Below, piece by piece: positions 1 to 64,000 of a stretch of DNA of 64,000 bases. How positions within the stretch are numbered: position 1 is the stretch's first letter; every line of letters begins with the position of its first letter. The stretch is from Tachypleus tridentatus (Eukaryota > Arthropoda > Merostomata > Xiphosura > Limulidae), in contig NC_134834.1 in the NCBI RefSeq assembly GCF_004210375.1, forward strand, positions 13,997,857 through 14,061,856. Direction: 5' to 3'. The position numbers were made by a program, and so were the translations under genes. A model generated the notes under the pieces. The model was not told the origin of the DNA and did no database searches. It saw only the letters and a program-made list of their open reading frames with translations.

Positions 1-940
1 AGCGTACCACCCCTGGACAAATAAGAGATGTGGACTATGTTTATTTAATGCTCATTGGTCAGAAATGTCCACCATAATTATTTGACTTGACACCTGCTAG
101 TAACTAGTTTCAGTTTTTTGGGTTTTCAGTAGTTATTTTTAAAATAGTACTTCGAAATGCAATATTCAATACATCTGTCAGAACAGACGTGGTAATATAA
201 AACCCACGCTACAGTGCTGTGCCTAGTGGCATTTCCAGAAACTACGTAAAGCACTTCGTCCTATATACCGATTCACGTACTAGAACTGACTTCAGTTAAA
301 GTTTTAGTACCTCCTCCAGCCGTCTTTAGAATACATTTTTTGTTTTACTTCAGGTGAGTTTCTCGTCATTTTACCATGTTTGTCCTGGACGATATACTGA
401 CGACAAGTGCTAAATATTAAACGTGAATTAATTGTCCTAAGGATAAAGATAACATTAGGCTGTAATATATGTAAATAACGGCGAAGCGTGTTTTTATTGG
501 CTTTTTTTATGCGGATCGCTGGTTCGAGTCTTGTCACCGAGAGTGCTACTTCTTTCAAACATGATGAATCATAATGTGACGATCGAACGCAGTTTTCGCT
601 AATAACGGAATAACTCAACAATTAGGGTTGGATGATATTGATTGGATGAAATTTCTCTCGTTTCTCGCTTATAAATTCAGGACGAATAACTCATGTAGTC
701 CTCATGTAGTTCTACGCGAAACTCAACAATCAAACAAATACAGTACTTTTTCCTTTGAGTGTTTTTTAACTAACTATTACTAAAATCGTTGGTTGGATGC
801 ACAACTGAGGATAAAGCGACTGATAGATTAAGATAAATGTGACGATAAAAACAGAAAAAAAAAAAAAACTGAGAATTTACATTTGAGTTTAGATCGAAAC
901 CAAAACCTAAGTTAAGTGACTTTACTTTCTTTTGATTCAG
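1..940. other. Non-coding flank upstream of the TSR exon
   Basis: No exon, RNA gene or repeat could be supported here apart from a short A-run near 855-870. It is presumably intron of the TSR gene. Confidence 0.4.
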
Positions 941-1095
941 ACAGAAAAGGAAACTGCACTCGATACTCTACAGTATGGAGCCCATGTTCGGTGACCTGTG
1001 GCGTAGGAGTATCTTTTAGAGAGACGAACGACAATAATGAGTGCCTTTGCGGAGGGACACAAGATTATGTCAACTGCGACCTTGTGAGACTGTAA
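941..1095 (+). CDS. Terminal exon of a thrombospondin type-1 repeat (TSR) protein
   Basis: A pyrimidine-rich acceptor ending TTGATTCAG at 940 opens an exon with two leftover codon bases. It reads in one frame to TAA at 1093-1095. The translation contains VWSPCSVTCGVGVSFRE, the WSxCSxTCGxGxxxR signature of a TSR: the Trp for the Trp-Arg stack, the CSxTC pair and the GxG loop. More cysteines follow (ECLCGG, NCD), as expected for the remaining TSR disulphides, and the protein ends shortly after in DLVRL. TSRs are extracellular, so the parent is probably a secreted or cell-surface protein. No preceding exon was recognised in 1-940, and the family member (ADAMTS-like, spondin-like or other) cannot be named from one repeat. 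The domain call is strong; the exon limits rest on a good acceptor and the stop. Confidence 0.7.
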
Positions 1096-1940
1096 CCATG
1101 GGAACAAACACAAAAACACTTTTTCGTCGTAGTCGAGTAAGAATATCTTTTTAAATTTCTTATCATTTACGGCTCAGTGCTTTCTTATACCAATGTTCAT
1201 TTCTTGTTTACAGTGGTCCTGTTGCATTGCATATATATTTTTATTAGCACTTTTATTTACTAACTTATGTATACAGTATTGATACCTAATGTCTTTAGGC
1301 CTCGTATCTGTTTCAAATGTCAGTGCTACTGAATATGTCTTTCATATAACACTAGGTAAGATTACAAGGCAGTGTTACCATAGCTCTGATGCCGTTCAGT
1401 AGACTTGAACTAATTTATTTAAAATGTCAGAGCAGGTTCTATATGTCGTTGGATGTCTAACTATTGTATTGACCATCATGTCCAGTACTGATTAGATTAT
1501 CTAACAATGTGCCTCTAATCACAGCGTCACCACCATTGTCGGAGTACCATTAGGAGTGCCTTTCCTGTCCACCTCGAAGACAACGGAAATTGTACCACCC
1601 TCAAAGCTTATTATTTTAAATTCTGTGGAACATGTCCCCAGTATCGATGTTGTCAGCCACAGCTGTCCACTACGATCAAAGTTCCCTTTCGTTGTGGTCA
1701 GCTAGACGAGAAAGGCGAAGAGTTGGTTTCCAAGAACGTAATGTTCCTAGCAAGATGTGAATGCACAGACGTTTGTTGAATAATGTTTATGATGTCAACA
1801 AAGAAACGAGAACTCGTCCTGTGAAACTAGATTTTGGTTTACGTGATACACCCTCTGAAGACAAGTTTCTTGTCAAATTCGTAGATGTGTATCTCTAGAC
1901 GTAACAATTGCCTTCTGATCAAACACATGTAATTCAAAGA
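1096..1940. other. 3' flank of the TSR gene
   Basis: AT-rich sequence after the TAA stop. It probably includes the 3'UTR, but no clean AATAAA was found close to the stop. No other feature is supported. Confidence 0.35.
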
Positions 1941-1943
1941 CCG

Positions 1944-2640
1944 TGGAGAAACAATATTAACCACGTGGTTATAATACGTAGATTCTTGTGAAACAATATT
2001 AACCACGTAGTTAATAATACGTAGCTTGTTGTGAAACAATATTAATCACGTGGTTATAAAACGAAGATTGTTGTGAAACAATATTAACCACGTGGTTATA
2101 ATACGTAGATTGTTGTGAAACAATATTAACCACGTGGTTATAATACGAAGATTGTTGTGAAACACTATTAACCACGTGGTTATAATACGAAGATTGTTGT
2201 GAAACAATATTAACCACGTGGTTATAACACGTAGATTGTTGTGAAACAATATTAACCACGTGGTTATAATACGAAGATTGTTGTGAAACAATATTAACCA
2301 CGTGGTTATAATACGTAGATTCTTGTGAAACAATATTAACCACGTGGTTATAATATATAGGTTGTTGTTAGATGATATTAATCACGTGGTTATAATACAT
2401 ACATTGTTGTAAAACAATATTAATCACGTGGTTACTGTACAAGGATTGTTGTGAAACAATATTAATCACGTGGCTATAATACAAGAATTGTTGTGAAACA
2501 ATAATTGTTTTTTTTAGTTTTTGAATTTCGCACAAAGCTACACGTGAAACAATAATAATCACGTGATTATAATAATAGATTGTTGGGAAATAATAAAAGT
2601 CACGTGGTTACTGCACAAGGATTATTGTGAAACATCATTT
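1944..2640. repeat. Minisatellite, 42-bp unit with a CACGTG palindrome
   Basis: About 16 copies of a ~42-bp unit. Each unit holds the 14-base perfect palindrome TAACCACGTGGTTA (E-box core CACGTG) and a second short inverted repeat, ATTGTT/AACAAT, around GTGA. Units are nearly identical between about 1,990 and 2,340 and decay to the right. A fragment of the tRNA-derived SINE (2507-2545) interrupts the decayed end. Frames on the minus strand stay open only because the unit length is a multiple of three; they are not genes. Confidence 0.92.
2507..2545 (-). mobile_element. SINE fragment (3'-tail side) inside the E-box array
   Basis: TTTTTGAATTTCGCACAAAG and the following bases match the non-tRNA end of the longer SINE copies at 12,364 and 13,101. 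Repeat units resume immediately afterwards, so this is an insertion or template switch within the array. Confidence 0.6.
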
Positions 2641-2954
2641 ACTTAAGTCAAGAATCATATATTAATACTTATTAAGACTGCTAGAAACAATACATTTTTA
2701 ATAAACGCAACGTCTTCCACTTACAACGGCTTTAAAGGAACTCGGAAGTTAATGACCGAAGCTAAGCCTTATGGGTTAATGAAGTCATGTGGAGAGCGAA
2801 CAATCGGAGATTTCATACTTCTAGTCTTGCGAATGTCAAGAAACCAGAGAACTCACATCATTTAGAAAAATCTTAAACAGAGGGAGCTTGTGAAGCCAAA
2901 CTTATAGTGATGTTTGGCGGAGAACAAGTGAAATTATATTCTCGTAATGTTGAC

Positions 2955-3400
2955 TTTTGAGTTTGTATTTCCAATCGTGTGGACACTGGAAAAAACGTGA
3001 ACTTGTACTTCCACTCATGTGGACATTGGAAAAGTGTTAAGTTGTATTTCCAGTCATGTAAACATTGGAAAAAACGTGAACTTGTACTTCCAGTCATGTG
3101 GACATTGGAAAAGTGTTAAGTTGTATTTCCAGTCATGTAAACATTGGAAAAAACGTGAACTTGTACTTCCAGTCATGTGGACATTGGAAAAGTGTTAAGT
3201 TGTATTTCCAGTCATGTAAACATTGGAAAAAACGTGAACTTGTACTTCCAGTCATGTGGACATTGTAAAAGTGTTAAGTTGTATTTCCAGTCATGTAAAC
3301 ATTGGAAAAAGTGTGAACTTGTACTTTCAGTCATGTGGACATTGAAAAAGTGTAAAGTTATTCTTCTAAACATGTGGACATTAAGAACGTTTGAACTCTT
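2955..3400. repeat. Minisatellite, 79-bp dimeric unit (39+40)
   Basis: Alternating half-units share CCAGTCATGTRRACATTGGAA. One half carries GTGGACATTGG and the other GTAAACATTGG. Successive GAACTTGTACTT marks fall at 2999, 3078 and 3157, giving a 79-bp period. The array degrades after about 3,330. Confidence 0.9.
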
Positions 3401-4612
3401 AATTCTGGCCACACAGATACCAGATAATCTGTAAAGTCAGGTCATTAGTCACATGACTCTTGCAGAACTTGCAGATTTAAATCTATAGTCATTGAGATAT
3501 TGGGAACCCTAAAGTTTCTGTGTGTTTTCTTCACTTTATTCCTGATGACGTACGTGTGAAACATATTACTTATAATAATCGGTCGTTAACAAAGAGTGAA
3601 CCAGAAAATAGTGTTGAAAAGTTGACCACCTACATGTCAGTTTCCAATAAACATAACTGGATTAACCCCAATAGAAATTAAATATTTATCATATCATAAA
3701 TCTTTACGTTCAACACCAGTACTGGCTGGTCATTCGTTTTAATACTGACTCTTTATTAGGCCTAAATTTGTTGGTCCCACGTGCCCAATGAAGGTTAATA
3801 TAGAGTTAGTATATGTAACCACTTAGGACCACGTGACAAGCCAGTTTTCTTTCTCTATTATTAGATATGTACTAGAAGTTAGGGTTAGTTAAGTGCCTCA
3901 TGTTAACTAGAATATATTCATTTCAAGAAATTCACAGTAAATGTATCCTTTAGTTCTATTTCTTTGTATGTGCTGAAACTATAAATATTCTTTAGAAGAA
4001 AATTGAATCAATATTTACATGTGTTCATAACGAAACCAGTGTTAACTGACTAATATCTTGGTTAGGTTGTGCGTTTCTGTTTTTAATGAAAATGAAATAA
4101 CAATATTTATATTAGGAAGAACTTGTTTGTTTTGAATATGGTTGTCAAGGAAATTTAACTTTAAACGTTGGGGTGTTTAGATTGTGTTTTGTTAATTAGA
4201 ATACTACCAATGATGGAAAAACTCGGTTCTAAAGAATATTAAAACTGTTGGGATAAACTTGGAAGTAAAGGACATAACTTGGTAGTGAAGGACATTAAAA
4301 CTGTTGGGAGAAACATGGTAGTAAAGAACATTAAAACTGTTGGATTGTAAATGTACTTATACTTTGGTTATAAATAAAACAACCACACGTTGAACTCCCA
4401 GAAAAGGTTGTTGTTATTCCTATGATAAACACATATATTAAATTTCGATACCATAATTAAGCCCATCCCACCTTATATAAGTTTTCCACGTAGTAAATCC
4501 GCTGTCTTAAGTTAACTCACATGAAGGAAATCTACCTTAACGTAACGCGTCTTCTGCTAATGAATTCCTGTTTTTTTTTCCTTTTTAAAATGACGAGTCA
4601 TAAAAATTTGCC

Positions 4613-4690
4613 GGGTGTGGCTCTGTGGTTAACGTGCAGACTGGAGAGTCCATGGTTCGAGACGCCATGTCGTAACACATAATACGCACT
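4613..4690 (+). mobile_element. tRNA-like SINE head, decayed
   Basis: GTGGCTCTGTGGTTAACGTG resembles a polymerase III A box, and GGTTCGAGACGCC about 35 bases later resembles a B box. No cloverleaf is intact, so this is more likely a SINE head than a functional tRNA. Confidence 0.35.
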
Positions 4691-5279
4691 TTAAGTAGTG
4701 TAAAACGCTGCAGGGAAGTGTATATGCGTCAGTTTCTTCATATAACTTGTTATAGTAGTTTAAAACATCTGTTATGACACGAACTCGGTAACAAAGAAGA
4801 GAATCGAATGGATGCTTGGAACAATGTTTTGCTCGTACTGTAAAATTAGCCTCAGACAGATACGACTAAAGTTAATCACGTGACTAGCCTCTTTGTGTTT
4901 CACGAGTGCTATACGAAACGTTAGAAACGGTAAGGGTTTTATTATAATAACAAACAAAGTTATGTCATGAAAACTTTGTGTTTTCCCTTATACACACTTA
5001 TTTGGATTGCACTTGGAAGTCATTGTATCCGGCTAAAAGTTATTATTACAAACATTAAACACTATAAACAATAGTTTATTCATCTAACTTGATAGCATTT
5101 TACAGTAATTAGCAGTTTGTCAGCATTTATTGGAATGCGCGTCGTGAAAAGTACAGTGCGCATGCGTCATATCATCAAACTGTGGTTGTATCTTCAACCA
5201 TTTTAGATTATATAGTTTTTAATTCCGAACATCAATGGTGGATGATGTACTCTTCCTGTCTTCGTCTGTCCGTATTCAG

Positions 5280-5345
5280 TAGGTTTACGAGCTAAAAGCT
5301 GGGGTTCGATTCCCTGCGGTGGACAGATTATAGCACAATTTTTCA
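5280..5345 (+). mobile_element. Fragment of a second SINE family
   Basis: AGCTGGGGTTCGATTCCCTG contains a B-box-like GGTTCGATTCC. The following GCGGTGGACAGATTATAGC matches, in reverse orientation, the CTATCTGCTGTG...CCGAGGGG segment of the elements at 6,196 and 11,848. Confidence 0.45.
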
Positions 5346-5646
5346 CTAAAGAGCCAACCTAAACAGAAGAGAACACGAGAGGTTTGTCGAAAACCCAAAT
5401 TCAGTTATCTCATGTTTTCGAAGTTAATGGATAGTTTATAAACAAATGTAAAGGTTTGCTTTCTGTTTACAGTTAATGAATTAAAGAAGACAGACACTTT
5501 ATTGTAATGTTCTGTCTACATGGTAAAAGCCAAACCTCGGCCTCAAACAAGTTTACAGTTGACCGTGAACCTTCTCAGGACTTTTTCCTAAACAGTGAAA
5601 TTAATGTCACTCGTCGAGAAAAGATCGTTTAGGAAATCGCCGCTAG

Positions 5647-5874
5647 GTGGACAAATGTTTACGTACGAGTGTGTCCTTACAAATTCACATCAAACAGTGC
5701 ATTAGACCGGAAACTGATTGCTACTTATGTCCAGTATCAACAGAAAGTCTTGCTACCGATCAATCAATTCTTTTTCAAACTTGCAAGGTTCAATCCGTGA
5801 GATGTGCTTTAAAATTGTTCCTCCTCGCTTTGATTTTCTTTCTTTCAGTAAAAATGGATTTTTTTTTTTTTTAA
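5647..5874 (+). other. Short cysteine-containing open frame, possible exon
   Basis: The frame follows an acceptor-like CGCCGCTAG and encodes six cysteines in its first ~60 codons, including CIRPETDCYLCP. It then runs into a hydrophobic, low-complexity, phenylalanine-rich end over a T-run. Nothing in it was recognised. A chance frame or an old exon relic are both possible. Confidence 0.15.
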
Positions 5875-6195
5875 GATTCAACATCGACCAATAAAATACA
5901 TCAAACGATTTACCAAATATTTTGTTTCTTCGTTAAAGGCTTAAGTGTAGAGAATCGAGATGACTCATCAAATATGTTTTCGTATCAAAATTTAAATTTC
6001 TTGTTGTAAGTTTCGATCGAAGAAACTAGTCTACCAATTTAAGAAGCTCTTTCGAAACGTCTAAAAAATAAGGTTTTCATTTTTTTGTAATCATATAAGG
6101 TTAATGAGAAGATATGAGCTACGTTAAGTACAAACATCATTCTTTATATTCATTCCTAAAAAAACCGAATTTTTTTAAATACTTAAAGGGGTTTC

Positions 6196-6325
6196 AATTT
6201 TTTTTGGTATTGCAAAACCACATAAGGCTATCTGCTGTGTTTACCGAGGGGTATCGAACACCCTAAGTTTAGGGTTGAAATCCGAAGACTTACCACCGTC
6301 CCACTAGGGGGACACATTTCATCAC
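6196..6325 (-). mobile_element. SINE, second family
   Basis: The copy shows AAAACCACATAAGGCTATCT, CCGAGGGGTATCGAACACC (a reversed B box) and ACTAGGGGGAC at its end. It matches the copy at 11,848-11,968. Confidence 0.6.
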
Positions 6326-6743
6326 CTTGAGAAAAGTTTTCTTGTCTATCACTTCTTGTTCTTAAGATTTAGGACAACTTGCCCCGTCAGCATTGGTTCT
6401 TTCTACTCCAGGCAGTGTTTAGAAGAGACAACCTTTTGCTATTACCAGATTTCCGGAACAGGTTGTGCAGTAATATATTGGTCAGAAACGACCTAGCGTT
6501 CTCTTTCTCCTCAGACTTCAACAAGGTTGTTGTTGAAATCACATTATGACGTATAGCTTCTACTGAACCATAAATCTTATTATCACATTGTTTTTTTAGC
6601 CTGGTGGAAAGAGCCGTAACTTCATAACTACACCTTATTTTCTTTCTATATTTTAATTTTTAGTATATATAAGTTATAAACAAAGAGTGATTTTTTTTAT
6701 TACTGTGATCCCTTTTGCTAGTTTTATTGCAAAGCTAACTAAT

Positions 6744-7027
6744 GGTTTGTTTGTTTGTTTTGTGAATTTCGCGCAAAGCTACACCAGGATTAACAGCGTG
6801 AGCCATCCTTAATTTATCAGTGTAAGACCAGAGGGAAGGCAGCTAATCATCACCACCCACCGCCAAATCTTGGGCTACTCTTTTACCAATGAATAGTGGG
6901 ATTGACCGTAACATTATAATGTCCCACCCACGGTCGAAAGTGCGAGCATGTTTGGTGTAACAGGAGTTCGAACCCACGACCTCCATTTTACGAGTCGAGC
7001 GCCCTAACCACTTGGTTATGTCCGCCC
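6744..7027 (-). mobile_element. tRNA-derived SINE, near full length, minus orientation
   Basis: The element starts with a GTTTG-rich tail and GAATTTCGCGCAAAGCTAC. It continues through GGCTACTCTTTTACCAATGA and ends in a tRNA-like head whose reversed B box reads GAGTTCGAACCC. It lies head-to-head with the plus-strand copy at 7,381. Confidence 0.85.
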
Positions 7028-7380
7028 AACTAACTAATGAATTACTTAGCTGTATCTTGCAGCGAGAATCGAATCCGAAATTCTAATGTCATGAGCTTTG
7101 AAACTGACCAACAAGCAAACGGGGAATTTGGCTTTTGCGTTAATAGTTTTTTACATTAATTACTTTGTTTTAGTGAATAAGTTTGGTGTTGTGAGAAAAT
7201 TACATCTGCTGTTAACACCGTACTGGGAAATGTGTTAGCCATCGAATACCTACTTTTCATACTGTCCACCATCTGTGGGTTACACATGTTGCACCATCTT
7301 AAAATACACAAAGAAATAGAAATAACTATTAGAGTTAATCACAATATTAGCTTTGTTGAGTGACTTATACGTCATTGGAG

Positions 7381-7640
7381 GCCTGGCACGGCCAGGTGGT
7401 TAAGGCAATCGACTCTTAATCTGAAGGTCGCTGGTTCGAATCCCCGCCGCACCAAACATGCCCGCCCTTTCAACCGTGGGGTCGTTATAATGTGAAGGTC
7501 AATCCCATTATCCGTTGGTAAAAGAGTAGCCCAAGAGTTGGCGGTGGGTAGTGATGATTAGCTGCCTTCCCTCTAGTTTTACACTACTAAATTAGGGACG
7601 CTTTGCGCGAAATTCAAAAAACAAACAAATAAATAAAAAT
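7381..7640 (+). mobile_element. tRNA-derived SINE, near full length, plus orientation
   Basis: The A-box-like GGCCAGGTGGTTAAGG and the B box GCTGGTTCGAATCCC lead into the shared body (GGTAAAAGAGTAGCCCAAGA) and the CGCGAAATTCAAAAAACAAA tail. This is the clearest copy for defining element orientation: promoter first, A/T-rich tail last. Confidence 0.88.
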
Positions 7641-9400
7641 ACTATAATTAAACTGAAGAATTATTTTTAACATCGAAAATATTGGAGGTATATTAGAGGT
7701 ATATTTGAGGTAATTAAATGGCATTCTAAATTAATCTTGGAAAAGCATAAATTACTGACTTTACATCCCAAATCGATTTAAAGGAATGTATTGATGAACG
7801 AATAATGACAGCCCAGATGATCCAAAAGTTCTTGAGTTAATTATAAATTAATTATTTCTATTGTCGGTAGTAATTATAGATAAAAGATAATTCTGTATGT
7901 TATTTTGGTTTATAACAAACAAACAAAAATATTAGCTTAAACACTTTCTTAAGGGACCTTTCAATAATCTTTGGTTTTCACACAGCTGCTTTTCCACTTC
8001 CGGTTTTTCTGATGACGAGAAAGATTAAGGTTAAATCCATTCTGTATATATTTTAAGATTTCCCCCTAGCGGAAGATAATGGAACCATGATTACCTTCGG
8101 ATAAAAGGCCAGTTCAACACAAATTAACCCTCAGTTGATATTTATTTTACAACTAGGTAAACTGAAGTTATTTATTTAAAGTGTCTTTCCCAAAGACACA
8201 ACAACGAAGCGTGAGTCAAGCCTCGTACCCACAGTCTTTCAAACAGAATCTAGAGTCCAGATCATTAACTAATAGCGCCCTCTTATGTCTTGTTTATAAA
8301 GTAAAGAGAATATGTGTATGCATGTGGTAATCCGGCAACATTTAAAATAAAGACAACGTCTTGTCGTTAAGTGCAAACCTACATATTAGCCTTTGCTCTG
8401 CCAACTGGGGGCATCGAAACCTGGTTTTTAGCTGTATAGGTCTAAAGACGTATCGCTAAGCGTAAGAGGGCGGGGGGCTAAGACAACTGAACAGACATAG
8501 GAAATAAAAAAATCGATTTTTGACCTTTCTTCTCTTACAGTCATTGAAAAACAGTACAAAAAGTGATTTTAAAAACCCGAATAAATAATGTCTAAGGCGA
8601 AACAGACACCTTAGAAATATATACTTTTACACACACGATAGAAATGCTAAGCCTAATTTACGAACGCATTGTCATTATTCAATAGTAGTTACATTGGCTG
8701 AAACATTCGTAAAACTATACAGTTTACCTTTCTTATCCACTGGATTTTAAACCTGTTAATGAGCTGAGAACATAGGATGTGCTCCTTTCCTTTGTAACTC
8801 GGTTTCTTTAAAGTTTTTACACTTCCCCTGTGAGATCCTAATTAGCTTGATTTCGTAGCTTATTGTTTTCTGTTACTACTAAATAATTTATTTTTAACCT
8901 TAACGTTCTAAACGGGTTATCAAAGATGTCCAGAGCAGAAATTTCCATAGCTACGCTAATAGCCTCTAATTAGAATCTTAAGTTACATTTACTCCACTCT
9001 GTTGCACGATAATTAACTGTCGCTAAACATTTAAATTGTGAAAACAGCCAGCAACTAGGGGAACGAGGCTAGAAACATGGGTTGCTATAGTTACGATCGA
9101 ATTATATAACACGATTTTATTTGATAGCTTTTACAATAATGCACATGGAGCTCAAAGTCCAAAATTAATGAAGATTATACTGTGACAATAGTTACACGAT
9201 ATCAAATGTGCAGCGCATAGTAAGATAGGATTCGATAAGACCTTTGATGTCTCTGTTTCTTTTCTTTAGTAATTTATCCCGTGACGTGAGAGTATGTAAA
9301 GGTCCCGGATGAAAGATTGTATTGGCAGACTTTGTCTTGTGAGCAGATAAATAACACATACTCTCTAAGCTGCTTGACTGGTATTGGCGCTCATTGTATT
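7641..9400. other. Gene-poor stretch
   Basis: No exon is supported. A decayed second-family SINE piece lies at about 8,385-8,475 (CTGGGGGCATCGAAACCTGG). Confidence 0.35.
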
Positions 9401-9404
9401 GTAT

Positions 9405-9670
9405 TAATTATTGTACGTTCTTTCTTTATTTTGTTTATTATTGTAGGTCTATTCTGTATTTTGTTTATTACTGAAAGTTCACGCTGTATTTTATTCATTA
9501 TTGTAGGTTTACATTGATTTTGTTTATTATTGTAACTTCTCGGTGTATTTTATTCATTATTATAGGTTCACGCTGTATTTTATATATTGTTGTAGGTTTA
9601 CACTGTATATTGTTTATTATTGTAACTTCTCGGTGTATTTTATTCATTATTGTAAGTTTGTATTGTTTAA
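9405..9670. repeat. Degenerate minisatellite, ~32-33-bp unit
   Basis: About eight divergent copies built on TTTATTATTGTAGGTTCACG followed by CTGTATTTT. The short open frames over it (Ile/Phe/Cys-rich) follow from the repeat. Confidence 0.8.
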
Positions 9671-10575
9671 AATTCATTACATCTTTTAAGTGTCAGTTTA
9701 ATTAAATTACTTGAACAATTTGTTTTAAGATATTAACATTTCATTAGCATATTTCTATCATGGTCCCATTTTATTTTTATATGATAATCCAAATATCTGA
9801 GATATTCTGTTTGTTGTCTTTAACTTTTGAAACAACGAAACGACTGCAATTTATCAAACATAAAACTAGTGTGTCGCGTCATGTCAGGGTTGATTTATCA
9901 AAATAGGAGAAATGAAAACCAAAATGCAATTATCAGATAAAACAGTTCGATTACTGCCTGCCCATTATGATTTTAGAGAGAGGAGTGCCATGAAACCTTA
10001 TAAGTGTTGTGAGTGTTGGTATAACAAGCCTAGTGTAAAGATGTAGTGTAGGATCACCTAGCCTAGAACAAAGTTAATAAAATTTACCATGAAGGTAAAA
10101 ATATCGATTCAATTTAAACTTAAAGCGTTTCTGAATTAATCTATTTTCTATTATATCCCCAAAATATAGAATAAAAAACAAGGACAAAAAACAGTGGGTC
10201 TTATCGTTATGTTAATATTCTAGTAACCTTACTAGAGTTTACTTTACAAATGTTTTTATTAAATAAATTTATATACACGTGAATTTCACTGACTGTATCA
10301 CCTAGACCAGGATTACCAGGATTTATCGATCTAACCCAAATTACCTGCAAGAAAACATAGCTTAAATTCCGTGTCTGAAAATGATACAAAGAAGAACACT
10401 CGAGTGATGCAAATGAATACAACTGTTAGTGTCCTGTCGGTCGCTGCTGGTATTACAAATAATCTTTAATTGTAGTAAAGGTGTAGTTTCCACGATGATT
10501 ATGTTAAATACGTTTTGACTTTTCATTTATGGTCAGTGAAGAACTAATTCAGAATCTTCATAAAACTGTACTAAC
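9671..10575. other. Unannotated AT-rich stretch
   Basis: No gene, RNA or repeat is supported. Confidence 0.35.
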
Positions 10576-11110
10576 TGGAAATTATTTTAACTTTGTCAGT
10601 AACGTTAACTGAATAATATTTTAACTTTGTCAGTAACGTTAACTGAATAATATTTTAACTTTGTCAGTAACGTTAACTGAAGAATATTTTAACTTTGTCA
10701 GTAACATTAACTGAAGAATATTTTAACTTTGTTAGTAACGTTAACTCAAGAATATTTTAAGTTTGTTAGTAACGTTAACTGAATAATATTTTAACTTTGT
10801 TAGTAACGTTAACTGAATAATATTTTAACTTTGTTAGTAACGTTAACTGAAGAATATTTTAACTTTGTTAGTAACGTTAACTGAAGAATATTTTAACTTT
10901 GTCAGTAACGTTAACTGAAGAATATTTTAACTTTGTTAGTAACGTTAACTGAATAATATTTTAACTTTGTTAGTAACGTTAACTGAAGAATATTTTAACT
11001 TTGTTAGTAACGTTAACTGAAGAATATTTTAACTTTGTCAGTAACGTTAACTGAAGAATATTTTAACTTTGTTAGTAACGTTAACTGAATAATATTTTAA
11101 GTTTGTTAGA
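10576..11110. repeat. Minisatellite, 34-bp unit
   Basis: About 16 copies of a 34-bp unit with core GTTAGTAACGTTAACTGAAG. The variable positions are GTTAGT/GTCAGT and GAAGAA/GAATAA. The unit contains overlapping palindromes, TAACGTTA and GTTAAC. Confidence 0.93.
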
Positions 11111-11847
11111 TCTATTGATCTAGAATAAGCAACTGTATTAGATAAAAATTAGATGTAATTCATTTAATGAAAAATGAACCCACGTCTCATGTATATGCAT
11201 GAATTCACAGATTCATCAATTGACAAATAGGCTAGACAACCGATGTGGAAGAAATTTGAAAAATGACTGATTCTTATCAGTGATTTATCGATCGGATGAC
11301 CTGGAGGAAACAGTCGAATTTAATGAAAGTTTTAACGATAGATGATTCTGGTATCGTAAAGACAATAACAATGAGGTTTCCTAGGTGATTTTAATGAGCT
11401 AATGACGTGAACCGTGTATTCACTGGTCTGTATGATACACATTAGAACACTAATATACACTCACATTTGAAACAGGTTGCAGTACTGCAGTGCGTGGTAA
11501 CGCACACAATAAATAAAGTACTGAATGATGTCAGACCGCAACATTGCGGTGAAAATCCTTTTAAAAAAATGCCGAACACGGCACAAAATACTTCCAGTCA
11601 TTTGATCTGTGACGGTGGTAAATACCAGTGAGATTATGTGACTCGTAGAATGAAGGTGATTTGGACGACGTATGGTGTTATAGTAAGATACAAGAGACCT
11701 TTTAGGTAATGTTTCTCAAGTTTAAAATTTATTTATTAAAACTCCTTATCTTACAAACGTATTGAATCCAGGTTTTAATCGCTTTTGGTTTTAAAACTTA
11801 CCGTTGAGCCAGAAAAGATACGCCCCAATAGAGGTCGTGTGTCTGCG
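11111..11847. other. Unannotated stretch
   Basis: No feature is supported between the 34-bp array and the next SINE. Confidence 0.3.
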
Positions 11848-11968
11848 TGTGTTTTTATGTAACAAAGCCACATTAGGCTATCTACTGTGTCCACCGAGGG
11901 GAATCGAACACCTGATTTTAGCATTGTACATCCTTAGACTTACTGCTGTACCATCGGGGGACCCAAGT
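11848..11968 (-). mobile_element. SINE, second family
   Basis: AACAAAGCCACATTAGGCTA, then CCGAGGGGAATCGAACACC and CTGTACCATCGGGGGACC. This is the best-preserved copy of this family in the window. Confidence 0.65.
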
Positions 11969-12363
11969 ACAGGGAAATAAAGGCATAAGTTGAAGATATC
12001 AAGTCTCGTGAGCTTGAGGGACATTGCAGAGGGTAATACAACAGCCCTGAGGAATATAGAATGTAGAATATCCTAAATAATTGTACTTTTGTGATGAACA
12101 ACACTAAGACAGTGTAAATGTCATAAATAATAATTAATTAAAAATGATGTCAAATATAATAATATTATATACAGCAAAATACGAATATAAATAGCTGATA
12201 AAAAGAATATTGAATATCATTTATAAAAAGCATTCTCATTAATATGAAACATTAAATATTAACACACACGCGGCGACTTACATATATGTGTATGTAAACG
12301 TACTATTTAAAAACACTAACAAACATATATCTGACACAAGAGCAGATATCAGTGGCTCAGACG

Positions 12364-12632
12364 GTTTGTTTGTTTTGAATTTCGCGCAAAAGTTACACGA
12401 GGGCTATCTTCGCTAGCTGTCCCTAATTTAGTAGTGTAAGACTAGAGAGAAGACAGATAGTCGTCTCTACCCACTGCTGACTCTTAGGCTACTCTTTTAC
12501 CAATGAATAGTGAGATTGACCGACGTCATTATTGCGCCCCACTGCTGAAAGATGTGTGGTGTGATGGGGATTCGAACCTGCGACCCTCACAATACAGGTC
12601 GAGTGTTCTAACCATCTGGCCATACCTGTCTA
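12364..12632 (-). mobile_element. tRNA-derived SINE, first family
   Basis: Tail TTGAATTTCGCGCAAAAG, body CTCTTTTACCAATGAATAG, and a reversed B box GGGGATTCGAACCTG near the right end. An open frame from 12,503 crosses this element and is not a gene. Confidence 0.85.
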
Positions 12633-13100
12633 AAACAGAAGGTACTATGAACCGGAGGAACACAGATAACCAATTATGTAGCTCAGCTCGGAGCAACAAC
12701 CAAAACCAAAACCGAATCTTGAAATGGTTCGGGAAGGCTAGAACACCGCATATATTGAACAGAAATAAAAGTAAAGGAGGAAGCTTTGGAATAATAAGTT
12801 CATATATATTTATTAAAGATCAGGTTACGAAACCAGTTTTGTTAAGAAAAAATAATACAAGGAGTGTTAGTTGGGAGTTGTCGTTTATTTAGATCAAATA
12901 TCTATCGGAGTTTTCCTTCTGGTTTAAAATTTTCTTGCAGAGCTCTAGTAAAGGAAAGGCAGCTAGACTGACAACACACCACCAACTATTGGGTTATTTT
13001 TGTCAAAACAAACAATAGGATTTATTGTTACCCTTATAACGCACCCATGACCCCCAAGATACGGAATGTGGTTTTAATTACAGAGGCTTATATTGTTCCG

Positions 13101-13373
13101 GGATTTTTCTTTTTTAATTTCGCGCAAAGCTGCACGATGGTTATCTGCGCTAGCCAACCCTAATTTGGCAGTGTAAGACTGTGGTAGGCAGCTAGTCATC
13201 ACCACCCACCGCCAACTCTTGGGCTACTCTTTTACCGACGAATAGTGGGATTGACCATAATATTATAATGCCTCCACGGATGAAAACGCGTGAATGTTTG
13301 GTGAAGGGGATTCGAACCCGTGACCCTCAGACTGCGGGTCGAGCGCTCTAACTTCCAGACCGTGTCAGGCTGC
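13101..13373 (-). mobile_element. tRNA-derived SINE, first family
   Basis: It shares AATTTCGCGCAAAGCTGCAC, CACCACCCACCGCCAACTCT and GGGGATTCGAACCCGTGACC with the other copies. It is near full length. Confidence 0.86.
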
Positions 13374-13930
13374 AAGATGTAGAACTAATTTAGCTCTATG
13401 GCTGTTAAATAAACTAATTATGTATATTTGTGTGTATTTTTGACGGGGCGCAAAGCATGCATTTGGCTATCTATACAAATCCCGGATAATCAAATCTCGA
13501 AATTTAGAGTTGTACGTCTATTACCATAATATTGATACACGAGGGGGCAAGACAAGAGAGCGGGGGTGGAAGTGTTATGCCTTTAATGAATCTTTAGCTA
13601 AAAATCTCTTCCTACACAAAGTATTGATGAAGATAGTTTCTCGATGCACCATGTTAAAAATATTTGGGACTAAAGTACGGTCGTTTGTAATTCTACACAA
13701 CTAACAATAGCAAAGACAGTCAGCACTTGGTCTTTATTCACCACTTTCAAATGAAAAAAAAAACAGAAGTAACTGCCACTTCGATAACGCGTTCGAGGCT
13801 AAAAGATGGAGGTAGTTGTGTCACGTCTCAAACCTCGGGCCCTTTGCTGATAATCCCGACAGGCTAACCACAAGACCGCACCTAGACCGTTCTAGATTCC
13901 ATAATATACTGCATTTTACTATTTGATGTT
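13374..13930. other. Stretch before the assembly gap
   Basis: It includes a decayed second-family SINE piece near 13,436-13,530. The rest is unannotated, and the short open frame at 13,510-13,704 shows no recognisable content. Confidence 0.3.
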
Positions 13931-14430
13931 NNNNNNNNNNNNNNNNNNNNNNNNNNNNNNNNNNNNNNNNNNNNNNNNNNNNNNNNNNNNNNNNNNNNNN
14001 NNNNNNNNNNNNNNNNNNNNNNNNNNNNNNNNNNNNNNNNNNNNNNNNNNNNNNNNNNNNNNNNNNNNNNNNNNNNNNNNNNNNNNNNNNNNNNNNNNNN
14101 NNNNNNNNNNNNNNNNNNNNNNNNNNNNNNNNNNNNNNNNNNNNNNNNNNNNNNNNNNNNNNNNNNNNNNNNNNNNNNNNNNNNNNNNNNNNNNNNNNNN
14201 NNNNNNNNNNNNNNNNNNNNNNNNNNNNNNNNNNNNNNNNNNNNNNNNNNNNNNNNNNNNNNNNNNNNNNNNNNNNNNNNNNNNNNNNNNNNNNNNNNNN
14301 NNNNNNNNNNNNNNNNNNNNNNNNNNNNNNNNNNNNNNNNNNNNNNNNNNNNNNNNNNNNNNNNNNNNNNNNNNNNNNNNNNNNNNNNNNNNNNNNNNNN
14401 NNNNNNNNNNNNNNNNNNNNNNNNNNNNNN
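13931..14430. other. Assembly gap, 500 N
   Basis: A run of exactly 500 N. It may be a placeholder length. The first half of the COP1 RING domain may be hidden here or may lie further upstream. Confidence 0.99.
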
Positions 14431-15701
14431 TCATTTATTGAAGCATGTGTTATTTTCATTTGCCACTGAAGAGTAAACCTGAGGAAGACATTTGTGGCTG
14501 TAGATCCCCTAAACAATTTTTAGTTAAAATGAAAAACAAATCCTTCCCCCTTTATTATCTAAATTTTAACTGTTTGAAGTGCTTGCCTCAAAAGTTTGAC
14601 ATTCTGCTGCTTTTGTTATGTTTATAAATATAATTTTATCTGTTTCTATATTGCACAGAAGAGCACCATTTTGTCTAAGGTTTAACAGTTTGATTTATTA
14701 AATATTGGATATGTATATAACTGATGGGCCCCCCAATTTCTCATGCAGAGTTATGAATTTTTACCAATGTAACTGGTATCTGTAAATGTTCATGATACCA
14801 GTTTTTGAATTTCATCTGATCATACACTTACCTTGGTTCTATCATGAACCGTATTGTAACCAGGCATTTTGTATTCTGAGAAACATTGATGTATCAAAAA
14901 TTCTGTACTTGATTTGAGTTGCAATATATTTCATTGAAGAAAGGCCTTAAAGACTGTTTCATTCATTATAATAAGCCCTTACCAAAGTATGGTAGTATGG
15001 TCCTATAAGAGAAATAACAGAGGTATACCTTATATGTTGAAAACGTTTCACGTCCAAGTTATAATAGGCTTAATCTTTTGACAGTTACAATTAATTATAG
15101 CCTATTACACAAACCTATAAGAATCTGGTAACAAGCTGTATAGTAGGCTTAGTATATTTTTTAACACTGCATTCATTAGCTATTCTCTTAGGGATTTTCA
15201 GGAAGTACAAGTGTTTAATAATAGTGTTAACCACATCATGTTTGTCAAGTCCACTGCCAATAATGAGCTTTTCTCAATACAGAACTCGTGAGGCCAGCTG
15301 GAACACAGTGGTGGTTGGAACACTGTGTTGATATAGGTCATTTGTTACGACAACAGCTGCTAAGATGTTAACATCTTGTCTCTGTTAGGAGAAAATATTG
15401 TTTTGAAAAATATAATAAACCTAATACTAAAGTCTTATACCAAATATCATGAATTATACTCGCGCTTTGTCAGCTTGGAAAAGTAGTTCACGCCATAACA
15501 ATGACTTCTTTCTTTATGCTGATTGGAATGTAAATTTGTTTGTATGTTTATTATGTCTTACAAGAAGTATCGTGTTATAAGGCCTGTGTAATATTTCTTT
15601 ACAGGAGGTGTACACATTGTAACACATCGTTGCAGGAATTGTCACATTATACACACTGAGTAACATTTCAAATACTTGTGTTCTCACTGTTTACGTTTCA
15701 G
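14431..15701 (+). other. Probable COP1 intron, 5' part
   Basis: No exon was recognised, including the expected first RING half (a CPIC...CGHSFC-type sequence). The last bases form the acceptor (GTTTACGTTTCAG) of the exon at 15,702. Confidence 0.5.
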
Positions 15702-15799
15702 TTTCAAGTGCATCAGAAGAGCCCTGGAACAGAGTAACAGGTGTCCCAAGTGCAACTTTGTGATCGACAAAAAAGATCAAATATTCCCCAACTTCCTAT
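15702..15799 (+). CDS. COP1: COP1 exon: second half of RING
   Basis: Acceptor TTTACGTTTCAG and donor GTTAGT. The exon enters with one base and leaves with one. [18 protein letters not shown] supplies the last zinc ligands of the RING (K-C-I and C-P-K-C), followed by FPNFL. Confidence 0.93.
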
Positions 15800-17220
15800 G
15801 TTAGTATTGTATCTTTTTACTTTATATGTCTACCAAGTCTATCTGTAAAACTGTCTTCATTTGACAACTGATTACTGGCATATCTTTATAAAGGGATTTT
15901 CATATTTTGTAAATTTATCTGTCTCTCTTTTTTAATAGTTGTTTTACATTCTAGTTAATTTTGTATATTTTGACCTTCAGAAACTCTGTGATAAGTCGTC
16001 TTATGTGGGATTAATTACAGTTGTAAGTTGAACACCTATTGGGTTCACTGAATAATCACAAATTGATTAAAAGAACTGACTCGGGATAGAAAGTAAAGTG
16101 ATGATAAATTTGTCTAGTTAAATTACTCAAAGATATGTCTTAGGACTTTCATTATTTATTTTTATGGGTTTGTTAGAATCGTAGTCATTGGTAATTCTAA
16201 CTGTATTCTAAATGGTTGGCATGATTTGGTTCTGTTGGGAATACTTCTTACCCCAAAAAACCTTTACAATCTTGAAATTTAAAACTGACCAGAAATGAAA
16301 GATAGATTTTGATAAAGTTTATAATGAATATCTGTATTGTCAGGGTGTATGACAAATTTGGTATTTGTAGTCTAACGTAGTCTTTGTTCTTTTGTAAGAA
16401 ATACTTTATTTCAACAGCTGACACGCGATTTTTATTCTCATTCATAAGTTTTATGAACCACTAAAAATCTTTTTTGCATAAATATTGTTTTGAATATAAT
16501 TTCAAATTTAGTGTTAAAATTTTTTATGTTTAGCATTACTTTATAATTTTTTTTAACCAAAGTACAATATATACCGTTGAAAATTTGTATCTACAACTGA
16601 ACTATTTATTAAAACTTAATTGTATTCAGACTTTCATAATTTGGGTTAGTTTTGACGACATATTTTAGTTTTGGTCATTTCGATTAAGAGAGGTTATAGA
16701 CTATTTTTGTTTTAACACTTAAATGTAATTTTATTTAGTGAATGAGCTTATTACGAAACATCAACAGAAGATGGCAGAAAAGAAACTCAAAGTAGACAAC
16801 ACTGTAAGCAGTAATACTTTGTTATTCCATACGTATTGTTTGTAGACAATATATTGCAAACCCACAATGATTTTGATGTTTTCTTTCTTTACTTACTGCT
16901 TTTCAGTTAAAATAATGAATGTGATGATTTATAAATAAAGCTTCATATTTTACATATATTAGAGAGATTGGTAAAGGTTTACACAATTTCAAAACATTTA
17001 TGTTCTTTGGTATCAAGTTCTAACTTGCATATTGCAATAGATACAACCTTTTACAGGTTGAATGCTAATCAAGTTGTGAATGAACAGTCATGTAAACAAA
17101 TGTTTCACTTAATCTGTCATTAATCTCAGCTACTAATGTTTTCTGCTATTAGTATCTTTATTGAATACCTTTTAACAAGTCAGTTTTATTTTTATGAAAG
17201 TGGATTTGTTGAATGATTTA

Positions 17221-17266
<46 letters not shown>

Positions 17267-20200
17267 ATTGCTTTTAATAATTTACAACAGTTTCTTCCAG
17301 CACCATTAACATTGCATAAATGTCAAAAACTATCTCAGACTTCCAAAACAATCAGATTTGGAGCTAGGAAGTAGTTGTCACTTAGCACTAAAATTGTTCA
17401 TTACAAACTCTCAAAGTCTGTGTTTATAGTTTTTAAATTACATTGTTAATAGAAAAAGTAAAACAAATAGCTTGACTAACAATAAGTTTGTGTTTGATTA
17501 TAGAAAGCCCAAGGGGTATCAAAGCTTCAAGAATTTCTTGCTCAAGAAGGAGACAAGCTAAACCTTGCTGATGTTAACTACATGCTTGAAATGCTGTCGC
17601 AGAAAAAACAACAGTTAGAAGCCGTAAGAGAATGCCTTGTCATGTTACCGTCTTTCAACTGAAATTACCTGATGTTAAGGGCTTGAAAAATTGTTTGATA
17701 GTTTCAAGATGATAAACTTAAAGTTCTGTCTTTTTTCACTATTTATTACTCACTTTATATCATTCTATTAATATTTTGCAGTCTAAGTATCTATATCACA
17801 ATGGCTAAGAGGACACGTACTGTGAGATATCTGTGGAACCTTCATGTACTTCTAATCACGAACACTTTAGTCCTAGAACTTCACTGACATGTTGACCTTT
17901 AAAATGCTTAATCTTTTGTTATCTATTTGAGTTGGCTATTGGTCAGTAATCAAATGAAATTCTGTGTTTAATAACAGAAAATTTATATAAAATAAAAGCT
18001 GTTGAATTGTACATTTCAGTGATACAAAATATAAGGTTTAATAAATATCTGATATACTTTTCAAATGCATTGCCAACCAAACATGTTTCAACATATATTT
18101 TTTCTGATATGAAATGTTTAGTTATGAAATTCTATGTCCACAGTTTATAATAATTTTAACTTTGGTGATGTAATTATTCAAGAAACAGCATAATGTCTTT
18201 ATATAAGTAATTAATCTAATTCTGTTTCAGCTATATAACTTCTGACACAGAATTTTTTTTTGGGGGAGTTGAAAAGTGAATTATTCATTAGTTAAGTAGA
18301 TGTTTCAACCTAATGTGTCTGATATTTCAATACTGATAACATTGAGTATACCAGCAAATATCACAATGAATTCTTAACACTGCAAAAAGTACCTTTACCA
18401 AAGAGGAGATTACTATTTTATTTATTTAGAATTTATTAAATTTTTTACATCTTAAGAAACCTCTCTTTATAGGCTTCGTTTGTTTTCATCCACAGAAACC
18501 TGGTATCAATATAAATGTGTTTCGTCATTACTGTAAAACAAGGGGTGAAAAGAAAAAACTTTCTTACTGCATTATTTACAGGAAAAAAAATTCTCCTGGT
18601 GCCAGATTTATTTTAAAAACAAAACTAGTAAATTTGAAAGGAGAATCCCAAACCATTGCTCTAGAAGGAACCATGTGTGTGCCCATAGTAGTGATATAGT
18701 AAATGCTTTTTGCAGTCTACATATGTTATAACTACAGGATGTTCTGAAAGTCACTGTGCAATTTTGTAATCATATTTTATTCAGTCTATTTCAAGCCAGC
18801 AACTGATAGCGGTGTTTAGAAACAAAATAAGAAGGATCCAGGCCTGTATTGATGCCAACAGGGGTCACTTTCAACATTGTTTATAATTGTCATTCATATT
18901 TACCTCCTGTATTCTATATTGAAACGTGTCTGTTAATAAATATATAAGTGCACAGTGACTTTCCGAACACCCTGTATTATACACAAAGACCAGAAAATAT
19001 AAGTGGCACAGTTATTTTGATTTTGAAGCGTTTTTGTATATTTTCAAACTGTTGTGCTGAATTTACACATGAACCAAACACTTGTTTAATCTGTGAGTTA
19101 GTTATATTGAAATTAAACTGATTTTAATGAAGTCCTAGAATTTTTATATGGAACTATTATGTAGTTAGTGTGTTTCTCTAACATCCTGTCTGCAAAGTTT
19201 TATACATGTATTTGAAATTAGAAGGGTTATGAATATTTATTTTAAATTATTTTCTTTACTTGCTATTGATGATTATTTGTTACAAATGGAAAGTCAGTAA
19301 ATATTGAGATAAGATCCCTGACTTGTTTTGTATATATTTTTTTTAATTTTTGTACAGGACTGTAAGGCAACACAGCTTCAATTACTTAAAGAATTTTGGA
19401 ACAGATTAGGAAACAAAAGAAAGATGTGAGACTGATATTTTATATTATTTTGAGGAATTTCATTGATCAAAATGCCTAATATATAGTAAAAGTTAAATAA
19501 GAGCTTTTTCAGTATTTTGAATGGTAGAAATGGATCATTAATTATATAATTGTTTATACCTGAATACTTATGAAATGTTCAGTAAATAAAACAGATTCTG
19601 TTATTCTGATCAATAAAGCTGTATGCATGTTGGATGTCTTTAAGTGTTTATGGTTGAAGCTGTAGTACCCTTGTTGTTGTTATTACTTTTAACCTGTGTT
19701 TTATACCAGTACCAGTAGAAATTGTGTGTACAACCCAATGTAACTTTTAATTGTACAATTTACAGTAGCCATATTCTAAAGTTATTCTTGTGTTTCAAGC
19801 ATTAAAACGGTCGTATGCCACTGAATTTTACTGTGTTAAATTTTGTCATCAGCTATAAATTAGCAGTTATTTTCTAATTTTTGTATACTTTTTGTTGTAG
19901 GTACTAGACCAGATAAACAAAGAAATAGACGTCATTGATAAAGACACCAAACATGTGGAAGTATGTTATCTATAAATCTCTCTCAACCTTTTGGCATTGC
20001 TATTGTAATGGTCATACTTGTTTTCTCTGTCCTTCTAAACTTCTTCAATTTTAGAATCAACATGCTAAACTCAAGTTTGATTCTCATTGTGTAACACTAC
20101 TTGTTAATAATTTTATTGACTTTCTTTTATGTGTACAAATAAATTTTTATAAACGTGAAAGTTGCAGTGTTTTTCTGGTTATATACTCGTGTTCTGATAA

Positions 20201-23200
20201 TGTGTGGGAACTTGAAATTCGAACATCAGTCAGATGAAACGGCTTGATATTAAAATCAAATATGTATATATTTCCGTTTGTTAAAAAAGGAAAACATTTG
20301 TTCATCTGAGATGTTCGTTCACTTCAAGTTTTTTTTTATTTTTTGGTTTATATAGGAAATGATTCAAGACCACCAACTAGTCTACCAAAGAAAAAGTGTA
20401 AGTGTATTTTCATTATTAAAACTATTGTCATGGGTATCTTTTTAATGCATGACACAAGGTTTAGTTTCTTGCATTCAAAATTTTATTAAACTATTTGTGC
20501 CATACCATTTAGTACAGCATAATTCTTAGCTAATAATCCATATTTTAATATTAAGTTTTAAGTTCTTTAATTCTTAGTCAGTATTTTACAAATCCTCAAT
20601 TTTTTTTCTCCCCTGGTGTGAAACATTTTCTTTAGACAATCTTCCCTTTATCTACAACCTCTCCATTAACTATGAAATTAAATATAAATTACTCACTATA
20701 ATATTGTCATTGGTCAGCCAAACCTTAATTTTTATGGCCTTCAATTTTGTGTAGTTACAGAGCTATCAAATAGAAAGTCAGACCTCTCCTGCCACACCCA
20801 CTTGTCACATCCTCTCAGAATTTATTAATAGTTTTCTCTTGCATTTAATTATACACCAAAGCATTGAAATCTATAAAGACTTTGAGTACAAACAGGTCAC
20901 ATGGTTGGTCAAATTGACTGAGCTTGTGTTGAGAGAGTTAGACTTGTTTATACCAGAAGTGGACAAGATAAAGTTTTCAAAATCATAATTGGTGTCAAGA
21001 GAATTTTGGTTTTCTTGTACTTCTACAAATGTTATTTTACATTTCTCTTGTAAAGTAGAAAACAAATATTTAAGTTGAAACCTGTTGTTATTTTTTGTAG
21101 TGTTGTTCGATATGTTAACAAATAAATAAGTTTTTAAAATTCTGATATTATATGTAAAAGTTAACACTAAAACACAAATATGCATTTTGGCCCAATCTCT
21201 AATGATTAAGTTAACTTCTCAAGATAATTAGTGAAAGCTTTCTAGAAACAAATGTGATTCCTAAAGGACAGACGTGATGTCTAGAATGTTCTAGTACTGT
21301 TTTTGTGTGCACTTAACACACAAGTTGATTGCTCTTGGTGTTTGAAAAGTAAAAAAAAGATTGAAGAAAACATTGTGTGTTTGTTTCGTTGTTGTGAATG
21401 TGTTATCTGTGGGTTCACGTTTCGCCTGTCGTGACTCTTTTATTAGAATGGTCATTTATTTATGATGAATCATTCATAATTTTTTGGAAGCTGTTATGTA
21501 AAGCTTTTTAGCATCCCTAAATACACAGTTTAACATACATTCTGAGAAACTTTGTCTGTAAATATTGGTGAAATGCACATAATTTATAACTGGAACATAA
21601 AATGTTCATTTTTTTTTTTAGTAATATGGTTTTTAAATTTGCAGAGTATTTCATTGTTATTTCTGTAATTTCATTTCAAATTATTATTCCTTTTGCACCT
21701 GCACTTCGGTTGTGTTAAAACTTAAACTATAATTTCTCTCAAGCGACAAACAGAACTTGAAAATTGAGTTTATAGTGTACACAGTTATTTTGTCAGATGA
21801 CGGAAACAGTCCCGAACTACAGATTTTAATATTTAAAATCACATGAACTATCAAAATCCTGTTGAGATATTGCCCTACTCTTTGTATTTAGTGACCATAT
21901 GTAACCAGATGATCTTGTTCTCATATGTTTAAAAGTTTCACTTGTGAGTCATTAGAGACTATAATAGAACTTGTGTTACTTGTACCTTAGTAAAACCAGT
22001 AGAATTTGCAGCTTTCCAGATTTTTCACTACGAAAACTTCACCCTAGTGTATTTGAATACGCGTTTCGGATACGTGCACAGGTTTTTGTCAACTACAACT
22101 GTTGTTTTCATATTATACTTAAAGTTTTGTATAATTAATGTACAACTGGGCGATAAGTGGAATTTCTTAATTAATCATTGAGTTCATTAATCAATTACAT
22201 TAACTTCATTATTTTCACATGGAACTTAAACAGTTGTAGAAGTTAGAAACAGATAAAATCACTAATTTGGATTAGTTGAATAGTTTCATGAGTTATGGCA
22301 CTAATTCATTTAATTTTTTAAACCTGGGATTAGTCAATAATAATTGTTATAATTGTAATAGTAATATTTTGATTACTGGGATAAGTAAAATAATTGAAAG
22401 CAGTAGTAAACAAAAATTCATTTTGATTATTTGGTTATTATTTGGATCATTAATTGATTTAATCTTTAATTTTGAGTTGATTATATCTCTGAGCTCCAAG
22501 CTACAGAACGCACTTTCAAACCTTTTAGTCTTACCCACCACATTAAATCTTCGACTTGGTATAAAACATGATGACATTGTGACAGGCATTGCTCAAGTGA
22601 TGATTGTCTCGCATTAAAACGTTTTAACTGTGACGTGTGGTGATTGTAAGGCCTAAAACAAATGTTCAAGTAGTACCGTTCAAATATACTGAAGATAAAA
22701 TTGGTAACTGAAAGGATTTGGTAAACAATAATAAATTTTTATGGTATTTAAGAAACATTAGCTTGCTTGTATACATTTTAACTATAAAAGAACCACCATA
22801 TTTCTTGGAAACTTCTTGGCCTGTATTTATCATGCTTTGTTTATAACAGATTTGATAGTTTGATGTAATTTGATGTAACATTGATTTTCCTTTTCTCAGC
22901 TGTCTTTGTTCAGTGGCCACTTAAATGTTGCTTGTTCAGCTAATGAAGAAACTCAGGCTATGTCTTTAGATAATACTGGTTGTACTTCTCTTAGTGGTCT
23001 TCAAGATGGCTTCAACGGAAGTCGATACGTAAGTTAATAGCTGAATGTCTCACTTTGAGGAGCATAAGTGTGCAGTTGACATCCAACTTTTGCAAGTTGA
23101 TTCATTGTTATTTGTAATAGTAAATGTTTATAGATGTTAGTGTTTAGTGTTTTAGTGCTCTGAAAACATTGTTACCACTCTTAAATATTCTAGTGATTTG

Positions 23201-26200
23201 CATTCTTATTTGTAAGAAACAGCCCCTCAGTGGTACGTGGTTTGTAGTTTTATTTAATACTAAAAAAACAAAACAGGTTTCAGTACCTTTTGTTGGGCAC
23301 AGCCCAGATAGCCCATTATATTTCAAACAACACACACTAATAAAAACTTTTAATTTATTGAAAATAAAGTATATTTATTGGTTGTACAATTTACTTCAAC
23401 CAAGAATGTTACCTTTTTTGACCTGACATCATATGAAGGTCGTGGGTCGTCAGTACACACACTTCTGTCTATGCTGTGTTGTAGCTACTGCAGTCAATAA
23501 ATCAGTAATTTTTATAAGAAATATGTTGATCAAAATAAGTAGAAGTTAACTGATTATAAAGGATGGAATAATCTGATGAATATTTGAAAAACGTTTAATT
23601 ACAGAAAAAATAAAGTAATTTTAATGTGTATTTTTAAGACTAACAGCAAAATGCTTGACATACAAAAATGGTAGAAAAGCTAAGTTAGATGCTAGTTTTT
23701 GATTAAAAAAAAAATTAAATAATCTATCTAATATATTATCCCAAGTTTCTTGCAATTTGCTTGTTTCTGCTGTTGTAACAAAATAGTCATCATATGTTAG
23801 TGACATTCACACAACCTGATCTGCGAAGCTGTAATTTCAGTGTTTAGCTATTAAACAGATTCAAAATAGCTTTTCAATAAGGCAAAATATTGTTGTAGTT
23901 TTAACTTTTTTAAAGTTTACAAATAAGTTGTTGTATTTGTAACCACTTTTAGCTTCTGCTTTATGTTGGCTCATTATGAAATATAGTATTTTTTCCGTTA
24001 AGTGAAAACGTATATTGAAGTGTAACTTCTACACATGACTTCTGTATTGAAAATTATTTGTTATTAATTTTCTGTGTTACTTGTTTTCATATTCCCTAGT
24101 ATTATGTAATATTATGTAATTAATTAAATTGTTTGTTGTTTTTCTACGCCCGTTTAGGGAAGTAAACAACATTGGTTGACAACTACGGTAGCAGCTAGAA
24201 GAAAGCGTATGAATATACATTTTGAAGACTTGCAACAGTGTTATTTCTCGTCTCGAAGTAAAGAAATTCATTTGAATTCATCTGGTTAGTGATATGCCCG
24301 TTACTGTTTAAAGATTGAGAAAACTGTTTAAAACTGCTTGTGTTTTCCTCTTGTTAGATTCCCCAGTTTTATAGTTATAAAATGACATTGAAGCAATGCT
24401 CCAAGAACATCATGTATTATTTTATTATTGAAATGTAATTATTACTACTTGTGTTATTTGAAACTGTTAACAAACACTGGCATCTGTGATGTCTTTTTCT
24501 AATTTTAAATGGTACTTTTTAGTGCATTCGTTCATTATTTGCATAATATATATATTCATTTCTCATCCTGGAATTTAATTGCATTGGAAGCTGCTCATTA
24601 TGTTATTTATGTAGACTTTGCATAAGCCTAGCTTGAATGAAACCTAAATTCTCTATAATTGTTCTTGATATAATGTTGGCATGAATTAATGGTACAAAAG
24701 CCACACACTACTGTGGCTTTACTAACCTGTCTTTACAAGCTGTTAATGTATACCAACCAATTCTTGTATGAAAACAAGATATAGTTCATGTAGTGGTCAT
24801 GAAGTTTTGTATGTAAATATTAACTAATAGCAATTTAAACTTGATAATAAATTATCTTGTTTCATCACGCACAAAATGTTGAAAAATTCCTTTTTAATTG
24901 TTAATAACTTGTAACATTATGTTAAGATATATTTGGAATGTTGTGTTCAGTGACTTTAAGCACAACCCTGAATGTTTGTTTATTGACACAGGTAATTCAC
25001 AGTGTGATGGGTTGGAAGAATTTCAAGAGAGTCTTTCCAAGTTTACCAGATACAGTGCCATGAGACCTTTAGTAACATTAAATTATGCGAGTGATTTGTT
25101 TAACGCGTCGAGTATTGTTTCAAGGTGAGATGGTTTTTATTGATTACCTAAACCATTTAGTAAGCTACGCTCAGTGCACATGTTTGTTTTAAAAGGTAAC
25201 AATAATCTTTATGTTTGCGTTACGTAACTCTTGCTCAAACGTAAGCTAAGTACGTTCAGGAGACTTGAAGGCAGTTGATAAATTAATGTGGTTAATTCCG
25301 TTGAACAAGTGAAAAAGCACATACAGTGGTCTCTCAGTACAATAGATGTGAAAAACTAGTCTGGGATTGGAATGCTTTGAGAGAGGTTCTTATATAAGTT
25401 GGGAAGATAGTTGTAATCTGGGTGTTTAGATCTCTTCTCATATGTTTCACCAAAACTGGCTACAGTGAGTCAGTACAATGGTAGGACAACCGGTAATGAT
25501 AAGATAGACAGAAATATAACTGTGTGGAACTCGATGTTGGTATGGAAAGAACACGAAGCGTTGAAACTGGTATATGTGACTTTGATATTTTACTGTTACT
25601 GTGGGCTTAAACCTTAATGCAAATTATTGTACATTGTATTGTGTATTTACTTGTTATCATATGATGTTGTACCAGTGATTTAATATTTACAAAGTTACTT
25701 TATTTTTTGTACAGATGTAACTTCAAATAACATGAGCAACACAATCTTCATTTGTAGTAGTGATTAGTTATGATAGTAATAGATAGTTGGAATCACTAAT
25801 ATTTACCTGAAGTGTCTTCGTCAGCTTTCATGCTGATTATTTTGTGGATCTGTGCTGTAAAAGGTTTTACGGCAGGTTGAACAACCATGTAGTTACGATA
25901 GAAATGTGTCAAATTTATTTGGTACATTTTAGCAGATTCTGTAAAATGTCCGTAGTCACTGTGATGGGGTCTGAGTGGACCGTATAATGAAGAAATTAAT
26001 TTTAAAATATTTACACAATAATAAACTATCATTTTGCAAGCAAAAAAAAACATTGACACTCAACCCTCTGCAGACTCAGCAAATAGTTCGATGTGGCTTT
26101 GCTATAACAAAACAAACTGTTAAAATCTTTTCCTTTATTGGTCAATAAATTAACACTGAATATTACAACTAGTTTCTTACCTTCTAAGCTAAGTATAACA

Positions 26201-29200
26201 ACTTAACACAAACTGAATTGATATGGAAGCTACTGAGAACAACAAACGTATGTGCTTCCATCTGTCTGTGCCAATGTTTACAAAATATTTGTAGTCCGTG
26301 AAGACCTCGGCAGACCAGCATAGGGTTAAAACATTTATCAGAAAAACAGATCCAATTTTGTTGTGGCAGTTATGAAGTTTAGATTAAAATAAAACCATGT
26401 CTTAATTTTAAGATGGTTAATAATTTGCAGCCTATGATTGTCTCGGACTAGTGGTGGCAAGGCTTGCAGAAAACATTTAGACAACTTTGTGCAGTAGGAT
26501 AAGCTAATGCCATTTTTACAACTTTGTGCAGTAGGATAAGCTAATGCCATTTTTACAACTTTGTGCAGTAGGATAAGCTAATGCCATTTTTACAACTTTG
26601 TGCAGTAGGATAAGCTAATGCCATTTTTACAACTTTGTGCAGTAGGATAAGCTAATGCCATTTTACAACTTTGTGCAGTGGGATAAGCTAATGCCATTTA
26701 GACAACTTTGTGCAGTGGGATAAGCTAATGCCATTTATACAACTTTGTGCAGTAGGATAAGCTAATGCCATTTTTACAACTTTGTGCAGTAGGATAAGCT
26801 AATGCCATTTAGACAACTTTGTGCAGTAGGATAAGCTAATGCCATTTAGACAACTTTGTGCAGTAGGATAAGCTAATGCCATTTAGACAACTTTGTGCAG
26901 TGGGATAAGCTAATGCCATTTAGACAACTTTGTGCAGTGGGATAAGCTAATGCCATTTAGACAACTTTGTGCAGTGGGATAAGCTAATGCCATTTTACAA
27001 CTTTGTGCAGTGGGATAAGCTAATGCCATTTTACAACTTTGTGCAGTGGGATAAGCTAATGCCATTTTACAACTTTGTGCAGTGGGATAAGCTAATGCCA
27101 TTTAGACAACTTTGTGCAGTGGGATAAGCTAATGCCATTTTACAACTTTGTGCAGTGGGATAAGCTAATGCCATTTAGACAACTTTGTGCAGTGGGATAA
27201 GCTAATGCCATTTAGACAACTTTGTGCAGTGGGATAAGATAATGCCATTTAGACAACTTTGTGCAGTAGGATAAGCTAATGCCATTTAGACAACTTTGTG
27301 CAGTGGGATAAGCTAATGCCATTTAGACAACTTTGTGCAGTGGGATAAGCTAATGCCATTTAGACAACTTTGTGCAGTGGGATAAGCTAATGCCATTTTA
27401 CAACTTTGTGCAGTGGGATAAGCTAATGCCATTTTACAACTTTGTGCAGTGGGATAAGCTAATGCCATTTTACAACTTTGTGCAGTGGGATAAGCTAATG
27501 CCATTTTACAACTTTGTGCAGTGGGATAAGCTAATGCCATTTTACAACTTTGTGCAGTGGGATAAGCTAATGCCATTTTACAACTTTGTGCAGTGGGATA
27601 AGCTAATGCCATTTTACAACTTTGTGCAGTGGGATAAGCTAATGCCATTTTACAACTTTGTGCAGTGGGATAAGCTAATGCCATTTTACAACTTTGTGCA
27701 GTGGGATAAGCTAATGCCATTTTACAACTTTGTGCAGTGGGATAAGCTAATGCCATTTTACAACTTTGTGCAGTGGGATAAGCTAATGCCATTTTACAAC
27801 TTTGTGCAGTGGGATAAGCTAATGCCATTTTACAACTTTGTGCAGTGGGATAAGCTAATGCCATTTTACAACTTTGTGCAGTGGGATAAGCTAATGCCAT
27901 TTTACAACTTTGTGCAGTGGGATAAGCTAATGCCATTTTACAACTTTGTGCAGTGGGATAAGCTAATGCCATTTTACAACTTTGTGCAGTGGGATAAGCT
28001 AATGCCATTTTACAACTTTGTGCAGTGGGATAAGCTAATGCCATTTTACAAGTGGGATAAGCTAATGCCATTTTACAACTTTGTGCAGTGGGATAAGCTA
28101 ATGCCATTTTACAACTTTGTGCAGTGGGATAAGCTAATGCCATTTTACAACTTTGTGCAGTAGGATAAGCTAATGCCATTTTACAACTTTGTGCAGTGGG
28201 ATAAGCTAATGCCATTTTACAACTTTGTGCAGTGGGATAAGCTAATGCCATTTTACAACTTTGTGCAGTGGGATAAGCTAATGCCATTTTACAACTTTGT
28301 GCAGTGGGATAAGCTAATGCCATTTTACAACTTTGTGCAGTGGGATAAGCTAATGCCATTTTACAACTTTGTGCAGTGGGATAAGCTAATGCCATTTTAC
28401 AACTTTGTGCAGTGGGATAAGCTAATGCCATTTTACAACTTTGTGCAGTGGGATAAGCTAATGCCATTTTACAACTTTGTGCAGTAGGATAAGCTAATGC
28501 CATTTTTACAACTTTGTGCAGTAGGATAAGCTAATGCCATTTAGACAACTTTGTGCAGTAGGATAAGCTAATGCCATTTAGACAACTTTGTGCAGTGGGA
28601 TAAGCTAATGCCATTTAGACAACTTTGTGCAGTGGGATAAGCTAATGCCATTTTACAACTTTGTGCAGTGGGATAAGCTAATGCCATTTTACAACTTTGT
28701 GCAGTAGGATAAGCTAATGCCATTTTACAACTTTGTGCAGTGGGATAAGCTAATGCCATTTTACAACTTTGTGCAGTGGGATAAGCTAATGCCATTTTAC
28801 AACTTTGTGCAGTAGGATAAGCTAATGCCATTTTACAACTTTGTGCAGTGGGATAAGCTAATGCCATTTTACAACTTTGTGCAGTGGGATAAGCTAATGC
28901 CATTTTACAACTTTGTGCAGTGGGATAAGCTAATGCCATTTTACAACTTTGTGCAGTGGGATAAGCTAATGCCATTTTACAACTTTGTGCAGTGGGATAA
29001 GCTAATGCCATTTTACAACTTTGTGCAGTGGGATAAGCTAATGCCATTTTACAACTTTGTGCAGTAGGATAAGCTAATGCCATTTTACAACTTTGTGCAG
29101 TGGGATAAGCTAATGCCATTTTACAACTTTGTGCAGTGGGATAAGCTAATGCCATTTTACAACTTTGTGCAGTGGGATAAGCTAATGCCATTTTACAACT

Positions 29201-32200
29201 TTGTGCAGTAGGATAAGCTAATGCCATTTTACAACTTTGTGCAGTGGGATAAGCTAATGCCATTTTACAACTTTGTGCAGTGGGATAAGCTAATGCCATT
29301 TTACAACTTTGTGCAGTAGGATAAGCTAATGCCATTTTACAACTTTGTGCAGTAGGATAAGCTAATGCCATTTTACAACTTTGTGCAGTGGGATAAGCTA
29401 ATGCCATTTTACAACTTTGTGCAGTGGGATAAGCTAATGCCATTTTACAACTTTGTGCAGTGGGATAAGCTAATGCCATTTTACAACTTTGTGCAGTGGG
29501 ATAAGCTAATGCCATTTTACAACTTTGTGCAGTGGGATAAGCTAATGCCATTTTTACAACTTTGTGCAGTAGGATAAGCTAATGCCATTTTTACAACTTT
29601 GTGCAGTAGGATAAGCTAATGCCATTTTTACAACTTTGTGCAGTAGGATAAGCTAATGCCATTTTTACAACTTTGTGCAGTGGGATAAGCTAATGCCATT
29701 TTACAACTTTGTGCAGTGGGATAAGCTAATGCCATTTTACAACTTTGTGCAGTGGGATAAGCTAATGCCATTTTACAACTTTGTGCAGTGGGATAAGCTA
29801 ATGCCATTTTACAACTTTGTGCAGTGGGATAAGCTAATGCCATTTTACAACTTTGTGCAGTAGGATAAGCTAATGCCATTTAGACAACTTTGTGCAGTAG
29901 GATAAGCTAATGCCATTTAGACAACTTTGTGCAGTAGGATAAGCTAATGCCATTTAGACAACTTTGTGCAGTAGGATAAGCTAATGCCATTTAGACAACT
30001 TTGTGCAGTAGGATAAGCTAATGCCATTTTTACAACTTTGTGCAGTAGGATAAGCTAATGCCATTTAGACAACTTTGTGCAGTAGGATAAGCTAATGCCA
30101 TTTTTACAACTTTGTGCAGTAGGATAAGCTAATGCCATTTTTAAGTTGCTGTACTTATCCTCACTTCACTTGTTGTATAAATTTAAAAATTGTCAAAACC
30201 TTACATCTGCATCTTTTCCAAAATTGTTGTACTATCCCATATGGCCTGATGGCTAAGATTCTCAACTTGTAACATTAGGTCAAGGAACAAAACACAACAC
30301 ACATTTGTAGTCTTTCAGCCATGTGATGGTCAATCTCCCTATTCTCCAGTGAAAGGTATCCCAAAAGGTGACAGTGGATGCTGTCAGACAGTTGCCCTCC
30401 ATAGTAAGCAGTGACTCCATTTAATGAAAACTTGTTTTCTGGAATTTTTTTTCCAGTTTTCTACTGTGTATATTCTCAAGGTTGAAAGTGCATCGTGCTG
30501 AAAGTAATACTTGAACCTGTTTGTTGTTGGTAGATACTTGAAGTACATAGATGAATTTATTTTTGCACAAAAGTATGATGAACATTTTGTAATGAAATCA
30601 GTTGAAGACTCCAGTATTTTAAAATGCATAATAATTTATTGCATAAAATTTAAAAGTAATAATTTATTATGCATTTTAAAACGTTGGAATTTTCAGCCAA
30701 ACATATGTAATATTTCTCACATCCCAAACTGTTATTTCTATGTAGAAAAATTGTTTTTTTTTTGTTATTTATTTGTTTACTAATTTTACTTTTTTCTCTC
30801 CACCCACAGTATTGAATTTGATAAAGATAATGAATTTTTTGCAATTGCTGGAGTCACTAAAAAAATTAAGGTAAGTTTTTATATTGATACAACATGTTAA
30901 GTTTCAAGTTTTTCTTGCTCATGACTGTTAGTCAGATATCTCCAAGTAATTTTATCCTTCATGTCATATTGAAATAATGTAAGTTTCTGAGACCTCCTGT
31001 TGGAGTGTGTTTATGGCATCTGTGACAAACAGTCCAGTACGTGGTATTTTTTAAGTTTGTTTTAGTGGTTGATATGTTACTGTACTCTACATTAACCTGT
31101 TCAGTGCTGTAGACGAGATAACTCGACCAAACGGATCGGTAACACAGTGCCACGGATGAGTTAATTCCTTCTCAATAATACCTAACTTCAACGCCAGATG
31201 TCAGCACCATACATGCATTTGACCTACTTGCAAATTGTTTCACTTTTGATTCAGTGTTTTAAAAATTACTCAATTTTGCTGGAAAAAAAACTGGCATAGG
31301 AGCTGTCGTAGCAACTGAATTACTTGTCAGTCAAGAGGTTAAAGAAGTTGCGAGCAAGAAATAATGTTAACTGTTTAAGTATCACCTGGTGGAGAGTTTA
31401 GGTATGATACATTTTTAATTAAACTAATTTCCAGAACAGCATCTTTCTAAAGTTACCATTTTCTTTAAATCGGTTACAGTCGAGGAGGATGTTTACTTTT
31501 TCATAGAAAAAAATTTTTTAATGTCTAAAATCCTTGTTACACCTTCTCCTAAGACTAACAATCTACAGTTTAGAACAGATGTGAAAACCTGATTCATATA
31601 GCTGTGCTTTGATACAGACAAGTGTTTTGCTGTTCTTTGTCTAGCAGTATTTATGGCCAGCTCTAATGCTACATTCCTAAGGAAACCTATTCCCAAAGGA
31701 TCTTTCCACAAGCCATTATTATATGTAAATTAATGTAATTATATTGCAAAACCTGACTGTTCTGACTCAAAGTTAATTTTTGTTTCTTTTGTTAATTCAA
31801 AGAAATTGTTTTCTTTCCCATTCAGTTAAAATACGGCATCATTTTTGCAAATGTAAAAATCTCTGAAGATTTAATAATCCATTAAATTTCATTAATTTAT
31901 AGTAAATTTATTGATTTTTATCTCCCTTATCCTGTAACTTTTCACTTATTTAAACACAGTTTAAAATATTTGATTCTGTTTGAAGTTTAAATAAAATATT
32001 GAAAAAAGAACAAATACAGGAAGCAAGATCATTTTGAGTTCTATAATAAGGGTCGTACTGATGAATTGATTGTTGGCAAACATGGAGTTATGAACTGAGA
32101 GCTGTGGTTGTTCATGTACAAGTTGGTTACAAACTGAGGGCTGTGGTTAAATTGAGTGCTAAACCTGACAGTGAATAATTATACTCACTTAACATATTTT

Positions 32201-35200
32201 CCTTCAGTTCTCCAATGTTAACAAATTATAAGCCCAAACTACATTCTATAGTTCCAATACCCAGTTCAGTTTTAATGTTTACTTACAGTAATGTTAATTT
32301 TATACTATTTACAATTAATATGTTCTTTTAAAACATTGTTTGGATTATGTACTAGAAATACAGTTGAAACTGAATCTGATAAACACATTAATTACTTTTG
32401 TCTTTTTTTGTTTGATTTTTATAATTTTTATTGCTCAGCTGTTCTTTTAACATGTTAATTATGATGCAGGTCTTTGATTATGGCACTGCGATAATGGATA
32501 CCATAGACATGCACTATCCAGTGAACGAGATGGTGTGTAATTCAAAAATCAGGTTAGTTCAGTTGTGGATATGTAATTTAAAAATCGGACCAGTTCCGTT
32601 ATGGATGTGTAATTTAAAAATCGGGTCAGTTCCGTTGTGGATGTGTAATTTAAAAACCGGGTCAGTTCCGTTGTGGATGTGTAATTAAAAAATCGGGTCA
32701 GTTCCGTTGTGGATGTGTAATTTAAAAATTGGGCCAGTTCCGTTGTGGATGTGTAATTTAAAAATCGGGCCAGTTCCGTTGTGGATGTGTAATTTAAAAA
32801 TCGGGCCAGTTCCGTTGTGGATGTGTAATTTAAAAATCGGGCCAGTTCCGTTGTGGATGTGCAATTCAAAAATCGGGCCAGTTCCGTTGTGGATGTGTAA
32901 TTTAAAAATCGGGCCAGTTCCGTTGTGGATGTGTAATTTAAAAATCGGGCCAGTTCCGTTGTGGATGTGTAATTTAAAAATCGGGCCAGTTCCGTTGTGG
33001 ATGTGTAATTTAAAAATCGGGCCAGTTCCGTTGTGGATGTGTAATTTAAAAATTGGGCCAGTTCCGTTGTGGATGTGTAATTTAAAAATTGGGCCAGTTC
33101 CGTTGTGGATGTGTAATTTAAAAATCGGGTCAGTTCCGTTGTGGATGTGCAATTCAAAAATCGGGCCAGTTCCGCTGTGGATTGAATGTAGATGATTTTA
33201 TGATTCTTAAATTGTTCGTTTCTTCCTGTACACAAACATGATTTAAAAACATGTATGAGCTTTAAACAGTCAATTTAAAATTTTGGTAATAAATATAACC
33301 TTTTGAACAAAAAATTAAAAACAGGCTTAATATGAAAGAAATGTTTAGGATTTATATCATTTGTTTCATTGGTTTACATAATTTTTACTACAATACAGAA
33401 AGATACTACAGAGATCCCTGCATATAGTAATTACAAAGTATTATACTTTTCTGTGTAATTTTAATGATTTTATGATTAATTCATTTTTAACCACATGTAT
33501 TTAAACCATTCTTTTTAGTGGTATTCCAATTTGATCCGAGTTTTTTTTTTGTCAGATAGTTAGCACTAGATCAAACAATATATTTGATTGTTATTTTGCA
33601 CAAAATAGATGTCACGGTAAAAATTAACATCACAAGTGACATGATATTCAGTAATGACTCACGGCAGTCTCGAAGTTTAAGATGTTAATAGTTTATATGT
33701 TAAAATATATAAAGTTTGTTTTCCTAAACTGGTCACTTTATTTATTAACTAGAATAATTTATTGAGTGAAATATTTTTACTTGTGTGCTTTAACAATTTG
33801 GGTAGAGAAACGTACACTATCTCGCATGTGCACTAACAAACATGCTTTAACTGAACTATATAACAAGGACTAGATCCATGCTTTGGCAAATACTAAACTT
33901 CTCTAGTGGGTAAATAATCCAGAAAAAAGTGATGTTTTTATCAAACTGATAGAAAACTTATGTTGGGGTTTACGTGTAGAAGCTATTATGTAGTGTGTAT
34001 ACAGAAATAGACCTGTTTCTTTGAGTACTGAGTGCAGTGTTTTCAGTGAGTAATAAGAAAACTTGTATGTTCAAGCTGTATCAGCTGGAGTTCGTATCAC
34101 AAAGGGATGTTAGCAAGCAGTGATTATGAGGGAACTGTCACCATCTGGGACGCTTTCACCGGTCAGAAGATACGAAACTTTCAGGTATGGTCACATCGTG
34201 AAATGTTGATATAGAATCTAACATCAAGGTTTGTAGGCCTGATTTACACTTTATATTTTGGTACCATTATCTTCATAGAGCTTTCTACATTTACCATTAA
34301 AAGCAATGTTTTATTGTCTGATTCACCTTTTAGTGAAGGACACATCTTAATAATATTATTCAAGTGTTAAAGTTTGTATTTTTCTGACAATAATTGTAAT
34401 AAACAGTTGCACTGATAGGTAGTTAAATTATTATTATAAAAAAAAATTTGTTTTAATTGGGTTTAAAGATAAATTAACCATGATGATAGAGTAGTAGGAT
34501 GTGACTTAGTTAATTAAACAAATAAATATACAATCATAACTCTTAACTATTGGGTTATAATGGACTGTGTATTAGTGTGGTGAATTGGTTTTTATGTGGG
34601 TATAATCCAAAACAAGTCTTGAAATTAGTTTCCACGACTGAGAAACAAATAATGCCAGTATTTATTAATTTCTATTTTTAAGCACACTTCTTTAAAACAT
34701 TATTGTAATTAATTCATAGTGTTGTTTTAAGGCATGGGTTAGCCCTGTAATAGAACTCTGGATTTTAGGGCTGTTAAACTGGATTTAAAACCTGTGTATC
34801 TCAAAATCTTCCCTGCACTTTAAGTGTTGGTGCATTATAAGGGTGACAGTCAATCTTTTAAAGTAATTAATGGGGTGTTACTGACTAGCTGCCTTCCCTC
34901 TGTTCAGTAGCTCAAAAACAGAGATAGCTTTACTACACAAAACACAGTATTTTGTTCAAGTGCTTGTGTATATAGTAAAATATGAAGAACACAGTGTGTG
35001 TACGTTTGTCAGAAAAATTATCCAAAGACCTGGGGAAGTCATTTTGGTGTTTGTGTCACATAGTGGTATAGTTTTATATTAGTCAGTCAATTTTTTTTGC
35101 TATTTTGTGATAGTTTTTTAATTCATTGTTTTAATAACCAGTTCAGTCCCAGTTGTGTTATAAACAAAAATGCAACAACAACTCGTTGTCTTACACGTTG

Positions 35201-38200
35201 TTTTTCCTCCTTACTTGGACAGTTGTCTGAAATATATTTTAAGAGAAATATGGTCACTTTGTTGTATACATAAACATGCATATCTTAACATGACATGTAA
35301 AGAAACTTTGTATCAACTGATCTCAAACTTTTGTCATTTTACATGTGCATCTAGGAACACGAGAAACGTTGCTGGAGTGTTGATTTCAACCGTGTTGACA
35401 CCAAACTAGTTGCATCGGGATCTGATGATTCTAAAGGTATGTACTACATCCTGTGTTTATAAGTGTTGATATAATGTTACAACATGGTGGTTATTCAGGT
35501 CATCTTTATAACTTTTTAGAAGCTGAAATCTGACAGCATAGTTTGCCATATTTTTGAAAGGCTCGCTATCTTTACTTTGATTTATTATATGAAGGAAAAC
35601 TAACTTGGAGCTGATAGACTGGTATTACTGTATTCAAAAGTTTGGTTATTACAGTGTGAAACACAGTTACTCCCTTCTTGACATTTTTAGATGTCCACCT
35701 GTACCTCTTGAACTTTTTATATTCAGTTTATTTTGTTGTGTTCTTTTGAATAAAAATCAGATATGATGTTTTAATGTTACTGCATGTGTTACTGAACTTT
35801 TACAACAATTAAATGATGTTATGTTCTTGGACCTTATTGGCTTTTCTATTCCATTAAAATGATATGTCAACTAGTGTTATAGAACTGCCTTTTATCCATT
35901 ATAAGAGTGCTTTTGGAAATCAATTTTTTAATGACCAGTATAAGTTGGTTATGACCGGTGTCTCAAGTACGTGTAACTGTTAAGTTTTTTTGTTTTGATT
36001 TTTTAAAAGAAGACAAGTGTGCCATACTGTGACAGTGCAGTTTGCACCAATAATGTTGCAAAGAAAACAACATGCATTCCATTTTGAGGCCGTGTATGCA
36101 TTATACAAGTAGCAATTGAATCCCACTTTTTGAACAGAGCACCCAAAAGTTGGTGGTGTTGATTGGTTATCTTTAATTTATAACAAGAGTTGGTGGTGTT
36201 GATTTGTTATCTTTTAATTTATAACAGGAGTTGGTGGTGTTGATTTGTTATCTTTTAATTTATAACAGGAGTTGGTGGTGTTGATTTGTTATCTTTTGAT
36301 TTATAAAATTAGGGACAGTTGATGCTATTAACCTTTGAGAAGTTTTGCACAAAATTCATCATGTACCAACGACTTTTTTTTTTTTTTTTTTTGAAAGAGA
36401 AAATTCTTTGATTAAAAAACGTTTTAAATGCAAAAGAAATGCCAAGTACTTTTGTTGTGCAAACGTTTCTGTGAAGACTTGTACTGGAAAAGATCCAATC
36501 TCTAAAAAAAAAACGTGTTTATCGTTCCGTAGTTAAGCTTTGGTCAACTGGAATGGATCATTCTGTAACATCACTGGAGACAAAGGCCAACGTGTGTTGT
36601 GTCAAGTTTAACCCTGAAAGCAGATACCATCTGGCATTTGGCTCGGCTGGTTAGTAAGAATTACACTGGCTAACATTTCTTATCTATATTTTATACAATG
36701 GAAGCTCTTCAATGAGACCAATCACAACATATTAAAACAGATTTTTGACCAATCACAACATATTCACATAATTTTTGACCAGTCATAAGTTTCAGTAATG
36801 TAGTATATTCATAATTGTTTTATAAGCAGTGCAAGTTAGGTGTTTACAATAGAATAATAATAAAACTTCACTATTTTAGAGAAACAACCAGCGATTGAAA
36901 AAATATATGTAAATGATATAAAATGTGTGATTTTTGTATAGAGATGTCAACTTATTTTATTCTAATTAATTTCAAAATATTTGGTCTTATTAAAGATTTT
37001 CCACTGCATTTCGAGTTATAGAAGTTTTATTTTCTTTAATGATTACAGTATGGACATTTTATTTTATTTATTTATATCTTTAAAATGATATGCAGTCCAA
37101 AAATCAAATGTAGTAATTCATGTCTTCACTCTTTGTTCAGTGCTTGCATGTTTGTGTCATGTGACATGTTTTTAGCCAATCATAATTCCCAGTTTGTTTT
37201 TATTCTCTCTGTTCTGCTTGCTTATGGGTAATAGAAGAGGACATTGACAGCTCCAGACTTGGTACTTGTCTATTACTGTCACCTTAATTTTATCTCTACT
37301 AAAGTGTTAACAATCAGAATTTATCCGTAAACCTCCTTCGTAGACTTTAAAAACTTTTCGTAATCTTAGCCCGTTGTTCGTTAAATTTCTTTACGTTCAA
37401 ACTGGAAACTCGCAAAATTATTTTTCTCCTGATCTCCGAAAAACTAAAATTTTAAATGTTTTTCTTTTCATTATGATTTAGATCTTTAATTACTTGTGTT
37501 GGTTACATAAAATATTTTGATAAATCTGATGCAGTATTCTTTCCCAGTCTTTCTATTATCAATACCATAAACATGTTTTCTAGGTTAATCTATCCCAAAC
37601 TGTTTAAAAAAAAAAAAAAGTGAACACTTATTTTTATCAATAAATGGTTTTGAAATATATGTTAAAAGTAATGAAATCAAATCTAAGAGAATTTCGTTTG
37701 TGTTTGATTTTGTAGAACATAAAATGTGGTTTTTACACTTGTCAGAAATCTTTCAAGTCATTAAAAATATATTTTTGTCACAGTGAATGATTTTATAAGT
37801 CAGATATTTAATTAATGTACCAGTTTTAGTGTATGTAGAAATAATTTTGGAGGGGAGGGAGAAGGGGCTCACCCCCTTTATATTTTATATCTGGACTTGG
37901 TTGAAAGATTTGGAAATGTGACTTTAAATCTGTGATGGTGAAAGTGTTGACAAAAGAAATCTCGCATAATTTGATATTTTGTATTTCATTTAAAGTATGT
38001 ATAATGAATTACAAAATATCAAATTATGTGAGAGTTCTTTTGTCAACATTTAAAGTATGTATAACAATAATAACTTCTATTATTATATATATAAAAACGG
38101 CTCGTTTGGGTTGAGAAAATATTTTACGTAGAGGAGCGAACAACGTTTCGAACTTCTTCGGTCATTGTCAGGTTAATGAAGGTCAAAACGTTGTTCGCTC

Positions 38201-41200
38201 CTCTACGTAAAATATTTTCTCGACCCAAACGAGCCGTTTTTACATATATATTTCTCTACAAGTGGGTTTTCTCGACATCACTGATTATTGATTCACTATT
38301 ATTAATTGTTAATAGGAAATTAACTTCATTATAAAAGAATGAGTGTAGTATGAAATAAGGATTAAAACACTTTAGATTCCTTTGTTAGTCCTAGTTTGGA
38401 TGTTTATTTTATATGTATATAACATTATTCATATACATGTTATATTTGTATCATTTTCTCACAACAAAAGTTAGATTCTTCTATTATGTAACTTTCTATA
38501 CTAATCAAAGTAAAGAGAAAATGTTAGTCATATTAAATCTAGGTACTTTGTCGCGTATTTAAGACATGTTTCGTTTCAGATCACAGCGTGCATTATTACG
38601 ACCTTAGAAACATTAAACAGCCCTTGGGAACGTTCCGTGGACATAAAAAAGCTGTTTCGTACGTGAAGTTTTTGAATACCGAAGAAATTGTATCGGCGTA
38701 AGTGGTTTAGATTTTTGGAAGTGTCGTTTAAATTGTAATATTACATCCCCACAGTGCTGTGTTATTAATGAGGGCCAACAATTTTAAAGTTAATTACTTT
38801 AGATAAAGCTGTGGTGATTGGATGTTGGTCTTTGTCATGGTTATCAACCTTTACACCCAAGTCTGATTACTAATTTTGATCCTATTTTTTTTCAGCTGTT
38901 AATCAATCAGCTGCCATGTTTAGATACGTCATACGAACTATTTTCATAGTGGCAGAGGCCGAGATATAATATCCTACATCTTCACAGAAAGGCTGCTATG
39001 GGTTGCTTGCAGTTAAGCACAAAGTTACACAATGGGCTATCTGTTGTCTGCCCATCACAGGTATTGAAACCAGGTTTTTAGTGGTTTGTGTCTGTAGACG
39101 TACTGCTGTGCCACAGGCTGCTATGGTATCCACTTGTTTAGGATCTTGCACCTTTTAGGGGGTGTATCTAATGTTGTTTACTTCTATACTAGGTTGGCTG
39201 CTTTATGTTATCAGTTAGGTGAATGCAAGAAGTGTCTTTCTATCTTTTTCTCGTGTGCGGTTCTGAACCCATTATTCTAGCATTATTCATGTTGTAAGGT
39301 GGTTGTCTTCTCTGTCATAAATGTTATAAAAAGTGTTGTGTTTCATAATTCTAACTTTAGTTTTTCTGTTCCTGGTTAAGTGTCCACTTGTTGTTGGTAT
39401 TCATGTTAGAAGTGGTTTGTGTTAAAATACAAGGTTTTGAGTTATACGCTGGTCTGGTGTAGTCATTAACTCTTTCACTACAAGCTTGGTCAAATCAGAT
39501 GACTTCATAACCCCAGGTTGACCTCCGTAGTTTCCATACTATTACTTGTATGTTTTGTGTATCTTTGACACATGTTGCAAGCTTCGAGCAGTCATTGAGA
39601 GTGATATTTAGAGGTAACAATCACAATTTTTAATGTGGTATTCTCACCAAAGATTTCTCCACTAATACATGGATTCAAAGTGTTGCCTGCTCCAACTGCA
39701 AAGTGAGTTTCATGTTAAGATTAAAAATACTTTTCTTTGTTTGAAAAATATCCTAAAATTAAATTTTAGCATAGAATGTCGTTTAATCTATCCTATAGTT
39801 CTACAGATAGCCAGTTGAAATTTGAACCTGAATGTTGTTTGATCTATCCTATAGTTCTACAGACAGCCAGTTGAAATTTGAACCTGAATGTTGTTTGATC
39901 TATCCTATAGTTCTACAGACAGCCAGTTTAAATTTGAACCTGAATGTTGTTTGCTTCCATCCTATAGTTCTACAGATAGCCAGTTTAAATTTGAACCTGA
40001 ATGTTGTTTGCTTCTATCCTATAGTTCTACAGACAGCCAGTTTAAATTTGAACCTGAATGTTGTTTGCTTCTATCCTATAGTTCTACAGATAGCCAGTTT
40101 AAATTTGAACCTGAATGTTGTTTGCTTCTCTCCTATAGTTCTACAGACAGCCAGTTTAAATTTGAACCTGAATGTTGTTTGATCTATCCTATAGTTCTAC
40201 AGACAGCCAGTTTAAATTTGAACCTGAATGTTGTTTGATCTATCCTATAGTTCTACAGATAGCCAGTTGAAATGTGAACTTGAATGTTGTTTATTCTATA
40301 GTTCTACAGATAGCCAGTTGAAATTATGGAACATCAACAAACCCCACTGTTTGCGTTCTTTCAAGGGTCACATAAACGAGAAGAATTTTGTTGGTTTAGC
40401 CACTGACGGTGACTATGTTGCTTGTGGTGAGTTCTAGATCTGTTTAACACACCACATCCCTACATTTCTAGGATGTGACGTAACTCTTGTCGAATTTCAT
40501 TTCAAAAATACAACTAGTTGACGAAATTATTTAACTTCACAGGAAGTTTCCTAAATGCATGTAATTCCAGGAAAATAAACTTTGTAATATCGTTTCTTTC
40601 TTTTTACTAAAAAATTATTATTTATTCTAATTATTTCATTGAGACTGAATAATTCACATGCAAGGTGATATTCATTTTAAGGATAAAATTGTTTTATCAC
40701 ATTACAGTTCATGAATTTCATTTGTATAAACCTCTAAGACCTTCTGAATTACTATCATGTTATTTTCTCTACCACATTATTAACTGTAGGCTATTATCAT
40801 TAATGTACAGTTTATACAAGGAATAGAAATATGTACATTTTAAACTATCCATCAAAGAATCGTAAAATTTCTGCTATGGGTAATATTTCTAATGTGTTGT
40901 CGTTTTTAATATTTTATATTCATTTATTATTCATCTTAACACGCATCAATGAGTATTTTAGAGTTGAATTTTAAGTTATATTAAAAGTTTATTAAATCTT
41001 TCAAATATGCACCTTAAAACCTAAATACAACGTAACAGTATCTAACTAGCAATAAAACCGTAATGTGTACAGTGTGTTAGTTGAAAATTTGAAATTTGGT
41101 CCATTTTATGGTTTTACTTTCCAGGTATATTCCACAACAGAAACTTGCATTGTAATTTATTAATGATATGATACTTCACCCTGACATGTTTTTTTGTATG

Positions 41201-44200
41201 TGATTGGTTTATTTCAGTGTTATTACACCCCCTTTTTCGTTTTTTGTCAGAGGGGGGGGGGCTGTATAATTGTATCAAATGGGAAAAATTATATAACTTT
41301 ACATACTTAAAAATGGCTGGTATGGGTAGAGAAAGCTCTTTGTAGAGGAGCGAACAACATTTCGACCTTTTTTGGTCATAGTGAACCTGGTGATAACCGA
41401 AGAACGTTGAAACATTGTTCGCTCCTCTACTAGTCTTTCCTCTACCCGTACCAGCCATTTTTATATAATTTTCTCTGCAAGTGGGTTTTCTTGTCATCAC
41501 AGATACTTATAGAACTTTCTTTTAAGACATTTTGTTATTTTGAGATAAAATGTCAAACCAAGTTCTCTAAAATATGCAGTACAAACTGGAGGAATTATAA
41601 TTGTTATGTCAGATAGATAACTTTATTTTCAATTATAGGATTCACTAAAGAGGTAAAGATTATTACAGAAAGTCTTTTTAACAGGAAGTGAAAACAATTC
41701 CTTGTACATATACTACAAAGGCATGTCCAAGCAAGTGTTAACTTTCAAGTTTGACACCGTGCGAAATGTGCTGGTAAGTTTGGATTTATTCATCATGGTG
41801 TGTTTTACACCCTATCACACCCTATATGTAGTTGAATGGGATGGTCGTGGACCTGGGAAAGGTTGGGAACTTAAGGGGTTGTAAAAAAAAAAGGAACGTT
41901 TTGTGATTACCCCAAAGCTACTCCCCTCCATTTTTATCATAACATGCACGTGTGAACGTAGACACTGTTGTTTAACTGTCAGTTATTTGTGTATTATAAC
42001 TTAACCATGACTAGTAACTCTCTAATTCATTACATTTTGATGTCTATTAACTTTTATGTAATAAAAAAAAAATTCAATGTCTTAATATCTCCCATCATTG
42101 CTAAGTCTCTGTTTTGAAGGTGTATTTCTGTAGCGTCATAATCTGAAGCTTTTGTTTTACCCTTTGCAACCAGATTAAATAATGATTAGGATACTGAGCA
42201 AACTTCCACATTTATGTGTATTGAATGATCAAGTGTGTAAGTCTGGAAAAACTTTTTATTTTGAAAATTGGGGGTGTGTGAAAAGAATTAAACCATCTGA
42301 TTGCTACTTTACATTGTTTGTTATTTTATTTAATTTCACATAAAGCTACACGAGGGCTATCTGCACTAGCAGTCCCTAATTTAGCAGTATAAGACTAGAG
42401 GGATACTCTTGGGCTACTTTTTTATCAACTAATAGTGGAATTGACTGTCACATTATAATGCCTTCACAGCTGAAAGGGCGAGCATGTTTGATGCGACAGG
42501 GATTCAAACCCTGGACTCTCAGATTACGAGTCGAACTCTTTAACCCACCTGGCCATGCCAGGTCTATGCTATGTTGTATAACAATATTTTGAAATAAGTT
42601 TTAAGACTCAGCTTTTAAATACAGAATGAATCCCATTAATTTCTGCACAAGCAAGATAAACACCTTTCCTGTGTCTAGCATAGTTCAACATTGGTAGTTT
42701 CATAGAGAACCAAAGTACAATTTATTCCTAAACATACAAGTATTGCATTATCTTTTGAATAATGTAATGAATTAGCACATCAGTCATGAAACAAAGGGAC
42801 TTTCTAAGTTGTATGATTTTGTCAAAACCAGCTGAACCTTTCTGTTCTACTCCTCTGTTTGTTTGAAGGCTGGCACGGCCTGGAGGTCAAGGCACTTGAC
42901 CTCTCGATTTTCAGTTCAAATACCACCACCAAACATGCTCACTCTATCAGCTGTTATAAATGTATGGTCAATCCTATATTTAATTAGAATAACTTGAGTT
43001 TGCAGTAGGTATTATTCATGAAATCCTTCCAAGCAGTCGGTCACTTCGACATTAGAAACAGCTAGTGCAAATAACTCGTGTAAAATTCCATAGAGAAAAA
43101 ACAAACTATTTGAATAAATTCGTGTGTATTCTCGAACATTTTTCTGGAATTCTCTGTATCTTCCATTCAGTTTTGAGCAAACTCATGCTACCTTGTAGCT
43201 ACAAATAAAAATAAAATTGATAATTTTAAGTTGACTGGTAATATAGAAGATTTAGAACATTATTGGAGATTGAGAAAGTTGGTGAACCAGGAAATTGGGA
43301 CATTGAAAAAGATGCATGACAAAATGACTGAAGAGTTAAATATTAACAGTTTGGATTTTTTTAAAAGTGAATTAAGATTTCATATAATGTTATGATGGGG
43401 GTATGACTCTTGTGGGATGATGAAGGAAGGCTTGTATCTGATGGGTTGTTAAATTCTTTTTCTTCAGTTTTTACAAATGAAGACTTAAGTACTATTTCTC
43501 ATCTTGAGTAATTGATTAATGAAAACAAAGTTGAAGATAATTCAATAAATTTTGAGCTTTGGAAAATAAAATTGGCAAGTGTTTTTTAAAGAATAAAGCT
43601 TCTGTCAGATAATGTTTCCTCAAGGGATTTAAGGAAAGTCAAGGACTTTATGTGAGCCACTTGCCACAATTTTTGGGAAGTCCTTGAACTGTGGCAGGTA
43701 CCAACAGATTGGAAATTAGCTAATGTTGTTTCTGTCTTTAAGGGAGGTAATAGAAATTGTCCCAATAATTATAGCCCTATTGTTTTTGAGTTTTGGAAAG
43801 TTTAATAATAATGATAAAAAAAAAAACTTTGCAAAGTTTAGAATTTTATTGGATAGTCAGTATTGGTTTCCCTGAAGACAAATCTTGATGTACGAGTCTT
43901 TTGGCATTCTTTGAAAATGGTACTGGATTTTCAGAAAGCAAGTGACAAGATTTGTAAAGAAACGCATCTCTATAAGTGTGGAGGATGAGGTAACTAATTG
44001 GATAGAAGAGTGGCTTGAGGGGGGAGCAGAGGGCTCTTATAAGTAGAGTTCAGTCAAACTGGATTAATGTTTTTGATTTTACAGTAATGACATAGATCAA
44101 GGAGTGGCCAACAAATTCTGTAAATGTACTGATGATATTAAGGTCTTGGGTGTTGATGGCTGTGAAGAGGATGTTACTGATTTACAAAAGGATTTAGATC

Positions 44201-47200
44201 ATTTATTGAGTTGGACAAATAAATGGTGGATGGATTTTAATTATAATAAATACAAGATACTGCATGTGGGTTATTACTAAATTATGTTTTGGATATGGAT
44301 AACCTTAATGTCCCAAAATAAAAGGACCTTGGTGTATTAGATGATCAGTCTTTTAAGCCATCCAAGTAGTGTGCTCTTGTCAGTGGTATGGCAAATAGTA
44401 TTTTAGGTTGTATCTACAGAAATATTGAATACAAGTCTAAAGAGGTTATTTAACTGGTTAGGCCACATTTAGAATATTGTTCAGTCTTGGGTTCCTTACC
44501 TTAAAGACATTGAATTCTTCAAAGGGTTACTAAAATGTTTGCCATATAAAGAGAGGATGAAATCTTCATATTGTTTTCTCTTAAAAAGAAAGAGTTGGAA
44601 TCTGATTGAAATGTCTAAGATTGTAAAAGGAATTAATACTGTTGATGAATCAACACAAGTATAGATGTAGGTCAGGTAGAAGCTGTCTTCAGCTGAGACA
44701 GTTTTTTATATTTTAAATAAGAGTGGTTGGTTTATGGAATGGATTACCTTCAGATATTGTGGAGACAGTGAATTTGACTGAGTTAAAAACAAAGCTTGAT
44801 AGGTTTATGAGTGATAAGGCTTTAATAGTTTTTAACAGTTTTAGTTTGGGTTAAAGGATGGGAAAGCCAACATGGACCAGTAGGTCCCTGAACATTATTT
44901 TGATTGGTTAACAGATCTCATATCACGTTTTAAAATATACCATTTTAGATCACTGATTTACACACTTTTCTGAGTTCAAAATGCCTCGTGGACTATTTTT
45001 ATTTGTAAGAGAAGTATAATAAAAATATTTTAACCAAAAATTGTGTTTCTTCAGAAGCTTCAGCCTTTTAGGTTTACCAACTCTTAAACCAGTTGTGATT
45101 CTTGTAGTTGTATTAATGCTAAATGTGTGTCCTTTCCAATTCTTAAAGTAATTAGGGTAACTTGTATATTTGTGTGATAATATCTGTCAGTTTAAAGTAT
45201 TGCTTGTGGGGATTATACAGGGTGTTTGGAAAGTCACTTTGCACTTGTATGTGATTACAAAACTGCACAGTGACTTTCCGAACACCATGTATTTTTATAT
45301 GGTGTCAACTTTTTAGGTTTTCTTTTTCTCCATCAAATTAATGTTAAGTGTTGAAAAATTTACTGGAATGAATCAGAATAGTTTATATTTTTATTATTTT
45401 AACTAAATAATACACTTTGTGTTAAACCTTCCATTACTGAGTTTAAAGAAAGATAATATTTTATTTATACCATGTCTTGGTAATTTTTGTGCCTAAATTA
45501 TCTTTAAACAAAGATTAAATAATGTGTGTCTAGAACTGAATAGTTAGAAGAATATTCTGAATAATCCTCAGTCATTAATCCAATTAAACTATAACGATTG
45601 AACAGTTAGAATAATATTCTGATTAATCCTCAGTCATTAATCCAATTAAACTCCCACATAGGACTTGGACAGATTGAATAATATAAAAATAAGTGTACAA
45701 AATAATTTGACAAGTTGATCATTGTTATGAGTTGTGACAATTTGCATAAACTAAACAATTGTGAAAAATTGTAATTTTAATATTTTGATTACATGAATAG
45801 TAATAATCTAAAGCAGTAATAATTGTAAACTAACTGTATGCTTTTATCCAACACTAACTGATGCTCATAGATAATTTGTAAATTGAATTAACTGTCCAGC
45901 TCAACTTATGGAAAGAAAGTTACTTTGTGAAGACGGACAAACTGGCGTTTGACAGGGAGAACGTTACTTTGTGAAGACGGACAAACTGGCGTTTGATAGC
46001 GAGAACGTTACTTTGTGAAGACGGACAAACTGGCGTTTGACAGCGAGAACGTTACTTTGTGAAGACGGACAAACTGGCGTTTGACAGCGAGAACGTTACT
46101 TTGTGAAGACGGACAAACTGGCGTTTGACAGCGAGAACGTTACTTTGTGAAGACGGACAAACTGGCGTTTGACAGCGAGAACGTTACTTTGTGAAGACGG
46201 ACAAACTGGCGTTTGACAGCGAGAACGTTACTTTGTGAAGACGGACAAACTGGCGTTTGACAGCGAGAACGTTACTTTGTGAAGACGGACAAACTGGCGT
46301 TTGACAGCGAGAACGTTACTTTGTGAAGACGGACAAACTGGCGTTTGACAGCGAGAACGTTACTTTGTGAAGACGGACAAACTGGCGTTTGACAGCGAGA
46401 ACGTTACTTTGTGAAGACGGACAAACTGGCGTTTGACAGGGAGAACGTTACTTTGTGAAGACGGACAAACTGGCGTTTGACAGCGAGAACGTTACTTTGT
46501 CACATCTGATACAAGTCACTGCTTCATGTTACATTGTCCTACTAACATAATTTGTTTCCTGTTCTAAAGGAGAAAGACAGAAAGGATGAAGAGACAAATG
46601 AATTTGTTAGCGCCGTCTGTTGGAGAATGGTAAGTGATTTTTACAGTTGTTTTATTGAAATCCATTAGTTGCTTGTAATTAAACGTTCGTAAGAGCTAAT
46701 TTTGCATTAGTTTTCTGTTATTAATGGAGTTCTCTCTAAATCCTTGTATGATGCAACCCAGTACAGTACAGTAAATCATGTTTTTCAAAAAATAACCCGT
46801 TCATTTTGGTGGGTATCTCGTGCATGAGTTATTTCACGTAGAATACAGGTTTCTGTCTCGTGGGTTATACGAACATTAAGGGTGTGTTTGTACTTTATGT
46901 ATCAAGAAATACTGTCATAATATTTGGTTCTTGCCAAGTTATGTGATAATTATTGGTATATACATATAGACTGTTTCCTTCAACATTACAGGGAACTAAC
47001 GTTGTTGTAGCAGCTAACAGTCAAGGAAACATAAAAGTAAGTTTGTCTCATTTGTATTGGAGTCGTACAAGTGACTCAGATTTGTTACATAACGCTGGAT
47101 ACTTTGATCTTAAAACAAGTGAAATAAAACTTTGAAAACAAAACGTTTTTTTCTCACTCGTAGGTTCAGTTTTTAGATATTGTGTCGTACATTTTGATGA

Positions 47201-47809
47201 TCTGTGCGGACTGTTATAACTTCGGTAAAATAAGTGTTTACACCCTCACAATTTAACTTTCATGTTGTCATTACAATCGTGGAATCAACCAAAGTTGAAA
47301 AGTAGATTTTAATAATAACTTTTAATTGAAAATGTGAAACAAAGCTGAATTTGAATAATTATATACAGTGAACAATATTTTTGAATGGTTAAATAAACAG
47401 AGCACAAAAGAAAGAACTTGAGTTGATTGATGTTGGATACTCCTGATTTCACTAATGAATTAAAATTTCACTCGAGATTCTGGATAAGGTTTATTCTGTT
47501 TAATTACTTCAAAGGACAATAACAACTAAAATGTAACTGTAGATAATTTGTTTTAAATGTCTGGAAAAAATATATTAAGGTATAGAATATGGTAACATTT
47601 TGAAAGTTTAAAATCATTACTTTAGGTGTGAGTAGTAATTCTGCTTTGCATCAAAATATCTCTTGTTTTGGTAAGAACACATTTTTAAACTGAACTTGGA
47701 CTCCATTATTTTCTTCACAAATATTTTGTATCTTTTAATGTACGTGATTTTGTTTAGAATTATTATAAGTATGTCATTTGTTTTTTTACAGGTGCTAGAA
47801 CTTGTATGA
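15702..47809 (+). CDS. COP1: COP1 E3 ubiquitin-protein ligase, 20 visible exons (5' end missing)
   Basis: COP1 is a RING-type E3 ligase that binds substrates through a WD40 propeller and, in animals, works with DET1/DDB1/CUL4 or alone to degrade transcription factors. The visible exons join in phase to about 582 residues (animal COP1 is ~730). In order they give the second RING half (NRCPKC), a coiled coil, a basic ARRKR stretch beside [10 protein letters not shown], and a seven-blade WD40 region with [10 protein letters not shown] and [12 protein letters not shown], ending VLELV-stop. Exons: 15702-15799, 16739-16803, 17504-17623, 19358-19425, 19901-19960, 20356-20397, 22900-23028, 24158-24284, 24992-25124, 30810-30870, 32470-32552, 34076-34184, 35355-35436, 36533-36649, 38580-38697, 40302-40426, 41685-41773, 46570-46629, 46992-47036, 47792-47809. 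Every intron is GT-AG and every phase fits, except for one missing base in the exon at 19,358. The orthology call is very strong. Confidence 0.96.
16739..16803 (+). CDS. COP1: COP1 exon: post-RING helix
   Basis: Acceptor TTTTATTTAG and donor GTAAGC. It encodes [20 protein letters not shown], matching the NELI..KQ segment after the COP1 RING. Confidence 0.9.
17224..17266. repeat. (GT)n microsatellite in a COP1 intron
   Basis: About 21 uninterrupted GT/TG dinucleotides. Confidence 0.97.
17504..17623 (+). CDS. COP1: COP1 exon: start of coiled coil
   Basis: Forty in-phase codons with [20 protein letters not shown], the conserved LANVNLMLELL..KK region. Donor GTAAGA. Confidence 0.94.
18496..18699 (+). 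other. Unrecognised 68-codon open frame behind a good acceptor, in a COP1 intron
   Basis: After TTCATCCACAG a frame begins with KPGINI and runs 67 residues to TAG at 18,697-18,699. It contains [20 protein letters not shown] and [15 protein letters not shown]. Composition looks coding-like: mixed charge, no repeat, codon use similar to the nearby exons. The frame starts in phase 0, the phase in which the preceding COP1 exon ends, so an alternative terminal exon is formally possible. It has no resemblance to known COP1 sequence, so a retro-copied gene fragment or a chance frame are equally open. Confidence 0.3.
18732..18976. mobile_element. MITE with mariner/Tc1-like terminal inverted repeats
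   Basis: The left end, ACAGGATGTTCTGAAAGTCA, and the right end, TGACTTTCCGAACACCCTGT, are inverted copies with a few mismatches, about 245 bp apart and flanked by TA. No transposase frame is inside, so this is a non-autonomous element. Confidence 0.75.
19358..19425 (+). CDS. COP1: COP1 exon: coiled coil, carries a 1-base deletion
   Basis: The exon is 68 bases although both neighbouring exon junctions are phase 0. The frame reads QLQLLKEF. One extra T in the TTTT at 19,394-19,397 would then allow [10 protein letters not shown], which continues perfectly into the next exon (VLDQINKEI) and matches the family coiled coil. As given, the frame hits TGA at 19,424-19,426. This is most likely an assembly error in a homopolymer. 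Confidence 0.85.
19901..19960 (+). CDS. COP1: COP1 exon: coiled coil
   Basis: Twenty codons, [20 protein letters not shown], between TTTTTGTTGTAG and GTATGT. Heptad-like leucine/isoleucine spacing. Confidence 0.92.
20356..20397 (+). CDS. COP1: COP1 exon: short linker
   Basis: Fourteen codons beginning EMIQDHQLV between TTTATATAG and GTAAGT. The EEM junction matches the family. The rest is the variable linker. Confidence 0.8.
22900..23028 (+). CDS. COP1: COP1 exon: variable linker
   Basis: Forty-three codons, Ser/Asn/Thr-rich, between TTTTCTCAG and GTAAGT, ending [10 protein letters not shown]. This corresponds to the PPGFSGS region that precedes the basic stretch. Confidence 0.85.
24158..24284 (+). 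CDS. COP1: COP1 exon: basic stretch and [10 protein letters not shown] motif
   Basis: [20 protein letters not shown] is nearly invariant in animal COP1. Acceptor GCCCGTTTAG and donor GTTAGT; it ends in phase 1. Confidence 0.95.
24992..25124 (+). CDS. COP1: COP1 exon: entry to the WD40 propeller
   Basis: [20 protein letters not shown], then [13 protein letters not shown], between TTGACACAG and GTGAGA. Phases 1 in and 2 out agree with the neighbours. Confidence 0.95.
25125..26460. other. COP1 intron flank left of the giant minisatellite
   Basis: No feature except a short second-family SINE piece (GATGTGGCTTTGCTATAACA, 26,090-26,109). Confidence 0.4.
26476..30144. repeat. Giant minisatellite, 36/37-bp unit, about 100 copies
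   Basis: The unit core is ACTTTGTGCAGTGGGATAAG followed by CTAATGCCATTT. Units of 36 bp end in TTTT; 37-bp units end in TTTTT or TTTAG. The 37-bp variants and the GTAGGATA variant cluster at both edges, while the centre (about 27.4-28.5 and 28.8-29.5 kb) is almost uniform 36-bp GTGGGATA units. One unit near 28,050 is truncated to about 24 bp. Because 36 is divisible by three, both strands show long open frames: a 12-residue period with [12 protein letters not shown] on the minus strand and [12 protein letters not shown] on the plus strand. These are side effects of the repeat inside an intron. Confidence 0.97.
30145..30809. other. COP1 intron flank right of the giant minisatellite
   Basis: It holds a weak tRNA-like, SINE-related segment at about 30,236-30,330 (ATGGCCTGATGGCTAAGATT) and otherwise nothing recognisable. 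Confidence 0.35.
30810..30870 (+). CDS. COP1: COP1 exon: first WD40 blade
   Basis: [20 protein letters not shown] between CCACCCACAG and GTAAGT. The single leading base completes a Ser codon with the previous exon. Confidence 0.95.
32470..32552 (+). CDS. COP1: COP1 exon: WD40, 3' edge seeds a minisatellite
   Basis: [20 protein letters not shown], then MVCNSKI, ending in AG and the donor GTTAGT at 32,553. The phase-2 AG joins C of the next exon to give Ser (CNSKISCISW). The last 18 exon bases and the donor form the first copy of the 36-bp array that follows. Confidence 0.94.
32533..33184. repeat. 36-bp minisatellite seeded from a COP1 exon end plus splice donor
   Basis: About 18 units of 36 bp. 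The first is the exon end GTGTAATTCAAAAATCAG plus the intron start GTTAGTTCAGTTGTGGAT. Later units read GTGTAATTTAAAAATCGG plus SCAGTTCCGTTGTGGAT-like sequence, so the exon-derived part matches at 16 of 18 positions. The plus-strand frame of the exon stays open into the array (CNSKI becoming CNLKI) until TAA at 32,686-32,688. Four units read CGG|GTCAGT, a plausible donor, at 32,625, 32,661, 32,697 and about 33,129. Confidence 0.93.
33185..34075. other. COP1 intron
   Basis: AT-rich with no further feature. It ends in the weak acceptor TATGTTCAAG before the exon at 34,076. Confidence 0.4.
34076..34184 (+). CDS. COP1: COP1 exon: WD40 blade
   Basis: [20 protein letters not shown], then [12 protein letters not shown]. 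The SDYEGTVxxWD stretch is a WD40 D-strand. One leading base; ends in phase 0 with donor GTATGG. Confidence 0.96.
34727..34925. mobile_element. Decayed SINE pieces in a COP1 intron
   Basis: Faint second-family sequence (about 34,727-34,830) is followed by first-family sequence (TGACTAGCTGCCTTCCCTCT, about 34,885). Both are strongly diverged. Confidence 0.35.
35355..35436 (+). CDS. COP1: COP1 exon: WD40 blade
   Basis: [20 protein letters not shown], then SGSDDSK, between TGTGCATCTAG and GTATGT. Leaves in phase 1. Confidence 0.96.
36140..36305. repeat. Short minisatellite, ~41-bp unit, in a COP1 intron
   Basis: About four copies of GAGTTGGTGGTGTTGATTTG followed by TTATCTTTTAATTTATAACA. Each copy boundary reads TTTATAACAG|GAG, which resembles a 3' splice site. 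Confidence 0.85.
36533..36649 (+). CDS. COP1: COP1 exon: WD40 blade
   Basis: [20 protein letters not shown], then [19 protein letters not shown]. Acceptor CGTTCCGTAG; the two leading bases join G of the previous exon to give Val. Confidence 0.96.
36650..37940. other. COP1 intron
   Basis: AT-rich. No supported feature before the hairpin at 37,945. Confidence 0.4.
37945..38048. repeat. Hairpin with 39-bp arms
   Basis: The arms at 37,945-37,983 and 38,010-38,048 are reverse complements with about three mismatches, around a 26-base loop. A 16-base direct repeat, TTTAAAGTATGTATAA, occurs in the loop and again just after the right arm. Possibly a small fold-back transposon. Confidence 0.8.
38093..38241. 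mobile_element. Fold-back element, ~60-bp arms, hammerhead-like core
   Basis: The left arm starts AAAAACGGCTCGTTTGGGTT and the right arm is its reverse complement. Inside are GAGGAGCGAACAACGTTTCG and, inverted, CGTTGTTCGCTCCTC. On the minus strand CCTGACAATGACC...GTTCGAAACGTTG resembles the CUGANGA...GAAA layout of hammerhead ribozymes known from Penelope-like elements, but the G of the core is replaced (CTGACAA). A related copy lies at 41,309-41,462. Confidence 0.65.
38580..38697 (+). CDS. COP1: COP1 exon: WD40 blade
   Basis: [20 protein letters not shown], then [20 protein letters not shown]. Acceptor TTTCGTTTCAG and donor GTAAGT. Leaves in phase 2. Confidence 0.96.
39003..39125 (-). mobile_element. 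SINE, second family, decayed
   Basis: GCACAAAGTTACACAATGGGCT, then ATTGAAACCAGGTTTTTAG and GTACTGCTGTGCCACAGG, match the order of segments at 11,848-11,968. Confidence 0.55.
39790..40320. repeat. 56/57-bp minisatellite seeded from a COP1 splice acceptor plus exon start
   Basis: Each unit contains ATCCTATAG followed by TTCTACAGATAGCCAGTTGA, which is the acceptor and first bases of the real exon at 40,302. Exon-like starts fall at 39,799, 39,855, 39,911, 39,968, 40,025, 40,082, 40,139, 40,195 and 40,251, then the genuine one at 40,302. In the decoys the exon copy breaks off after AAAT and becomes TTGAACCTGAATG; only the last goes on to TTATGGAAC (Leu-Trp-Asn). Confidence 0.95.
40302..40426 (+). 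CDS. COP1: COP1 exon: WD40 blade, downstream of decoy acceptors
   Basis: [20 protein letters not shown], then [20 protein letters not shown]. One base in (completing Ala), one out; donor GTGAGT. It is almost identical to animal COP1 in the [12 protein letters not shown] stretch. The start was chosen because only this copy of the repeat continues into the WD40 sequence. Confidence 0.95.
41309..41462. mobile_element. Fold-back element, second copy
   Basis: The arms begin AAATGGCTGGTATGGGTAGA and end in its reverse complement. They share GAGGAGCGAACAAC with the copy at 38,093. Both arms carry a GACC...GGTCGAAA-type or AACC...GTTGAAAC-type segment. Confidence 0.65.
41685..41773 (+). CDS. COP1: COP1 exon: WD40 blade
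   Basis: [20 protein letters not shown], then KFDTVRNVL, between TTTTAACAG and GTAAGT. Ends in phase 0. Confidence 0.96.
42315..42565 (-). mobile_element. tRNA-derived SINE, first family
   Basis: TTTCACATAAAGCTACACGA, CCCTAATTTAGCAGTATAAG, and a reversed B box GGGATTCAAACCC. It has an internal deletion of about 40 bases relative to the copy at 13,101. Confidence 0.82.
42866..42990 (+). mobile_element. Truncated first-family SINE (tRNA head side)
   Basis: GGCTGGCACGGCCTGGAGGT and CAGTTCAAATACCACC followed by CCAAACATGCTCAC match the head of the copy at 7,381. The tail is absent. Confidence 0.65.
43220..44900 (+). mobile_element. Degenerate non-LTR retrotransposon (LINE, CR1/jockey-like)
   Basis: The coding traces run in order on the plus strand but in broken frames: a pre-RT part with SVFTNEDL, then [20 protein letters not shown] followed by YSPI, then a DID...[12 protein letters not shown] stretch corresponding to the FADD catalytic motif, then [20 protein letters not shown], and a C-terminal part with [19 protein letters not shown]. 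These match the standard order of LINE reverse transcriptase blocks. The catalytic F-A-D-D is read as CTDD, and stops and shifts occur throughout, so the copy is dead. Confidence 0.82.
45216..45292. mobile_element. Minimal MITE made of two inverted terminal repeats
   Basis: ACAGGGTGTTTGGAAAGTCA and, 30 bases later, TGACTTTCCGAACACCATGT. These are the termini of the element at 18,732 with nearly all the interior lost. Confidence 0.75.
45530..45655. repeat. Direct duplication of ~67 bp
   Basis: AATCCTCAGTCATTAATCCA and its flanks occur twice in succession with a few differences. Confidence 0.75.
45915..46500. repeat. 44-bp minisatellite upstream of a COP1 exon
   Basis: About 13 nearly identical 44-bp units with GAAGACGGACAAACTGGCGT and GACAGCGAGAACG. 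Each unit has four CpG sites in an otherwise CpG-poor AT-rich intron. The array ends about 70 bases before the COP1 exon at 46,570. Confidence 0.95.
46570..46629 (+). CDS. COP1: COP1 exon: last WD40 blade
   Basis: [20 protein letters not shown] between CCTGTTCTAAAG and GTAAGT. Phase 0 at both ends. Confidence 0.95.
46992..47036 (+). CDS. COP1: COP1 exon: last WD40 blade
   Basis: [15 protein letters not shown] between AACATTACAG and GTAAGT. Matches the NVLIAANSQGTIK segment of the family. Confidence 0.95.
47792..47809 (+). CDS. COP1: COP1 terminal exon
   Basis: VLELV followed by TGA, after the acceptor TTTTTTTACAG. The C-terminus is the same as in animal COP1. Confidence 0.95.
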   Translation: MLELV

Positions 47810-47901
47810 AGTTAGAGAAATTAGGAGTGAAACTGAATCGTCTCTAGGTATTAGTACTTAACACAGTACAAACTTGTAGATACTTGGCCATCTATATTGT
47901 C

Positions 47902-47907
47902 AATAAA
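47902..47907 (+). terminator. Probable COP1 polyadenylation signal
   Basis: AATAAA 93 bases after the stop codon. A second possible signal (AAATAAAAATC) lies near 47,948. Confidence 0.5.
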
Positions 47908-47989
47908 TCCTTATTAACCATGTATAAACATTAGTTGTTTTTTTTTAAATAAAAATCAAAATAAAAACTGATTCAGTTCTAACAGCAGT

Positions 47990-50877
47990 CATGAGAATTG
48001 AATATCTGTTTCATTAAGATACTATACCCTAAACCTTCACAATTGTCTGTTAAATAAAAATACTTTTTAATGAAATACCAAGAATATTTATTTAACATTT
48101 TTATCTCAAGCTATTCATTACAAAACTACAGATCGTAACACACAACAAAAGGCCAGATAGTTTTCTACAAAAATTAAGCATACATTTTAACTTATATAAA
48201 TGGTCCACATCAATCCAGTGTTTCATCATAAATAATAAACCAAACATAAATAAATAGTTTGGAAGTTAGCTTTCCAATAATTGTCTTGCAGGCATATATG
48301 ACAAAGATATTTTGAATGTGCATAAACATATAAACAATTACCACAGTGCTAATAATATTTTGATTTTATAAGACTCGAGCAAAATGAATTACAGTATCTC
48401 ATCTAGATGCTAACTTATGGGCAAAGAATATATAAAACTGGACAATTAGGTACCAGACACAATGCTTCGAGTGTCATCTTTGCCTGATGAAATACTGTGG
48501 TGTGGTGACCAATGCTTACTGAGAACAGTTATCTATAGACAACCCTGTTTTGATAATAAATTTAACACAGTGACAACTATAATAATAATAAAAAACAAAT
48601 ATATGGATCATTCCTTGAAGTAGTTGTAATTCTGGTCACATCTATACTGTTCTGATTCAGGTAGAAAGCAACCCAGGGTTTCCTTATTTAAAAGACTAGT
48701 ATAAATATAACAAATCACACGTAATTAGAATAAATTCGACACACACTGGACCCTAGTTTGAAAAGATTAAACTGATGATTAAGCTACCACATGGTTTAAA
48801 CATCTGTTTAATTCAGAATTAGCTTGTACAGTGTGCATTACTGAAATAGCAGGTCAGTCCAAGAGCCTCTATTCACCTAAACAAGTATTACTGGTTATGA
48901 GAATCCACTGTGCTAGTTTACCATCTGATTATTTCACTGTAACCCAAGTCACTTTAGGTTTCATCAGTAATACCCAGACTTGTAAACCTACAGAGGGTTG
49001 TTCGTGATTTGGTTTAACAATATGCATATTCAACCCATACTACAATTGGTGCCTTTCTAAAATTAGCCACTTCTGTAATTACAGAGGTTTCTGATACAAA
49101 GCTCTGTTATTCTGCTGTTATTAGTAAATATTGTATTACTGGAGAAAAGTTAGAAATCTAAAGCACAGTGGACCATTACAGTTAAATTAGGGACTTCACT
49201 TGACATTGTAACTAGGATGATTCACACAGACAAAAGTCTACAAATAGCCAGTTTTTATCACACTTCTCCAACAAGCAGTATCTGGCATGTGACAAATGAA
49301 AGTATATTGTGATGCTGGAAGCACCCATTGGGTTCTGCAAACACGTTTATGGTCAAAAGCCAAGTATTTGGACAGGCAACAAAAACACTACAGTTAAGTT
49401 TACATATTTTTATGCTGAAATCACTACAAAGCAAGGAAATACTATGCCCTGTTTGAATTCATAAAAATTAAGACATCCAGCAAAATATACACAAATGTGC
49501 CATTTCCTGTGAAAATTGGTACAAGTACAAAGAGAATTACTGGTGTAATATTACCAGACCTCAGTAGGCTGCTCAACAAACTACCAGAAGTCACACTCTA
49601 AATACAGCCAACAGAAAATCTTCAACAGGGATCTTTAAAAAGGAAATGGGATAGCACTGGAACCTCCAGCAAAACCAGTACCATGACCTAGAATGTCAAA
49701 AGGTTTAGGTATTCCAACGTTTGTCATAATTATAAGATAGACACCACTCTGTGTCTAATTTACACATACAGCAGAAGCATTCTATATCACCAATACATTT
49801 GCCATAAGACACACTGGAATGACTTATTTGCACTTTTGGAAATTCTTATACAAATTACAGTGAAAACTGTTACATACCAAACACTGAGCATTGTGTTACA
49901 GACACTACAGTAGTGGTGTTGTGATATATTTTGTTTTTTATACCTTCTTCTTACAAGGTTCATCTATATTTGAATTTGTTAAAATTGACCAATGTTAGTT
50001 TTTTCCTGTCTAAGTGATGCAATATAAATGCACAGTCATAATTAATGACCACATAAGAAATATTCCAGACAGCCTGGATTCACTGAAACACATGGAAAAT
50101 ATAGTTTCTATAAGCTTTTCACTTACAAAACAACAGTACATTTTTCACTGTTCCTGAAGATTAATACAAAGTATCATTTAATAGAATGATAAATAACCTC
50201 AGATGTTTTCATGTCACTTAAAGCTAATTCTCCTAATGGGATTAGCGTTAAAATTTGGGTTCATTCCCTGTAATGGGCAAAGTGTGAAACAACCCAGTCT
50301 GAATGCTTGTAAACTACACATTTAAGCTGGACTTGAAAGGTCACGGGGTACATCTAAGAAACAAGTCCATTGCAAAGTTCTGACATGACTTCCTACACCT
50401 TTCCAGCAAATAATGGTAATTTCTCTCCAGAAACATATTAATGAATTGATGGCCCATTGAACTGCACTGTAAAATATTGTCATCATATCTTTGTTTTCAG
50501 TAACATCATCTTTTGAAACAAGTATTACCTTAACTTATTGATACTTTAAGGGGTTGCTGTTTTGGTCTAAGTTATTGCATTAAATAGCATTTGAAACTGT
50601 AAACAAAGTCACTCCACACAACCTGATGCATAAAATTCACACGAGCATCTTCTCGGAATGTATTATAAACATTCGGAAGATTTTAAACCGCTGCCATGAA
50701 AATAAAAACTAACAAGTTACCAGCCACCTAGTGACAAGTATAAAAAGTCACAGTAAATTATTTGAGAAGAAAAAAATTATATACATCACAATATGTTATT
50801 ACTGGGAAAAAACAACAACTTTTAATACAGATCACTTTAGTTGGTATGCATCTTTGGATTGAAACTCAACCATGTGG
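47990..50877. other. Region between COP1 and RABEPK, likely RABEPK 3'UTR in part
   Basis: Unique AT-rich sequence without exons on either strand. A reverse-strand AATAAA (TTTATT at about 48,087) would end RABEPK very close to the COP1 end and imply a 3.5-kb 3'UTR. That is a guess from one signal. Confidence 0.3.
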
Positions 50878-50878
50878 T

Positions 50879-51141
50879 GCTTGTTTGTTTTTTAATTTTG
50901 TGCAAAGTTATTAGAGGGCTATCTGTGCTAGCCATCCCTAATTCAGTCGTGTAAGACTAGAGGGAAACCAGCTAGTCATCACTACCAACTCTTGAGCTAC
51001 TCTTTTACCAACGAATAGTGAGATTGGCCGTCACTTTATAACACCTCCATGACTGAAAGAGTGAGCACGTTTGGTGTGACAGGGATTTAAACCCGCAACC
51101 CTTGGATTATGAGTCGAGTGCTTTCTCCACCTGGCCGTGTT
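50879..51141 (-). mobile_element. tRNA-derived SINE, first family
   Basis: TTTTGTGCAAAGTTATTAGA, then CTCTTTTACCAACGAATAGT and GGGATTTAAACCCGCAACCC. Near full length. Confidence 0.82.
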
Positions 51142-51610
51142 AATTACATCTTACACTTAAACCTCAAACAGTTGATGTTCTGTCTGCCAATCAATAACTT
51201 TCAGTTGTTGTAATTAATCTGATGCAAGGGCAGACATTTTTTCTGCACAGAAATTCTCTTTGTGCAGGACAGATTCCTAAAAAATGCATCTGCTCCAAAT
51301 TCTAATTTTGTGCCACACTTTTCCATTACACTCATTTCAAGAGACTAAGTTTTATGACTCCAATACAGTAAGTGACAGTAAATTTAACATTCAGTTTAGC
51401 TTAAAAGTTTTTAGTTGTCTAAAAATATCTATATATTTCAGAAATAAAATAAAATAAAAAAGACAGATCAGAGTTGACTGTAAACATTTTGACATTGTGG
51501 CAGCTGTTAACTGGACATCTTAATTATCCAAGTGTCATACAAAATTACAGGTAAAGCTTAAATACATGAGCATTGTATTATGATAATGTTAAATGAATGA
51601 GCTGTGAATT

Positions 51611-51726
51611 CTACAGTGGAAAGACCCAAGTATCGTCAAATATTTCACCATTTGTATCCATGCCTCCATGTACTAAAATACACTGATTGTTCTTGTTCTC
51701 ATCTTGTCCATCAGTTTCATGATTTC
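51611..51726 (-). CDS. RABEPK: RABEPK terminal exon
   Basis: Acceptor TTAATTAACTAG; the frame gives CILVHGGMDTNGEIFDDTWV, then FPL and TAG. Matches the final GGMNTEGEIYDD blade. Enters with two bases that complete Gly. Confidence 0.92.
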
Positions 51727-54700
51727 CTAGTTAATTAGAAGAAAAATTAATATTTTAAAAATTCACAACCTTGTTAAAAACTATACAATACTTATTATAG
51801 GTAAGATTTTATTGAGTTATACAACACTTATTATAGGCAAGATGTTATGGAGTTACACAATACTTATTGTAGGCAAGATGTTATTGAGTTACACAATACT
51901 TATTGTAGGTAAGATTTTATTGAGTTACACAATACTTATTGTAGGCAAGGTGTTATTGAGTTACACAATACTTATAGGTAAGCTTTTATTGAGTTACACA
52001 ATACTTATTGTAGGTAAGATTTTATTGAGTTACACAATACTTATTATAGGTAAGATTTTATTGAGTTATACAATACTTATTGTAGGTAAGATTTTATTGA
52101 GTTATACAACACTTATTATAGGTAAGATTTATTGAGTTATACAATACTTATTATAGGTAAGATTTATTGAGTTATACAATACTTATTATAGGTAAGATTG
52201 TATTGAGTTACACAATACTTATTATAGGTAAGATTTTATTGAGTTACACAATACTTATTATAGGTAAGATTTATTGAGTTATACAATACTTATTGTAGGT
52301 AAGATTTATTGAGTTACACAATACTTATTATAGGTAAGATTTTATTGAGTTACACAATGCTTATTATAGGTAAGATTTATTGAGTTACACAATGCTTATT
52401 ATAGGCAAGATGTTATTGAGTTACACAATACTTATTATAGGCAAGATGTTATTGAGTTACACAATACTTATTATAGGTAAGATTTTATTGAGTTACACAA
52501 TACTTATTGTAGGCAAGATGTTATTGAGTTACACAATACTTATAGGCAAGATGTTATTGAGTTACACAATACTTATAGGTAAGATTTTATTGAGTTACAC
52601 AATACTTATTGTAGGTAAGATTTTATTGAGTTATACAATACTTATTGTAGGTAAGATTTTATTGAGTTATACAATACTTATTGTAGGTAAGATTTTATTG
52701 AGTTATACAATACTTATTGTAGGTAAGATTTTATTGAGTTATACAATACTTATTGTAGGTAAGATTTTATTGAGTTACACAATACTTATTGTAGGTAAGA
52801 TTTTATTGAGTTATACAATACTTATTATAGGTAAGATTTTATTGAGTTACACAATACTTATTGTAGGTAAGATTTTATTGAGTCACACAATATTTATTGT
52901 AGGTAAGATTTTATTGAGTCACACAATATTTATTGTAGGTAAGATTTTATTGAGTCACACAATATTTATTGTAGGTAAGATTTTATTGAGTTACACAATA
53001 TTTATTGTAGGTAAGATTTTATTGAGTTACACAATATTTATTGTAGGTAAGATTTTATTGAGTTATACAATACTTATTGTAGGTAAGATTTTATTGACTT
53101 ACACAATACTTATTGTAGGCAAGATGTTATTGAGTTATACAATACTTATAGGTAAGATTTTATTGAGTTACACAATACTTATTGTAGGTAAGATGTTATT
53201 GAGTTACACAATACTTATTATAGGTAAGATTTTATTGAGTTATACAATACTTATTATAGGTAAGATTTATTGAGTTATACAATACTTATTGTAGGTAAGA
53301 TTTATTGAGTTATACAATACTTATTATAGGTAATATTGTATTGAGTTATACAATACTTATTGTAGGTAAGATTTTATTGAGTTACACAATACTTATTATA
53401 GGTAAGATTTATTGAGTTACACAATACTTATTATAGGTAAGATTTTATTGAGTTACACAATACTTATTGTAGGTAAGATTTTATTGAGTTACACAATACT
53501 TATTATAGGTAAGATTGTATTGAGTTACACAATACTTATTATAGGTAAGATTTTATTGAGTTACACAATACTTATTATAGGTAAGATTTTATTGAGTTAC
53601 ACAATACTTATTATATGTAAGATTTATTGAGTTAAATTTATTGGTTTAGCTATCATTTTGTTTATTTGCCATTATACCAATGATGAAATAAAGATTGTTC
53701 AATCTGACACTAAAAACATGAAAACTTATTACACATGAATTTCTGTTGTTGTTTCTATAACAGTAGTCATACTAAAGGTTTAATTGACTGTCGTGATGCT
53801 ATTAAACACAAAGTTCAGAACCATGAAACTATACTTTCTGGCTTATTGTAGTGATGGTATTAAACACAAAGTTCAGAACCATTAAACTATACTTTCTGGC
53901 TTATTGTAAGAATAACATTATCCCAATGTAAATATTAAGTGATTCTAAAACATGTTGTATAATCATATTCATAGAAACAGTCTTTCAAATTACTGATGGA
54001 ATGTGTGGTAAATCAGCCTGCAAGTGTTAAAACTACATACACAGTAATGTAGTATTTTGTCACACACAGAATGACAAACCATTACCTTTCAACACTCATC
54101 ACAATGAATCTACGTGAATATAGGTTTCACATTTTGTCATTAACCATTAGATATGTTGCCAGCTACAAGAGCCCCATCATATGTTACCAAGTAATGTAGC
54201 ATTACCTTTGTAAGCTAACAAGATGTTTAAACATTCTATCTCATAATTATTTTAAACAGCTATTATACTAATTACTCATGACACAGGAGCTAGGCCCACT
54301 CTGTCTTCTCCCTTTCTATAGATAAGATTACTTGTATACTGTTGTCAAGTTTCTTTAACTCTTTGTTTCTGAGCATTCAATATATCGGAACGAGCTACTG
54401 ATACATCAGCTTGTTGGTCTTGTTACATTTTATGAGTCATTCCACATTCTGAATGTTTTACAGATTCAATGTAAAACTATGACTACTTCTGTTAGAGAAA
54501 CACCTGCAATCTGAGCTCCAATGTGGTAATAAAAAGTTGCATTATGGGGGTTAACATGAGTGTTTTGAACCTCTAGCATAAATATATAAATATCTACAGA
54601 TTTAAAGAAATCATAGTAAAGAAAACTGGGCTATTTTATTATTTGTAAGTGACAGTTTGGAGAAATATTAATAAATAGATGTGGAAACTGACCTGTTGAC

Positions 54701-57700
54701 AATTCCACAAGACAAATTCCAAAATCCAGACGTCCACGAGGGACTTGATCTCCACAGTTAATTTTGAACCATGTCTCCAAACCTTCAGGGATAAAGAAAT
54801 ACCAAGCTACATCATGCTGTTCAGACTATAGAAATACACAATAAACAAACTGAAACATCTTTAGAAAGAGCATGAAAACCTTCAGTTACACAAGTTGTAA
54901 TTCCTTCCATTTAATATCTGTACCAAAACTTCCCTTCAAGTGCTATTAACAAAACAATATGCAAGTTTTCTAACATAACATTTTTATGCATAACTGTACT
55001 GTAGATTTTGCATATTACAAACCCTTATTATAGGAGGTGTTTTAAAAACATGACAATTCGAGAAAGTACAAAAACAAAGTTCTGGTGTTTGGCAAAATAT
55101 TTTTCATGGAAAACTACATATGCATCTTCATTGTTAATAACCCAACATTCTGAACTATATATAAATGACCTGGATAATGTATGATTTACATACATTATTA
55201 TTTATTATTTTAAAGAAAAATATTACATGACGCTTATACAAGATCTCTCGTGTACTCTTAAACAGTTCTCTCTACGGCAATTGGAAAGAAAGATGGCTGA
55301 AAAATCACAAAACCTTTCTTTAACTCCCACAATGTGACACTTCCGATCATTCAGAAATATAATAACTGTGTACAGTTAAAGCCATTTTCAAAATCTCGAG
55401 ACAGATTTGATTTGGTGTTATTACTAAACATAAAACAAGGTACTTGTATCGATTTGTACAGGTCCGTTACAATCTAGGAGACAGATTTGATTTGGTGTTA
55501 TTACTACACATAAAACAAGGTACTTGTATCGTATTTGTACAGGTCCGTTACAATCTCGGGAGACAGATTTGATTTGGTGTTATTACTACACATAAAACAA
55601 GGTACTTGTATCGTATTTGTACAGGTTTGTTACAATCTAGGGAGACAGATTTGATTTGGTGTTATTACTAAACATAAAACAAGGTACTTGTATCGTATTT
55701 GTACAGGTCCGTTACAATCTCAGGAGACAGATTTGATTTGGTGTTGTTACTAAACATAAAACAAGGTACTTGTATCGTATTTGTACAGGTCCGTTACAAT
55801 CTCAGGAGACAGATTTGATTTGGTGTTGTTACTACACATAAAACAAGGTACTTGTATCGTATTTGTACAGGTCCATTACAATCTCGGGAGACAGATTTGA
55901 TTTGGTGTTATTACTACACATAAAACAAGGTACTTGTATCGTATTTGTACAGGTTCGTTACAATCTAGGGAGACAGATTTGATTTGGTGTTATTACTAAA
56001 CATAAAACAAGGTACTTGTATCGTATTTGTACAGGTCCATTACAATCTAGGGAGACAGATTTGATTTGGTGTTATTACTACACATAAAACAAGGTACTTG
56101 TATCGTATTTGTACAGGTCCGTTACAACTCCTTCACTGGTAAGTCCACCAAACACGTAGAAGTCCTTCTGTACTGCAACTACACCATGAGCAGCTCGTCC
56201 GCAAGGAATGCACCCTTTAGGATCGAGTCTTTTCCACCTGCACGTAGAAAGGTCGAGAACATGGAGGTCATCGTAAAAAGTATTTCCTGATGTACCCCCA
56301 TGGACGTACAACTGGTCTGCCATAGCTACCATTACGTGACCTAGTCTAGCAGGAGGACAGATGCTACTGACACTAAGTTTGTTCCACGAGTAAGATGGAA
56401 GATGGAAGACGTATACATCTCTGTAGGAGTTTAAAAAAAACATTTTGTTTTATATAATTTTCAAGAGCAGAAAAAGAATAATAACAACCACATTTTCACA
56501 CACTAATTCACTAAAAATTCATATATATATAACAAGTGAATAATTTAAAGATACTTTGATATTAAAAGTCAGAAATCTGCATTTCGAAATGCTCTTCCAA
56601 CACTGATGAAAAATCTCACTGGCTGGTTAGAAATGTTCTTCCTGAGAGATATACAAAATAAATAATGACTACACTACAGAGTAAGAGGTGCAAGTGTCAA
56701 AGGTTAGAATTATTATTATTTTTAAGCCTACATACTTAAACTTCATAAGTTGTTTTGGTTTAAATAACAGGTGTTCTATAATTTAACAATGTAGGTTTTA
56801 AAAATATTTTTTTTCTTCTATCACATAAGCATTTGTTTACAAAGTGAAAATAAAACCTTACTTAGATCAAATTATTATCTTGTTTACCTAAACAAACATT
56901 TTTTATTATTATGTTTGTTTAAAAAAATTAAAAACAAACTTAAGAAAAGGAAAGAACACCAATTGTATTTGACCTCATTAAAAAGAAGTCCGAGATTTTC
57001 ATATGTTTCCTTCAAGTAAACCAAATGCGTAAGAGAAACAGATGCATACATGTTACCATTGCAAAGGAGAACAAACTTTTAGACATCTTTGGAGAAACCA
57101 ACAAACAATTTCCATTCACTTGGTTCACAAACTGCAGCTTACAGCATTGGTTTTAATTCAGCAAAATAGTTGTAATGAACCTTCTTGTGAAACATATGGT
57201 ATTAACTCTTTCTCACAATTTCTGTACCAGTAAAATGTTGTTCCTAGAGAAAGTAAGTTATTAGCCCAAAGTCTAGACTCCAAAATCTCTGAAGAATCAT
57301 TTGGAAAGCTTAAATCTCTCACCAAGTTATAAAGTTCACCTTGTGTGAAAAGTTGTGGTTCGCCAGACATGTCAGGTTGAAAACAATCCCAGAAGGTACA
57401 GGTACATCAGGTCTTATAACAGATTGAACGTTCAGGTCAGAAATTAACTTTTTATTTCAAGTGTTGTAAACTTGCACATCACATGATTAAACAAAAAGCA
57501 GTCATCACTGTATTTTCTAGGCTCACACCAAACCATTTGATTTCCAAAAGATAAAAGATTTTTCCCTACCTTTAGACCATCGTCTCAACTATTTGACACG
57601 AACAGTGCAACAGTAAAACCATCACTGAACTGTGTTACATGTCCTAGTTTATAGAATTAGGCTTAGTTAATAAATCAAAATTTCACTTACTTGTCCACCA

Positions 57701-60700
57701 CAGGCTGAGAACCAAGATGACCTCCAGAGAAAATCATAAAAGTTTCATCTGTAGATGCTACAGAGTGGTGGGTGCGTGGAGATGGCTTACATCCTTTTAC
57801 CTGCAAGAATTGAAAACAACAGTTATGATGTAGAACCACTTTTAAAAGTAAAGTAACAACATCTTAGTATAGATTAATTGGTACAAGTAATTTGCATTAT
57901 ACTTATAGTATGTCTGTGACAACTGACCATCAATTAGTGCATGATCAATCTAATTATTAAATATTAACTAATCTTTTGCAATTACTATATAATTAACTGT
58001 ACTCAGGCAATGAGTGGCATTTTGTAACTGATAATCATGACGATCCCACTAACAAAGTGCACTTAATCAGTCTATAACAACAGTATTCCTCGTCTCAGTA
58101 CATTCAAACAAAAATAAAAGGTGGTTGGGTGCTGTCAGCCAGTTATACAAAATTAATAAGTGGCATACAACTTCAGTAACTTTGCCATAACAAGGATAAA
58201 GAAAACAAGTTTAGAATAATAAGAGTCAAAAACCTGAAATCCTCAAATCATGAGCTCTCACCCCATGAATCACAAACATTAAACAAATTTCAAGTAAAAA
58301 AACTATTTCTAAGGTTAAAGTTACATACAGTACAGATAGCCCTTTATCTAAAGTTACATACAGTACAGATAGCCCTTTATCTAAAGTTACATACAGTACA
58401 GATAGCCCTTTATCTAAAGTTACGTACAGTACAGATAGCCCTTTATCTAAAGTTACGTACAGTACAGATAGCCTGTTATCTAACATTATGTTAACAGATA
58501 ACCTGTTACCTAAAGTTATGTACATGGGAATAAATTTAACCATGGTTTTGATAAATGGAATATTGAAATGACCAGCAATGGTAATAACCAGAAATACCAA
58601 TTTTACACTGACTTATTAGTGTATGTAATACTAATTAATGTAGTTACTGCTCATAAATAATTCATTATACTGGTTCAGTGATTAAGTTGCCCAACTCTGG
58701 TTTTAATCCTGTATCTGAACTGCTAACCTGATGTCATCTTCATGGCTGTGATTCAACCCTAGAGGAAGGATCTGGTGTTTTATCCAATTTTCTGGTATCT
58801 TTCACACAGATTTTAATCAACTTATATGAATGGTTATAAGAGGTTAACCACACTTTGGTAACTTCTGTAATAAGTTGGCCAGTGTGATATCTGTTAGGTG
58901 GACGAAGAAGGCTTCCTTTACCTTGTTTTTACCCTGTACTGTTGGTATCCATTAAGTTAATATTAAGTATTGTATGGTCATCTTCTATAACAGGTAGACT
59001 AGAATACAATTTCAAATTTACAAAATCATGTAAATGATGTTTTTGTTCTCCAGTATATCTTTAGTTGATTCGGTGTATTTATCTATAATTTTAAAACATT
59101 TCTTCTTTGAGAGATTAAATGGCCAAAAACAGTCTTCACACCCTTTTTAAAATTCTACTTGTCTCCACCCCTCTCTGTCTCATAATATGTATATATATAA
59201 ACTTAAATCTTTATTTTTTACAGAAAACAATAAAAATCAATTACCTTGGAGCAGCAATTACACAAATTATAGATACACGACCAATTAATCAAATATAGTT
59301 TCTAGTTTCGATTGTTTTCGACCATTCCAACTTATAATTAAATAAGATGTCATTAAATAATGAACAGATTTAAACTGTAGTTTCTGATTAATAATTTTAT
59401 AACTCCAACAGTCCAAGTGACTGAAATATTGCTGTTATGTTTGTTTGTTGCTACGTTCAAAGTTACATAATGTGTTACCTATGCTTGTTGCTATGTTCAA
59501 AGTTACATAAAATGGTTACCTGTGTTTGTTGCTACGTTCAAAGTTACATAATGTGTTACCTGTGTTTGTTGCTACGTTCAAAGTTACATAATGTGTTACC
59601 TGTGCTTGTTGCTACGTTCAAAGTTACATAATGTGTTACCTGTGTTTGTTGTTACCGTTCAAAGTTACATAATCGTTACCTGTGCTTGTTGTTATCGTTC
59701 AAAGTTACATAATGTGTTACCTGTGTTTGTTGCTACATCCAAAGTTACATAATCGTTACCTGTGTTTGTTGCTACGCTCAAAGTTACATAATGCGTTACC
59801 TGTGTTTGTTGTTACGCCCAGTTACATAACGCGTTACCTGTGCTTGTTGTTACGTTCAAAGTTACATAACGCGTTCTGTGCTTGTTGTTACGTTCAAAGT
59901 TACATAATCGCTAATCTGTGTTTGTTGTTACGCCCAAAGTTACATAACGCGCAACTCTGGTTTGTTGTTACCGCTCAAAGTTACATAATCGTGTTACCCT
60001 GTGTTTGTTGTTACCGCGTTCAAAGTTACATAATGTGTTACCCTGTGTTTGTTGCTACATCCAAAGTTACATATCGCGTTACCTGTGTTTGTTGTTACGT
60101 TCAAAGTTACATAATCGCGCAACCTGTGTTTGTTGCCACGTTCAAAGTTACATAACGCGTTATCTGTGTTTGTTGTTACGTTCAAAGTTACATAATGTGT
60201 TACCTGTGTTTGTTGCTACGTTCAAAGTTACATAACGCGTTACCTGTGTTTGTTGTTACGTTCAAAGTTACATAATGTGTTACCTGTGTTTGTTGCTTAC
60301 GTTCAAAGTTACATAACGCGCTAATCTGTGTTTGTTGTTACGTTCAAATTTACATAATAAGCACCTGTGTTTGTTGCTACATCCAAAGTTACATATCGCT
60401 TATCTGTGCTTGTTGTTACGTTCAAAGTTACATAACGCGCTAATCTGTGCTTGTTGTTACGTTCAAAGTTACATAACGTTACCTCAGGTTTGTTGCTACG
60501 TTCAAAGTTACATATCGCTACATCTGTGCTTGTTGCTACGCTCAAAGTTACATAATGTGTTACCTGTGCTTGTTGCTACATCCAAAGTTACATAATGCGT
60601 TACCTGTGGTTTGTTGCTACGTTCAAAGTTACATAACGCGCTATCTGTGTTTGTTGCTACGTTCAAAGTTACATAACGCGCTAATCTGTGTTTGTTGCTA

Positions 60701-63162
60701 CGCTCAAAGTTACATAATGTGTTACCTGTGCTTGTTGCTACGCTCAAAGTTACATAATCGTTACCTGTGTTTGTTGCTACGTTCAAAGTTACATAATGTG
60801 TTACCTGTGCTTGTTGCTACGTTCAAAGTTACATAATGCGTTACCTGTGTTTGTTGCTACGTTCAAAGTTACATAATGCGTTACCTGTGTTTGTTGCTAC
60901 ATTCAAAGTTACATAATGCGTTACCTGTGCTTGTTGCTACGTTCAAAGTTACATAATGTGTTACCTGTGCTCTACCTAATTTTAACCACATAAACTTTGT
61001 TTTCAACTCAAGTTTGTGTAGCTTTGGGTGAATTGGCATTTGACTTTAATTCACTCTGTCAGCTTCAACAACCATGAACTGCTGTATAGAAAACAAATGT
61101 TTGTCACCTTATTCCAACATTGTTTCCTCAACTGCTAACCAAAAAAAAAAAAACACACACACACACTGATTTATCTTTGTTCCTGAATTACTCACTAGAG
61201 GGAAGACAACTGGCTCAAGCACCAGCCACCAACTGTTGTTGTTGTTTGTACATACCATGATTTGAACATTTTACTAATCAATACACTAATCTTCCCCACT
61301 CCAGAGAACAAATCAAAATCCCAAGATTCAGAACTGAGAAAGGAGGTAAAATGAATTAATAACCCAACTGTTTCCATCTGTACAAAGTTACACCTCTTAA
61401 CAGGTTCCTAATAATATTGATAAGTTAAGACATTATCTGACAAAGCAGGTACTGTAATGACAGTCAATATTTTATTAAAGATAGTAAATATGTAAATGTT
61501 TTTAAAAACTGTCCAATTCCAAAACAAAAAGACATGACTTCTTCTATAGCTGATAAAACAACCAAATAATTATATGACTTGTTAAGTAGACTCAACTGAT
61601 TGGTCATTCGTTATTCTTACATAAACCCTGCAGAGCTGAAAAAACCCAAAACAATAATTTCAGTAGTTCATTATTTCTCTAAGTCATGACACTGATTCAT
61701 TGAGATGAACAACCTTGAATTAATCAAAGATAAAATGAGAAATTATGACAACAATCAAATTGTAATTTCTATCAACTAATGCTCATAAGTAAACAGTTAA
61801 CATTCATTATCCAAGTCTGCTATTGGTTCATATATTACCTTACAACAGATAACTTGATAGAAGTATTAATTTCATATATACAGGGTGGTCCGTAAGTCCC
61901 TACCCATCCATATGTTATGATGTTATATTCAATTACGCATGTGTTATAAATTGGTTTCTTTTTTATCACAGAAATATGGCCGATGTGAGCACTGTTACAC
62001 TTGAAGAACGTATTGTGACAAGTACGTGGGTACATGAGCACAAGAATACTGGTGACACCAAAGATACACTGGATACATAAGATATATGGATGGGTAGGGA
62101 CTTACGGGCCACTCTGTATATACACACACACTATGATGAACTTAGATATCAAATGGTGTTTGTGTAGTTTGTCATTTTTGGACAGCTTTCCCAAAAAACA
62201 AAAAAATGCCATGTGAGCAAAACTGGGCTATTTATTCAGTAAAATATCTGAAACCCTAAAAAAAATGAACTTTCTTATTAATATTTTTAGCTTTAAAAAA
62301 TATTTTATTTTGGGGCACAATCCTAAATATCTATTAACACTATGAGACTGGCAGCTTAACTTCACTTGGGACAGCGTATACCAAGTTTAACTTCCAAGTC
62401 TTTGTACATATCGTTCACTAAAGTTATTTTATGGCATTTAACATTTAGTCATTAGGACTTAGTCAACATAATTACACGTTTGTTACAAGAATTCTCAGAT
62501 TCTGACCATTTAAGACAAATATATTTTGTCTGTATTTTCATTATGTCACCATTTTACAGTTCTATATTACAAAATCAATTTCAAAATAAACAAAGACTAC
62601 ACGTAGTTCTGAACAATTATTAAAATGTGGTAAACATCTAATCTTCAATTTTATTAATCTATTATATTCAACTAAGTCATTATTCTGACATAAAACTTGG
62701 ATCTTTGAAATAACTACAGCGACACACGGAAACAAATTTTGTATTAAAAACAAATCCCCAAAAAAATTAAATGTTTAGTAAACCCACACTTTTAACTAAC
62801 CTGAATAGTTTCCCACATCCTTGTTTTCAAGTCCAAAACCTGAATATCATTCTTGTTGCCTTCAGTATCCGCCCCACCAAAAACTAAAATTCCAGGTTTG
62901 GGATGCACAGTTTTAACTGTAGCATGTTCATAGCATCCATGAAATCCTACAGTTTCAACCACTGTCCAAGTTAAACTATCCAAGTCCAGACAGTAAACAT
63001 CACTAAAGGTACATTCGGGATTAGCTCCACCAACTACAAACACACGAGCCTTGGATTCAGAATTTGACATGAAGACACAACCGTGTCCAACCCTAGCTGA
63101 TGGAGAATTTCCCAGTGGTCAACTGTTTCCACGCATGCCGATCGCTTTTGACGCGGAAACAT
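51611..63162 (-). CDS. RABEPK: RABEPK, Rab9 effector protein with kelch motifs, five coding exons
   Basis: RABEPK (p40) binds GTP-Rab9 on late endosomes and supports mannose-6-phosphate-receptor return to the trans-Golgi. It is essentially one kelch propeller. The exons, in transcript order, are 63162-62801, 57800-57691, 56420-56098, 54782-54693 and 51726-51611. All internal phases fit, and the joined frame is about 332 residues (human protein 372). Kelch blades are seen as VVGGANPECTFSDVYCLDL, FGGADTEGNKNDIQVLDL, HGGTSGNTFYDDLHVLDL, YVFGGLTSEGVVTDLYKYD and VHGGMDTNGEIFDD. The acidic loop near the end of the human protein is shorter here. The first exon needs two small shifts to read cleanly. 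Introns carry three of the window's tandem arrays, and a fourth starts at the third exon's donor. Confidence 0.93.
51785..53635. repeat. 36-bp minisatellite, ~50 copies, in RABEPK intron 4
   Basis: The unit is GAGTTACACAATACTTATTG followed by TAGGTAAGATTTTATT; 33- and 35-bp length variants occur. On the plus strand, antisense to RABEPK, nearly every unit has TAG|GTAAGAT, a close match to a 5' splice consensus. Long plus-strand frames with the 12-residue period LLSYTILIVGKI result from the 36-bp length. The array begins about 60 bases from the last RABEPK exon. Confidence 0.96.
53636..54692. other. RABEPK intron 4, remaining part
   Basis: A 58-bp direct duplication lies at 53,793-53,908 (ATTAAACACAAAGTTCAGAA twice). 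No other feature is supported. Confidence 0.5.
54693..54782 (-). CDS. RABEPK: RABEPK exon 4
   Basis: It starts after TTTCTTTATCCCTGAAG and ends at donor GTCAGT. LETWFKINCGDQVPRGRLDF, then GICLVELST, matches the WTLLKF...PPGRLDHSMCII stretch. The start was chosen by phase: A of the previous exon plus GT gives Ser, and the open frame further upstream has no family counterpart. Confidence 0.82.
54783..55395. other. RABEPK intron 3, left part
   Basis: AT-rich, no supported feature. Confidence 0.35.
55396..56128. repeat. ~82-bp minisatellite seeded from a RABEPK exon end plus splice donor
   Basis: Nine copies with an 80-83-bp period. Read on the minus strand, each unit has TTGTAACGGACCTGTACAAA and TACGATACAA|GTACCTTG. 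That is the last 30 bases of RABEPK exon 3 and its donor, followed by the first ~50 intron bases (ATGTGTAGTAATAACACC). The copy at 56,128-56,098 is the genuine exon end; the others are decoys further down the intron. Confidence 0.95.
56098..56420 (-). CDS. RABEPK: RABEPK exon 3: kelch blades
   Basis: Acceptor AAACTCCTACAG and donor GTACCT. It encodes DVYVFHLPSYSWNKLSV, CPPARLGHVMVAMADQLYV, HGGTSGNTFYDDLHVLDL and YVFGGLTSEGVVTDLYKYDT, three consecutive kelch segments. Enters and leaves with one base each, agreeing with both neighbours. Confidence 0.95.
56421..57690. other. RABEPK intron 2
   Basis: No exon or repeat is supported. Short open frames around 57,042-57,370 on both strands lack recognisable content. 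Confidence 0.35.
57691..57800 (-). CDS. RABEPK: RABEPK exon 2: kelch blade
   Basis: VKGCKPSPRTHHSVASTDET, then FMIFSGGHLGSQPVVDK, between ATTCTTGCAG and GTAAGT. Corresponds to the PPPSPRTFHTSSA...FGGGERGAQPVQDT stretch. Confidence 0.93.
58318..58510. repeat. 33-bp minisatellite, ~5 copies, in RABEPK intron 1
   Basis: Unit AAAGTTACATACAGTACAGA followed by TAGCCCTTTATCT. Later copies decay. It shares AAAGTTACATA with the array at 59.4-61.0 kb. Confidence 0.92.
58511..59430. other. RABEPK intron 1, unannotated part
   Basis: No feature is supported. Confidence 0.35.
59431..60970. repeat. 40-bp minisatellite, ~38 copies, in RABEPK intron 1
   Basis: The unit is TGTTTGTTGCTACGTTCAAA followed by GTTACATAATGTGTTACCTG. 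Many units carry CpG-rich variants (AACGCGTTACC, AATCGCGC) and 1-3-base length changes, most in the centre; both ends are regular. On the minus strand, which is RABEPK sense, most units contain CACAG|GTAAC, a donor-like sequence. Open frames over it are not genes. Confidence 0.96.
60971..61879. other. RABEPK intron 1, unannotated part
   Basis: An A-run followed by (CA)n at about 61,141-61,167; otherwise nothing supported. Confidence 0.4.
61880..62119. mobile_element. Mariner/Tc1-like deletion derivative
   Basis: Terminal inverted repeats CAGGGTGGTCCGTAAGTCCC and GGGACTTACGGGCCACTCTG, about 240 bp apart. Inside, from ATG at 61,977, a plus-strand frame reads MADVSTVTLEERIVTSTWV, then HEHKNTGDTKDTL, resembling the start of a transposase DNA-binding region (T-L-E-E-R-I). 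The frame ends near the right terminus, so the transposase is mostly deleted. Confidence 0.72.
62120..62800. other. RABEPK intron 1, right part
   Basis: No feature is supported. It ends at the exon 1 donor (GTTAGT on the minus strand). Confidence 0.35.
62801..63162 (-). CDS. RABEPK: RABEPK exon 1 with two apparent small frameshifts
   Basis: The strong part is SPSARVGHGCVF, VVGGANPECTFSDVYCLDL and FGGADTEGNKNDIQVLDL, ending WETIQ at donor GTTAGT. Upstream, the ATG at 63,162-63,160 starts MFPRQKRSAC. Skipping one base (63,132) gives WKQLTT, and skipping another (63,113) gives GNSPSARVGH. The sum aligns with KPRKATWYTLTVPGDSPCARVGH of the human protein without gaps apart from one residue. The total of 362 bases minus two is 120 codons, in phase with exon 2. 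The shifts are probably assembly errors; a different 5' exon using an acceptor within 63,098-63,150 is the alternative. Confidence 0.7.
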
Positions 63163-63297
63163 TATTTTTAAAGACTAGAATGATTACACGCCTCGAAGTA
63201 TCACTGATAAAAAAATTATGAACATATTCATATTTCTTACACACAAAAAAAGTCAAATTGTCTTCAATATGTCTTCATAAAATAACACAAAACTCAC

Positions 63298-63533
63298 TTT
63301 CAACTGATTTTTCATCTGATTTTGTAACCACGTTTCCTTTCTTGTAGACTACCACAGCCGAAGTTTCCATGGCAACTATATGTATAACACTTTCTACTCT
63401 CTCCAGTACTGAGATAGCTAAGTGGACGTGGCTTATTCTGTCTTTCTCTGAACAAAACTAAAGCAGTGTCCTCATAACGCTGTTTGATTTCATATAAACT
63501 TTCAGCAAGAACCATAGATCTGGGTTTACTCAT
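63298..63533 (-). other. Possible coding exon upstream of RABEPK, unrecognised, frame broken
   Basis: From ATG at 63,533 a frame reads MSKPRSMVLAESLYEIKQRY and continues to TGA at 63,312. From about 63,440 an overlapping second frame, HLAISVLERVESVIHIVAME then TSAVVVYKKGNVVTKSDE, runs directly to a strong donor, GTGAGT at 63,297. The two frames look like one protein separated by one indel, as in the neighbouring exon. The product was not recognised. It may be the start of another minus-strand gene or an alternative first exon. Confidence 0.35.
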
Positions 63534-64000
63534 TTATAATATGGATGTCTATTACAGATAGGCTACCTAAATAAACAAACATTTATTTAGTGGGTGATTG
63601 ATTTCCATTAAACAAAATAATTCACTGAAAAATAAATTACACAAACCATAAATTAATAATGTTTACTTCAAAACATAGATATCACCCAAATTTTGCATTA
63701 ACCAGAGTTAATTAAAAATAACAATATACCTCAACACAAATATCTGCCACATTATTATAAATACAACTTCAGTCCAGTTAACTATATGTAAACATATGTT
63801 TTTACAACAATTAAAGGTTAAATTTTAAAATCTGTACGAGTTTTCAATTAAAGATTAACCTACCTGAATTTCTAAATGACTTTATACGCGTTACAATCTA
63901 CATTTTAGGTTTCACTGAACTTAACAGTATCATGAATATTAGTAAAATCATTTCTATCGCAACATGATATTTATCTAGGATGATATTACACACCTTTCAG
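63534..64000. other. Right end of the window
   Basis: Very AT-rich; no exon, repeat or promoter can be supported. Confidence 0.3.

Follow-up and report, generated by a model that had tools for sequence, protein, structure and literature searches.

In a 64-kb window from the horseshoe-crab lineage (the whole stretch of DNA that was analysed), three minisatellites in two genes have repeat units that contain the end of a coding exon together with its splice site. Arrays of this kind are already known as "mirage" minisatellites, and the new part is the lineage. The reading that we favor, with a probability of about 0.7, is that the arrays arose from duplications that happened to span exon borders and were tolerated, in a minisatellite-rich locus; the data suggest that the exon edges were struck by accident and not by preference. 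The sequence-only reading had named the three arrays and had taken the genuine exon edge to be the terminal copy of each, and both statements were confirmed by TRF and the sequence, including places, units, and strands, with the genuine edge in the outermost copy in all three arrays and likewise in a second genomic copy of the locus (copy B).

The first array lies at the donor side of a COP1 coding exon (32470..32552, plus strand), which ends in AAAATCAG and has its true donor, AAAATCAG|GTTAGT, at 32552|32553. The 36-bp unit of this minisatellite (32534..33182, plus strand; 18 copies by TRF) comprises the donor, the last 19 coding bases, and 17 intron bases, and the true donor falls within copy 1, the outermost copy. 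GT was kept in 4 of the 17 decoys in the window and in 3 of the 14 decoys in copy B. Decoys 1 to 3, two of them with GT, would allow stop-free read-through if used, and decoys 4 to 17 would lead to a stop. Relative to the consensus, the first repeat copy differed at 6 of 36 sites, the last at 4, and the other 16 at 0 to 2; divergent end copies are expected if boundary copies escape homogenisation.

The second array, with a 56/57-bp unit and about 10 copies (10.1 by TRF; 39759..40325, plus strand), lies at the acceptor side of another COP1 coding exon (40302..40426, plus strand), which starts with TTCTACAGATAGCC and has its true acceptor at 40301|40302. The unit consists of the intron end with its TATAG acceptor and the first 24 coding bases of the next exon, and the true acceptor, TATAG|TTCTACAG, is held by the last, outermost copy. 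The same junction (TATAG|TTCTA) was kept in all nine acceptor decoys in the window and in 19 of at least 20 in copy B. The nearest decoy copy, 51 bp upstream of the true acceptor (40251..40301, plus strand), is the only acceptor decoy that is in frame and stop-free, and it is so in both genomic copies; its use is predicted to add 17 aa, and use of any of the remaining acceptor decoys is predicted to lead to a stop. The alignment of spliced COP1 with human COP1 (chain 5igq) was gap-free across both array-bearing junctions, and no new intron created by tandem duplication was found in the COP1 sequence model, in which both junctions match human COP1.

The third array is on the minus strand, in a putative RABEPK gene, so named with the help of a Kelch match. 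A RABEPK-like kelch exon (56098..56420, minus strand) ends in ..VVTDLYKYDT, with the true donor GATACAA|GTACCT at 56098|56097, and the next RABEPK-like exon (54693..54782, minus strand; containing SLETWFKINCGDQVPRGRLDF) carries the frame on from the mirage donor, the frame staying open across the junction through the Kelch domain match (Pfam). The 82-bp unit of this minisatellite (55398..56127, minus strand; about 9 copies, 8.9 by TRF) is composed of the donor, the last 30 coding bases, and intron sequence, and the true donor lies within copy 1, the 5'-most, highest-coordinate, and outermost copy. GATACAA|GTACCTTG was kept in all eight decoys in the window and GATACAA|GT in all five in copy B, and use of any RABEPK decoy is predicted to lead to a stop. 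The true donor, GTACCT, scored as weak with a weight matrix.

Copy B lies 235 kb away in inverted orientation and is ~98% identical to the locus in the window; it may be a misplaced haplotig, and it may represent either an allele or an inverted duplication. Sixteen of 19 COP1 matches belonged to the window and this inverted copy, and the other three were different WD-repeat-like matches of 20 to 35% identity, so that no COP1 ohnologs were found among them. For all three arrays, the coding exon and the working splice site were intact in both genomic copies, and the terminal copies were the same and the internal variant order was different. Copy numbers in the window and copy B were 18 and 15 for the COP1 donor array, 10.1 and 20.6 for the COP1 acceptor array, and 8.9 and 6.0 for the RABEPK array. 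Those of ordinary arrays in COP1 and RABEPK were 13.3 and 126, 101 and 27, and 3.9 and 18, but 52 and 55 at 51,785. Because copy numbers differed in edge and ordinary arrays alike, the edge arrays behave like their neighbors.

These observations are consistent with a simple course of events. In both genes, short tandem duplications would by chance have straddled exon-intron borders, and each new copy would have landed on the intron side, where it altered neither the outermost splice site nor the reading frame. A duplication that leaves both untouched would be nearly neutral, and such duplications at exon edges would be tolerated because the outer splice site remains intact. The array may then have expanded and contracted like other minisatellites, through unequal exchange or slippage. 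Homogenisation would have acted on the inner copies, and selection on the protein would have preserved the outer copy that bears the exon; splicing presumably disregards the decoys. The earlier proposal that arrays at exon edges are tolerated fits the intact exons and working sites of both genomic copies despite their copy-number differences. Its companion, that the decoys are buffered, did not hold generally, since only the COP1 donor array has mostly dead decoys; the RABEPK decoys all keep their sites, as do every COP1 acceptor decoy in the window and 19 of the 20 or more in copy B.

The occurrence of three edge arrays in one window would, on the favored reading, reflect chance hits in an unusually minisatellite-rich locus. 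TRF, with overlapping rows merged by hand, gave 17 non-microsatellite loci in the 64 kb, of which 13 had at least three copies and units of at least 20 bp, in agreement with the dozen or so arrays counted from sequence alone. The 64-kb window held 13 arrays of at least three copies and the sampled sequence, 72.8 kb in total, held 1, making the window ~15-fold richer. Under a model of uniform seeding within the window, 0.20 to 0.43 edge-containing arrays were expected and 3 were observed, an excess of ~7- to 15-fold (P[≥3] = 0.0007 to 0.008, a post hoc and uncorrected value, the pattern having been chosen after it was seen). The values were the same in a whole-window null with adjusted donor ends of three exons (at 15.8, 17.6, and 62.8 kb), and exons missed in the window would push the expected count slightly higher. 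By this measure, three such arrays exceed chance within the window, as the sequence-only reading held.

Among the alternatives, the best surviving, though unlikely, is that exon-intron borders are preferred starting points of duplication, either in this lineage or under certain chromatin or transcription conditions (e.g., co-transcriptional nicks or R-loops), so that mirages recur. The three different units, the involvement of both exon ends and two strands, the low probability under uniform seeding, and the published mirages in several amphioxus genes all argue for such a preference; the post hoc choice of the pattern and the results from elsewhere in the genome argue against it. TRF found no array on any of 118 mechanically called edges in 60 regions with 63 exon matches. 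The sample comprised 43 of 95 PF00271 and 20 of 125 PF00069 matches, picked manually from hit tables (no stops, short open frames) before the sequence was viewed, with not every qualifier taken; its edges were placed from the open frame and an AG or GT, and an error of a few bases is possible for some of them. The 60 regions contained five arrays, each of about two copies and all clear of the matched open frame; in eight 2-kb stretches taken at round coordinates, one array of at least three copies was found. The edge rate in the window (3/39) would yield 0/118 with a probability of 8e-5, and the two fractions differed with a Fisher p of 0.014, a difference that, like the excess within the window, counts against the favored reading. 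Since arrays of any sort were few in the sample, it carries little information on edge preference where arrays are dense. Searching the flanks for exons by codon bias yielded no usable edges and mainly repeat-like open frames; one set of its rows (A3) was displaced by 30 kb and overlapped the window.

The donor word AGGTAAGT was also counted genome-wide in tandem triplets, defined as three copies of a word 20 to 50 bases apart. It gave 3,409 triplet matches and ranked fourth of six matched words, the five controls giving 1,419, 2,650, 7,706, 8,359, and 8,637, three of them higher. An apparent 2-fold excess over the mirror word (1,419; single-word counts, 92,449 for the donor word and 81,715 for the mirror word) was dropped because the first 100 mirror-word matches listed derive from two long arrays and because of the counts for the other four composition-matched words. 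Triplet match counts are not array counts, and the power of the test is limited. On contig C1, among the matches listed, donor-word clusters numbered 9 versus 4 for one control word over 117.5 Mb, in the direction of an edge preference (p 0.27), but 3 versus 8 for another control over 30.4 Mb; these clusters were tallied visually, each inverted pair counting as one, and are too few to decide. The proposed duplication process starting at exon edges is thus unsupported outside the window. A genome-wide excess, if true, would indicate a mutational process linked to splice sites; no sign of one came from the sample.

The sample and the word test are both compatible with an edge bias that acts only where arrays are dense. 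It is quite unlikely that in the minisatellite-rich loci of this lineage duplications start at exon borders above chance, with recurrent mirages stocking splice sites for introns or isoforms such as the COP1 form with 17 additional aa.

Still less probable is a functional role, in which decoy competition for spliceosome components would adjust COP1 or RABEPK output in a copy-number-dependent manner, through frameshift or stop isoforms or the extended COP1. The intact sites of the acceptor decoys in the window and of all RABEPK donor decoys, the in-frame, stop-free COP1 acceptor decoy of both genomic copies, the stop-free COP1 donor decoys 1 to 3 (two with GT), and the weak RABEPK donor are compatible with this. 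Against it, a stop would follow from use of any RABEPK decoy, of COP1 donor decoys 4 to 17, or of the remaining acceptor decoys, GT is lost in most COP1 donor decoys, repeat number differs between the genomic copies, and, in the cited part of PMC3087553, Adh3 data and globin RT-PCR from amphioxus pointed to regular splicing in spite of the mirages. An assembly artefact, with repeats at edges collapsed or falsely expanded, is very improbable: the inverted second copy, as a possible misplaced haplotig, might hint at one, but its different variant order and copy numbers, alongside the same arrays and terminal copies, are not the outcome of copying an assembly error.

In the literature passages cited here, descriptions under the name "mirage" come from amphioxus only (in the nematode literature cited, "Mirage" is the name of a transposon, not an exon-edge repeat, and was set aside). 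Mirages have been proposed as raw material for intron gain. The three clear cases in one window, each in two genomic copies with differing repeat numbers, show that they arise in a protostome too, and the arrays are ready test cases for how the spliceosome chooses one site among many identical ones.

The cited parts of PMC3087553 and PMC3902484 describe amphioxus mirages in Adh3, TnC, the globins BflGb6 and BflGb9, and PGBD5, with units of 10 to 72 bp (Adh3) and ~150 to 160 bp (globins), authentic edges flanking the array, AG/GT signals in many units, boundary copies that escape homogenisation, BflGb6 haplotypes of 6 versus 3 copies, and reported somatic instability of Adh3. As in those passages, the units in the horseshoe-crab lineage span the exon-intron boundary (19, 24, and 30 coding bases plus the splice site), the authentic edge is intact at the array end in all three arrays, and both exon ends are affected (PMC3087553; here two donor-side arrays and one acceptor-side array). 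Many units likewise carry AG or GT (9/9 acceptor and 8/8 RABEPK decoys, but only 4/17 COP1 donor decoys), and boundary copies are less homogenised, here judged from the COP1 donor array only. Amphioxus haplotypes differ in length; the two ~98% identical genomic copies here differ in repeat number and may be alleles or an inverted duplication. Unlike the amphioxus cases described there, the present arrays belong to another phylum and other genes and have 6 to 21 copies, versus 3 to 6 in BflGb6; the assignment to the horseshoe-crab lineage is supported by Coagulin family matches. For human genes that lie in segmental duplications, the cited part of PMC2812944 reports variable internal tandem repeats at exon-intron boundaries, similar in that minisatellite-size units overlap the boundaries and vary between copies; those repeats were found by primate paralog comparison and have RNA-supported altered transcripts and new introns, whereas the horseshoe-crab arrays show no new intron. 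Intron gain by tandem genomic duplication, as outlined in the Rogers model (named in PMC3087553) and the cited account of the potato RdRp case (PMC4974935), also copies splice-site sequence within a gene, but the copies here lie inside an existing intron and form decoys. Ordinary intronic minisatellites and variable-number tandem repeats of the same introns resemble the edge arrays in unit size, homogenisation, and copy-number instability, and differ from them in having units without a known coding edge.

After overlapping rows were merged, the TRF arrays in the window other than microsatellites numbered 17, and 13 of these had at least three copies and a unit of at least 20 bp, in agreement with an earlier estimate of about a dozen. 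Three of the 17 entered a known coding exon. The COP1 donor array (32,534-33,182, plus strand, 36-bp unit) started 19 bases before the end of exon 32470-32552, with the true donor AAAATCAG|GTTAGT in copy 1; the COP1 acceptor array (39,759-40,325, plus strand, 56/57-bp unit) ended 24 bases into exon 40302-40426, with the true acceptor TATAG|TTCTACAG in the last copy; and the RABEPK-like array (55,398-56,127, minus strand, 82-bp unit) took in the last 30 bases of exon 56420-56098, with the true donor GATACAA|GTACCT in its 5'-most copy on that strand. TRF placement and the exon edges in the sequence thus confirmed the sequence-only reading that arrays on both strands, with units of 36, 56/57, and 82 bp, sit at three exon-intron borders with the genuine edge as the terminal copy. 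The spliced COP1 translation aligned with human COP1 (5igq) over 281 residues, with a single gap of four residues near the C terminus, remote from both array junctions. The RABEPK-like junction had an open frame within a Kelch domain match spanning residues 1-170 of 174; we take this kelch gene to be RABEPK, and its junction presumably has the same spacing as in human RABEPK.

Among the inner array copies of the splice sites (decoys), GT was kept in 4 of the 17 COP1 donor decoys in the window (12 were GC and one was AC) and in 3 of 14 in a second, inverted copy of the locus in the same assembly. In the window, 9/9 COP1 acceptor decoys kept TATAG|TTCTACAG; for the second copy, a somewhat relaxed version of this pattern matched 19 decoy sites, and one or more additional units had lost it. 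Every RABEPK decoy kept GATACAA|GTACCTTG (8/8 in the window and 5/5 in the second copy). The RABEPK donor CAA|GTACCT at 56,098, unaltered in all copies of the 82-bp array, scored low, as the weakest of 14 correctly placed donors under a weight matrix. In simulated use of the window decoys, those of RABEPK led to a stop after a few codons and COP1 donor decoys 4-17 to a stop, with none for decoys 1-3, of which 2 and 3 carry GT. Simulated use of COP1 acceptor decoys always led to a stop, save for the nearest, predicted in each of the two genomic copies to lengthen the open frame by 17 residues. An array of 52 36-bp units at 51,785-53,634 contained the donor-like TATAG|GTAAGA, and a search for a coding exon there found none; donor-like words therefore occur also in arrays with no known exon.

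A genome search placed the window at C10:13,997,857-14,061,856 and a second COP1 copy, inverted, about 235 kb away. The genome also has 19 matches to the Coagulin family, which is characteristic of horseshoe crabs, and this supports the earlier lineage assignment. The second COP1-RABEPK copy paired G000:C10:14,240,898-14,297,469 with window positions 14,431-64,000 and the flank as far as about 68,927 at about 98% identity, the long alignments (14.4 to 68.9 kb) being mostly 97-98.6% identical. Copy numbers in the window and the second copy were 18 and 15 (COP1 donor), 10.1 and 20.6 (COP1 acceptor), and 8.9 and 6.0 (RABEPK) for the edge arrays, and 13.3 and 126, 101 and 27, 3.9 and 18, and 52 and 55 for the non-edge arrays at 45,914, 26,481, 36,148, and 51,785, respectively; the edge arrays thus change in length as their neighbors do. 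The exon-bearing terminal copies were identical between the two loci and the inner variants differed, and this combination of shared terminal copies with other internal variants and copy numbers argues against assembly error. For the second copy, a misplaced haplotig and a genuine inverted duplication are both possible.

Opposite-orientation match pairs of identical unit or score, 0.1-0.3 Mb apart, were also seen at C1:6388023(+)/6610300(-), C1:9931xxx(-)/10200xxx(+), C4:7208095(-)/7496813(+), and C2:130295342(+)/130420481(-), so that the inverted-neighbor pattern may be recurrent in this assembly and reflect unpurged haplotypes. A series of five arrays with like units and nearly equal spacing occurred at window 2,963-11,109 and again, in the same orientation some 66 kb downstream, at 69,446-77,234, which suggests that the window start is directly duplicated. 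The 44-bp array at 45,914-46,500 stopped 69 bp before COP1 exon 46570, placing extreme length instability near an exon with the edge itself excluded.

That three such arrays were hard to credit to chance held numerically in the window, but the test was post hoc, as the pattern was seen before testing and the window had been listed for standing out. Based on the 20 coding exons and 39 splice edges identified, with units placed uniformly and exon interiors barred, 0.20 to 0.43 edge-containing units were expected and P(≥3) was 0.0007 to 0.008, the ranges reflecting the array set and required overlap used. The excess over chance is suggestive. A wider sample comprised 60 regions surrounding exon matches, 63 in all: 43 from the 95 helicase-domain matches and 20 from the 125 for the kinase domain. 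In these regions no array reached a matched exon, and none of the 118 edges called was covered by an array, an outcome with a probability of 8e-5 at the window's edge rate (95% upper bound for the sampled rate, 2.5%; Fisher p of 0.014 for window versus sample). Only 0.6 to 1.3 covered edges were expected by chance at the window's own array density, so chance also predicts zero. The 64-kb window had 13 arrays of at least three copies and the 72.8 kb sampled had 1, marking the locus as a minisatellite hot spot and most of the sample as otherwise; on the sample's evidence, the window's rate therefore cannot hold genome-wide, but an edge bias confined to hot spots is still compatible with it.

The donor word AGGTAAGT was compared with five composition-matched controls over 2.17 Gb, requiring three word copies spaced 20-50 bases. 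It gave 3,409 triplet matches, ranking fourth of six (controls: 1,419, 2,650, 7,706, 8,359, and 8,637); these totals are matches, inflated by long arrays, and single-word counts cover the donor word and its mirror. Among the matches listed for contig C1, donor clusters numbered 9 versus 4 for one control over 117.5 Mb and 3 versus 8 for another over 30.4 Mb, counted by eye with each inverted pair scored once. No donor-site preference showed in either the triplets over 2.17 Gb or these listed C1 clusters, although the power was limited. The proposed duplication process starting at exon edges was therefore left unsupported by the wider sample and the word comparison. A seeding preference for exon edges within array-rich loci is possible, although the 118 sampled edges lend it no support. 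The best account is accidental inclusion, in which a tandem duplication would take in an exon edge by chance and would be retained because the outer exon edge still works.

Minisatellites spanning exon-intron boundaries have been named mirages in amphioxus (PMC3087553, 2010), and PMC3902484 adds PGBD5 and troponin C to the amphioxus mirage genes; human genes in segmental duplications with variable tandem repeats at exon-intron boundaries are described in PMC2812944. In the literature surveyed, mirage as a name for such repeats was found for amphioxus alone; in two nematode papers the word denotes a transposon. The two titles retrieved for horseshoe-crab minisatellites were on other subjects, and the same structure may have been published under another name. 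By the features decidable here (units spanning an exon-intron boundary, an intact authentic edge as the terminal copy, involvement of both exon ends, splice signals kept in many units, and, for the COP1 donor array, end copies that diverge from the consensus), the three arrays are mirages, in a new lineage and of a kind already known.
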